From the NCBI GenBank assembly GCA_949361645.1, contig OX442416.1, positions 15,390,674 to 15,454,673 on the forward strand: a stretch of DNA of 64,000 nucleotides. The letters run 5' to 3'. Shown in pieces: positions 1 through 64,000 of this stretch (its first letter is position 1; each line of letters starts with the position of its first letter). The position numbers and the translations under genes are program-made. The stretch is from Spongilla lacustris (Eukaryota > Porifera > Demospongiae > Spongillida > Spongillidae). Below the pieces are notes generated by a model, which was given only the letters and a program-made list of their open reading frames with translations, made no database searches and had not been told where the DNA came from.

Positions 1-483
1 GAGGAACATTTTGACTAGGACGTCACACCCATCCTTACATGTTCATGTGTACACAACTGTGCAGTAACATATGTACATGTAACTGCACAATAGCATGTGG
101 TGTTAACTGAGTTACACATATTTGTACATGTACAAACACCTTGATTGCATCCTTAGCAGAGCTCTCATTAGATTTATGATGGCACTTGCCTGGTAAAATG
201 CAGTGATATATAAATATTATACACACATGCAAAAGTGGCACTTTTGAAATAAAACATCTTTAATAGTACCATTTCTCTTTCTCGCCTTTCTTAAAAAATT
301 CTATAACTTGGAGTTTTGCCAGGTCGTCCAAGTTTCCAATATTGCAATCTGTATTGTTTAGGTAGTTTAACTAAACTTGGTGGACATCAAAATAAATTAT
401 TGTGATCCTACATGTAATGCCACAATTTAGTAGAATGTCCAAATGTTTTATATAATTATAATGTAGATATCATTGATTTTCAG
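1..483. other. No gene recognised; probable intron or upstream flank of the integrase remnant
   Basis: AT-rich sequence with repeated TACATGTA-type words and only short chance open frames. It ends in a pyrimidine-rich tract and a CAG (481-483) directly before the first recognisable integrase codons, which looks like a splice acceptor. Any upstream exons of the integrase gene are outside the window or too decayed to see. Confidence 0.4.
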
Positions 484-722
484 CTGGTGGTTTGTTATTC
501 ATGGAGGCATTGATGGCTATAGTCGTCGAATCATATACCTACATTGCTCCAATAACAATCGAGCAGACACAGTTCTGCAGTTGTTTCTTGCATCTGTAAG
601 AGAATTTGGGCTACCAACCAGAATCCATGCAGACAGAGGTGGAGAAAATACAGAAGTTGTTCAACGAATGCTACAACATCCATTACATGGACCAGGTAGC
701 TTTATTACTGGTCAGAGTGTCC
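484..722 (+). pseudogene. Integrase core (DDE/rve-like), N-terminal half, interrupted
   Basis: The frame reads WWFVIHGGIDGYSRR, then VREFGLPTRIHADRGGEN, then GSFITGQSV. The Asp in GGIDGYSR and the Asp in HADRGGEN match the first two catalytic acids of the rve/DDE integrase fold, as in the metazoan transposon-derived integrase proteins that read HGGIDGYSR...HNQRIERLWRD. A likely splice acceptor precedes position 484. The frame is cut at 722 by a TIR transposon (723-1944), and the catalytic Glu motif resumes at about 1949. The gene therefore cannot make a full enzyme here. Family assignment is from recognised motifs; the exact transposon superfamily is not resolved. Confidence 0.75.
719..722. 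repeat. 4-bp target site duplication, left copy (GTCC)
   Basis: GTCC lies immediately before the TGTCACGC end of the element and is repeated at 1945-1948 just after the matching GCGTGACA end. Removing the element plus one copy restores the integrase reading frame across the junction (SV then HNQ), which supports a real insertion with a 4-bp duplication. Confidence 0.8.
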
Positions 723-1944
723 TGTCACGCAAAAATTGTACCGGGCGAAAATTGTACCGCCCGGTACAATTTTCGCAACCAAAATTGTACCGGGCGGTAC
801 AATTTTGGTTGCGAAAAGTGTACCGGCCTTGCCAAACGTGTACTGGGTAGTGAGAAAGGACCGTTAGCTACATAGGATGTCAGATTACGTATTCTGCTAG
901 TTTAATACGTGTTGTACACAGTTCGCTGAAATAAAAACTTGAACCTACAGTTATACATGTATATAGTTGGTACTTCTATATCGTGCACTTCACTGAACAT
1001 AACATGCATCGGTATTGTAGGTGCAATACATTCCAAAGTAGCTATTTATTTTGCCAACATATCCAACCACTATGAATATGTTAGGCCAATGTAATAGTAT
1101 AAACTCAATGTACATGCCTGATGCCTCGGTCTGAATCACATTGCTGATTTTGACGAGGATTTTGATAACAGATATCGAATTATGATCTAGCCAATCATAT
1201 TTTCACACAAAAAAACAACACCCTGTTAGGCTGTTAAGCGTTAAATGAATATTTATACCAAATTTAGAAAGTGCATGTCATTTAGGCAAATTGCAATAAC
1301 TAATGAGTTGCATCCAAATGCAGCAGAGTCTGATGTGCTTATATCAGTTAAAAAGCTTAGCACCAATAGCAGGTACGTAGGCAAGGGCCCCCTCCCCCAG
1401 TTTTTTTGGGTACCCCTTTTAGTTTTATGTACATGTACAAGCTAGGGTTGTAGTACTGACTCGCTCTGTACACGAAGCACATTGGTACAGTACCGTCCAG
1501 AACCTATACATACATGTACACGTATGTAGTACATACGTGAAGAGGATAAAAAAATAATAGTCATTAATTTCCTGGGATATTGGGGCTCCGCCCCAGACTC
1601 CGGTGGGGGAGCTTACAGCGCTCCCCCATACCCCCTAGCTGTTGCAAGAGGGGGATCCGCCCCCTTTGTACCCACCGATCCATTTAGCCCCCCCCCCAGT
1701 TTTTCAACTTGTCCTGCTACGCGCCTGTATATATATACGCAATTCAGCAAACATCCCTTCGCAAGGTCTAACCGACAACTTACTTCTAGCTGGTTAAAGC
1801 TAACGGTACTTTATCACTACCCGGTACACTTTTGGCAAGGCCAGTACACTTTTCGCAACTAAAATTGTACCGGGCGGTACAATTTTGGTTGCGAAAAGTG
1901 TACCGGCCGGTACAATTTTCGCCCGGTACAATTTTTGCGTGACA
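723..1944. mobile_element. Non-autonomous TIR transposon with palindromic word-array ends
   Basis: The ends are TGTCACGC...GCGTGACA, followed inward by reiterated GGTACAATTTT / AAAATTGTACC words (about 730-835 and 1815-1935). These pair both within each end and between the two ends. The interior (about 850-1800) has no transposase frame, so mobility would depend on enzymes elsewhere. It is flanked by GTCC duplications and sits between the second Asp and the Glu of the host integrase. The outer breakpoint of the giant inverted duplication (1234) falls inside this element, so only its inner part recurs at 45207-45920. Confidence 0.8.
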
Positions 1945-1948
1945 GTCC
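1945..1948. repeat. 4-bp target site duplication, right copy (GTCC)
   Basis: Right partner of the GTCC at 719-722, directly after the GCGTGACA terminus of the transposon. Confidence 0.8.
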
Positions 1949-2213
1949 ACAATCAGTGTATTGAGAGGTTATGGAGAGATGTGTTTACACTGTGCACACA
2001 ATCTGTTCTATACCATGGAAGAGGAGGGGCTGCTAGATTGTGAAAATGAAGTACATGTCTGTTGTGTCTCCATTATGTATTTTTAAGTCGTATCGATAAT
2101 AGCTTACAAGTATTTAAGGAGGCATGGAATCAGCATCTTCTAAGTTCTGAAGGCAACCTTTCACCATGCCAGTTATGGATCAGGGGGAATCCAATACAGA
2201 AAACATACCTGAG
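1949..2213 (+). pseudogene. Integrase core, C-terminal half with catalytic Glu, frameshifted
   Basis: Continuing in frame from the interrupted half, the sequence reads HNQCIERLWRDVF. The Glu of ERLWRD is the third catalytic acid of the DDE integrase. Downstream, EEEGLLDCENEVHV appears in a second frame near 2022-2060, and LHYVFLSRIDNSLQVFKEAW in a third near 2065-2125, so at least two frameshifts have accumulated. The recognisable frame ends near ACCTGAG|GTATGG, a plausible splice donor at 2214. It is part of the left arm and recurs at 44938-45202. Confidence 0.75.
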
Positions 2214-2801
2214 GTATGGCATTTTTGATATTGGAAAAATTGTGCATACATTTTTAAATCACTAAAAACAAGACACAAGCATGTATAAACCAGATAGCTT
2301 ATAGGTGTCTGATGTTTCACACCTACCTAATAATTGTGTGTTTGTTAGCAGAACTCAGCATATGTGCAGCAATCTTATAACTTGCAGGCAATGCCTGTGG
2401 TCAAGACTTGACTGAAAAACTTCATTTCAACATTAGGCTACCTGACTTGCTGTGAAGTCCTCTCTACTGTCCCTCATCAGCATGTAGCATGGCCTTGATT
2501 GATGAATGTAGAATTTTATTTGAATGTATACACTCTAAAGTCATATAGTTTCGGCATGCAGCTGCAGAGCTCTGAAGCTGCATGCCGAAACTATATGACT
2601 TTACTGTATGGTGTTGCTATCAACACCATATACAACACCATACAGGTAATATATTGTATGCCTAATAGCTGGTTACTAAGACTTGCCCGCACAATAATAT
2701 GCTTACCCCAGCTATACTGTATACAGATATGACTTGAAGGGAAACAAATTTGGTACATATACTTACACACATGATTATGTGAATTATATATTGTTTTGCA
2801 G
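2214..2801 (+). other. Probable intron of the integrase remnant; contains a perfect hairpin
   Basis: It lies between the donor-like GTATGG at 2214 and the acceptor TTGTTTTGCAG ending at 2801. No coding signal was recognised. The only structure is the palindrome at 2536-2603. Joining the two flanking exons exactly at these sites gives an out-of-frame product, so either the sites are wrong or the frame has decayed. Confidence 0.4.
2536..2603. repeat. Perfect hairpin, 28-bp arms
   Basis: Positions 2536-2563 are the exact reverse complement of 2576-2603, with a 12-base loop whose centre (GAGCTC) is also palindromic. A shorter palindrome (TATGGTGTTG/CAACACCATA) follows at once near 2608-2631. The hairpin recurs in the right arm at 44548-44615. 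Confidence 0.9.
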
Positions 2802-3000
2802 GAGGATTTGAATACTTATGGTATCGACTGGAATGGTCCACTTGCTGTTTCGAGAAACGATGATGATTATGAAGTCACAGTACCTTATATTCAATTTATA
2901 GCTCCTTTACCAGATGGTGTATTACATGACTTGCAGGAAACTGTTCATCTTCTTGACCACAGTTGTAACCTTGTACATGACAGCTTTGCAATTTTTTAGT
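2802..3000 (+). pseudogene. Terminal exon of the integrase gene
   Basis: After a strong acceptor (TTGTTTTGCAG) the frame reads EDLNTYGIDWNGPLAVS, later VTVPYIQFIAPLPDGVLHDL and a final ...HDSFAIF before TAG. The YGIDWNGP and VTVP...PLPD pattern is the C-terminal tail typical of this animal integrase family. The exon itself is open to its stop, although the gene upstream is broken. A decayed second copy lies at 4951-5110, and the right-arm copy is at 44151-44349. Confidence 0.65.
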
Positions 3001-3934
3001 AGTAGATTGTGGAGAAAGATAATGCATGTGCATGAATGAAACCTTTTTTTTTCACCGTATTATTTCCTGCATGAAATATTGTCACGTAAAAGTTCATGGT
3101 TGTGGAGATACTATCGTTAAACACTGCCTTTTTTTCTTTCCTTTTTTTTTTTTTCATGGGAGGGGGCCTGGGTGTTGTACATCATGTGTATAGGGGCAAA
3201 ATTACAACACAAACCACTTTACATTCACTGTAAATTCATTTTGGGAATACTTTTTTTATGTTCATGCAATTACACAGTAATTTTACAGAGGTTTTTAAAA
3301 TTAAGTGGCTCAGTCCATTATTTCTTTTCTGGTGTATATAACCATGCTGTGGAGCAAGCCCGTTCTGAAGGCACATGCAGTCAAGGCTAAGATAGCTAGA
3401 TACTATACCATGCAGTTTGGTAACATAAGGGAAATAGAATTCACTACTCCATACGGTATCTCCCTCCCTCTCCCCTGCATGCAGCCCCACAGCATGATAC
3501 TGAGGACGGTTTATGTGTTGGTTCTTGTGTCACCAACAACGCAGCTTCAACTTGAAAACTGTGATTATTGACAAATAATTCGACAATGAAATATCGCGAT
3601 ATAGACGATATCGGCAAAGAACCATATCGCGGCAGCACTAGCTACAATACAATTCCCTTGAGTGATCGCTCAATATTTCCGAAACATCACCAGAAATTAA
3701 ATATATGGATACAAAACATTTTATTGTGTCTTGGCCTTGTAAAAGAACATATTAACATTAAATGGAGACACCAAATCTATCTACCTTGTATGAAATAATG
3801 GCTTCTTGTAGAATACAAATACAGTAAGATATCTGAAGCTTCCTCCACTATAGTGCCAGTGGTTGCACTATTGAAAACACTGATGAATGAGGAGGCTAAA
3901 TATGGGAAGGAGTAATCAAGGCAATACATGCATG
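3001..3934. other. Intergenic repeat-rich DNA, no gene recognised
   Basis: It contains T-rich runs near 3045 and 3135-3155 and low-complexity sequence. The left arm carries a 9-bp extra block (ATAGACGAT) near 3603 inside a palindromic ATATCGCGATAT context. This is the largest length difference found between the two arms. Confidence 0.5.
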
Positions 3935-4950
3935 CCTACATTTCAGCGATTGTCGAATGGAATAATTCAAAAACTGAGATTTCTTTGCATGTGAATGATG
4001 ATTTATTCTTAACTTGTCAGTAATTTTTTGGTCTCTTGGTTTGTAAAAAAAATTTTTAGAATCCACAATACATGTAATAGTACACAAAGTTCAATATACA
4101 TCATAATAAATAATTTTTACTGAAAACATGATAAAAATGTCACTTTGTTGTCCGTGTACAGGGATTGATTGCTGCTCCATCATCAAACCCTAGACCACAA
4201 TCGCCAATTTGTTGGTCTCTAATTAAATGATCCATTTTAGATACTACCCCCAAATAGCACTTTTAATGTCATAGCTATAGATCCCATTGTGACTAATTCT
4301 CTTGACTGGTATACTCTGAGGTATGAGTCTCATTCATAAATTCAAATTCAAAAAACCTTCATCAGTCCCTTGCAGCATGCATGGAGGTATACTTCTGAGA
4401 TGCACTTCAGTCTAGCTACTAGGATGCACTGCACTTCAAGCTGCTAGGATGAACTGTACTTCTAGCTGCTAGCTGATAATGCATGCAGCATAATATTTAA
4501 TTGTATGTGGAATAAACACCAAAGTAAAACTTTTGAGATGTGACTAGAATTACAGCGAGCTTATAACCTGCAGGGTTTGTATCCCAATGGCGCTGTGTAG
4601 ATATATGCAACCTACTTGCTATCAAGGCTCAACATATACTTCACTTAGGCCATGCACCAGATTTGCTGTGAGGTCTTTGTTGTCCGACTCCCACATGTAT
4701 ATGATGAATTTGACACTGGTCAGTGCGAGAAAGCAAGGGCCATGATACACTGAAAAACATACAGTCCTATATATAATATTCAGTGACCGTGTTTCGCATC
4801 CAAATGTATGTAATATTAACATGCAGTATCATTGTTTAAATTAAATTATGCATAATAAAATAGATATCTTACATCCCGTGTTACATGCGTATGATTACTT
4901 TGCATCGTATACGTGCATAATGTATTATCTTATACATGTATACATTGCAG

Positions 4951-5110
4951 GAGGATTTGAATATGTATATGGAATGGTCCACTTTCTGTTTCCAAACAAT
5001 AAAATGATGATTATGACTCGGTTTGACACAGTGTACAGCACGACTTACGTTCAACCTCTTAACAACCATAGCATTGCATTTGTCAGCTTTGCAGTGATAA
5101 ATTTGTTGAC
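4951..5110 (+). pseudogene. Decayed duplicate of the integrase terminal exon
   Basis: From a CAG acceptor at 4948-4950 the DNA reads GAGGATTTGAATA, then TGGAATGGTCCACTT, CTGTTTC and ATGATGATTATGA. These are the same landmarks in the same order as 2802-2875, with a short deletion that removes the YGID frame. It lies inside the unpaired centre of the inverted-repeat element at 3935-6018, so that element may have captured it. Right-arm copy at 42050-42209. Confidence 0.65.
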
Positions 5111-5822
5111 AGATAAGTGAATCGGTGATTAAATATTAATGTCAGCTTTGCAAGCTGTTACTAGACAATTGTGCCGGGTGAAAAAACAAGTGAATACATT
5201 GTATAATTGGGGGTGATTATGAAAAGGCCTCACAATGACACCATTAAGATACAATGGAAATGCACACATAAATTGAACACACAATCTTAGCAATAAGTAA
5301 ACTACACGTCTAGAAACAGTGCACATGACAAAGAGAAATGGACAATGGCTCAAGATCATGTTGGCATAATTATAACTGAACAGGACCTATGCATGGACCC
5401 AGCTCAATTGAGAAGAATCAATTCTATATTTTTATTGTTGATGGATCTTTTTGCATGGAATTGTTCCCAACTGATAACATATACAAGTAAGTACAAAAGC
5501 ATTCTTTAGAAAGTTGGTGATTTCAAAATTATCCTATATGTAGCTTATGATAAACTACAACTTGCTAAATATAGGGCTTTATTATTGTTCGACCCTTGTT
5601 TCGCAGTCTTTTATACTCCATCCTATAGCAGCTTGAAGTGCAGTAAATCTAGCAGCTAGAAGTGCATGCTTGACATCTCAAGTTAGTACTCTATAGAAGT
5701 ACCTCCATGCTTGCTAAAGGTTTTTTTTTTAATGAATTGAAACTCATCCCTACCAGTCGGGTCAAATGTGATGCCCATGGGATATAGCTATGACATTACA
5801 ATTTTTTTTTTTTTTTTGGGGT

Positions 5823-5853
<31 letters not shown>
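5823..5853. repeat. Poly-G tract (31 G) after a poly-T run
   Basis: A T-run, GGGG, T, then 31 consecutive G. The reverse-complement tract in the right arm (41307-41337) is also 31 bases long. That is notable because such runs normally change length quickly. Confidence 0.95.
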
Positions 5854-5854
<1 letters not shown>

Positions 5855-6062
5855 ATAGTATCTAAAATGAATTATTTAATTGCCCCAAAATTTTTGGTCC
5901 AGGACGATCATTATAAGACCAAAAACATGGTGACAAGTTGTTTTTTTATAATTATTCCTCATTCACAAATTAATCTCAATTTTTATATTGTTCCATTCTG
6001 AAATCACTGAAATGTAGGCTCGATACACCTCTTTTATGTACACATGCTTTGACATATAGTGC

Positions 6063-6278
6063 TGTCACGGAGGAAAGTGTCCGTCGGAGTAACTTGTCCT
6101 AACCGGACATTTTACTCCGGAGTAACCGGACGTTTTACTCCGGAGTAAATTGTCCTAACCGGATGTTTTACTCCGGAGTAAATTGTCCTAACCGGACGTT
6201 TTACTCCGGAGTAAATTGTCCTAACCGGACATTTTACTCTAGAGTAAATTGTCCCCCAACGGAGTAAGCGGTCCGACA
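6063..6278. mobile_element. Small TGTC...GACA element of ACTCCGGAGT words
   Basis: It begins TGTCACGGAGG and ends GCGGTCCGACA. In between, about 35-bp units repeat around the self-complementary ACTCCGGAGTAAA and TTGTCCTAACCGGAC words, alternating in orientation. There is no coding capacity. The organisation parallels the 723-1944 ends and the 62825-62957 element, although the words differ. No target duplication was identified. Right-arm copy at 40882-41097. Confidence 0.6.
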
Positions 6279-7144
6279 TTGTGCCGTAAATTTTGATTTC
6301 AAACTATACATAGTCCGCAGCCAGGTGGTGTAAGTTTTGAATCACTACACCGATAAAGGCGATAAGGATTAAGGAGCGCAGCTGGCTTTTCAGATATTGC
6401 ATGTGACTTATACTACAGCTGCTTAAATGGATGAGAGGACAGATGAACGAGGAACGAGAGTTTTCTGATGTCCACACTCCACAGGTACCCTGCGCCGCTA
6501 ATGAAAAGTGAATCCTTCCCTCGAAGAAAAGCAAACAGGTATGGATTGTCCACTTGTTAATACACTCCTGTTCAGTAGCACGAGTTACAACTGAGCAATA
6601 TTTTAATGCATGCATGCTTAGTGAAGTAGACTACTACGGAATAATTGTGTTTAATACTACAGAGTCAGAGTGGAAGTTTTTAAAAAGCAGTACAAGACAT
6701 GCAAAGAAAGGCATGTGGGTGGAAGTGATACTGAATCAGCAAACACCAGAGGAAGCAAATCATGAAGTCCTGCCACAGTGATCATACTGCTGGTTGGTAT
6801 CCTAGCTTATAAATAAGGTGTCAGAATTAACGTTTTTACTGGCCTAGCTGCATGACAGGTGGCAGCTGTTTTGGCATGTCCAGGGAAAGTGATTAGCATC
6901 AAAATGATAAAAGTTTAACAGCAAGAAGGGGAAAATGACCTGGCTTATTTTGCAACAGCTATAGCTCACCCGGCTAATATATGCAACATGGTCATTGTAT
7001 GTTTCAGCAGAGTGAAATTAGTCAGAATTTATCAAGAGGCCTTGAAGAACAGGTTCTCTCCATGTAAGTTTCCAGTGGAGAAAAATGAAAAGAAGAGTTA
7101 GTGTTAACTAGCTGAATTAACAACTGAGTATAGAAATTTTCTGA
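6279..7144. other. No gene recognised
   Basis: A 75-codon open frame on the plus strand (6554-6781) is the longest plausible coding stretch, but it matches nothing I recognise and has no flanking gene signals. The rest appears non-coding. Confidence 0.4.
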
Positions 7145-7274
7145 ATGCCTATTGACAAAAGGAAAATGATTGACTGTTCAGGATGCAAGGAGTGGTACCA
7201 CTGTGGACTGTGTGACGGATATTCTAGAAAGAGCCTCAAATGAGTTGGATTGTGTGTGGTCTTGTACTTCATGT
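7145..7274 (+). pseudogene. PHD-finger-like segment with one frameshift
   Basis: One frame reads MPIDKRKMIDCSGCKEWYHC. After a 1-nt shift near 7205 the continuation reads CVTDILERASNELDCVWSC and then TSC. Together these give the Cys-x2-Cys...Trp-Tyr-His-x2-Cys...Trp-x-Cys-x2-Cys spacing of the second half of a PHD zinc finger (the chromatin-reader fold). In the first frame a TGA follows at about 7242. The last Cys codon overlaps a GTAAGT, so the segment may be an exon end. It is a fragment only, with no upstream zinc ligands found nearby. Right-arm copy at 39886-40015. Confidence 0.5.
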
Positions 7275-9560
7275 AAGTGATGAAACTGAATATGAATACT
7301 GACCTATATAGCTCATAAACATTGATTGTGATACTGCTCATTCCTGTCCTTGATGTATTAATTTATGTTATGGCAGTTCATATTGAAATCATAGGGCACA
7401 TCAATTCGTGGCGAAGAGCAAACTGTCCTGGGACAAATTTAATTCCTTGGCCTATGAGTTAGTTCAGAATTTAACTGACATCTATACTTTACGAAACTTG
7501 TATAGGTCATGAGGGTAAATTGTCCCCCCCCCCCTCCCCCCCGTATAGAATGTAACTACATTCCACACTAGGATGACTCGCCCGATTGTTTTCCTATACT
7601 GTTCTTCCTGCCTACAGCGTTCTCATTATGTCATCCAAACTAATAACATCTGCACAGCTGAACAGTGATGATAATGATAGCTCATTACTGAAGTACGTGT
7701 CTCAATAATAAAAAAGCACTATCAAACAAGATCTTTATTAGTTAATCAGCTCACAATTTTTATAATTTGCTAATCTTTAGCCGATAAGGTGAAGTGCATG
7801 CAGAAGGCATATTAATCTATTATTGGGACACATATCATGCTAAGTAAAGGCAGGCGGTGAAATGTCTGCATCCGAATGTTTCTTATAATATTATTCAGTA
7901 CCGTTTGAATGGGACATACTGGCAACATTTTTGGTCAAGGAAAGCTGATGCTTACAAGCAATATAGATTATTAAATTTATAAATCATATGGATTATGCTA
8001 AATAACAAAACTGATTAATGGATCAGGGAATTACCTATATACCAATCAACACTGTCAGAGGATGTAACAGTAAGTGGCAATTACTTCCAATGCGTGTGTG
8101 TATTTTCCGTAACTGATCAGTAATTACATGTAAGCTTAAGGTTCATCTTCGCTACTTGTTTTAACACTCCATGCAACATGGGGGATTTAGGCGGTACAGG
8201 TTGCAATATTTCTATCTTCATATCACTGAACAGGCTTGGGTAGTAAAAGGACATCCAAGTTTGGGAATAACCTTTGCATTATATAACCTTATTCCTGAAG
8301 TATGCCAGGCACGACAAACAATGTGAATTTGTGTTTATGTGACATTAGTATATACACTCAGACTATATGGATCCTATTTATCTCAATATATTTCAGACTC
8401 TCATATCAGATTTCAGCCATGCATTATATATATATTTTTAATGAAATGCTCGTGTATGTGCTAAGTAATGCTTTCAACTGGTGAGAATTTAAAGAACAAG
8501 AGCTCCACTTGCTGAGTACAGTGTGTGATACGAAAATACCACCAGTCCACCACTTCATACCCATATCATATTGGGGTTGCATAAAAGGTTTCCCAGCTTT
8601 GAAATAAATGTAATATATTAATATGCACAAGTAGGTTACCAGAATACAATGTTAAGTAGCAAGTAGATTGTGATATTATTTATCTTGGCGCGAATTATTG
8701 GCCAGCGTTTAGCTACTAGTACTGACTATGAATCTATGACACCGGCTCATTCAAGGCCTTTTTAAAAATCATCTTTTTATATTGCTTCGAAACTTGCCTA
8801 AACTTTAAATAGCAAGTTTGCTCCATAGTTGTTAACGTTTGACATCAGTCATGACATGAACTGTTCAACGTTTTATCCGAAACTACTTACCAGCATCAAA
8901 TGAATTCACCGTAGACCACAAAGCCACGTGCGCGTATTAAAATGGCGTCGCGACAACAACAAACGCTCGCAGTCCGACCTGGCAGACCAGGGTGCGAAAA
9001 GCACTTGAACACTGCAGAAATACTCCGTTGTGGAAATTTGAAGTCATCATTAAGACGGTGCATGATGAAACCCGAGCTCACAGCGACGTAATTGGTATTA
9101 ACGTGTTTTTAAAATATTAACAGATGACGAGGAAAGGGGCTCAGATTTGTTTGTGGATCTGATCACATGCAACATCAGGGCTCAATATGGATGTGGCTTT
9201 GCTATGACGTAAGTCAAGCGCATGTAAGAAACAGTGGTTGTTCTGAAAGATGAAATGGGGAGAGCTAGAGAGAGCGGGAGGGAAGACACGTGGTATTACC
9301 TTGATTTACGTGCATTATTCCCCTTCATTCATTTCACTATGTAAGGTGCTGCACTATTTGTGTACTGCACGTAGCAGTAGGGTTTCTGAGCTAAGCTTCT
9401 GCTGATCATTACCCATGCAATGCAACAACATAGTTGATTACATCATTTCTGTGTTGTTTGGAAGTTAGGTGTTCTATTTCAGTTTGGGGAGGCTGTATGA
9501 CATTGATGAGCAATGTGGGTTGCATGGTAGAAGCACATGCAACTATCATTGTGTGCTATC
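7275..9560. other. No gene recognised; one CACGTG/AAAATGGCG promoter-like spot
   Basis: The sequence is mostly AT-rich without recognisable coding content, with a C-rich run near 7527-7545. Near 8928-8960 a CACGTG and an AAAATGGCG (YY1-like context) precede a short 48-codon frame beginning MASRQQQTLAVRPGRPG. That could be a first exon or chance. Confidence 0.35.
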
Positions 9561-9587
9561 TCTGGTCTGATGTCATCCTAATCTCTT

Positions 9588-9611
9588 CCCCCCCCCCCCC
9601 CCCCCCCCCCC
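9588..9611. repeat. Poly-C tract (24 C)
   Basis: An uninterrupted C-run. The matching G-run in the right arm (37549-37572) has the same length, as for the 31-base run at 5823. Confidence 0.9.
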
Positions 9612-9639
9612 TTAGGAGATGAATTTGATGCTGTGTCAG

Positions 9640-9830
9640 TGTAGGGCATGGGGTCCACCTACAGCATTGTGAACTTTCAGTGTGCATCAAAGTCAGGCTA
9701 CACAACACAAGTTGATGCCCACTGAGTGTGTGTGTGGGACTGTTGTGGATATGAGGATGGTAAGTGTTCTGTGTGGGGAAGCTATGTGATATATTGTATA
9801 TGATGCATGTGTGAGGTATCATCATTTGTG
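9640..9830 (+). repeat. Dispersed repeat unit, copy 1
   Basis: It shares ordered blocks with 13260-13470: GTGTAGGG...GTCCACCTA...CATTGT, GTGGATATGAG, GTGTGGGGAAGCT, GTGTGATA-type and GGTGCATGTGTGA-type words. The blocks are rotated relative to each other, so this is a decayed tandem or dispersed repeat rather than a simple copy. A third partial block lies near 9861-9893 and a fourth near 13518-13540. Confidence 0.5.
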
Positions 9831-10271
9831 CAATTGTGTGATATTCTGTATCGAAATGAATTTGATGTGTAGGGCATGTGGTCCACCTTTGAGTTATTAA
9901 GTGTGTGGACGAAAGTTGCTAAACGTGAACGAGACAGCACTTGCGAGTAACTTTAACGTGAACAAGACAGCACTCTTGTGGGTACTCACTTGTGCTTGCG
10001 TACATGCATATCAGTACTTTTTAACCAAGCCATGTAACTTATTACTTACGCATATGCATATTGTTTATGCTGCATGCATATTAACCGCTAGAATTTTCAC
10101 CTGCACCAAGTGCAGGTATAAGTATTGGGCTACCTGCGTGCTGAAAAAAGCAGCCTGTATATTTCAAACCCTGTAAATTCTACTAAGGGGGGCTCAAAGC
10201 TCCACACGCGCACATACTGGCCAGACTGTCCATGCAGCATGGGTCATGTCCTCACCAAGGCAATAGTTAGC

Positions 10272-11188
10272 TCTTTGACTTGGATTCACTAAATGGTATA
10301 CAGCGAGTGAAGGAATACATACATCATATGGGACAGTTTCCGAGAAAATAGCCCTTCGTTTATGATTATAAAATCTTATAAAATTGCTTTGCATTTGAAT
10401 CATAATAACTTCTGAATGGTTAAGGCTATCGACTTCCTATTTTCAACACTTTGTACCACACCATTTCTCTGGTAAAATACATTTTGGGGTCTTGCACTTG
10501 CTCCGTGCCAGTATTGCAACGTCCGATACCCCACCGGGTTCAAACCCGCCATAACTTTCTGTAGGAGTAATCAAATCACTTCAAATTAGGTTTGTAGGTA
10601 GAGAGGTCCTATATCTATCGATTTGTTATGCCATCCGTTACGAAGATACATTTGAACAAACTACGTGCACGTTTTCCTGCTTGATTCACGCCAATGTTAT
10701 AATCCCCGCCTCCCCATACATTGAGCGGAATGCAATTTGCCCAAATCAGTAGTGTGAATCGAGCGCAAAAATGTGCACATTGTTTGTTCAATTGTATCTC
10801 CGTAACGGATGGATAAAAATTAACAAACAGAACAAATAGATAGATATAGGACCTCTCTATCTACAAACCAAATTTGAAGCAATTTGATTACTCCTACAGA
10901 AAGTTATGGCGGGTTTGAACCCAGTGGGGTATCGGACGTTGCAATACTGGCGCGGAGCAAGTGCAAGACCCCAAAATGTATTTTACTGTAGAGAAATGGT
11001 GTGGTACGAAGTGTTGAAAATAGGAAGTCGATAGCCTTAACCGTTCAGAAGTTATTATGATTCAAATGCAAAGCAATTTTATAAGATTTTATAATCATAA
11101 ACGAAGGGCTATTTTCTCGGAAACTGTCCCATATGATGTATGTATTCCTTCACTCGCTGTATACCATTTAGTGAATCCAAGTCAAAGA
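10272..11188. mobile_element. Near-perfect foldback element, 917 bp
   Basis: It begins TCTTTGACTTGGATTCAC and ends with its reverse complement GTGAATCCAAGTCAAAGA. The two halves (about 430 bp each) are nearly perfect reverse complements meeting around 10720. The matched pairs include TCCGATACCCCAC with GTGGGGTATCGGA and AGAGAGGTCCTATATCTAT with its complement. Inner differences such as TCTCTGGTAAAAT versus TCTCTACAGTAAAAT show that the halves have begun to diverge. No coding frame. Right-arm copy at 35972-36888. Confidence 0.85.
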
Positions 11189-13259
11189 CATTGGTTGTAC
11201 ATAATTGATGGTGAGTAGTGTGACCGTCATAGACCTAAAATGCAGAGAAAAAATAATACATTTACATACATGTACATCTAGAAATAGAATTATAGTTGCC
11301 TCCTCAATGACTTCCCCTTCATTTGAATGTCGGCAAACTGTTCGCCCATCTTCTAAAAATCAGCTGGTGACTCAGTTTGCCAATGAATGCAATAAAGCTA
11401 TCAACATCTTTGGGATCTGAAAAAGCCTGCTCAGACTCATATTTGTAGGCCATATAGGCATCGACAGTGCAGATCCCGGTTCCAAACATGTGATACCACC
11501 AACAGTCAGTGTAGCATGTCACATTCCATTGCCAGCGAACCTTGGTGCAATATCAATTACACTAAAGTTTTCACAATCATGTGCGGTCGTTTGACATGCT
11601 ACCTCTTATGGTGACATGGGTGAATGCTTGGCTGTGGAGCCGCAGTTTGATATGATGAATTTGAGGTTCTTCTTGGCCTGTATGGACAGTTGTTGCCTCA
11701 AGCAGAATGTTATCACCAATTCATATCCTCAGACTCTCCTGTAGCCCACATGGTTAATAAATGCTTAGGGAAACCTTAAGTTGCTCCATGGCTGTTTAGA
11801 GCCTCCAGTGTTTTCACAGAGGAAAAGGCACTATTGACATGTGCAACATGCAAGGATCCAAAATAGTGCTATGTTAATCGTAAGGTCCCCCCCCCCTAGT
11901 CATTGCATCACATGCAAGCCAATCTCATTCGTCCTTGTATGCGCTGAACATTTCTTATTTTACGAGCACTAAAGGAATTGTTTGTACATGAGGCATTGAG
12001 GTTAATAATAGCCTTTGTAAGGATTCTTAAGAGTTGTACTTAGCGCAATGCAGTTCAATAGCACCTTGGCATTACATATAGCAATCTTGAACATAGGACA
12101 TAGGTACTTAATATTGCTTCAAGAAAAAAATGAGAAAAAAGTGTCCATTTATAGTTGGTAGTAAAATCTAGGCTTCTAATTGATATTGGGACGTACTTAT
12201 CTGTTCCTAAGCTGAATTTGAAAGATAGGAAGGTAACTATAGATGCCAGCTGTGCATGTAAAAAAAAAAAAGGTCACAAAGGCACTTATGTAGAAAAAGA
12301 TAATAGTCTTGTTTACATAAGTGGTTAGAATTGTGGTCAACTCATAAAGCATGAAATCATTGAGGTCAAGAGTTAATGATTTATATCCTTACATATGTGT
12401 TAGTATGTTTAGTATTTTGTTTCTGAAACTCAGACACATGTGTGATGGATTGGTTAAGATTGACCCCTCTATGTGTTCTGCACTACCACTAAAGTAATTA
12501 AGGAAGTAATTTCATTGGACCCGCCCCCCGGTCACAAACTTGTTCTCTTTGATTGCTTGTATCACCGACTCCTTGTCACTGCTGAGGGTAGTTTCACTTT
12601 CCAAATGACTAAAAGAGGCCTTCGGCATCCTCATCAAGATTGCAACAATTCCGCTTTCTGTACTGTTGCATCACTCTAACTAAGCCTTCTTTATCAATGC
12701 CCCGAACTGTTGTGCCATCCGACCACTTTATGTGATTCCGACACTGGTGACCTGCTCCGATGACCTGTGCAACACTTCTAGAACAATTCTGATTCTTTTT
12801 ATTTCATTTTAAATCTTTCCTACAACAGCATCACCAACAATGAAGTTGTTTCTCATTTTCGCTGTAATGCCCACAAATTGATGGATGTGCAATGTCTAGA
12901 TGCTTTTATCTTGTGACACAAGATGAAAGATAATGGAAAACCAAGTAGCATTTGTTATTTTTCAGCACCTTAGTTAGTCCTAGGGCGATTGGAGGTTAAA
13001 AAGGTTGAAGTATATTATGACTGAGGTTTCTAAAGATGTTTCAGTAATAGAACAATGCACGAATTTGATCATGTACATGTAGGCCCTTTCAAAATAGGTG
13101 TGTACCTTATAGGCAAACCAATATGACCTAATAACACTGTATTGTATATATAAACCACATATCCACTGTTGTGGGCAAACCTGGTAAATGTTTTGCGTGT
13201 ACCAAGTAGTGTAATTTAGGCTACCAAAAAATGTACCACCTGTATGGTACAATTTTTGT
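11189..13259. other. No gene recognised
   Basis: Low-complexity A-rich and C-rich runs (near 11886, 12125, 12259) and unremarkable AT-rich sequence. Short open frames such as those near 11205-11420 and 12473-12679 show no family motif and are probably chance. Confidence 0.4.
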
Positions 13260-13470
13260 GTGCCAGACTGTGGATATGAGAATAGCAGGTGTTCAGTGTG
13301 GGGAAGCTGTGTGATGAACCTTGTATATGGTGCATGTGTGACAGAGTAGAAGCATACAATGTATGCAATCTCTTGTGTGATGTCATCTTATTCACCCCCT
13401 CCTCTCCCGCACAAACAGTGTTGGTGTAGGGAATTGAGTCCACCTATAACATTGTATGTTGTGACCTGCT
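13260..13470 (+). repeat. Dispersed repeat unit, copy 2
   Basis: Partner of 9640-9830. The shared blocks include GTGGATATGAGAATAG, TGTGGGGAAGCTGTGTGATG, ATATGGTGCATGTGTGA, GTGTAGGG and GTCCACCTATA. The right-arm copy is around 33690-33900. Confidence 0.5.
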
Positions 13471-14251
13471 GGGCATCTTGAGCACATTCATTGTGCACCA
13501 AAGGCTACCAATAAAGGTGGATATGAGGATGGTAGGTTTTCTGTGTACTAATATTGTGGGGATGGTGTAAAATCATTGATTGGGTAAGGGTGTGCAAACA
13601 AATAATACCCATAGTACAGTATAGCATGCATGCAGTTTAATATAAAGGATTGGACTGTACTATTGTAGTGTGGGTTGTATTGTAGACGCTTATGCAAGTA
13701 TTATTATATCACCTATTCTCCCCTCTCCCTTCAGCGCAGAGATGGTTTTTATGCTGCATCAATGCATAATCATATATATCAGTGAGGATGTCTAGTGGTG
13801 CTGTGGGAACCTAGTGGGATCATCCTGGTGTTCACAGTGGATAGATCAAGTGGAGGTGGTAACTACTCTGCTGTGGCAACAGTTGCTGTTCCTGCATCCC
13901 CCAGTTACCTTGGTAGCCAGATACTGTAGCTGCAAGCAGCATTGGTTCCACCAACCCCAAACACACAAGTAGGTTTGCAGCATGTCCTTGCCAGATTGAG
14001 TAGGCTGTGGGCTTGTAAACTCTTTTTTCTGTGGAACAGGGGTGTATTTATTTTTATGTCTACAAAACCTACTTGCAATTCATGAGGAAAAAATCTAGGA
14101 TTTCAATTAGGACAGTTTCAAGGCAGGGGGAGGATTTGGGAGGGGATGTGCCCTCCCACACAAAGTTTTAATGTGATAGTTGGTTTATGCAGCCTCATAC
14201 TAGCACTAGCTTTGCAGTGCATTGTACTGCGATATTCAACCAATTAATTTT
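13471..14251. other. No gene recognised
   Basis: Moderately G-rich sequence with a further partial repeat block near 13518. No coding or RNA signal was seen. Confidence 0.4.
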
Positions 14252-15924
14252 ACCTTTAATCCCCCGTTGTCCTACGCGTAGGACACAAGTAAAAATTAAT
14301 TTTTAGCAAACTCACATAAGCAGAGAACAAATCAAAATATCATTGTATTGTAGAAATGGTTATCAAGTCAGAAAATACTGGTGCTTCCTTGCAATTCAGA
14401 TTCAACTACAGTCAATAGTGCATTGCTAAAAGATGCATTTTCGGTAAATCGCAAACCAACTTCAAGTACCAACACATAATGTTACAAAGAGCAGAATAAC
14501 ATGTTAACTGAAAACAGCACTAAGCCAATAAAAATGTACATTGTAGATTTGGAATTTGCTAGCTCAACAAACGTATGAAGGATAGGTATTTGTGAATCGC
14601 TTGTTGCTGGAATAGCAAATAGAATGGACAAAATCTTGAAAACGTACAGTGCGTTTTAGGTAAATATGGCAAAACCAATCACTGCCATAGACTGTTTTAA
14701 GTAGCACACATATCACGCTTAACACCGCGTCCGTGAAATTCGAATGTTTTTTGGTCGAACTCAACTTTTTAAAAATTAGTCGGAACGCCCCAATTGTCTG
14801 GAAAAGCATATTTTTTATACAGTTCAACTATCGCCAATACATTTGGCGTTGTTGTTCGCCTTATATCTATCATGGACACGGACCTGTATGTGTTCAAAGT
14901 GACGTGGTTTGATGTTTTTCAGTTACGAAGCGCTGCTGGGGACACTTTTTTTCTAGACAATTAAGAGCCGCTTTAGATACGATTTTAAATGACATTTGGT
15001 ACGAATAGGAGGCCACAATGAATACTGTATTGGCAGTTAGCTTAGTTCTTGTACAAAACTCACTTACAGTTATTCACCTCGTTCGAGGACTTACATAGAT
15101 CAGTGTAGTTAATTTATATCTGGGTACGAGATAATCAAATAACCGGACGGGAACGAACAACTGGAGGAAAGAGTGCGGTGTACTTGTCTCACGTGGTGCA
15201 TATTTATAGTAACTTATCGTAGTGACGTATTGTAACTCAGACTGGCGTGACGTCAAACAACACGTAAAATTACATTACAATGGCCAAAATTAGGCGTTTA
15301 GGTCCGGAGACGAGATCAAAAAGAGTTTTATTGCTTGTTTCTAAGCTAACACGATAGGCTATTGCCAGAATTTGTTCAAGCGCTACCTATCCGATCCAGT
15401 TGAGCATGTCTATGTTGTTTTTAAATTCCGAAACCTTGTCAGAAAAAAGTGTCCCTTTTCCGGTAACAGTCTTACCCTCTCAACTCTAAACAAACGCAGG
15501 TCCTCGGCGGAAGTGGTTACAAGGCTGACAGTAGCTCCAAACATCGTGTAGGGAGTTTAACTACTAGGTACACCGCTATTTGTGGCTATTGGAACCCTTC
15601 CGACTAATTTTCCAAAAAGTGAGTTCGACAAAATAGGCCCAAAAAACATTCGAATTTCACGGACGCGGTGTTAAAAAAACATTCAAAAAAAGTTATACTT
15701 GTTGTACGTTTTCTTTTTTCTGTGAGAATTAAATTCTCCAATGCATTTTTAAGAACCACATGCATTTTTTTACATCATGTAACCAAGCGTGTGATTTAAA
15801 AATTAGATTTGAAATTTAGCGCGATAGACACATCAAACAACAGTACAGAATTAGATGCCAAACACCTGCAGAATTTTCAAATATTGGTCCTATGCGTAGG
15901 GACTTGGACCTGGGGATTTAAGGT
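14252..15924. mobile_element. Probable TIR element with nested inner inverted repeat, 1.67 kb
   Basis: The left end ACCTTTAATCCCCC followed by GTCCTACGCGTAGGAC is mirrored at 15885-15924 by GTCCTATGCGTAGGGAC and GGGGATTTAAGGT. A second, stronger inverted pair lies inside: about 14718-14790 (AACACCGCGTCCGTGAAATT...) against about 15597-15675. This looks like one element nested in, or sharing ends with, another. No transposase frame. Right-arm copy at 31236-32908. Confidence 0.55.
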
Positions 15925-16509
15925 TTAACACATCTGAGTAAGTCTGGGGAGGAGAGGGGACAATGGCAGGGGGCAATCTTGTATAAGATGGTTATTACAA
16001 GCTTTTATCACGATCTCATTTTCCCCTTGCAGCTCCTTCTACTGTTAGCCAGCACTGTGTGTTCACTGACACACGAATTCGTTTGACATTCGTGAGCGCG
16101 CTGGGACATACCTAGACATCTCCAGATGTATTAGATCTCTGCATGAATATATCTACACAGTTACCAACTGAACACCATTGATGTCTGTAACTGTTTCCAT
16201 TGGTAAACTATCGGTGGGACGAGCTGAGTTATACAGATCGTCGTCATATGCATGTGACTTGCATGGTCAGAACGTACCGTTCCTACGTACTGTCCAATTA
16301 GAAGATGCACGGAGAGGAAGGAAGCTGAGCGTACTGCCGGCGCTCGGCTGATTTTAATATATACTATACAAGCAAACCAAATTCCCTGGATCCAAACCGT
16401 AGCCTGGTACGGAACGATGGCAATGGTATTATGCAATCACGACAATAAACGGCTATGTCTGTAACGGAGCTGTAACAGAACGTTCTTACATAACGTACTG
16501 TTACGGAGC
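15925..16509. other. No gene recognised
   Basis: A short tract shared with the right arm up to the inner junction. CTGTAACGGAGCTGTAAC-type words recur at about 16461 and 16499 and lead into the 21-bp word hairpin. No coding signal. Confidence 0.4.
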
Positions 16510-16735
16510 TGTAACGAGATGGCACCACCCAAATACGAGACGGCACGACCCGAATACGAGATGGCACGACCCGAATACGAGACAGCACGACCCGAATACG
16601 AGATGGCGCGACCCTATGGGGGGTGATCACTGCCATAATTCGACACGCGCTCGCTTTTCGTATTCGGGTCGCGCCATCTCGTATTCGGGTCGTGCTGTCT
16701 CGTATTCGGGTCGTGCCATCTCGTATTCGCACAGC
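16510..16735. repeat. 21-bp word array folding into a large hairpin at the arm/spacer junction
   Basis: About five 21-bp units (ACGAGATGGCACGACCCGAAT-like) run to 16615. After an unpaired stretch of about 45 bp they recur as the reverse complement (ATTCGGGTCGTGCCATCTCG-like, three units) at about 16658-16729. Only the first two units exist on the right-arm side (30607-30647). The left/right match breaks at 16553/30607, and both sides then share CACAGCG (16730-16736; reverse complement at 30600-30606). Confidence 0.8.
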
Positions 16736-16736
16736 G

Positions 16737-17242
16737 CTTCGGTGGGCTGAATACGTATCGTCGCAAATCCTGTATTTCATGTTGCTAGCGTGTTACAGAC
16801 GAAACGTGTGGTTTTGGGCAATCGTAAGTTCCGTAATGTAAATGATTGCGTATAGTCAACGTACGTGAGATAGCCGTACAATATACGTGTAATAAAATTC
16901 CATATAATCGGTACGAAAGTAATATCAGAAAGACTCAGGGCAGTTAAGGCGTGGGTTTTAAAATTATAGAGTTAATGAAATTCATTGCTACGTTATCGCA
17001 CGTGACTTATGTGAAGCAATGCGGCCGGGCGGCTGATATTGTCATTCTCTTTCGTTATGTTCCCTATGTGTGTTTTGTTTCGATCTTTAAGTACGTTGTA
17101 TAATGTTTGTGTGCTTTTATGTGGGTGCGCGTGGGAGCCCGTGTTTTGTGTCGTGTGTGCTTGCGCGCGTGTGTGTGTGTGGGGGGGGGGGGGCGTATAC
17201 GTATTTAGTGTTGTGTGTGGGGGGCGTTATTTAGTGTCGTGT

Positions 17243-17285
<43 letters not shown>

Positions 17286-17756
17286 AATGTATGATGCAGT
17301 ATATGTTTACGTGCAAAGGAGCCTAGTCGTGCTTGGTATAATAATAAACTGTACAGTCATACGAGCGTGTTTATCTTGCGTGAGTGTGCGTTTTGCGGTG
17401 TGTTTTGAAACGATAACTGAGGGAGGTATTCAATTATCGATCGATTCTAGCCTAAGCCCACCTGCCTGGGCCTACTAGTACTACGAGGAAAGTGTGCAGG
17501 CTAGATCTAAAATTGTGCAAGCAATTAAGTGTTTACTACATATTTAGAGGTATATATGTACAGACGACCCATACTTGATTTAAGAGTGTGTGCCATACCA
17601 CTATCTATGGCTATCTCTATGCTATGTAGTACTGTGTTTTAATAATCACACTTCAGACATGTAGATGGTTCCCTCCAGCGCCCATGTTCCCATCTCAATG
17701 CCCTAGCTGGACCGCAGGAGTGCTCTAGAAGAGGCAAAAGGTGCACAGAAGGCCAC
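16737..17756. other. Unique spacer sequence with GT microsatellite; no gene recognised
   Basis: GC-moderate sequence. (GT)n and poly-G run from about 17171 to 17282 (a G-run near 17181-17193, then at least 16 GT repeats). No convincing coding frame: the frames that cross the GT tract encode only Val-Cys runs. Confidence 0.5.
17171..17283 (+). repeat. GT/G-rich microsatellite
   Basis: Two GT dinucleotide runs, the longer at about 17243-17282, are separated by a poly-G tract and a short non-repetitive piece. Confidence 0.9.
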
Positions 17757-20700
17757 ACCCATGTTCCCTCCTCATGCTATGCCCATGTTCCCTCCTCACA
17801 CTACACCCATGTTCCATCCTCACACTACACCCATGTTCCCTCCTCACACTACACCCATGTTCCCTCCTCACACTACACCCATGTTCCCTCCTCACCCTAC
17901 ACCCATGTTCCCTCCTCACCCTACACCCATGTTCCCTCCTTACACTACACCCATGTTCCCTCACATTCACACCCATGTTCCCTCCTCACACTACACCCAT
18001 GTTCCCTCCTCACACTACGCCCATGTTCCCTACTCACCCTACACCCATGTTCCCTCCTCACCCTACACCCATGTTCCCTCACATTCACACCCATATTCCC
18101 TCCTCACACTATGCCCATGTTCCCTCCTCACCCTACACCCATGTTCCCTCCTCACCCTATACCCATGTTCCCTCACATTCACACCCATGTTCCCTCCTCA
18201 CACTACACTCATGTTTCCTCCTCACACTACACCCATGTTCCCTCCTCACACTACACTCATGTTCCCTCCTCACCCTACACCCATGTTCCCTCCTTACACT
18301 ACACCCATGTTCCCTCACATTCACACCCATGTTCCCTCCTCACCCTACACCCATGTTCCCTCCTCACCCTACACCCATGTTCCCTCCTTACACTACACCC
18401 ATGTTCCCTCACACTACACCCATGTTCCCTCCTCACACTACGCCCATGTTCCCTCACACTACACCCATGTTCCCTCCTCACACTACGCCCATGTTCCCTC
18501 CTCACACTACACCCTTGTTCCCTCCTCACCCTACACCCATGTTCCCTCCTCACCCTACACCCATGTTCCCTCCTTACACTACACCCATGTTCCCTCACAC
18601 TACACCCATGTTCCCTCCTCACACTACGCCCATGTTCCCTCACACTACACCCATGTTCCCTCCTCACACTATGCCCATGTTCCCTCCTCACACTACACCC
18701 AGTTCCCTCACATTCACACCCATGTTCCCTCCTCACACTACACCCATGTTCCCTCCTCACACTACACCCATGTTTCCTCCTCACACTACACCCATGTTCC
18801 CTCCTCACACTATGCCCATGTTCCCTCCTTACACTACACCCATGTTCCCTCCTTACATTCACACCCATGTTCCCTCCTCACACTACAACCATGTTCCCTC
18901 CTCACACCACACCCATGTTCCCTCCTCACACTACACCCATGTTCCCTCCTCACACTACACCCAAGTTCACTCCTCACACTCCCTTTTCACACTACACCCA
19001 TGTTCCCTCACACTACACCCATGTTCCCTCCTCACACTACACCCATGTTCCCTCCTTACACTACACCCATGTTCCCTCCTCACATTCACACCCATGTTCC
19101 CTCCTCACACTACACCCTTGTTCCCTCCTCACCCTACACCCATGTTCCCTCCTCACCCTACACCCATGTTCCCTCCTTACACTACACCCATGTTCCCTCA
19201 CACTACACCCATGTTCCCTCCTCACACTACGCCCATGTTCCCTCACACTACACCCATGTTCCCTCCTCACACTATGCTCATGTTCCCTCCTCACACTACA
19301 CCCAGTTCCCTCACATTCACACCCATGTTCCCTCCTCACACTACACCCATGTTCCCTCCTCACACTACACCCATGTTTCCTCCTCACACTACACCCATGT
19401 TCCCTCCTCACACTATGCCCATGTTCCCTCCTTACACTACACCCATGTTCCCTCCTTACATTCACACCCATGTTCCCTCCTCACACTACAACCATGTTCC
19501 CTCCTCACACCACACCCATGTTCCCTCCTCACACTACACCCATGTTCCCTCCTCACACTACACCCAAGTTCACTCCTCACACTCCCTTTTCACACTACAC
19601 CCATGTTCCTCCTCACACTACACCCATGTTCCTCCTCACACTACACCCATGTTCCCTCCTCACACTACACCCATGTTCCCTCCTCACCCTACACCCATGT
19701 TCCCTCCTCACACTACACCCATGTTCCCTCCTTACACTACACCCATGTTCCCTCCTCACATTCACACCCATGTTCCCTCCTCACACTACACCCATGTTCC
19801 CTCCTCACACTCCCTCCTCACACTACACCCAAGTTCACTCCTCACACTCCACCCATGTTCCTCCTCACACTACACCCATTTTCCCTCCTCACACTCCCTC
19901 CTCACACTACACCCAAGTTCACTCCTCACTCCCTCCTCACACTCCCTCCTCACACTACACCCAAGTTCACTCCTCACTCCCTCCTCACACTACACCCATG
20001 TTCCTCCTCACACTACACCCATGTTCCCTCCTCACACTACACCCATGTTCCCTCCTCACCCTACACCCATGTTCCCTCCTCACACTACACCCATGTTCCC
20101 TCCTCACACTACAGCCATGTTCCCTCCTCACACTACACCCATGTTCCCTCCTCACACTACACCCATGTTCCCTCCTCACACTCCCTCCTCACACTACACC
20201 CAAGTTCACTCCTCACACTCCCTCCTCACACTACACCCATGTTCCTCCTCACACTACACCCATGTTCCTCCTCACACTACACCCATGTTCCCTCCTCACA
20301 CTCCCTCCTCACACTACACCCAAGTTCACTCCTCACACTCCCTCCTCACACTACACCCATGTTCCTCCTCACACTACACCCATGTTCCCTCCTCACACTA
20401 CACCCATGTTCCCTCCTCACCCTACACCCATGTTCCCTCCTCACACCACACCCATGTTCCCTCCTCACCCTACACCCATGTTCCCTCCTCACACTACACC
20501 CATGTTCCCTCCTTACACTATACCCATGTTCCCTCCTCACATTACACCCATGCTCCCTCCTCACACTATGCCCATGTTCCCTCCTCACACTACACCCATG
20601 TTCCCTCCTTACACTACACCCATGTTCCCTCACATTCACACCCATGTTCCCTCCTCACACTACACCCATGTTCCCTCCTCACACTACGCCCATGTTCCCT

Positions 20701-23640
20701 CCTCACCCTACACCCATGTTCCCTCCTCACCCTACACCCATGTTCCCTCACATTCACACCCATATTCCCTCCTCACACTATGCCCATGTTCCCTCCTCAC
20801 CCTACACCCATGTTCCCTCCTCACCCTATACCCATGTTCCCTCACATTCACACCCATGTTCCCTCCTCACACTACACTCATGTTTCCTCCTCACACTACA
20901 CCCATGTTCCCTCCTCACACTACACTCATGTTCCCTCCTCACCCTACACCCATGTTCCCTCCTTACACTACACCCATGTTCCCTCACATTCACACCCATG
21001 TTCCCTCCTCACCCTACACCCATGTTCCCTCCTCACCCTACACCCATGTTCCCTCCTTACACTACACCCATGTTCCCTCACACTACACCCATGTTCCCTC
21101 CTCACACTACACCCATGTTCCCTCCTCACACTACACCCTTTTTCCCTCCTCACCCTACACCCATGTTCCCTCCTCACCCTACACCCATGTTCCCTCCTTA
21201 CACTACACCCATGTTCCCTCACACTACACCCATGTTCCCTCCTCACACTACGCCCATGTTCCCTCACACTACACCCATGTTCCCTCCTCACACTATGCCC
21301 ATGTTCCCTCCTCACACTACACCCAGTTCCCTCACATTCACACCCATGTTCCCTCCTCACACTACACCCATGTTCCCTCCTCACACTACACCCATGTTTC
21401 CTCCTCACACTACACCCATGTTCCCTCCTCACACTATGCCCATGTTCCCTCCTTACACTACACCCATGTTCCCTCCTTACATTCACACCCATGTTCCCTC
21501 CTCACACTACAACCATGTTCCCTCCTCACACCACACCCATGTTCCCTCCTCACACTACACCCATGTTCCCTCCTCACACTACACCCAAGTTCACTCCTCA
21601 CACTCCCTTTTCACACTACACCCATGTTCCCTCACACTACACCCATGTTCCCTCCTCACACTACACCCATGTTCCCTCCTTACACTACACCCATGTTCCC
21701 TCCTCACATTCACACCCATGTTCCCTCTTCACACTACACCCTTGTTCCAACCTCACCCTACACCCATGTTCCCTCCTCACCCTACACCCATGTTCCCTCC
21801 TTACACTACACCCATGTTCCCTCACACTACACCCATGTTCCCTCCTCACACTACGCCCATGTTCCCTCACACTACACCCATGTTCCCTCCTCACACTATG
21901 CCCATGTTCCCTCCTCACACTACACCCAGTTCCCTCACATTCACACCCATGTTCCCTCCTCACACTACACCCATGTTCCCTCCTCACACTACACCCATGT
22001 TTCCTCCTCACACTACACCCATGTTCCCTCCTCACACTATGCCCATGTTCCCTCCTTACACTACACCCATGTTCCCTCCTTACATTCACACCCATGTTCC
22101 CTCCTCACACTACAACCATGTTACCTCCTCACACCACACCCATGTTCCCTCCTCACACTACACCCATGTTCCCTCCTCACACTACACCCAAGTTCACTCC
22201 TCACACTCCCTTTTCACACTACACCCATGTTCCTCCTCACACTACACCCATGTTCCTCCTCACACTACACCCATGTTCCCTCCTCACACTACACCCATGT
22301 TCCCTCCTCACCCTACACCCATGTTCCCTCCTCACACTACACCCATGTTCCCTCCTTACACTACACCCATGTTCCCTCCTCACATTCACACCCATGTTCC
22401 CTCCTCACACTACACCCATGTTCCCTCCTCACACTCCCTCCTCACACTACACCCAAGTTCACTCCTCACACTCCACCCATGTTCCTCCTCACACTACACC
22501 CATTTTCCCTCCTCACACTCCCTCCTCACACTACACCCAAGTTCACTCCTCACTCCCTCCTCACACTACACCCATGTTCCTCCTCACACTACACCCATGT
22601 TCCCTCCTCACACTACACCCATGTTCCCTCCTCACACTACACCCATGTTCCCTCCTCACACTACACCCATGTTCCCTCCTCACACTACAGCCATGTTCCC
22701 TCCTCACACTACACCCATGTTCCCTCCTCACACTACACCCATGTTCCCTCCTCACTCCCTCCTCACACTACACCCAAGTTCACTCCTCACACTCCCTCCT
22801 CACACTACACCCATGTTCCTCCTCACACTACACCCATGTTCCTCCTCACACTACACCCATGTTCCCTCCTCACACTCCCTCCTCACACTACACCCAAGTT
22901 CACTCCTCACACTCCCTCCTCACACTACACCCATGTTCCTCCTCACACTACACCCATGTTCCCTCCTCACACTACACCCATGTTCCCTCCTCACCCTACA
23001 CCCATGTTCCCTCCTCACACTACACCCATGTTCCCTCCTCACCCTACACCCATGTTCCCTCCTCACACTACACCCATGTTCCCTCCTTACACTATACCCA
23101 TGTTCCCTCCTCACATTACACCCATGCTCCCTCCTCACACTATGCCCATGTTCCCTCCTCACACTACACCCATGTTCCCTCCTCACACTACACCCATGTT
23201 CTCTCCTCACACTATACCCATGTTCCCTCCTCACACTACACCCATGTTCCCTCCTCACACTATACCCATGTTCCCTCCTCACACTACACCCATGTTCCCT
23301 CCTCACACTACACCCATGTTCCCTCCTCACACTATACCCATGTTCCCTCCTCACACTACACCCATGTTCCCTCCTCCCCCTACACCCATGTTCCCTCCTC
23401 ACACTGCACCCATGTTCCCTCCTCACACCGCACCATGTTCCTTTCTTGCACCACACCCATCATCCCTCCCACCACACCCGTCTTCCATCCACACCACACC
23501 TATCATCCCTCCTCACACCACACCCATCTTCCCTCTTCACACCACACCCGTCTTCCCTCTTCACACCACACCCATCTTCCTTCCTCATACCACACCCTTC
23601 TTCCCTCCTCACACCACACCCATCTTCCCTCATACCACAC
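17757..23640 (+). repeat. 24-bp minisatellite, about 5.9 kb, with higher-order repeats
   Basis: The 24-bp unit (core ACACCCATGTTC followed by a CCTCCTCACACT-like half) is tandemly repeated about 240 times. Variants of 21-23 bp lack CCT or one C, or carry CACATTCACACC. Because 24 is a multiple of three and the unit has no forward stop, all three plus frames stay open for over 1,880 codons, giving PMFPPHTT, THVPSSHY and PCSLLTLH octapeptides. A distinctive truncated unit (CCCAGTTCCC) recurs at 18701, 19304, 21325 and 21928, which shows 603-bp and 2,624-bp higher-order periods. Units after about 23450 are diverged (ATCTTCCC variants), as expected at an array edge. Confidence 0.95.
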
Positions 23641-24765
23641 CATATAATTACATACAGGAGAACACATGTAGGGGGTATACAGAGGACTTTCAGGAGCATT
23701 GCCATAGAGAGCTCTCGGATTTGACATCGAATACATGTAGTTGTTATTGTGTTTATCTTTGAAAGCCGTTACACGCTTTGTTTATGTGTGTGCGTGTATG
23801 AGTGTATACGTTAGCACCCACAAAACCCACAATCGTTTAGAATGTGGTTTGTGGGTGGTATCCGTGTCAGCTCGACTCAGCAGAACCCACAGACGCTTAT
23901 TATAGTAAAAAGGCTGGCGATTCAAAACAAAAACATGCGTACGCTCCACTATTACTAGTACCCTAGCAGCCGCGCCATAGCGGCGCGCGTGCGTAGCCTA
24001 GTTACGTGGCGGCGCGCGAAAATGGAGGTAGTACTCAACAAAAGCAACGCTTACTGAGTTGATGCCGTGCCAGTTAATTTTTTTTACATCTACCATAAAA
24101 CTCTAGAGTCATTGTACTTACCGAATTGCAGTAGGACCAGACGATTATAATCTTGATTACCAAGTTACTGTGAGTATTAGTTGATCAAATTGAAAAAAGG
24201 TCCAAACTTTAGAGCGTTATTAAATTTATCTGTCCGCTAAGACTGAATTCAGAAAGGTCCTACTGGCACTTATGTAGTCCATAGATAGTGCAATATGTAC
24301 TAAAGTTTTTAAGACATTACTGTCACGTCTTCAGTTCCGTATTTGATTCCATACGGTTAAGGTATATATTCATTAATTGCCCGTGTCCGCGTGACGTCAT
24401 CATGCATTAAATGCAATACTATATCGAGTTTAATACGGGCTTAATATTATGCATTCATAATTTAAATATATCACAGTGCATAGCAACTATGTTAGAAAAA
24501 AGGTTTCTATTGAGAACCCATGCCTTAACTGCCCTGAGGAGTCCTCACTTTGCATTTGCAAATCTCGATGAATGGAAAACTACGCCAGCCTTCTGTCAAC
24601 ACTGCGCCGAATTTATCTAAACGTCTACTTACTTTGCAAATTTCACCAAAGTATTAAACGGCACTTGAAGGTATGTCGTCATCTTATAATTACGCACTCT
24701 AAATTAGCACAGCTGAGGAGCGTAAGCGTACCCGCTCGATGGTTGCAGTGGAAGCCTAGGCACTC
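23641..24765. other. Spacer sequence; GC-rich promoter-like patch, no gene recognised
   Basis: Near 23970-24025 a GC-rich, partly self-complementary stretch (GCCGCGCCATAGCGGCGCGC) ends in GGCGCGCGAAAATGG, which resembles an E2F half-site next to a YY1-like AAAATGG. The ATG there opens only 11 codons. No other coding evidence. Confidence 0.35.
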
Positions 24766-24955
24766 CACTCACGTACACACCCACAATCACACACATGTAC
24801 ACACCCACAATCACACACATGTACAACACCCACAATCCGACGGCACTACATGTACACACATGTACACACACCCACAACCCACACATGTACATGCACACCC
24901 ACAAGTGAAAATCTCATGGCACTCCACACATGTCCACACCCACAATCCCTAGGCA
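24766..24955 (+). repeat. CACACCCACAATCA / ACATGTACAC simple-sequence tract
   Basis: Short imperfect repeats of CACACCCACAATC joined to ACACATGTACA words. Low complexity, no gene. Confidence 0.8.
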
Positions 24956-25119
24956 CTCCACCTCTACATAACAGAGTTTTCATAAAGACAGCATATTAGG
25001 CTTTGCAACAAGTAGTTCACGATAAAAATACTGAATAAGGTTGTTCAGAGGCCACCCACAATCCCTTGCATAGTCTTGAAAACAAAGTTGTTCTCGTTGT
25101 ATTGACCTATCTGATATTT

Positions 25120-27318
25120 CAGGTCTATATGGAGTGACTACCCCCTGAGAATACCGTGACTGGAGGTGGGCGTTACCGTCATGTGAGCCATACTCTTCCA
25201 CACAGAATCCACTTATATTACCTATCTCAGGTACACTTCATATTTGATGCACCAACTTTGACAGATGTATGTGGTGTGACTACCCCCTGAGGATAGCGTG
25301 ACCGGAATTGGGCGTTACCGTCACGTGAGCCATACTCTACCACACAGAATCCACTTATATTGACCTATTTCAGGTACACTTCATATTTAATACACCAACT
25401 TTGACAGATGTATGTGGTGTGACTACCCCCTGGGGATGGCGTGACCGGAAGTGGGCGTTACCGTCACGTGAGCCATACTCTTCCACACAGAATCCACTTA
25501 TATTGACCCATCTCAGGTACACTTCATATTTGATACACCAATTTGTACAGATGTATGTGGTGTGACTACCCCCTGGGGATGGTGTGACCGGAAGTGGGCG
25601 TTACCGTCACGTGAGCCATACTCTACCACACAGAATCCACTTATATTGACCTATTTCAGGTACACTTCATATTTAATACACCAACTTTGACAGATGTATG
25701 TGGTGTGACTACCCCCTGGGGATGGCGTGACCGGAAGTGGGCGTTACCGTCACGTGAGCCATACTCTTCCACACAGAATCCACTTATATTGACCCATCTC
25801 AGGTACACTTCATATTTGATACACCAATTTGGACAGATGTATGTGGTGTGACTACCCCCTGGGGATGGTGTGACCGGAAGTGGGCGTTACCGTCACGTGA
25901 GCCATACTCTACCACACAGAATCCACTTATATTGACCTATTTCAGGTACACTTCATATTTAATACACCAACTTTGACAGATGTATGTGGTGTGACTACCC
26001 CCTGGGGATGGCGTGACCGGAAGTGGGCGTTACCGTCACGTGAGCCATACTCTTCCACACAGAATCCACTTATATTGACCCATCTCAGGTACACTTCATA
26101 TTTGATACACCAATTTGGACAGATGTATGTGGTGTGACTACCCCCTGGGGATGGTGTGACCGGAAGTGGGCGTTACCGTCACGTGAGCCATATATTGATC
26201 TATTTACACTTCATATTTAATACACCAATTTGGACAGATGTATGTGGTGTAACTACCCCCTGGGGATGGCGTGACCGGAAGTGGGCGTTACCGTCACGTG
26301 AGCCATACTCTACCACACAGAATCCACTTATATTGACCTATCTCAAGTACACTTCATATTTAATACACCAACTTTGACAGATGTATGTGGTGTGACTACC
26401 CCCTGGGGATGGCGTGACTGGAAGTGGGCGTTACCGTCACGTGAGCCATACTCTACCACGCAGAATCCACTTATATTGACCTATTTCAGGTACACTTCAT
26501 ATTTAATACACCAACTTTGACAGATGTATGTGGTGTGACTACCCCCTGGGGATGGCGTGACCGGAAGTGGGCGTTACCGTCACGTGAGCCATACTCTTCC
26601 ACACAGAATCCACTTATATTGACCTATTTCAGGTACACTTCATATTTAATACACCAATTTGGACAGATGTATGTTGTGTGACTACCCCCTGAGGATGGCG
26701 TGACCGGAAGTGGGCGTTACCGTCACGTGAGCCATACTCTACCACACAGAATCCACTTATATTGACCTATCTCAAGTACACTTCATATTTAATACACCAA
26801 CTTTGACAGATGTATGTGGTGTGACTACCCCCTGGGGATGGCGTGACCGGAAGTGGGCGTTACCGTCACGTGAGCCATACTCTACCACACAGAATCCACT
26901 TATATTGACCTATTTCAGGTACACTTCATTTTTAATATACCAACTTTGACAGATGTATGTGGTGTGACTACCCCCTGGGGATGGCGTGACCGGAAGTGGG
27001 CGTTACCGTCACGTGAGCCATACTCTTCCACACAGAATCCACTTATATTGACCCATCTCAGGTACACTTCATATTTGATACACCAATTTGGACAGATGTA
27101 TGTGGTGTGACTACCCCCTGGGGATGGCGTGACCGGAAGTGGGCGTTACCGTCACGTGAGCCATACTCTTCCATGCAGAATCCACTTATATTGACCTATT
27201 TCAGGTACACTTCATATTTGATACACCAATTTGGACGGATCTATGTGGTGTGACTACCCCCTGAGAATGGCGTGACCAGAAGTGGGCGTGACCGTTACTT
27301 GAGTCACAGTGTTCCACA
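25120..27318 (+). repeat. 143-bp tandem array (about 15 units) with ETS- and E-box-like sites in most units
   Basis: The landmark TACCCCCTG recurs every 143 bp (25281, 25424, 25567, 25710, 25853 and onward). Two subtypes largely alternate (TTTAATACACCAACTTTGACAG versus TTTGATACACCAATTTGGACAG halves), suggesting a 286-bp dimer. Most units carry ACCGGAAGTGGGCG, a close match to the ETS consensus, and TCACGTGA, an E-box of USF/MITF type, about 12 bp apart. The first and last units are diverged, and one unit near 26190-26215 has a deletion of roughly 35 bp. No open frame spans the array. Confidence 0.9.
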
Positions 27319-28955
27319 GTTCCTGTTGCCTCCCATGAATGCATAAATGTTCAAGAAGAAATTTTCAGACTCTTCCTTCATTCTGCCTCCTTCCCAGCCG
27401 ATTTTCTCCAGTTAATAGACGTTTAGTTTGTACATATGATATATTTTTTATGACGTGAATATTTGCTTTCGAACAGTATGGCTGTCACTTAATCCTCGTT
27501 GAGTTGGAAATGGAATGGCGGTTCACTAATTTAAAAACGCGCGCTTCGCACAAGTGATCGTGAGAATCTATTCGACATGCACCTGGATTACCATGTTGTG
27601 TTAGTAACAAAATCTCTCACGAGATAACCAATCAGTGCGTGCTGATATTCGATTGTTCATACCTGTAACTATATCGGGGGCGGGGCAGGTAAACATCGAC
27701 TGCATGCATGAGACACCAGTACACGTTGTGGTTACCAAAATATGTATAATTTACATTTATAATCACGTCCTCCATGCAGCTAATGTACATGTCTTGGTGG
27801 ACGTCATCAACCTGCACTGACGGATCAGAAATAGGCCTATAGCCTAGATGCACTACAGATGCATGCATTCTCTAACGGCAGAGCTCCTTCTCTTTGCTGT
27901 GATGTTAGTGCTGACATCGGTCTATAACAATACATACATGCATGCGAAGCTACGTGAACAGTTGAAAAGTTATCAGTATAACGCGTAGTAATTATTCGTC
28001 TCTCGAACTCAGAAACTAAATTCCGCTCCTCAATACATGTTTTCACTAAAACATCAATCCCTTTCTAATACACAAGCATAAACATTATATGTTTATTGTG
28101 TCAATAATCATAGTATATGGTCTGTATATAAATATACATTAGGTGAATCACTATTAACCCATGCATGCATGCATGCAGTTCGAGTCAAATCAGAAGTGAA
28201 AGTGATTTGCAGTTGCCTCGATCGATATACCTCTTCTCTTAGAGGTCTTATACTAGAAGATGCACAGCTGAATAAACTGAAGTACACAAACATAAAAAGA
28301 ACAGCCATATCAAGATAGGATACTGATATATGCATCATATCAGTGCACCTGCCGGAGTGTCACAGCCGGCTATAGTATGTTAAACCTAACTCTAAAGTCT
28401 TCAATGCCAGTACATTGCTTAAAATAAGAGCGAGTACTCTGGCATGGAGTAGTCAGCTATACTATACATGTATATAGCTAAATACGCCGGTATGTATTGC
28501 ATGGAATGATTATACAATCTTATACTTTTTATATGCAGTGTATATATACATGAATTTTCAAACCAATTATCTGGGTTTTTATTCATACAAGATGCACTAT
28601 ATACGTCAATTGCTATTGCCTTTTGTGCATCATCATGCAGTTCTACAGTATACACCCAGCATGGACAATGATCGATGCATATACATGCATGCATGTGTAT
28701 ATATAAGACACATGCAAGCATGCAGGTAACTGACAAGCACAAATAAAAATTATCATTATACATACTGCATTCTACAGACTACTACATGTAGTCAGAAGTC
28801 TGTAGTACTATGTACTGTGTGCTCTCTTTTCTGTGGTAGTCCGCTGTAGATGCTCTCTTTACTATATATACATGTATAGTAGTCTGTAGTATGTCACTAC
28901 TGTATGCTCTCTTTCATTCACATGCATGTGGATGAAAGAGAGTCCACATGCAGTG
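27319..28955. other. Spacer sequence, no gene recognised
   Basis: AT-rich, with TGCATGCA runs near 28160-28175 and 28690. Between 28770 and 28935 there are several short palindromes (for example CTACAGACT/AGTCTGTAG) and thrice-repeated CTCTCTTT words. No coding signal. Confidence 0.4.
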
Positions 28956-29200
28956 TCATCGTCCGTTCCAATAAAGCAATCCGGTCCCCTGCATATAGCT
29001 CTTAGAGTCGCGTCATGTGATCCAATTTTATTATATCGCTTCAGCTCCGCCTCGAGCTAGCTAGCTCTTGCCGTAATCATCGTCCGTTGACTCCGTTCCA
29101 AAAGGCAATCTGCTCCCCTGCATACAGCTCTTAGAGTCGCGTCAGGTGTTAATACAATTTTATTATATCGCTTCAGATCCGCCTCGCTAGCTCTTGTGTG
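28956..29200 (+). repeat. Two-copy tandem duplication, about 125-bp unit
   Basis: TCATCGTCCGTT...CCCCTGCATATAGCTCTTAG...GTCGCGTCATGTG...TTTATTATATCGCTTCAG...CTAGCTCTTG (about 28956-29072) is followed by a second copy with the same landmarks and about 10% differences (about 29076-29200). Confidence 0.85.
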
Positions 29201-30606
29201 TCAAGTTTATTAATTATTATCGTTTTGATCTCGTGACTATTATTTGGCTGTAGCTTTTGGCGGTTGAAATGGCGACCTTAGAGCTCTTCGATTCTTCATT
29301 TAACAGTAAACGAGACAGATTACTACGTCAACTGAAATGAGGTTTGTATTACTCGTGGGATTGCCATCGTATTTCTATTTATTGCATGCGCTATATTATT
29401 ACTAGAGTCACTTTGGACTGCATCCCGGGAAGCTGAATTTGTGATGCTCCATTTCATACGAGAGAGGCAACAGCATGCAGCTTCACCTGATAGCAAAGCA
29501 ATGGCCTTTGTTGTGTGCGAATCCAGAGTACACTTCGACTATGTGATCATGAGCCTATATGATGCTCACGCCGTCGATGCTCACGCTGCTCTGGATATAT
29601 AAATTGGCCTACTTGTCGATATTTGCAACGTAAAAGATGCCTCGGACGCTGAGAAAGCTAGGTAAACACAAAACGTGCCGTTATTTATATGCCTTTTGTT
29701 CTAATAACAGCGCATGCATGGCTATAGCGGTTCGAGCGCCAATCGGACATGCTAGGTGGTAAGCGAAACATAATTCAACATGCATGTGCCTCTATTTAGG
29801 GATGGCTTCGATCTCGAACATGCTACATGGATGTAGGTGTGCGTCCGTTTTGATAACCAATTGTGTTTTGCTTGTTTTTATGCTACTGGCCCTATAGGCG
29901 ATTTCGCAGAAAATCTGTAAGTTAGCATTGTTATTGTTTCCTAGCCTACTACTAGCGTCATTGCTGTGTCACGCGCTACGACAGAAGTCAGTTCTCTTCC
30001 AATCTTGGTGAGTGACTAATACTTTATGTGTAGCGATTGTAACGCACGTCATCCAATGCAATACGCTAGTTCAAAACAATCCTCATTGTGGCCACAGAAG
30101 CGCAACATGTTCAGGTTAGTGCTATTCGCGACGTCTCTGCATGTGTTAGTATTGCCTTTTCCCCATACAGCACAAGAGTGTGAATTTATGAGTTAACTGA
30201 AGCATAGATATTAGAGGTATCTCTAATATCTATGACTGTGAAGTGATCAAGTGATTTGTTTGCTGTTGTGTTTTTTAAATAATAATAATAATAAACATCG
30301 TTTGTATAGTCATTAAATGTGCGATGTTTAGCGGAGTAGGTATACTAGCTACTAAAAGGCGGGGCATTGATATTGTATACGTACCGCTACAGTGTAAGAA
30401 CGGATTGAAAGACGGGTGAAATGTAATGCATACAAATTAAATACGTAAGCGGACGTACTAACTGCAGGGATCTGTATCCACATCCGTATGCAATCAGTCC
30501 ACACACGGGGATCGGAAGCCTATGACTGCCGATGTCCGTACTCCTCCGAATACGGATGCACTTACGTAAGCATGCAGTACCGTATTTGCATTAGCGAGTC
30601 GCTGTG
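29201..30606. other. Spacer sequence; two possible tiny first exons, otherwise nothing
   Basis: At 29269 GAAATGGCGACC opens a 23-codon frame (MATLELFDSSFNSKRDRLLR...) ending near GAG|GTTTGT. At 29637 ATGCCTCGGACG opens MPRTLRKL before AG|GTAAAC. Both have start-plus-donor geometry, but without a recognisable downstream exon these are weak. An (AAT)n run lies near 30281. Confidence 0.25.
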
Positions 30607-31235
30607 TCGGGTCGTGCCGTCTCGTATTTGGGTGGTGCCATCTCGTTACAGCTCCGTAACAGTACGTTATGTAAGAACGTTCTGTTACAGCTCCGTTACA
30701 GACATAGCCGTTTATTGTCGTGATTGCATAATACCATTGCCATCGTTCCGTACCAGGCTACGGTTTGGATCCAGGGAATTTGTTTTGCTTGTATAGTATA
30801 TATTAAAATCAGCCGAGCGCCGGCAGTACGCTCAGCTTCCTTCCTCTCCGTGCATCTTCTAATTGGACAGTACGTAGGAACGGTACGTTCTGACCATGCA
30901 AGTCACATGCATATGACGACGATCTGTATAACTCAGCTCGTCCCACCGATAGTTTACCAATGGAAACAGTTACAGACATCAATGGTGTTCAGTTGGTAAC
31001 TGTGTAGATATATTCATGCAGAGATCTAATACATCTGGAGATGTCTAGGTATGTCCCAGCGCGCTCACGAATGTCAAACGAATTCGTGTGTCAGTGAACA
31101 CACAGTGCTGGCTAACAGTAGAAGGAGCTGCAAGGGGAAAATGAGATCGTGATAAAAGCTTGTAATAACCATCTTATACAAGATTGCCCCCTGCCATTGT
31201 CCCCTCTCCTCCCCAGACTTACTCAGATGTGTTAA

Positions 31236-32908
31236 ACCTTAAATCCCCAGGTCCAAGTCCCTACGCATAGGACCAATATTTGAAAATTCTGCAGGTGTTT
31301 GGCATCTAATTCTGTACTGTTGTTTGATGTGTCTATCGCGCTAAATTTCAAATCTAATTTTTAAATCACACGCTTGGTTACATGATGTAAAAAAATGCAT
31401 GTGGTTCTTAAAAATGCATTGGAGAATTTAATTCTCACAGAAAAAAGAAAACGTACAACAAGTATAACTTTTTTTGAATGTTTTTTTAACACCGCGTCCG
31501 TGAAATTCGAATGTTTTTTGGGCCTATTTTGTCGAACTCACTTTTTGGAAAATTAGTCGGAAGGGTTCCAATAGCCACAAATAGCGGTGTACCTAGTAGT
31601 TAAACTCCCTACACGATGTTTGGAGCTACTGTCAGCCTTGTAACCACTTCCGCCGAGGACCTGCGTTTGTTTAGAGTTGAGAGGGTAAGACTGTTACCGG
31701 AAAAGGGACACTTTTTTCTGACAAGGTTTCGGAATTTAAAAACAACATAGACATGCTCAACTGGATCGGATAGGTAGCGCTTGAACAAATTCTGGCAATA
31801 GCCTATCGTGTTAGCTTAGAAACAAGCAATAAAACTCTTTTTGATCTCGTCTCCGGACCTAAACGCCTAATTTTGGCCATTGTAATGTAATTTTACGTGT
31901 TGTTTGACGTCACGCCAGTCTGAGTTACAATACGTCACTACGATAAGTTACTATAAATATGCACCACGTGAGACAAGTACACCGCACTCTTTCCTCCAGT
32001 TGTTCGTTCCCGTCCGGTTATTTGATTATCTCGTACCCAGATATAAATTAACTACACTGATCTATGTAAGTCCTCGAACGAGGTGAATAACTGTAAGTGA
32101 GTTTTGTACAAGAACTAAGCTAACTGCCAATACAGTATTCATTGTGGCCTCCTATTCGTACCAAATGTCATTTAAAATCGTATCTAAAGCGGCTCTTAAT
32201 TGTCTAGAAAAAAAGTGTCCCCAGCAGCGCTTCGTAACTGAAAAACATCAAACCACGTCACTTTGAACACATACAGGTCCGTGTCCATGATAGATATAAG
32301 GCGAACAACAACGCCAAATGTATTGGCGATAGTTGAACTGTATAAAAAATATGCTTTTCCAGACAATTGGGGCGTTCCGACTAATTTTTAAAAAGTTGAG
32401 TTCGACCAAAAAACATTCGAATTTCACGGACGCGGTGTTAAGCGTGATATGTGTGCTACTTAAAACAGTCTATGGCAGTGATTGGTTTTGCCATATTTAC
32501 CTAAAACGCACTGTACGTTTTCAAGATTTTGTCCATTCTATTTGCTATTCCAGCAACAAGCGATTCACAAATACCTATCCTTCATACGTTTGTTGAGCTA
32601 GCAAATTCCAAATCTACAATGTACATTTTTATTGGCTTAGTGCTGTTTTCAGTTAACATGTTATTCTGCTCTTTGTAACATTATGTGTTGGTACTTGAAG
32701 TTGGTTTGCGATTTACCGAAAATGCATCTTTTAGCAATGCACTATTGACTGTAGTTGAATCTGAATTGCAAGGAAGCACCAGTATTTTCTGACTTGATAA
32801 CCATTTCTACAATACAATGATATTTTGATTTGTTCTCTGCTTATGTGAGTTTGCTAAAAATTAATTTTTACTTGTGTCCTACGCGTAGGACAACGGGGGA
32901 TTAAAGGT
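31236..32908. mobile_element. Right-arm copy of the 1.67-kb TIR element
   Basis: Mirror copy of 14252-15924 with the same nested inverted repeats and no length change. Confidence 0.55.
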
Positions 32909-35900
32909 AAAATTAATTGGTTGAATATCGCAGTACAATGCACTGCAAAGCTAGTGCTAGTATGAGGCTGCATAAACCAACTATCACATTAAAACTTTGT
33001 GTGGGAGGGCACATCCCCTCCCAAATCCTCCCCCTGCCTTGAAACTGTCCTAATTGAAATCCTAGATTTTTTCCTCATGAATTGCAAGTAGGTTTTGTAG
33101 ACATAAAAATAAATACACCCCTGTTCCACAGAAAAAAGAGTTTACAAGCCCACAGCCTACTCAATCTGGCAAGGACATGCTGCAAACCTACTTGTGTGTT
33201 TGGGGTTGGTGGAACCAATGCTGCTTGCAGCTACAGTATCTGGCTACCAAGGTAACTGGGGGATGCAGGAACAGCAACTGTTGCCACAGCAGAGTAGTTA
33301 CCACCTCCACTTGATCTATCCACTGTGAACACCAGGATGATCCCACTAGGTTCCCACAGCACCACTAGACATCCTCACTGATATATATGATTATGCATTG
33401 ATGCAGCATAAAAACCATCTCTGCGCTGAAGGGAGAGGGGAGAATAGGTGATATAATAATACTTGCATAAGCGTCTACAATACAACCCACACTACAATAG
33501 TACAGTCCAATCCTTTATATTAAACTGCATGCATGCTATACTGTACTATGGGTATTATTTGTTTGCACACCCTTACCCAATCAATGATTTTACACCATCC
33601 CCACAATATTAGTACACAGAAAACCTACCATCCTCATATCCACCTTTATTGGTAGCCTTTGGTGCACAATGAATGTGCTCAAGATGCCCAGCAGGTCACA
33701 ACATACAATGTTATAGGTGGACTCAATTCCCTACACCAACACTGTTTGTGCGGGAGAGGAGGGGGTGAATAAGATGACATCACACAAGAGATTGCATACA
33801 TTGTATGCTTCTACTCTGTCACACATGCACCATATACAAGGTTCATCACACAGCTTCCCCACACTGAACACCTGCTATTCTCATATCCACAGTCTGGCAC
33901 ACAAAAATTGTACCATACAGGTGGTACATTTTTTGGTAGCCTAAATTACACTACTTGGTACACGCAAAACATTTACCAGGTTTGCCCACAACAGTGGATA
34001 TGTGGTTTATATATACAATACAGTGTTATTAGGTCATATTGGTTTGCCTATAAGGTACACACCTATTTTGAAAGGGCCTACATGTACATGATCAAATTCG
34101 TGCATTGTTCTATTACTGAAACATCTTTAGAAACCTCAGTCATAATATACTTCAACCTTTTTAACCTCCAATCGCCCTAGGACTAACTAAGGTGCTGAAA
34201 AATAACAAATGCTACTTGGTTTTCCATTATCTTTCATCTTGTGTCACAAGATAAAAGCATCTAGACATTGCACATCCATCAATTTGTGGGCATTACAGCG
34301 AAAATGAGAAACAACTTCATTGTTGGTGATGCTGTTGTAGGAAAGATTTAAAATGAAATAAAAAGAATCAGAATTGTTCTAGAAGTGTTGCACAGGTCAT
34401 CGGAGCAGGTCACCAGTGTCGGAATCACATAAAGTGGTCGGATGGCACAACAGTTCGGGGCATTGATAAAGAAGGCTTAGTTAGAGTGATGCAACAGTAC
34501 AGAAAGCGGAATTGTTGCAATCTTGATGAGGATGCCGAAGGCCTCTTTTAGTCATTTGGAAAGTGAAACTACCCTCAGCAGTGACAAGGAGTCGGTGATA
34601 CAAGCAATCAAAGAGAACAAGTTTGTGACCGGGGGGCGGGTCCAATGAAATTACTTCCTTAATTACTTTAGTGGTAGTGCAGAACACATAGAGGGGTCAA
34701 TCTTAACCAATCCATCACACATGTGTCTGAGTTTCAGAAACAAAATACTAAACATACTAACACATATGTAAGGATATAAATCATTAACTCTTGACCTCAA
34801 TGATTTCATGCTTTATGAGTTGACCACAATTCTAACCACTTATGTAAACAAGACTATTATCTTTTTCTACATAAGTGCCTTTGTGACCTTTTTTTTTTTT
34901 ACATGCACAGCTGGCATCTATAGTTACCTTCCTATCTTTCAAATTCAGCTTAGGAACAGATAAGTACGTCCCAATATCAATTAGAAGCCTAGATTTTACT
35001 ACCAACTATAAATGGACACTTTTTTCTCATTTTTTTCTTGAAGCAATATTAAGTACCTATGTCCTATGTTCAAGATTGCTATATGTAATGCCAAGGTGCT
35101 ATTGAACTGCATTGCGCTAAGTACAACTCTTAAGAATCCTTACAAAGGCTATTATTAACCTCAATGCCTCATGTACAAACAATTCCTTTAGTGCTCGTAA
35201 AATAAGAAATGTTCAGCGCATACAAGGACGAATGAGATTGGCTTGCATGTGATGCAATGACTAGGGGGGGGGGACCTTACGATTAACATAGCACTATTTT
35301 GGATCCTTGCATGTTGCACATGTCAATAGTGCCTTTTCCTCTGTGAAAACACTGGAGGCTCTAAACAGCCATGGAGCAACTTAAGGTTTCCCTAAGCATT
35401 TATTAACCATGTGGGCTACAGGAGAGTCTGAGGATATGAATTGGTGATAACATTCTGCTTGAGGCAACAACTGTCCATACAGGCCAAGAAGAACCTCAAA
35501 TTCATCATATCAAACTGCGGCTCCACAGCCAAGCATTCACCCATGTCACCATAAGAGGTAGCATGTCAAACGACCGCACATGATTGTGAAAACTTTAGTG
35601 TAATTGATATTGCACCAAGGTTCGCTGGCAATGGAATGTGACATGCTACACTGACTGTTGGTGGTATCACATGTTTGGAACCGGGATCTGCACTGTCGAT
35701 GCCTATATGGCCTACAAATATGAGTCTGAGCAGGCTTTTTCAGATCCCAAAGATGTTGATAGCTTTATTGCATTCATTGGCAAACTGAGTCACCAGCTGA
35801 TTTTTAGAAGATGGGCGAACAGTTTGCCGACATTCAAATGAAGGGGAAGTCATTGAGGAGGCAACTATAATTCTATTTCTAGATGTACATGTATGTAAAT

Positions 35901-35971
35901 GTATTATTTTTTCTCTGCATTTTAGGTCTATGACGGTCACACTACTCACCATCAATTATGTACAACCAATG

Positions 35972-36888
35972 TCTTTGACTTGGATTCACTAAATGGTATA
36001 CAGCGAGTGAAGGAATACATACATCATATGGGACAGTTTCCGAGAAAATAGCCCTTCGTTTATGATTATAAAATCTTATAAAATTGCTTTGCATTTGAAT
36101 CATAATAACTTCTGAACGGTTAAGGCTATCGACTTCCTATTTTCAACACTTCGTACCACACCATTTCTCTACAGTAAAATACATTTTGGGGTCTTGCACT
36201 TGCTCCGCGCCAGTATTGCAACGTCCGATACCCCACTGGGTTCAAACCCGCCATAACTTTCTGTAGGAGTAATCAAATTGCTTCAAATTTGGTTTGTAGA
36301 TAGAGAGGTCCTATATCTATCTATTTGTTCTGTTTGTTAATTTTTATCCATCCGTTACGGAGATACAATTGAACAAACAATGTGCACATTTTTGCGCTCG
36401 ATTCACACTACTGATTTGGGCAAATTGCATTCCGCTCAATGTATGGGGAGGCGGGGATTATAACATTGGCGTGAATCAAGCAGGAAAACGTGCACGTAGT
36501 TTGTTCAAATGTATCTTCGTAACGGATGGCATAACAAATCGATAGATATAGGACCTCTCTACCTACAAACCTAATTTGAAGTGATTTGATTACTCCTACA
36601 GAAAGTTATGGCGGGTTTGAACCCGGTGGGGTATCGGACGTTGCAATACTGGCACGGAGCAAGTGCAAGACCCCAAAATGTATTTTACCAGAGAAATGGT
36701 GTGGTACAAAGTGTTGAAAATAGGAAGTCGATAGCCTTAACCATTCAGAAGTTATTATGATTCAAATGCAAAGCAATTTTATAAGATTTTATAATCATAA
36801 ACGAAGGGCTATTTTCTCGGAAACTGTCCCATATGATGTATGTATTCCTTCACTCGCTGTATACCATTTAGTGAATCCAAGTCAAAGA
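35972..36888. mobile_element. Right-arm copy of the 917-bp foldback element
   Basis: Mirror copy of 10272-11188 with identical length. It is flanked here by AATG on one side and GCTAACTATTG on the other, as expected from inversion of the left-arm flanks. Confidence 0.85.
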
Positions 36889-39885
36889 GCTAACTATTGC
36901 CTTGGTGAGGACATGACCCATGCTGCATGGACAGTCTGGCCAGTATGTGCGCGTGTGGAGCTTTGAGCCCCCCTTAGTAGAATTTACAGGGTTTGAAATA
37001 TACAGGCTGCTTTTTTCAGCACGCAGGTAGCCCAATACTTATACCTGCACTTGGTGCAGGTGAAAATTCTAGCGGTTAATATGCATGCAGCATAAACAAT
37101 ATGCATATGCGTAAGTAATAAGTTACATGGCTTGGTTAAAAAGTACTGATATGCATGTACGCAAGCACAAGTGAGTACCCACAAGAGTGCTGTCTTGTTC
37201 ACGTTAAAGTTACTCGCAAGTGCTGTCTCGTTCACGTTTAGCAACTTTCGTCCACACACTTAATAACTCAAAGGTGGACCACATGCCCTACACATCAAAT
37301 TCATTTCGATACAGAATATCACACAATTGCACAAATGATGATACCTCACACATGCATCATATACAATATATCACATAGCTTCCCCACACAGAACACTTAC
37401 CATCCTCATATCCACAACAGTCCCACACACACACTCAGTGGGCATCAACTTGTGTTGTGTAGCCTGACTTTGATGCACACTGAAAGTTCACAATGCTGTA
37501 GGTGGACCCCATGCCCTACACTGACACAGCATCAAATTCATCTCCTAAGGGGGGGGGGGGGGGGGGGGGGGGAAGAGATTAGGATGACATCAGACCAGAG
37601 ATAGCACACAATGATAGTTGCATGTGCTTCTACCATGCAACCCACATTGCTCATCAATGTCATACAGCCTCCCCAAACTGAAATAGAACACCTAACTTCC
37701 AAACAACACAGAAATGATGTAATCAACTATGTTGTTGCATTGCATGGGTAATGATCAGCAGAAGCTTAGCTCAGAAACCCTACTGCTACGTGCAGTACAC
37801 AAATAGTGCAGCACCTTACATAGTGAAATGAATGAAGGGGAATAATGCACGTAAATCAAGGTAATACCACGTGTCTTCCCTCCCGCTCTCTCTAGCTCTC
37901 CCCATTTCATCTTTCAGAACAACCACTGTTTCTTACATGCGCTTGACTTACGTCATAGCAAAGCCACATCCATATTGAGCCCTGATGTTGCATGTGATCA
38001 GATCCACAAACAAATCTGAGCCCCTTTCCTCGTCATCTGTTAATATTTTAAAAACACGTTAATACCAATTACGTCGCTGTGAGCTCGGGTTTCATCATGC
38101 ACCGTCTTAATGATGACTTCAAATTTCCACAACGGAGTATTTCTGCAGTGTTCAAGTGCTTTTCGCACCCTGGTCTGCCAGGTCGGACTGCGAGCGTTTG
38201 TTGTTGTCGCGACGCCATTTTAATACGCGCACGTGGCTTTGTGGTCTACGGTGAATTCATTTGATGCTGGTAAGTAGTTTCGGATAAAACGTTGAACAGT
38301 TCATGTCATGACTGATGTCAAACGTTAACAACTATGGAGCAAACTTGCTATTTAAAGTTTAGGCAAGTTTCGAAGCAATATAAAAAGATGATTTTTAAAA
38401 AGGCCTTGAATGAGCCGGTGTCATAGATTCATAGTCAGTACTAGTAGCTAAACGCTGGCCAATAATTCGCGCCAAGATAAATAATATCACAATCTACTTG
38501 CTACTTAACATTGTATTCTGGTAACCTACTTGTGCATATTAATATATTACATTTATTTCAAAGCTGGGAAACCTTTTATGCAACCCCAATATGATATGGG
38601 TATGAAGTGGTGGACTGGTGGTATTTTCGTATCACACACTGTACTCAGCAAGTGGAGCTCTTGTTCTTTAAATTCTCACCAGTTGAAAGCATTACTTAGC
38701 ACATACACGAGCATTTCATTAAAAATATATATATAATGCATGGCTGAAATCTGATATGAGAGTCTGAAATATATTGAGATAAATAGGATCCATATAGTCT
38801 GAGTGTATATACTAATGTCACATAAACACAAATTCACATTGTTTGTCGTGCCTGGCATACTTCAGGAATAAGGTTATATAATGCAAAGGTTATTCCCAAA
38901 CTTGGATGTCCTTTTACTACCCAAGCCTGTTCAGTGATATGAAGATAGAAATATTGCAACCTGTACCGCCTAAATCCCCCATGTTGCATGGAGTGTTAAA
39001 ACAAGTAGCGAAGATGAACCTTAAGCTTACATGTAATTACTGATCAGTTACGGAAAATACACACACGCATTGGAAGTAATTGCCACTTACTGTTACATCC
39101 TCTGACAGTGTTGATTGGTATATAGGTAATTCCCTGATCCATTAATCAGTTTTGTTATTTAGCATAATCCATATGATTTATAAATTTAATAATCTATATT
39201 GCTTGTAAGCATCAGCTTTCCTTGACCAAAAATGTTGCCAGTATGTCCCATTCAAACGGTACTGAATAATATTATAAGAAACATTCGGATGCAGACATTT
39301 CACCGCCTGCCTTTACTTAGCATGATATGTGTCCCAATAATAGATTAATATGCCTTCTGCATGCACTTCACCTTATCGGCTAAAGATTAGCAAATTATAA
39401 AAATTGTGAGCTGATTAACTAATAAAGATCTTGTTTGATAGTGCTTTTTTATTATTGAGACACGTACTTCAGTAATGAGCTATCATTATCATCACTGTTC
39501 AGCTGTGCAGATGTTATTAGTTTGGATGACATAATGAGAACGCTGTAGGCAGGAAGAACAGTATAGGAAAACAATCGGGCGAGTCATCCTAGTGTGGAAT
39601 GTAGTTACATTCTATACGGGGGGGAGGGGGGGGGGGACAATTTACCCTCATGACCTATACAAGTTTCGTAAAGTATAGATGTCAGTTAAATTCTGAACTA
39701 ACTCATAGGCCAAGGAATTAAATTTGTCCCAGGACAGTTTGCTCTTCGCCACGAATTGATGTGCCCTATGATTTCAATATGAACTGCCATAACATAAATT
39801 AATACATCAAGGACAGGAATGAGCAGTATCACAATCAATGTTTATGAGCTATATAGGTCAGTATTCATATTCAGTTTCATCACTT

Positions 39886-40015
39886 ACATGAAGTACAAGA
39901 CCACACACAATCCAACTCATTTGAGGCTCTTTCTAGAATATCCGTCACACAGTCCACAGTGGTACCACTCCTTGCATCCTGAACAGTCAATCATTTTCCT
40001 TTTGTCAATAGGCAT
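39886..40015 (-). pseudogene. Right-arm copy of the frameshifted PHD-like segment
   Basis: Mirror copy of 7145-7274, carrying the same 1-nt frameshift. The lesion therefore predates the duplication, or both arms derive from one source sequence. Confidence 0.5.
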
Positions 40016-40881
40016 TCAGAAAATTTCTATACTCAGTTGTTAATTCAGCTAGTTAACACTAACTCTTCTTTTCATTTTTCTCCACTGGAAACTTACATGG
40101 AGAGAACCTGTTCTTCAAGGCCTCTTGATAAATTCTGACTAATTTCACTCTGCTGAAACATACAATGACCATGTTGCATATATTAGCCGGGTGAGCTATA
40201 GCTGTTGCAAAATAAGCCAGGTCATTTTCCCCTTCTTGCTGTTAAACTTTTATCATTTTGATGCTAATCACTTTCCCTGGACATGCCAAAACAGCTGCCA
40301 CCTGTCATGCAGCTAGGCCAGTAAAAACGTTAATTCTGACACCTTATTTATAAGCTAGGATACCAACCAGCAGTATGATCACTGTGGCAGGACTTCATGA
40401 TTTGCTTCCTCTGGTGTTTGCTGATTCAGTATCACTTCCACCCACATGCCTTTCTTTGCATGTCTTGTACTGCTTTTTAAAAACTTCCACTCTGACTCTG
40501 TAGTATTAAACACAATTATTCCGTAGTAGTCTACTTCACTAAGCATGCATGCATTAAAATATTGCTCAGTTGTAACTCGTGCTACTGAACAGGAGTGTAT
40601 TAACAAGTGGACAATCCATACCTGTTTGCTTTTCTTCGAGGGAAGGATTCACTTTTCATTAGCGGCGCAGGGTACCTGTGGAGTGTGGACATCAGAAAAC
40701 TCTCGTTCCTCGTTCATCTGTCCTCTCATCCATTTAAGCAGCTGTAGTATAAGTCACATGCAATATCTGAAAAGCCAGCTGCGCTCCTTAATCCTTATCG
40801 CCTTTATCGGTGTAGTGATTCAAAACTTACACCACCTGGCTGCGGACTATGTATAGTTTGAAATCAAAATTTACGGCACAA

Positions 40882-41097
40882 TGTCGGACCGCTTACTCCG
40901 TTGGGGGACAATTTACTCTAGAGTAAAATGTCCGGTTAGGACAATTTACTCCGGAGTAAAACGTCCGGTTAGGACAATTTACTCCGGAGTAAAACATCCG
41001 GTTAGGACAATTTACTCCGGAGTAAAACGTCCGGTTACTCCGGAGTAAAATGTCCGGTTAGGACAAGTTACTCCGACGGACACTTTCCTCCGTGACA
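40882..41097. mobile_element. Right-arm copy of the TGTC...GACA ACTCCGGAGT-word element
   Basis: Mirror copy of 6063-6278, same length and same word order. Confidence 0.6.
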
Positions 41098-41141
41098 GCA
41101 CTATATGTCAAAGCATGTGTACATAAAAGAGGTGTATCGAG

Positions 41142-41305
41142 CCTACATTTCAGTGATTTCAGAATGGAACAATATAAAAATTGAGATTAATTTGTGAATG
41201 AGGAATAATTATAAAAAAACAACTTGTCACCATGTTTTTGGTCTTATAATGATCGTCCTGGACCAAAAATTTTGGGGCAATTAAATAATTCATTTTAGAT
41301 ACTAT

Positions 41306-41337
<32 letters not shown>

Positions 41338-43225
41338 ACCCCAAAAAAAAAAAAAAAATTGTAATGTCATAGCTATATCCCATGGGCATCACATTTGACC
41401 CGACTGGTAGGGATGAGTTTCAATTCATTAAAAAAAAAACCTTTAGCAAGCATGGAGGTACTTCTATAGAGTACTAACTTGAGATGTCAAGCATGCACTT
41501 CTAGCTGCTAGATTTACTGCACTTCAAGCTGCTATAGGATGGAGTATAAAAGACTGCGAAACAAGGGTCGAACAATAATAAAGCCCTATATTTAGCAAGT
41601 TGTAGTTTATCATAAGCTACATATAGGATAATTTTGAAATCACCAACTTTCTAAAGAATGCTTTTGTACTTACTTGTATATGTTATCAGTTGGGAACAAT
41701 TCCATGCAAAAAGATCCATCAACAATAAAAATATAGAATTGATTCTTCTCAATTGAGCTGGGTCCATGCATAGGTCCTGTTCAGTTATAATTATGCCAAC
41801 ATGATCTTGAGCCATTGTCCATTTCTCTTTGTCATGTGCACTGTTTCTAGACGTGTAGTTTACTTATTGCTAAGATTGTGTGTTCAATTTATGTGTGCAT
41901 TTCCATTGTATCTTAATGGTGTCATTGTGAGGCCTTTTCATAATCACCCCCAATTATACAATGTATTCACTTGTTTTTTCACCCGGCACAATTGTCTAGT
42001 AACAGCTTGCAAAGCTGACATTAATATTTAATCACCGATTCACTTATCTGTCAACAAATTTATCACTGCAAAGCTGACAAATGCAATGCTATGGTTGTTA
42101 AGAGGTTGAACGTAAGTCGTGCTGTACACTGTGTCAAACCGAGTCATAATCATCATTTTATTGTTTGGAAACAGAAAGTGGACCATTCCATATACATATT
42201 CAAATCCTCCTGCAATGTATACATGTATAAGATAATACATTATGCACGTATACGATGCAAAGTAATCATACGCATGTAACACGGGATGTAAGATATCTAT
42301 TTTATTATGCATAATTTAATTTAAACAATGATACTGCATGTTAATATTACATACATTTGGATGCGAAACACGGTCACTGAATATTATATATAGGACTGTA
42401 TGTTTTTCAGTGTATCATGGCCCTTGCTTTCTCGCACTGACCAGTGTCAAATTCATCATATACATGTGGGAGTCGGACAACAAAGACCTCACAGCAAATC
42501 TGGTGCATGGCCTAAGTGAAGTATATGTTGAGCCTTGATAGCAAGTAGGTTGCATATATCTACACAGCGCCATTGGGATACAAACCCTGCAGGTTATAAG
42601 CTCGCTGTAATTCTAGTCACATCTCAAAAGTTTTACTTTGGTGTTTATTCCACATACAATTAAATATTATGCTGCATGCATTATCAGCTAGCAGCTAGAA
42701 GTACAGTTCATCCTAGCAGCTTGAAGTGCAGTGCATCCTAGTAGCTAGACTGAAGTGCATCTCAGAAGTATACCTCCATGCATGCTGCAAGGGACTGATG
42801 AAGGTTTTTTGAATTTGAATTTATGAATGAGACTCATACCTCAGAGTATACCAGTCAAGAGAATTAGTCACAATGGGATCTATAGCTATGACATTAAAAG
42901 TGCTATTTGGGGGTAGTATCTAAAATGGATCATTTAATTAGAGACCAACAAATTGGCGATTGTGGTCTAGGGTTTGATGATGGAGCAGCAATCAATCCCT
43001 GTACACGGACAACAAAGTGACATTTTTATCATGTTTTCAGTAAAAATTATTTATTATGATGTATATTGAACTTTGTGTACTATTACATGTATTGTGGATT
43101 CTAAAAAATTTTTTTACAAACCAAGAGACCAAAAAATTACTGACAAGTTAAGAATAAATCATCATTCACATGCAAAGAAATCTCAGTTTTTGAATTATTC
43201 CATTCGACAATCGCTGAAATGTAGG
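41142..43225. mobile_element. Right-arm copy of the 2.1-kb inverted-repeat element
   Basis: Mirror copy of 3935-6018. It includes the 31-base homopolymer (41307-41337) and the decayed terminal-exon copy at 42050-42209. Confidence 0.6.
42050..42209 (-). pseudogene. Right-arm copy of the decayed integrase terminal exon
   Basis: Mirror of 4951-5110, with the same lesions. Confidence 0.6.
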
Positions 43226-44150
43226 CATGCATGTATTGCCTTGATTACTCCTTCCCATATTTAGCCTCCTCATTCATCAGTGTTTTCAATAGTGCAACCA
43301 CTGGCACTATAGTGGAGGAAGCTTCAGATATCTTACTGTATTTGTATTCTACAAGAAGCCATTATTTCATACAAGGTAGATAGATTTGGTGTCTCCATTT
43401 AATGTTAATATGTTCTTTTACAAGGCCAAGACACAATAAAATGTTTTGTATCCATATATTTAATTTCTGGTGATGTTTCGGAAATATTGAGCGATCACTC
43501 AAGGGAATTGTATTGTAGCTAGTGCTGCCGCGATATGGTTCTTTGCCGATATCGCGATATTTCATTGTCGAATTATTTGTCAATAATCACAGTTTTCAAG
43601 TTGAAGCTGCGTTGTTGGTGACACAAGAACCAACACATAAACCGTCCTCAGTATCATGCTGTGGGGCTGCATGCAGGGGAGAGGGAGGGAGATACCGTAT
43701 AGAGTAGTGAATTCTATTTCCCTTATGTTACCAAACTGCATGGTATAGTATCTAGCTATCTTAGCCTTGACTGCATGTGCCTTCAGAACGGGCTTGCTCC
43801 ACAGCATGGTTATATACACCAGAAAAGAAATAATGGACTGAGCCACTTAATTTTAAAAACCTCTGTAAAATTACTGTGTAATTGCATGAACATAAAAAAA
43901 GTATTCCCAAAATGAATTTACAGTGAATGTAAAGTGGTTTGTGTTGTAATTTTGCCCCTATACACATGATGTACAACACCCAGGCCCCCTCCCATGAAAA
44001 AAAAAAAAAGGAAAGAAAAAAAGGCAGTGTTTAACGATAGTATCTCCACAACCATGAACTTTTACGTGACAATATTTCATGCAGGAAATAATACGGTGAA
44101 AAAAAAAGGTTTCATTCATGCACATGCATTATCTTTCTCCACAATCTACT

Positions 44151-44349
44151 ACTAAAAAATTGCAAAGCTGTCATGTACAAGGTTACAACTGTGGTCAAGA
44201 AGATGAACAGTTTCCTGCAAGTCATGTAATACACCATCTGGTAAAGGAGCTATAAATTGAATATAAGGTACTGTGACTTCATAATCATCATCGTTTCTCG
44301 AAACAGCAAGTGGACCATTCCAGTCGATACCATAAGTATTCAAATCCTC
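44151..44349 (-). pseudogene. Right-arm copy of the integrase terminal exon
   Basis: Mirror of 2802-3000. The translated tail is unchanged from the left copy. Confidence 0.65.
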
Positions 44350-44547
44350 CTGCAAAACAATATATAATTCACATAATCATGTGTGTAAGTATATGTACCA
44401 AATTTGTTTCCCTTCAAGTCATATCTGTATACAGTATAGCTGGGGTAAGCATATTATTGTGCGGGCAAGTCTTAGTAACCAGCTATTAGGCATACAATAT
44501 ATTACCTGTATGGTGTTGTATATGGTGTTGATAGCAACACCATACAG

Positions 44548-44615
44548 TAAAGTCATATAGTTTCGGCATGCAGCTTCAGAGCTCTGCAGCTGCATGCCGA
44601 AACTATATGACTTTA
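44548..44615. repeat. Right-arm copy of the perfect 28-bp-arm hairpin
   Basis: Mirror of 2536-2603. Confidence 0.9.
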
Positions 44616-44937
44616 GAGTGTATACATTCAAATAAAATTCTACATTCATCAATCAAGGCCATGCTACATGCTGATGAGGGACAGTAGAGAGGACTTCACA
44701 GCAAGTCAGGTAGCCTAATGTTGAAATGAAGTTTTTCAGTCAAGTCTTGACCACAGGCATTGCCTGCAAGTTATAAGATTGCTGCACATATGCTGAGTTC
44801 TGCTAACAAACACACAATTATTAGGTAGGTGTGAAACATCAGACACCTATAAGCTATCTGGTTTATACATGCTTGTGTCTTGTTTTTAGTGATTTAAAAA
44901 TGTATGCACAATTTTTCCAATATCAAAAATGCCATAC

Positions 44938-45202
44938 CTCAGGTATGTTTTCTGTATTGGATTCCCCCTGATCCATAACTGGCATGGTGAAAGGTTGCCT
45001 TCAGAACTTAGAAGATGCTGATTCCATGCCTCCTTAAATACTTGTAAGCTATTATCGATACGACTTAAAAATACATAATGGAGACACAACAGACATGTAC
45101 TTCATTTTCACAATCTAGCAGCCCCTCCTCTTCCATGGTATAGAACAGATTGTGTGCACAGTGTAAACACATCTCTCCATAACCTCTCAATACACTGATT
45201 GT
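44938..45202 (-). pseudogene. Right-arm copy of the integrase Glu-motif half (no N-terminal half)
   Basis: Mirror of 1949-2213, with the same two frameshifts. The N-terminal half is absent on this side because the arm stops inside the transposon, so this copy is an orphan fragment. Confidence 0.7.
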
Positions 45203-45206
45203 GGAC

Positions 45207-45920
45207 TGTCACGCAAAAATTGTACCGGGCGAAAATTGTACCGGCCGGTACACTTTTCGCAACCAAAATTGTACCGCCCGGTACAATTTTAGTTGCGAAA
45301 AGTGTACTGGCCTTGCCAAAAGTGTACCGGGTAGTGATAAAGTACCGTTAGCTTTAACCAGCTAGAAGTAAGTTGTCGGTTAGACCTTGCGAAGGGATGT
45401 TTGCTGAATTGCGTATATATATATACAGGCGCGTAGCAGGACAAGTTGAAAAACTGGGGGGGGGGGCTAAATGGATCGGTGGGTACAAAGGGGGCGGATC
45501 CCCCTCTTGCAACAGCTAGGGGGTATGGGGGAGCGCTGTAAGCTCCCCCACCGGAGTCTGGGGCGGAGCCCCAATATCCCAGGAAATTAATGACTATTAT
45601 TTTTTTATCCTCTTCACGTATGTACTACATACGTGTACATGTATGTATAGGTTCTGGACGGTACTGTACCAATGTGCTTCGTGTACAGAGCGAGTCAGTA
45701 CTACAACCCTAGCTTGTACATGTACATAAAACTAAAAGGGGTACCCAAAAAAACTGGGGGAGGGGGCCCTTGCCTACGTACCTGCTATTGGTGCTAAGCT
45801 TTTTAACTGATATAAGCACATCAGACTCTGCTGCATTTGGATGCAACTCATTAGTTATTGCAATTTGCCTAAATGACATGCACTTTCTAAATTTGGTATA
45901 AATATTCATTTAACGCTTAA
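45207..45920. mobile_element. Truncated right-arm copy of the 723-1944 transposon
   Basis: It holds one TIR end (TGTCACGC with the GGTACAATTTT words, 45207-45340) and interior sequence up to the arm boundary at 45920. The opposite end and its GTCC duplication are missing. Confidence 0.8.
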
Positions 45921-46130
45921 GAGCAGCTCGAGCTCCGGGCCATATACATGTGTACTTAAAACAGAACAGATTACACTTGAGAACGAAATTCTGTCACACA
46001 ACAATTGGGATGTAAAATGAACAAAAAGTATGTGATAGCTAATCCAATATGCATGCGGCATGACCATCGTAATATGACAGTAGCGGATATAGCATCGGTA
46101 GCCCATTCAAATTAAATGCCGCCGCCCCCC

Positions 46131-46161
<31 letters not shown>

Positions 46162-46595
46162 ACATATGCGCACATGCTATCTAAATCACTGAGACGTGCG
46201 TGTACGAAATTCATGCATAACCATCATCCGCGTATATCTAGCTATAGAATTGGTAGATTTGCGTACGTTCCGGCCGACGAGGGCATACACAACACACAAA
46301 ATTGTTATGTCAGTTTTCTGCCAGACCACATTAGTGAGTAACACAGACGTTCGACTAAACTCCTTACTTCAATCTCACTATGCAGATCTCTATATAAAAC
46401 TGCACTGAACCGCATGTCCCTATAACAGATGACGTATTCAGGGTGTTTCACAATCAAGAAAATTTAACTACAAGCAGTTAATTGTAGGTGAATGTTGGGG
46501 GGGGGGGGGGGGGGGGGGGGGGCTGACATAAGCTATACGGTGATCGTATCTAGCTTTTATATTATTGGCAATTAACATACATACTTCTATTAATT
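45921..46595. other. Right flank, no gene recognised; poly-C/CA and poly-G tracts
   Basis: A poly-C run near 46125-46147 is followed by (CA)n, and a poly-G run lies near 46497-46522. No coding signal. Confidence 0.5.
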
Positions 46596-47700
46596 ATGTC
46601 CAATCGCCTCGGCTTCCTATATATACGTCCTGTACAGTTGCTGTGGATGACAGCCAATCGGCCGAGCCGTCTAGCCACAGCCGCTCGGCAAAGAGCTTTT
46701 AATTCACAACCCGCGAGTCAAGGGGCCCTGTTAGTCCTGGTTATCAATTTCGCTGTCGATTCCGGGCAATGGAGCGCTCTACATTCGATCCTCTTCAAGC
46801 TTCTTCGAATCCCTAGCTGTTGTATCCGCTGGCTGGTTGGCTTGCCGTATAGAGTCATTCGCATCAGCTTCCGGTGCATGTGGCTAGGACTCGGTCACGC
46901 TCCTTCCATACCACTGACTACCCCACCGACGCAACCAACTACATGCATGCTTTACGCCGTCCAGCCGTTTCTATTTCCTGTGGCATTTGTGATCATCAAC
47001 TCGGGCCTCGCCGGGTTTCAGGCGAACGCCCTGCAGTTTGGTACAGACATAGATCTACTCTAATATCTATGGTGTAGACCAGATGCTTGACTCATCCGGA
47101 AGCGAAGTGAGCGCATTCATCCATTGGTACTACTGGAGTAATTATTTCGGGGGAGTAACGTTGTCCATATTATTGACACCAGTGTAGACGAACGGCTACA
47201 CACCTTCTAGCTGGTATCAACTAGTCTTGGCCCCAGACCCGTTCGCAGCAGCGGATGGATTACATCACCGCTACGCCTGTTTCCGCGTAGCGGTGAATGG
47301 GACTGGGGCCGAAACTAGGTGTCAACGTCTTGCTGATGGGGTGTGCCCTGCTGCCGTGGTACAAGCTGAAGGAGTGGCTCATCATTGAGACCCATGATGT
47401 CATCAGGTTTAATTGCTTCCAACCACAAGACTCCCATCTACCGTCACGTATACTGGGACGACAGGCCTCTGACCATGCAGGCTGGACCTGGGCAAGAGTA
47501 AATATGGCGGCCCACACACATCGGGAGTGTGTGGAAATATGGCTGCGGCAGCGTCTACTACTCAGTGATGCTCATGATCTCCGCTGTTGGTTACCTTTTG
47601 GCGGGAAGGAGGTACAAACGGCGGGAGAGGGACGAGCACATTGACCATCACATGATTGCTGAGAACTACTACTCCAATTCTGCACCACTGAGTTTATTAT
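46596..47700 (+). pseudogene. POT/PTR-family (SLC15-like) peptide transporter remnant
   Basis: The proton-coupled oligopeptide transporters are 12-TM membrane carriers of di/tripeptides. At about 46960-47043 the frame reads VAFVIINSGLAGFQANALQFG. After about 30 inserted or altered bases that contain a stop, the sequence resumes as GVDQMLDSSGSEVSAFIHWY, which fits the GFxANxxQFGxDQL...FIHWY region of animal POT proteins. At about 47540-47690, YYSVMLMISAVGYLLAGRRY, then KRRERD and MIAENYYSN, resemble the last TM and cytosolic tail. The piece between and the N-terminal part are scrambled over frames. It is therefore a pseudogene or badly assembled; the family call rests on remembered motifs. Confidence 0.5.
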
Positions 47701-49261
47701 CATTCTTGTATGCATGCATGTATCAGATCATTTAATTGGCTTTTTACTTAGATACATAGTGATGTAATCCATGGCTTCTGTAGGAACTATACATCATTGT
47801 AGAGTTGATTCTATCTTTTGAGTCAAATTTGTGTAAACCATTAATACATCACAGCTAGACATGTACACCTGCATCATATAAATTTTTATATCAGCATGCA
47901 TAAGCATAAGCCATTTGCAAGGATTACGTGTATATATAGTATTTATCAGTCTACATGAGTTCTAGCTTTACTACAGATTACCCTCGACATACCTCCCTCC
48001 TGTTTGCATCCTGTATACTTTCTCTACAGCTCTCCTTTTGGTTGATTACATACATGTACATTTGGACGGTCTTTTTATCACCATTCCAGCAACAACTGAG
48101 TGCATGCAGTACGTTGCCTGGCTTTAAAGTGATGGTAAGCCCTGCATGCATTGTACATGTGTACTGCAACAATAAGCTGTATTACTAAGTACATGTTTTT
48201 CATGATATGTGTATACATACACATGATGTGTTTGATATCAAGGGTGCCAGGTTTATTCATTAGCCAGCATGCAGATTTCTTGTATCAGTTCAACGCTAAA
48301 GAACAATAAGGTATACGTGTGTGCTATCCTTTTGGCTAGACGTGTGTGCTTAATCGTACACATGCTTGTGTATGCTTGGAAGATAAAAATATGACCTTCA
48401 CCTGGGGTGGAACCAGTACTCCACCCATACTATGTGCACTGCCTTATTAACTACACCAATCAAACATCCCCCTCCCCTTACCCCAAGGGTAAACGGGTCA
48501 TGCCTGATTCATTCATAGCTTTATCATTGTTTTTGCATGTATTTGTGGTATATTTCATGTAGCATTTTTAGTGAATTGAGCTTGTATAAATCTGGAAGTA
48601 TATCTATACATGTATTTGTATTGAATTTTTTTTCAAAACAATTAAGAGAGGGTTTGTGCCAACATATTATAACATTGACGTTTTCCCAAATTAAATTATG
48701 GTATACACTGTGGGTGTACATGTGTAGCAACGTCTTGCACGTGCATGCATTCATCATGGCTTCTGTGCATTTCATAATGGGTGGCCGGTATATATGCAAC
48801 TTAAAAACATTCAGATCAGTGCATGGTGGTCATGAGATACTATTACAATCGCGAATTGTTTTACGTTGATCGCATAAATATGTAATAAACCTCGAGACAA
48901 TTAGCCTAGCTGCATGCATCAAATAGTTACTTCATTACTGCAATTCGCCGATGGGACAAGGCAAACTGTGCTGGCATGTATATACAGAATGTACACATCT
49001 ATAAAGACCTTATAATTTGATTTGGTGTTGATTTTGAATTGATTTTATTGATTTATCAATGGATTTCAGTGTCTGGGAAATCTAACTGTGATTGTTCAAT
49101 TGATTCAAAATCTAACGGAGTATTTGAAATTATTTGTAATCAATACAGGGATCCGAGTTTGATTCGCGTATGTTTTTGTGCATGATTTAATGTCTCAAAT
49201 CTACATTAGATTTATCATATGATTTTACCGATTTTCATAATTATTACATCTACATAGCCTG
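47701..49261. other. Intergenic, no gene recognised; holds a stray collagen-intron fragment
   Basis: AT-rich DNA. The one recognisable item is 48234-48362, a reverse-oriented copy of part of the collagen locus (separate entry). Confidence 0.45.
48234..48362 (+). repeat. Inverted copy of a 129-bp collagen-gene fragment
   Basis: From GATATCAAG through CGTACACA this is nearly identical to the complement of 50556-50684, with only a few mismatches. The other copy overlaps the end of a short collagen exon and the intron after it. The pair forms an inverted repeat with a spacer of about 2.2 kb. Confidence 0.9.
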
Positions 49262-49440
49262 CAAATTGGTATATACATGCAGGTCTCTAATATTAAATAT
49301 ATATATGAGTTTTCTAAGCGTCGCCATTTTACTGCATAGTAGGTACATGCAGGGGCTGATCCAGGGGAGGGGGGGGGGGGGGGGGGGGGGGATATGGTGG
49401 CTAGCCACCCCCCCCCCCCCCCCCCCCCCCCCCCAAATAA
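49262..49440. repeat. Dispersed repeat copy plus poly-G/poly-C hairpin
   Basis: 49262-49350 (AAATTGGTATATACATGCAG ... TTACTGCATAGTAGGTA) recurs with some changes at 56645-56732. It is followed by a long G-run (about 49369-49390) and a long C-run (about 49408-49434) around GGTGGCTAGCCACC. Together these would form a strong hairpin and may also be an assembly trouble spot. Confidence 0.7.
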
Positions 49441-49994
49441 TAATAAATTAATATTTTACTGCATGCATGCGGAGAAAGTTAAAATAACCGCATAATCTCA
49501 GTTGTCGTATAAAACAGATTCACTACACATCTTTCTATGATGCTTCTGTGTGAATGACTAATACTCCTAAATTTCCCAATTGGACCTATTATAATTTGTA
49601 AATGGTGAGCACACAAAAGCACCTAAACTACACTTTTCACTTTGAGATAGAAACAAAAAGCATGGCAGGTACTAAGATCCTTGACATCCTTCATATTAGA
49701 GCCATTTATAATCTTGAAGCCAACGTCTGTGAAATTTAGTCTGTTTCTTTTTCCTTACCGGGCTCCATGCAGCAACACTAAATCATACAGTATTTAAATA
49801 AGACAGCATCTGCAAAGCCTCTTTTGCGCTCAGTCAGATATCAGTAATTAATATATTTCGTTATCATTTAGTGCGCACGTTCTTGACTGTCAAATTGCAT
49901 TATGTATAGACATCCTGAGCAGGATCCTGTTCCTCTGACTGCTCCTCATGTTTGCATGATTGGTGTTAGGACATTCAGAGGAGGTTTACACCCG

Positions 49995-51384
49995 TCATTT
50001 GGATGCATGCTTCCAGATGAAAATCTGTATCATTATATCATCCACAGATTTGGACTTGTATATAGGATGTATACACAAGTATACCCGCGATGCAACGTTT
50101 GAAACGTTATAACTTTTGAAATAGTAATCTGTTTTTCGTGGCAAAATCATACTTTTGATGCATTCAATTAGCTCTTTTAGGCTGTGTATAAAAGTTCTAG
50201 TTTTATTATTTATCAAAACATTATTAAAGTACCTAGTATCTCCCTTTTGTCCACGAATACCAGGAAGGCCGGGAGTACCCGGTGCTCCGGGTTCACCCTT
50301 GGCGCCATCTTTTCCATTCTGTCCTATTATAAACAGATGTGTGATATTATCATTCTTGCCAGTACGTCTGGCTACCAGGTAGTCCTGGATATCCTGGTTC
50401 TCCTATATCTCCCTTATCTCCCTTAGCTCCATCTATGTCATTACGTCCTAGAGCCCCTGAGGTGCCTGGAGCTCCTGGTTCTCCCTTGTCCCCCTTGGCT
50501 CCCTGATCTCCCTTATCCCCTTTCTCTCCCTTAGCTCCTGGAGGGCCCTGGGCTTTGTGTACGATTAAGCACACACGTCTAGCCAAAAGGATAGCACACA
50601 CGTATATCTTATTGTTCTTTAGCGTTGAACTGATACAAGAAATCTGCATGCCGGCTAATGAATAAACCTGGCACACTTGATATCTTTGTATCCCTTGGCT
50701 CCTATGAGGAACAGGTTATTTACGAGTCCATCAAACATGTACTCGATACCATCTTTGCCAGGTAGTCCAGGGAGCCCTTGCTCTCCAGGGGTACCAGGTG
50801 CTCCTTGGTCTTCCTTCTGTCCTGGTTGACCAGGATAGCCACGTTCTCCAGGTGCACCTGGCGCTCCTGGGGCGCCTATCTGTCCAGGGGCTCCTTGTTG
50901 TCCAGCAGGACAGATTTTGCAGGGCTCATTGTTTGCGTAGATACATTCTCCACTTTCTCCCTTGGGACCTTCATTTTGAAATAAAGTAGTATTGTTTTTC
51001 ATATTCTTGAATGCGGGTCATGCAGTATAAATACAAGCCCCTGGAGGTCCCTGCACTCCATGTGGGCCCTGGGGTCCATTATCTCCTTTATCTCCCTTGT
51101 ATCCAGGGGGTCCTGGGGGTCCAATTGGACCAGGCTGTCCGTTTGCACCAGGGCGGCCAGGATAGCCTGTGTCTCCTTTTGCACCTGCATGAGAGTACCC
51201 ATCATGGCATAATTATACAAATACCAGTTCAATTGCACAATGACTCACGAGGAGATCCAGGAGGCCCCAGGGGGCAAAATCCATTGCAGGGTGCTGGTGG
51301 ATATGTTGGCGGAGGAGGCGTGTACACTACATTTGCTGCCACAAGGTGCAGCACACAGCTGACCACGGTCAGGGCTTTCAGCAT
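49995..51384 (-). CDS. Short-chain collagen (spongin-like), multi-exon
   Basis: It encodes a secreted Gly-X-Y fibrous protein of the extracellular matrix. Exon 1 (51384-51249) starts [20 protein letters not shown], a signal peptide, then a Pro-rich lead and [13 protein letters not shown], ending at a GTGAGT donor. Further likely exons: 51184 to about 51030 ([20 protein letters not shown]...), 50968-50750 ([20 protein letters not shown], then Gly-X-Y), a short one from 50701 (GAKGYKDIK), 50547-50376 ([16 protein letters not shown]...), 50323-50233 ([20 protein letters not shown]...), and 50181-49995 (non-collagenous tail ending WKHASK, stop). Introns are short with AG/GT ends. Most phases fit, but the exon 2/3 join and the exon after KGYKDIK are unresolved. 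Exon 1/2 splicing makes Arg (C|GT) where a Gly is expected. Confidence 0.8.
50556..50684 (-). repeat. Collagen-locus partner of the 129-bp inverted repeat
   Basis: Covers the end of the KGYKDIK exon and most of the following intron. The copy at 48234-48362 lies in the opposite orientation, beyond the 3' end of the gene. Confidence 0.9.
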
Positions 51385-51437
51385 ACTTATCTTTATTCTG
51401 AAGAACTGCTTGTGCTCTTGTGCTGCAAGCGGTGGAC

Positions 51438-51444
51438 TTTTATA
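51438..51444 (-). promoter_or_regulatory. TATA box of the collagen gene
   Basis: On the minus strand TATAAAA (in GGATATAAAAGTCC) lies 54 bp upstream of the exon 1 ATG at 51384. This leaves room for a 5' UTR of about 25 nt if transcription starts about 30 bp downstream of the box. Confidence 0.6.
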
Positions 51445-51840
51445 TCCAGATCGTACATGCCACGCGTTTGAGGTGTGGCAGTGAAAGACATCACTTTCAC
51501 TGATTTATGTGAGTGATCGCCTAGCTGCGGCCTCAATAATATGACATGCTATACTTCCTAATTACACGTCACGTGGATCAGTTGTAGTAACATTACAAAG
51601 TTGTGGACTGAAGTGTTCAGTGGTGGGATGAGGGTGTCATCAACCCAACCATGCAATTTTTTGGTCAGATGCGTGATTCGATGGCACTATTATTAATTTT
51701 ATTTTATTTTTAATCACTAATGTATGTATAATCTATATAATCAATGCAATGATTATAATTGATGAAATAATTATAATTTTAGAAATGGTTTTAATAATAA
51801 TTAGATAATACATAGTACACTATGATTACAAATAACACCA
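51445..51840. other. Intergenic, AT-rich; nothing recognised
   Basis: Very AT-rich from about 51680 to 51840 (ATTATAATT words). It separates the divergent upstream side of the collagen gene from the 3' end of the reverse transcriptase remnant. Confidence 0.5.
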
Positions 51841-53539
51841 CTAAACTACAGCTATAACACTAATGTTATTTTTATAAGTCCAAAATAATGGTTGGGAGAC
51901 CAGAGATGCTGAGAGAAGGGAGTGGAACAGCAGAATTAATATCTCCAACTGCAGAACAGAGGTGAAGGTTTGTCTTTGAACCAAATCCAGCTTAGCAAAT
52001 GGATATGCTGCAGGTGCATGTTGGTATAGTGAGCGTAGACCCAACCCTCCCTTACTAAGGCCTAGAATTGCCTGTCTCCAAGCGGCATCTGAAGTGTCCA
52101 CAGCAGTGCAGGAGGAGAAGCACCTGTGTACATCTTGGTTGTACAAGTGCAGGGCTGCGCCAGATAATGATGGAGGTGTGGTACATGAGAGGTGGGCGAG
52201 TTGGCAGAAACCACCACACATACGGAGAAGGGTTATTGTAGCCTGTGGATCCACCAAGCCAACATCCTCAAGCTTTGGCAGGAGGTTTTGGGTTTCAGAC
52301 TGTTTGTGGCTGATAAAGTGGTGGCAGAAATCAGCATCTCCAATGGGAGAACCCAATATTTCAATGTTTGGATTGTTGGACTTTTTAATGTCAGCAGGGG
52401 AAATGTCTAGTGAGCTTTGGCTAAACACCTCACACTTACGTATGTTAACATGGAGGCTGAGTGGTGGGCCCAACTCTTGGAGCAAAGCCAAGACATTCAT
52501 CACAGAAGACCTTGGACCTGCAAGAGCACCATCATCCATGTACAATAGTCTCTGTTTGAAATTGCTGACACCAGGACCAGGGTGTCACTCTGCTGAACGC
52601 CCAGCTCTGATGTAAGGCAGCCCAAGGGATGCCAGAGGAATGGGTGATGGCCATAACACCAGGTAGCCCAAGGGAGCAGCTCTGGAAAGTGCACAGCACA
52701 CTCAGTTAAGACTGCTTGGCAAGACACCATATTAAATGCATTTTTCAGGTCCACCTTTAAAACATCAATGTCATCAAACTAACCAATGTTGCTCAATACA
52801 GTCTCTTAATCCGTGAACTATTTTTTCTGCCCCAAAGGGGCATGCTACTCCATACTGAAAGGGATAAATAAAAAAAACTGCTGAGCCTTTACCTTGACTG
52901 AAAAACAGAGACATTTGCCAACCAACCGACGCAGAGCTTCTTCCACTGCAATGGGCCAGACATCAAAAGGACACCCTGGTTTTGACTTATTCAAGGCTGT
53001 AAGGTTGCCCCCAGCCAAATATACTGTGATTTCAACAGGCGCCTTACCTGCAGCCAGAAGGTTGCATGAAAACTGCCTTGAGTGAGAGCATAATCGGGGT
53101 CTGCATGCAAAGGCACTTCTGCTGCATCTATAAGATGTTGTATAGGGAGCCCAGAAGGCCCAGCAGCAGTTAGCTTGGAGAGTGATCTGAGGATTGCCAT
53201 GAGATTGATCTCTGATGGGATTAAGGTTGATGTATCTGATGGAATTGGAGCTGTGGGGCATTCACTCTTGGGATGTTTAGTTTCCAAAAGCCTCCAGGTC
53301 TCTTCATTGTTGGGTGCAAGGCCAGGAGATACCAAGGTCTGGCAAGCTTGCTGTACAACCCATCTTGGGCCATGCAGGGAAATAGCTGATGTAACTTGCT
53401 GCTTCCGTGGAATGTCCTTTGTACGATGTAGTTTATCAGTGCTCGATGCCCGTGACAATGCCATGCATGTTCCACAAATCAAACTCGATTGGGATAGGCT
53501 TATTATGACGGTCTCTGTGTGCAACTTGGTAAAATGCAT
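51841..53539 (-). pseudogene. Reverse transcriptase of a non-LTR-type retroelement, decayed
   Basis: On the minus strand the order is LTAAGPSGLPIQHLIDAA (about 53170-53110), NLTALNKSKPGCPFDVWPIA (about 53010-52950), YGVACPFGAEKIVHGLRDCI (about 52850-52790), DLKNAFNMVSCQ with the first catalytic Asp (about 52750), FPELLPWATWCYG, GVQQSD, and YMDDGALAGP (about 52540), the RT active-site YxDD box, then a C-terminal region to 51841. There are several frame changes. About 30 residues normally lying between GVQQGDPLGP and YMDDG are missing, so the enzyme is dead. No endonuclease or RNase H was recognised. The clade is not assigned. Confidence 0.8.
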
Positions 53540-54217
53540 TTCGGAAGCATCATAAGCTTCAACCAGGATGCCACTGAATTGTCTGCAATAACGTCCTTTA
53601 AGAGAGAAGAAAGTACCCTTGCAAAAGCCAACTTACATGTAGCTCTCTTTGGGACAAATCGAATGGTGGGACTCCTAAAGGAACATTATTATATTTGTAC
53701 GTTATTACATGCATGCATGTACATATATTGGCTGTTATGTAATCGTAGCGTCGGCAAGCCTAGTACATGTTGCCGTTGTTAGTCTAACAAATCATATTCA
53801 CAAGGCCATCGGGAATTTGATGTGGGCGAGGTCAATTTTAAATATACCCAATAGTAGGGACAACTATTATGTTGTGCGACCTCAATTTTGTCAATTTGCT
53901 GCATGAGGGCAGCACAGGTTACGTCTCTAACCCCCTATTTTTTCTTTAAATACATGTACTCCAATAAAAAAAATTCATTTATCTGTAGATCAATTCGCCT
54001 GGACCGAGAAAAAGTATCACTCTATGTAACATGTTTTGTATATTTAAAAGAGCCTACTAATGCTCACTATACGTAAACTTACGATTTACGTTCGTTTAAG
54101 CTTCAAAGCTTCTAATTTTAACAATAATGACAGGAGATTTGACATGTGATCCGGCGTTATGAGAGGTTGTGTAACTCATTGCGTAGTGACTCATGCAAGT
54201 TTCGACCAAGTCTCGAC
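53540..54217. other. Intergenic, no gene recognised
   Basis: AT-rich sequence between the retroelement remnant and the receptor gene. No TATA box stands out near the receptor start. Confidence 0.4.
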
Positions 54218-55193
54218 ATGAACGTTAGCAATGCGATCAACTGCTCTTTGCCATGGCCTACAGTGCAAAAGGAGAAGACGGTCGTAGCCATCTACTCGAC
54301 CTTCGCAGCTGTAGCAATTATCGCATACTTCTCGGCCATTATAATGATAGTCAAGACCCGTGCGTACCGGCTCTTTACTCATCGCTTGACGCTGTACCTT
54401 GCATTTGGCGGCGTATTGCTTTCGCTGGGTAACATACTTCAGATAGTGCCCGTGGATCTGAATATTGACGACCAATCCCTTGTGAGTATAAAGGCGGGGT
54501 TGGAGGGCTTGTGCATATTTGCCGGCTTCTTTCGTCAGTACACTTTATTCCTCCAAACGCTCACCGTCGTGTGCATGGATCTGTCTCTACATATTCGGGC
54601 TCGTAGTGCGCGAAAGGCAGCTCAGCCAGCTGAAGCACGAGCTTGTAGGAGTGACCACGATCGTCCTCGCACCGCTAATGTTCACTTGGGAACCGTTCAT
54701 CACGAACTCGTACGGTCTGCGGGAGACGCGGTGTTGGATAGCCATCGACGACTGTAATAACGCCTACAATGTCGCCTTTGCGTACCAGTTGGCCATCAAC
54801 ATGTTACCTAGCATTTTCCTGATAATACTCAGCTTGAGCCTAATTGGCGGGGCTGTATTTGTTGTGACCAAAAAAACTATCGGAAAGAATTTGGAACGTC
54901 ACCACCGATTGGCAATAAAGGAGATTCTTCCTCTGACCTTGTACCCTTTTTTATATCTAATGATCGATGTGGGAAGAATTGTAGCTGTCTTCAGTGGCAA
55001 GTTTGTATATGATGTGGCTGATGCGTTCATGGCATTGGAACAATTGAGTTCCTTTGCCGTTCCCTTATCCCTTCTGATACGAGTCAGTATACGACAAAGG
55101 CTATTCCACGGTCATCCGAACAAGTTGAGAGAAATGGAGCCTCTGACAACAACTACGGTACCAGCTGATCGGGAAAAGACAGGCGAAGACTGA
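54218..55193 (+). CDS. Seven-transmembrane receptor (GPCR) with a single frameshift
   Basis: It starts at ATG 54218 (MNVSNAINCS, with two N-glycosylation sequons). Helices follow in order: TM1 VVAIYSTFAAVAIIAYFSAI, TM2 LYLAFGGVLLSLGNILQI, TM3 YTLFLQTLTVVCMDLSL, TM4 LVGVTTIVLAPLMFTWEPF, an extracellular YGLRETRCWIAI loop, TM5 LAINMLPSIFLIILSLSLIG, TM6 LPLTLYPFLYLMIDVGRIVA, TM7 LEQLSSFAVPLSLLIRVSI, and a short polar tail. The frame changes by +1 at about 54575-54600, at the end of TM3; everything else is open. A single sequencing error or a recent pseudogene are both possible. The YG...CWI loop resembles class E/class B-like and sponge lineage-specific receptors; the ligand is unknown. Confidence 0.75.
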
Positions 55194-55693
55194 AACATAA
55201 AAAGAAATACTATTTATACTATGACTGCAATTGGTTGGAAAATTGAGAGTGACTACATGCATGTATAGTTAGGTACTTTAGATATTTTTGTAACGCGTGT
55301 TTATCTATTGGTCCGCGCAATTGGAATCTATTACATGTACATATACATGTAAGTGATTTGAAGTGTCGTGAATACGATTAGCAAGCGCAGAATCAATTGG
55401 ACTTTAATTTAAATTAGCAAGTCTATTTGGATAAAGCTGTCGAATACCTGACACTTAGAAAGCTCAGACAACATATATAGGTAATGCTAACTGAATAGTT
55501 TTGGATCCACACTTGAACCAAAAGTTTTTCTTCCGATTCTGATATGCACATGATCTTCGTTTATTGCGTTTGTATATCTTTGTCACTATTGCGGTAATGT
55601 TAGCAGTTATGAAAAGGACCTAAGTTAGAAGCCGCGGGTGCTACTGATTTACAAGTAAATAAAAGCATTTCTATAAGAAAGTTGGTGGTATAC
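55194..55693. other. 3' flank of the receptor, nothing recognised
   Basis: AT-rich sequence with no coding or repeat structure that stands out. Confidence 0.4.
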
Positions 55694-55866
55694 ATAGGAT
55701 TTGAAGACTATAGTGGTGTAAAAAGTAGGGAAACAATATAATAAGGAAAAGCGAAATAGTCCTATATGCCTGCCAGGTACATGCATGAGCAATGTAACAC
55801 CCCATGCATCCCCAACGTGTGAACTATATAGGAGTAACACCACTATTGCCTTCAAATCCTATATAT
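55694..55866. repeat. MITE-like hairpin, about 170 bp
   Basis: ATAGGATTTGAAG..TATAGTGGTGT near 55696-55720 is mirrored by ACACCACTATTGCCTTCAAATC near 55836-55860. The two ends pair over roughly 25 bp, with an unpaired middle of about 110 bp. Confidence 0.55.
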
Positions 55867-56644
55867 CACTATACTGTAGTACATATACGTGTTGAGCTGG
55901 GTGGCACACCTGATCGATGAGGAGATCCTGACGGACCAGGGAATCGAAGCAACTTCAAATTGCAGCTATAATATATAAATACCAACTGCTGCATGCATGT
56001 GCACCCGATACGGACTATAATACTCCCAGACGGAATTAAGGGCTGGTGGAAAGGTTCAAAAGACCTCAACGGAGATGCTGAGGAAGGTGGCTGCAAATGA
56101 CGGGACAAGTGGGTGCCATACTATTTGCCTACCGATCGAGAGATGCTCCCCAGGATTCCATGCATTGGTTTTCCCCCCTTTGAGCTCCTGTATATGGTCA
56201 TACAGCACGTGGTCCTTTGGACATCCTGAAGAAGTCATGGAAGGGACCAAATATGTGCGATGAAAACAAAAACTGTTTTCGCGCGCCAATGTCACACTGT
56301 TCACTGCTTGAAGTAGGTCATCTGCCGGAATCAGTGTGATGGTAAATTTTAAAAGTGGCTCCAATAGCAAAGGAAAGCGCATTCATGTACCAACACAGCC
56401 ATTTAATTTTAAATCGGTAAATCACAATAGCCTGGAAACCAGAACGTAACCGAGTGGCACACCAGAACGTAACCGAGTGGCACACATGTATTTATTGGTG
56501 TTGATTGCCTTAGTTTCCAATAAAATCTGTGGAAAAATTAGAATGCGCACCACAAAAATTTTGCGCGCTTCGCGCGCGCCCCTCCCCTTCGTTCATCACT
56601 CATTCATGTGGAACCCCCTCCCCTCGCCAAAATCCTGCATCCGG
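55867..56644. other. No gene recognised; small 26-bp duplication
   Basis: ACCAGAACGTAACCGAGTGG is present twice in tandem (about 56438-56486, 26-bp period). A GCGCGC-rich palindrome lies near 56563-56580. Confidence 0.45.
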
Positions 56645-56732
56645 TAATTGGTAAATATATACATGCAGGTCTGTAATATTAAATGTGTAAATGAATTTTC
56701 TAATCGTCGCCGTTTTACTGCATAGTAGGTAT
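56645..56732 (+). repeat. Second copy of the dispersed repeat at 49262-49350
   Basis: Shares ATATACATGCAGGTCT, TAATATTAAAT and GTTTTACTGCATAGTAGGTA in the same order. Confidence 0.7.
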
Positions 56733-56753
56733 ACGACGGCTCTATCCAAACAT

Positions 56754-57047
56754 GTAAATCAAAAACTTCTCTATCGATAAAGTGATTGGTGGGATGTAGG
56801 ATTGGTGGTGCAAAAAGCAACTGAGGAAACAAGCGAGTACAATATGTTAAAGTGAGGTTTGGTAGGATCCTACAACTCACAGTCCTGAATTTGAAAATGA
56901 AGAAGCCTATTTGCAAATGTAGGACTGTTATAGTTGTAGGATCCTACCAAACCTCACTTTAACATACTGTACCCGCTTTTGCTTTTTGCACCACCAAATC
57001 TACATATCCCACCAATCACTTTCTCGATAGAGAAGTTTTTGATTTAC
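56754..57047. mobile_element. Foldback MITE, 294 bp
   Basis: It begins GTAAATCAAAAACTTCTCTA and ends with the reverse complement TAGAGAAGTTTTTGATTTAC. The arms of about 120-130 bp also pair at AAAGTGAGGTTTGGTAGGAT / ATCCTACCAAACCTCACTTT, around a loop of about 45-60 bp. No coding potential. Confidence 0.85.
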
Positions 57048-58217
57048 TTGTTCCCCTAAATTTTTTTTCTCCGCCAGGAGTGTTCAGTCAATATTAATAA
57101 ATGGCTTAGTGAATTCGTTGCAATGCATAGGACGCTTAGATTCCTCGTATCAGTATGGGGTATTAAATCTGAGTATATAGGCCTCTTTTTAATTTTATTG
57201 ATAGGCCTACCTATAACTTAAACTCAGAGTTGGGCCGTTACCTTTGGCTTGGTCACCTTTCCTGAATTAGAACCACCTGTTGTAAACGTGTCTGCAGCTG
57301 CGTATACGCGTAGCCTGGCAACAGCAAATTTAGACGCGTGTGTGATGTCATATTACATACTGCTAGGCAACCAAGAATTTTCACCGATAATGAATTGCAT
57401 CTGCTCACGACATTTCATCACCAGCTAACAACTGTAGGTCGTATTTGTATGAAAGGGCACGTTTGGAAATCAAATGCTACTTTTTTAAGCTAATCTCGTC
57501 TTCGTACGACGTTCCTGTCGCGAGTTATACGTGATGAACGGAAGGAGGAGATGAACAAAAATTAAATGGCGGAATTTTGGTACGGACTTGTCACTCCACG
57601 TAAACGGCACTGTTTAGCGAAGCTCACGTTATATGTGCATATCTGTCATGTTTGTGATGGATTATATGCCAGCCGGTGAGTATAGGCAACGCTTCGTTAC
57701 CATTTTAAAACGCTCGATCGAAAACCACGCCCACGAAGCCAATCCTACATAGGACCCACTACCGTGGGTCCTGATACGCTCGCTAAAGTCCATTTTATTC
57801 TACGTCGGGTGATTCGTATATTCATGACGCTTCAAATGCTACATAGAACCTGATAACGTGCTGCTATATTTGAGTAGTTACATCTACATGTTTTGGGTCT
57901 TGGTACGAGACTATTCCGGCGCTACTATTTTGCGTGGCTTGGGACGAAATTTGCTGGGACAGGTAACACCCTTTTCGTGACGTTATGCAAGCACGTAGCA
58001 GTGATGAAGTCAATATCCGCGTTTAAAACTGCGTAACGTTGGGCTACCAATTAACTTAACGTTCGCTTGTGCGAAGATATATAATCATTAATTCATACAT
58101 CATTTTTTACAGCATTACATGCATAACAAGTGTGCATGCACGCATGCTTTCCGTTCAAATAGAGCACACGACGCAGGATACGGCATCCTGCTCCTTGTAA
58201 AGATCGTACCTATTCGT
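57048..58217. other. No gene recognised up to the assembly gap
   Basis: Mixed-composition DNA without recognisable frames. CpG-containing sequence around 57490-57730 could be regulatory but shows no specific motif. Confidence 0.4.
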
Positions 58218-58417
58218 NNNNNNNNNNNNNNNNNNNNNNNNNNNNNNNNNNNNNNNNNNNNNNNNNNNNNNNNNNNNNNNNNNNNNNNNNNNNNNNNNNN
58301 NNNNNNNNNNNNNNNNNNNNNNNNNNNNNNNNNNNNNNNNNNNNNNNNNNNNNNNNNNNNNNNNNNNNNNNNNNNNNNNNNNNNNNNNNNNNNNNNNNNN
58401 NNNNNNNNNNNNNNNNN
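58218..58417. other. Assembly gap, exactly 200 N
   Basis: A run of N of a round, fixed length, therefore a scaffold gap of unknown true size. Sequence order across it depends on scaffolding. Confidence 0.99.
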
Positions 58418-58500
58418 TAACCGGACTCAATTCCCTAGGAAATTGAGTTCCCCCCCCCCCCCCCCCCCCCCCCCTCCCCCGGACCGTATTCCCTGGTTTT
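58418..58500. repeat. GGACCGTATTCCCT / CAATTCCCTAGGAAATTG word block with poly-C
   Basis: After the gap come CGGACTCAATTCCCTAGG, AAATTGAGTT, a long C-run and GGACCGTATTCCCTGG. The same words build the element at 62825-62957, and a single copy lies at about 63850-63863. The left end is hidden in the gap. Confidence 0.7.
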
Positions 58501-60955
58501 AAATACATGCATGTACATGTATATGCATATTCCACCCCTTGCATTCACGTAAGGGCTGGCACGTTTGGTTCGAAAAGCAAAAGCCAATGATTGCAGGTCG
58601 TCAACTATATATGCAGCTTCTGTAACGATTTAAAAACTTTTTCCGTCGGTTTGTAACAATGAACTGTTTTGATCGCATCCAGGTCATGCAGCTTCTATAA
58701 CAATTAACACTGTTTACATTATCAAATCGTGAACACATCTGTGCATTCGCGGCAGTAGAGTGAAATCGAGGAGAAGGATGGAGATTGAAAATGGAGCTGG
58801 GCTCTTTCTATTCGGTTTCATTTTATGTTTGCAACCCATTTTAATTACACATCTTTTATAGTAGAATAAATTTAATAAAGATTTAAAAATATATACATCT
58901 ATATTATCATACATGTATAATAGTCAAATGAACATAAGAGAGATGAGGGTACTGGATAAATCTCAATTTCGTACCTGTAATAAAGAAAAAAACACTTCAG
59001 CCATTATTGTTTAGAGAATGATGCATAAGACTAAAGTGTTTTTCAATCATGTGCATGATAAAATGTGAATTTCACAGACAAATAATGCTGCTCGTGTGCC
59101 CAGAGATTTTCTGCAGAAAGGGGGAGGTAGGAAATAGAAAAGGGATGAGAAGAGAAGTGAGAAGAGGTAAAGGGACACATAGCTTTAAGCTGCATGGGCC
59201 CTCATGCAACAACTTGGTCCTTTTAATCAGTGGTTAAATTGACCCGGCACACTCTAAGCATACTTCGTCTATACTCCTGTGTGGGAAGAAAAAGAAATAG
59301 GATGAGAGAGGAATGAGTGGGGGATAATAGTCAAATGAACATAAGAGACATGATGATATTGAGTGTACTCAATTTTATGCCTGTAAAAATGGTCAGCCAA
59401 AAAGTGAATTTCACAGATAAATATAAGCTTGGCGGCATCATTCATATTGCTTGTGTGCCCAGTGTCTTCTTAGTCTCGAGTGTCACTGTGTATTTGACAC
59501 ATGGCATCAGTAAGATAGCTACTTGTTGCTGTATGTGATTAAAGCCACGCTCATGGATGTCTTTGTGTTAATTTTATCAAAAATTTACATATCTTGTAGG
59601 GACAGCGTCTCTTTGTAATATACTCACATGTCTTTAAGCTGTGTGGCTTGTCTTTGTGTGCATGTATTTTTGACGTGCCTACATATGCGTCCTCTGAGGG
59701 TAGACCTTAAATAAATTGATTCCGTCCTGTAGTCACCAATCCTTGTCTTAGAGGTGCATATATACATACAGGTATATGTCATCTGAGGGTAAGCTGATCT
59801 TAAATCCCACCTATGAGAACACATGATTTTCAATCACCTTGGAGAGGTGTGCATCTACACCCTATTAGAATGCAATACATATATATCATCTGAGAGCAAG
59901 TGTAAACAAACTGACATGATACATGTACATTGACCATAAATTAACACACTGATTCTCTCCAATAGAAACACATTGTCACCAGTCCGGCTTCCTCCGAGAG
60001 TTGTCATGCATAAATAGCTACCTGAGTCCTGACCAATACTATCAGACACTACAGTGATAGGGAAGATCTAGCTGAACTGGTATTAGGACACGCAAGCAAA
60101 GTCGGCTCATCTAGTGTTCAACCATATATGTACCAGTGTACACACATTTATATGTACTATGAAAGCTTGCGACATGAACCATCGTAATTGCTGGTTATAG
60201 CACTCCTGTACTGATACACATATAAAAATATATTGCGCTCACAGACAAACTGCATAAAAGATGAGAGAAACAAGATTAATTATGTATGAACCATTTAAGC
60301 ATAGCATTTGTCAAAATTATACAGATTTTATACATGCATATTGCACTTGCTAAATGTAGGTCTGTATAATAATCCGAGATCCCTTATTTACTTACATGTG
60401 CTTTTAGTAAATTGGTGCCTGTACAAATCCTGCATCACCAATTAAAATCACGTGCATGCGCGTCACGTAAGATTGAGAACAAGAAGGCCGTGGAATGGTA
60501 GGTTATGTTATGAACGTCTGAGACTGAGCACTCATCAGTTGTTCTAGTTAACATGTAGCACTGAATTGTTTTCAGTCTGAAAATACATTGTACTTCAGTC
60601 ATGCATGAATATACGTTAAACAGAAAAGATGGGAAGAAAGCTGAAGTGGGTACAGTTGTATCTAAAGGACATGCAGGACGTACTCATAGCGTTCGTCGCT
60701 AGGCCATGATGATGTTCTGCTGTATATGGGAGGGAAGAACGAAGATGCAAGAGTGGTGCTTTTAACAGAAGATAGAACAAAGGCGTTTTCGGAGTATCAC
60801 GCGTCCAGACCGCACCGAAGACAAATTGAGGCACTACTGTACTGGCCGCACATGCATCTTAGAGAAAGGACTATGATAACTTTCCCATGTGGATACACAA
60901 TGTAATAAGTATATGAGAGGTATACATGTACATACTGTATTTGGATTGCTGCACA
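58501..60955. other. No gene recognised; local direct duplication
   Basis: About 58916-59115 and 59326-59470 share ATAGTCAAATGAACATAAGA, GTGAATTTCACAGA and GTGTGCCCAG in order, so one arose by duplication at about 410-bp spacing. Further TCATCTGAGGGTA-like words recur near 59690, 59778 and 59887. Confidence 0.5.
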
Positions 60956-60959
60956 AAAT

Positions 60960-61440
60960 CTCCGATTATTGCAGCCCAACCCCATAACGGGCCTGTGGAA
61001 TTGATTGGTCCACTAACATTTACACCGCGTGGCAATCAGTACATAATTGTTGCAACAGACTACTTTTCGAAATGGCCAGAAGATGCACCTGGCATTGCAA
61101 AACAAAGAAGCTACAACAGTGGCACACTTTATGAACTCATTGTACTGACGATTTGGAGCATCAAACATTATCACTGACCAGGGCAGGGAGTTTATCAATG
61201 AGGTAACATTTTGATTAATACGACTTCACCAACGTTATATGTACTCACAGTCACACACAGCTGAAGATCACTTTGCATGGATCTCATTCCCAAAGCTGCA
61301 GAAAATTGTATTTGCATTTCAAGTATATGAGCTAGCTTTCCATGCAGGTTGTTGACTGCCTATGCTTGAAACCGATCATCGAATGACGTCAGCCTATCAT
61401 CCACAATCTAATGGATTGTGTGAATGAAAGAACCAAACAA
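60960..61440 (+). pseudogene. Gypsy-like (LTR retrotransposon) integrase remnant
   Basis: GPVELIGPLTFTPRGNQYII then VATDYFSKWPE (about 60988-61083) is the first-Asp region of Ty3/Gypsy integrases. After a frame change, IITDQGREFINE (about 61167-61203) carries the second Asp. After a gap, MTSAYHPQSNGLCE (about 61383-61424) carries the catalytic Glu, immediately followed by an in-frame TGA. No RT, protease or LTR was found beside it. The lesions show it is not functional. Confidence 0.75.
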
Positions 61441-61631
61441 TATTAAGGTACCTCATATACACATATAACATTCAAATTATAATTGGACGTTATGTCCCAG
61501 AATGTCATGTTGAAATTTTCTTACCTAGATCAGTGAGTGTGTAGCAGAGAATTTGCCTTTGATATTTACTGTGAGTGCTATTTCACAAGCTTAATGTTGT
61601 TATTCTAAACCCCCATTATTTTAATTTACAG

Positions 61632-62305
61632 ACAGACAGTTCTGAGCTTCGGTCTGGGCTAGCAAAATGGCTTCCTCAAAGGTAAGCTATAAAGCACGCA
61701 AGTAATAATTGTACTAACACACATTCAACCCCGGCCCAAGAGCCGATGCTACATATTTTAATTATAAGACTGTTCAAGATATGACGCTTACAGCCATGCT
61801 TGTAACTCGATCCAGATGTCACTACAGCTCTTCGGAAGGTGAATAGCACCCAAATGATTAAAATGCAACTTTTGGTTTTGAAACATTAATTGATGCACAT
61901 GCAGGTATTGGATCAGCAACTTGTCTTCATGTGTGAAGAAGTGCAAAGTGACTTGCCTCATCCTACAAAGTGTGAGAAATACACAGTAAGCAAAACAATG
62001 TATAAAACATGCGGCCAGTTATTTTTATTTTTCATTTCGTATCATTACTTTTGTATCATTGTTTTTGGGTTCTCCAAAGCAGCACACGTTATACATATAA
62101 AGATTTAGTACCCAGTTTTAGACAACCTGCGAGAGACGTGCTTCTATGAAAATCATTTCTTTAAAACAACTAAAATTGTGGAAGGCAGGGAAAATTCCAC
62201 CCTATGTCCACAAGTAAGCCAATACTGTGTGGATACTAACATTTTTGATTTAGTGACATGAAGATTAAATTGAAGGATATTGTTCAAACATGCTCTGAAA
62301 AAGAG
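61632..62305 (+). other. Series of possible small exons, unrecognised
   Basis: Several AG...GT-bounded blocks lie in a row: about 61632-61681 (TDSSELRSGLAKWLPQ), 61792-61840 (DPDVTTALRK), 61905-61986 (VLDQQLVFMCEEVQSDLPHP...), 62116-62211 (ETCFYENHFFKTTKIVEG...) and 62256-62305 (MKIKLKDIVQTCSEKE). DPDVTTALRK to VLDQQ joins in phase 0, but a stop lies just upstream in that frame. This may be the downstream part of the same retroelement or an unrelated degraded gene. No family recognised. Confidence 0.25.
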
Positions 62306-62824
62306 GTTTGTTTTCCTACAAAGAAATATGCAACAAACATACGAACTTTTTATTATCCTGATAGAATTTTTAAGAATCATTATACATCAAAATCATTCTT
62401 TAGAACACTCTTCATGCCAGAACAGAAGAAAGGAGCACTGCCACCTCCAATTATCCATTACTATCAGAAGGAATTTTTAAGAACAATTTGTCAATATACA
62501 TCAAAATCATTCTTCGTTATAACTTCTGTCTTGTGTTTAAATTGCTTTCATTATATAAATTCTGTCTTGTGTTTAAATTATAATATTAGCTATTCATTAC
62601 ATTAAGTATCTGATGTCGTGAAAGAACTTCTGTTTAGGTTTTAAAATTTTTTCATTATGTAACTTCCAAATTAACAATTAGAATTTCTGTTCTGTGTTTA
62701 CATTGTTTTCATTATAAATTTATTTGTCTGCCTTATAGTTAAACGGTTGCGATTTCGGTGAAAATCGTTTTTAAAATTATACTCGCTATAATTACCAGTG
62801 GTTGTCAAAATCAAATCTCCATTC
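62306..62824. other. No gene recognised
   Basis: AT-rich DNA with an internal repeat: TACATCAAAATCATTCTT at 62383 and again at about 62497, and AATT(G/C)...TTCTGTCTTGTGTTTAAATT words at about 62521-62580 and 62680-62702. Confidence 0.45.
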
Positions 62825-62957
62825 TGTCAGGGAATTGAGTCCGCCTCCTCCCCCGGACTGTATTCCCTGGATGTACACTATTTTAGACGGACCGTATTCC
62901 CTAGGGAGTTTGGTCCGTATTCCCTAAGGATTGGGCCAGACCGTATACCCTATGACA
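62825..62957. mobile_element. 133-bp TGTCA...TGACA element of GGACCGTATTCCCT words
   Basis: It starts TGTCAGGGAATTGAGTCC and ends AGACCGTATACCCTATGACA, so the ends are inverted. Inside, GG(A/T)CCGTATTCCCT words repeat about four times with their partial complements. It lies exactly where the GPCR pseudogene on the minus strand loses its homology. No clear target duplication was seen. Confidence 0.6.
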
Positions 62958-63629
62958 CCGGGACCAACCATTACAATCGTACCGACATGGATCGTCGAAC
63001 GAAGCTTTTTGGCTTTGTAGAACATCATAATATTAAGTATCAATGGCACCACAATTCCGAAAGAGACTTCCAACAAGACAAGTACGTAACACCAAATTTC
63101 GGAGCAGTTTATTGGAAAATTACATATCTGATCATACTTATCGACGTTGTAACAGCCGATGGAGTTAGCAACTAATAGCAGTGATGTGGCTGCACCATAC
63201 AGACTGCCAACGGCGAAGATGATAATCATGATCATTGTACTGTGTCGTGGATATTCAAACGGGTACAAGACAGTACCAAATCGGTCGACGGTGATCGCTA
63301 TAATACGGATGTAAATGTCAAGAGGGTGAGGAAAAGGCCAATCGATCCATTCCAGATGGCCATTCTCCGTTAATCGCTGATGCGATGCTAGGGACGTAGC
63401 CAATGACACTGGAACAAAGGTTTGAAACAGTGAGGACTAGATTTAGCATCATCTCTTTGTGATGGAGCGCTTTGTGAATAATAACCACGATTGTGAAGGA
63501 GGCGTTGACAATCAGTGATGCTAGAAGCGACACTATCAGAAATATGGCCTGGAATACGGTCAGCCATGTCGAAAGCACAACGGTTACTACCATTGGTACT
63601 GTTGATAGCCTCCATGCATGAACCAACAC
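62958..63629 (-). pseudogene. Class A-like GPCR, truncated after TM5 and frameshifted
   Basis: Reading from 63629: TM1 IFLIVSLLASLIVNASFTIV (Asn of the GN motif), TM2 MLNLVLTVSNLCSSVIGYVP, then a frame change near 63330-63390 with most of TM3 missing. The second frame begins IRIIAITVDRFGTVLYPF, whose DRF occupies the position of the DRY motif. It continues with TM4 IIIFAVGSLYGAATSLLLV and TM5 LVLLEVSFGIVVPLILNIMM followed by FYKAKKLR. TM6 and TM7 are absent: the reading runs into the TGTCA element at 62957, and nothing receptor-like follows it. Non-functional as shown. Confidence 0.7.
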
Positions 63630-64000
63630 AATTGGACAAAGGGGAGTTAAATTGGTGTCAGAACCATATTTCAGCTATCACCATGGTGAGAAAAATTCCA
63701 CACAAGTGCGATAAGAAAGGTCGTGTCGTCACTCTAAAAGGGGGGTGGTGTTCCGTATGGATGCCCAACTGACCGGTTATGTAACCGCCTAACTGGACAG
63801 CCGGTGTCATAAGGTATATATATACGGTCCGAAGCAATTTTTTAACCGGGGGACCGTATTCCCTTATACATGTGTAGCACCCAGCCAGCGTCAAAATGGT
63901 AATAGCAATGAGAAGTGCAATACATACATACAAATGACGCCTTATATACTATACTAAAAGAATGTTCTGGAGCAGTTCAGCACGTGATGCCGTTACACTG
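63630..64000. other. Upstream of the GPCR pseudogene; no gene recognised
   Basis: A 91-codon minus-strand frame (63933-63658) begins with a hydrophobic stretch (YVCIALLIAITILTLAGCY), but it overlaps a GGGGGACCGTATTCCC word near 63848 and matches nothing I know. Confidence 0.35.

What the first reader, a model, noticed from the sequence alone, without database searches (positions are those of the whole stretch)
1234..45920. 44.7-kb inverted duplication: 15.3-kb near-identical arms around a 14-kb repeat-rich spacer
Every landmark from 1234 to 16553 has its reverse-complement partner at a constant coordinate sum (47151-47160), with only three short indels and a few substitutions noticed. Arms this long and this similar are uncommon in animal autosomes. 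If real they can extrude, undergo gene conversion or invert the spacer; if not, they are an assembly fold-back.
Basis: seen in the sequence. Interest (0 to 1): 0.8.

Follow-up and report, generated by a model that had tools for sequence, protein, structure and literature searches.

The report
Tail-to-tail transposon pair split by another
The huge mirror-image repeat is two almost identical copies of one large jumping gene lying tail to tail, pushed apart when an unrelated jumping gene landed exactly where they meet; it is nested mobile DNA and very unlikely to be an assembly fold-back.

Summary
The repeat is real: arms 1234-16553 and 30607-45920, three substitutions, three indels, 12.3 kb identical. 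Arms and 'spacer' are mobile DNA. The arms are two tail-to-tail copies of an ~18-kb transposon ('R') fitting IS3EU: rva_4 integrase fragments, TATGGGG...CCCCATA ends, ~430-bp inverted termini, exact 6-bp target duplications in 22 of 40 end pairs (control 1 of 1560). The spacer 16730-30606 is another transposon ('T'): 29 of 33 end pairs carry an exact 3-bp duplication (control 29 of 1056); here TCG, and removing T plus one TCG restores an intact R terminus. A fold-back cannot give T in one arm only. Both arms share an insertion junction found nowhere else in the genome and differ 0.03%, against 1.1-1.5% from four other copies: siblings. Best reading: one copy inserted into the other's terminus, T came later, and the right copy lost its 5' end at a 5-bp microhomology. 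R often does this: 31 of 139 examined termini abut R's own terminal sequence. Reads were not available.

The parts
1..16614 (+). Left copy of transposon R (IS3EU type); its 5' terminus lies 1.2 kb left of the window at -1223 (locus L035), about 17.8 kb in all; its 3' terminal repeat stops at ...GCGCGACCC (16614), 51 bp short of a full terminus
467..847 (+). Open frame with the first half of the rva_4 integrase core (PF24764, E 5.9e-27)
   Evidence: (C2:15391155-15391403)
2050..2262 (+). Open frame with the last part of the rva_4 integrase core (PF24764, E 9.9e-12)
723..1944 (.). 1.2-kb nested insertion with about 148-bp inverted ends (TGTCACGC...GCGTGACA) and the 4-bp repeat GTCC at both sides; it splits the integrase core; also present in the copy at C2:41771-60196; the right arm ends inside it
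10272..11188 (.). 0.9-kb self-complementary (88%) stretch, also present in other R copies
14721..15670 (.). 950-bp MITE-like insertion (40 places scored genome-wide, both arms included); its left junction with R was found only in the two arms
16263..16614 (-). 3' terminal inverted repeat of the left R copy, with 21-bp minisatellite (CGTATTCGGGTCGTGCCATCT type)
16615..16729 (+). Outermost 115 bp of the RIGHT R copy's 3' terminal repeat, terminus TATGGGGGGTGATCACTGCC at 16615, cut off from its body by T
16727..16729 (.). Target duplication TCG of T (left); partner at 30607-30609
16730..30606 (+). Transposon T (ends CACAGCG...CGCTGTG, 3-bp target duplication), the 'spacer'; EnSpm/CACTA-like by ends and duplication only
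16934..24538 (.). 7.6-kb element U nested in T (ends CTCAGGGCAGTTAAGGC, 2-bp repeat GA); absent from the T copy at C1:9500540
17755..23631 (.). 5.9-kb 24-bp minisatellite inside U
25126..27303 (.). 143-bp tandem array inside T
30607..45920 (-). Right copy of transposon R, inverted; 3' end complete once T is removed, 5' end lost
45916..45920 (.). CTTAA, 5-bp microhomology between R and host at the truncation; host sequence starts at 45921 (paralogue C2:15528311-15528858, 84%)

Best explanation
SHOWN: the arms are two copies, tail to tail, of one ~18-kb DNA transposon (R, IS3EU type). The spacer is a different transposon (T) that inserted later, with a TCG target duplication, into the terminal repeat of the right copy. 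INFERRED: the two R copies are siblings. One copy, moved by an integrase supplied in trans (the integrase core in the arms is split by a nested insertion), landed next to the motif GGGTCG in the other's 3' terminal repeat, on the sister chromatid or homologue. This made a palindrome with ~15.4-kb arms and a 51-bp centre. Its centre may have inverted afterwards by recombination between arms (or the assembler oriented it so). T then hit the centre, and at some point the right copy's 5' end was lost by a microhomology-mediated deletion. It works as mobile DNA; no sign of a host function was seen. Split confidence: two R copies plus T insertion 0.95; sibling self-insertion 0.6; centre inversion 0.45 (lowered from 0.5 on checking, because the terminus variant I had counted for it is common at both ends).
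For: Arm multicopy. The left copy has a complete 5' terminus (L035) and a 3' terminal repeat lacking its last 51 bp. R copies elsewhere have exact 6-bp target duplications in 22 of 40 pairs against 1 of 1560 mispaired. rva_4 integrase fragments. T: 19 stretches begin at spacer base 1 and 17 end at its last base; exact 3-bp duplication in 29 of 33 pairs against 29 of 1056 mispaired. Removing T and one TCG gives a terminal repeat of 405 bp that aligns over its full length with R termini in L027 (97.1%), L031 (94.7%) and L030 (90.5%), over 1-390 in L032 (90.5%) and over 86-405 in L028 (99.7%). The MITE junction is found at exactly 2 places in the genome at up to 3 mismatches, the two arms. Arms 0.03% apart by substitution; four other copies 1.1-1.5% from the left arm. 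Centre and left end share the GGGTCG footprint at the same position of the R terminus. 31 of 139 R termini abut R's own terminal sequence (controls 20 of 5000 and 8 of 2780), four of these with an exact 6-bp duplication. CTTAA microhomology.
Against: The 5' end and far-side target duplication of the right copy are missing, so its insertion cannot be proved end to end. 18 of 40 R pairs and 4 of 33 T pairs show no exact duplication. GGGTCG|TATGGGG also occurs at C22:3026074, so two independent insertions at that spot are possible instead of one insertion plus centre inversion. The copy at C21 is 99.9% identical to the arms over their last 883 bp, so the arms are not everywhere far closer to each other than to other copies. 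Some junctions counted as self-insertion are short terminal stubs that may have moved with the element (for example C4:6799976-6817772, outer flanks GAGGGG/GAGGGA), so 31 junctions stand for fewer events. No reads were available.
Confidence: 0.85

Rival explanations
1. Assembly fold-back or false duplication: one molecule was read or joined back on itself, or two haplotypes were joined tail to tail.
For: Palindromes are hard to assemble; 12.3 kb of the arms is identical. The C5:7693925-7728134 pair elsewhere in the assembly has 435 of 435 identical inverted flanking bases, so fold-backs may exist in this assembly.
Against: A fold-back copies everything beyond the turn: T, 115 bp from the turn in one arm, would be present in both arms, but is in one. 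The turn lies exactly at the R terminus. Outer flanks differ, and the host side at 45921 is matched by a paralogue without R next to it. Arms differ by a 9-bp indel and three substitutions. No gap lies in the structure.
Confidence: 0.04
2. Replication-based inverted duplication: the 3' end of R, cut at its terminus by transposase or stalled at its inverted repeat, switched template within the terminal repeat and copied 15.3 kb of the element backwards, then rejoined host DNA by microhomology; T inserted later.
For: Explains in one event why the right copy is near-identical, carries the private MITE and ends inside R at a 5-bp microhomology.
Against: The turn is exactly at the R terminus TATGGGG after the GGGTCG motif, the form of an R insertion; 31 of 139 listed R termini abut R terminal sequence, four with full 6-bp duplications, so insertion there is a documented habit of R.
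Confidence: 0.25
3. Two unrelated R insertions in opposite orientation, later made identical by gene conversion between the palindrome arms.
For: Other inverted R pairs exist at lower identity (the stretch C3:12488650-12495627 is self-complementary over 7.0 kb at 92%); differences cluster at the outer end of the arms.
Against: Identity holds right up to the outer break, where conversion tracts would rarely end; the MITE is shared and its junction private.
Confidence: 0.12
4. One reading: a host segmental inverted duplication with an unrelated spacer.
For: Constant coordinate sum and high identity; another inverted pair with identical flanks occurs in the assembly (C5).
Against: Arms are R, spacer is T, and both families have these ends at many other loci.
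Confidence: 0.03

Closest known systems
[quoted passage not shown] passages read)
   Same: TA..TA termini (R: TATGG...CCATA, fitting the TAYGG..CCRTA given for fungal TET+ families), 6-bp target duplications, DDD/E integrase-like core, terminal inverted repeats over 30 bp
   Different: R is about 18 kb with ~430-bp terminal repeats built partly on 21-bp tandem repeats; no TET/JBP or alpha-kinase domain was listed for the 20 of 44 frames scanned; its place in the transposase tree was not tested
Nested and double Ds elements of maize (PMC3260210, passages read; double-Ds structure recalled)
   Same: One transposon inserted in another of its kind, giving in the double Ds a long inverted repeat
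   Different: That paper calls nesting rarer for Ds and reports no double Ds in B73; R abuts its own terminal sequence at 31 of 139 listed termini
Tn10 target-site channelling and Sleeping Beauty/piggyBac autointegration (PMC3952818, passages read)
   Same: A transposon directed into itself, for Tn10 near its own inverted repeats
   Different: Tn10 is bacterial, and Sleeping Beauty largely avoided its repeats in that study; R's events are seen only as finished junctions and no mechanism is tested
P-element self-insertions and multimers (PMC4744444, passages read)
   Same: Copies of a transposon hitting an existing copy
   Different: The mapped example shown there lies in a marker gene, not in terminal repeats
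EnSpm/CACTA transposons (recalled)
   Same: T begins with CAC and makes 3-bp duplications
   Different: No transposase found in two frames scanned; termini CACAG rather than CACTA/CACTG

Membership tests
IS3EU (element R) | TA..TA termini | tested here: met
   TATGGGGGGTGANCACTGCCAT at 191 exact places (152, 39; N is A or T in the 139 listed); paired copies carry it at both ends
IS3EU (element R) | 6-bp target site duplication | tested here: met
   22 of 40 paired ends exact, 0 at 5 or 7 bp; mispaired control 1 of 1560; some termini serve in two pairs
IS3EU (element R) | DDD/E integrase-type transposase core | tested here: met
   PF24764 rva_4, E 5.9e-27 and 9.9e-12; that rva_4 is the IS3EU transposase is inference
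IS3EU (element R) | Transposase groups with IS3EU/GingerRoot in a tree | not tested
   no reference IS3EU transposases were fetched
Polinton/Maverick (considered for R) | 6-bp target duplication | tested here: met
Polinton/Maverick (considered for R) | DNA polymerase B, capsid, protease, ATPase genes (recalled) | tested here: inconclusive
   none in the 20 of 44 frames of 70 aa or more that were scanned against Pfam; other frames and intron-split genes not scanned
EnSpm/CACTA (element T) | 3-bp target duplication | tested here: met
   29 of 33 pairs; control 29 of 1056
EnSpm/CACTA (element T) | CAC termini in inverted repeat (recalled criterion) | tested here: met
   CACAGCG at both ends
EnSpm/CACTA (element T) | EnSpm-type transposase | tested here: inconclusive
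   two frames of T (24572-24952, 28422-28778) scanned, no Pfam match; longer T copies not read
Host inverted segmental duplication | arms consist of host DNA with breakpoints unrelated to mobile-element ends | tested here: not met

The most novel reading that the evidence does not exclude
R's terminal repeats act as landing pads for R itself. The 21-bp tandem repeats and terminus attract R insertions (31 of 139 listed termini abut R terminal sequence, several hundred times the share expected from the length of these repeats), so the family builds long palindromes and stacked ends at its own loci, and composites with stacked ends can move again as a unit. This would be a self-targeting IS3EU lineage that keeps making large recombinogenic inverted repeats in its host's chromosomes.
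Probability: 0.4. Interest if true: 0.6.

Novelty: new member of a known kind. Interest (0 to 1): 0.42.

Why it matters
It replaces an apparent 44.7-kb host rearrangement by an ordered stack of nested mobile elements. It also warns that long, near-identical inverted repeats in an assembly can be self-inserted transposons rather than fold-backs. If R's self-insertion habit holds up, it gives a natural eukaryotic case for studying why some transposons hit their own ends and how palindromes arise and persist.

Tried and rejected
Rejected: fold-back artefact (T asymmetry) and host segmental duplication (arms and spacer are multicopy transposons). Polinton is not favoured: no matching genes in the frames scanned. 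The idea that the arms are complete independent insertions was dropped because the right copy lacks its 5' end and both arms share a private MITE junction. The missing 5' end of the right copy was sought in the right flank and not found within 45921-64000. Pfam on 20 R frames found only the integrase above cut-off; weak hits were below cut-off. A paralogue of the right flank (L038) showed where host DNA starts but not the empty site: the ~490 bp just left of it match nothing in -4999 to 64000, and farther left it matches window 54112-55189. The terminus variant TGATCAC was first taken as a 3'-end mark supporting centre inversion; it is the commoner variant in the listed termini and also occurs at 5' ends (L018, L022, L025), so it carries little weight. 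Literature searches (listings of 10 to 25 papers each) gave analogies; no listed title or abstract start describes self-insertion of IS3EU, which is a statement about those listings only. Passages of PMC9604107 and PMC4168063 were read and not used. The pattern was only meant to learn about the genome.
Full report
Searches recover one inverted repeat, 1234-16553 against 30607-45920, with three substitutions, three indels and 12.3 kb of perfect identity. The only N gap in the window is at 58218-58417, outside the structure.

The arms are mobile DNA. A search of the window's own genome (248.6 Mb, 51 contigs, unnamed) with the left arm gives 51 matching stretches on C1, C2, C3, C11, C17 and C21 (12 of 7694 candidates were scored). 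The copy at C2:41771-60196 continues beyond the outer end of the arm (its own 3' end is cut short), and the copy at C3:12492127-12512540 continues beyond both ends. With 5 kb of sequence left of the window (L035), the left copy runs from -1223 to 16614, about 17.8 kb, with ~430-bp inverted termini carrying 21-bp tandem repeats. The terminus is TATGGGGGGTGANCACTGCCAT; exact copies occur at 191 places (152, of which 100 are listed, and 39). Of 40 pairs of facing ends in the 139 listed sites, 22 have an exact 6-bp target duplication against 1 of 1560 mispaired combinations; 18 do not, and some termini serve in two pairs. Pieces of an rva_4 integrase (PF24764) lie at 467-847 and 2050-2262; the core is split by a 1.2-kb nested insertion (723-1944, 4-bp repeat GTCC). 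The genome gives 151 rva_4 matches (150 of 422 candidates scored; many are exons, and some belong to other families), while none of 14 control genomes gives any. TA..TA ends, usually 6-bp duplications and an integrase-type core are published marks of IS3EU (PMC10045372, passages), and TAYGG..CCRTA ends are given for fungal TET+ families (PMC12730594, passages). A transposase tree was not made.

The spacer is a different transposon. The search with 16730-30606 (19 of 761 candidates scored) gives 19 stretches that begin at its first base and 17 that end at its last base. Patterns for the two ends with 8 flanking bases give 50 and 45 places (first flanking base not T). Of 33 pairs, 29 carry an exact 3-bp duplication, against 29 of 1056 in mispaired controls, and none matches over 4 bp. 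In the window the duplication is TCG at 16727-16729 and 30607-30609. Removing T and one TCG restores a continuous R terminus that aligns over its full 405 bp with three of five termini compared and over most of it with the other two, and that matches the left copy at 299 of 300 positions. So the right copy's true end is at 16615. T itself carries a nested 7.6-kb element (16934-24538) that is absent from the copy at C1:9500540; it contains the 5.9-kb minisatellite that made the spacer look repeat-rich.

Before T, therefore, the locus was a palindrome with ~15.4-kb arms and a 51-bp centre. A fold-back artefact is argued out by T: it lies 115 bp from the end of one arm and is absent from the other.

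Origin of the second copy. Both arms carry a 950-bp MITE at the same site, and that junction occurs at exactly two places in the genome, the two arms, at up to 3 mismatches. By substitution the arms differ 0.03%, while four other copies differ 1.1-1.5% from the left arm; one of them, C21, is however 99.9% identical over the last 883 bp. One arm most likely descends directly from the other. At the centre the right copy's terminus abuts GGGTCG of the left copy's terminal repeat; at the left end the left copy abuts a 57-bp piece of an R terminus that stops at the same GGGTCG. One insertion into the terminal repeat with a GGGTCG duplication, followed by inversion of the centre, explains both ends; two insertions at the same spot would too, and the spot is used elsewhere (C22:3026074). 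The 57-bp piece has the TGATCAC variant seen at all five 3' ends read in fetched copies (L027, L028, L030, L031, L032), which the single-insertion model requires, but that variant is also found at 5' ends and is the commoner one, so this is weak support.

The right copy is broken at 45920 inside the nested insertion. A paralogue of the right flank at C2:15528311 shows that host and R share CTTAA at the break, a microhomology junction. Deletion after insertion and termination of a backward copying event both fit.

R abuts itself often. Of 139 listed termini, 31 have 12 flanking bases that match R's own terminal repeat with at most one mismatch, against 20 of 5000 random 12-mers and 8 of 2780 shuffles. 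Four of the 31 have an exact 6-bp duplication across the element (C2:9756022, C3:10750315, C6:9320421, C6:6287553). On a rough estimate of 191 termini of 430 bp this is several hundred times expectation. Some of these junctions are short stubs that may have moved together with the element, and some may be copies of one event, so events are fewer than junctions. Similar habits are described for Tn10 (as told in PMC3952818), P elements (PMC4744444) and Ds (PMC3260210); passages were read in each.

Noticed in passing
C5:7693925-7728134 of the same genome (L041, L042): Another inverted pair: T copies at 7694324 (+) and 7727702 (-) have identical flanks, 435 of 435 bases identical in reverse complement, about 28 of them T itself. 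A real host inverted duplication or an assembly fold-back.
   Followed up: partly
C3:4187494/4231756 and C22:4476394/4486505: T ends with identical 8-base flanks in opposite orientation 44 kb and 10 kb apart; possible further inverted duplications. C1:6775075/6906353 is a same-strand pair.
   Followed up: no
C4:6799976-6817772: An R copy with a second terminus stub at each end and outer flanks GAGGGG/GAGGGA: a composite that may have moved as a unit by its outer ends.
   Followed up: partly
window 54112-55189: Locally repeated sequence, 88-95% identical to several places at C2:15.33-15.56 Mb, perhaps a local gene family.
   Followed up: no
window 51922-53685: A dispersed stretch of up to 1.7 kb, 78-86% identical to places on C4, C17, C19, C11, C2 and C3.
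   Followed up: no
window 56749-57777: A dispersed 1-kb stretch with inverted ends, 85-90% identical to more than twenty places in the genome (self-match).
   Followed up: no
window 17755-23631: 5.9-kb 24-bp minisatellite with extreme strand bias (GC skew about -0.84) and three overlapping open frames of about 2000 codons on the + strand, as a repeat unit divisible by 3 can give.
   Followed up: no
window 58218-58417: The only assembly gap (200 N), close to a poly-C run at 58450-58480.
   Followed up: no
C2:12087188 and C4:5838781: rva_4 integrases with long open frames (483 codons) and near full-length domain matches, unlike the split copies in R: other families with this integrase seem present.
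   Followed up: no
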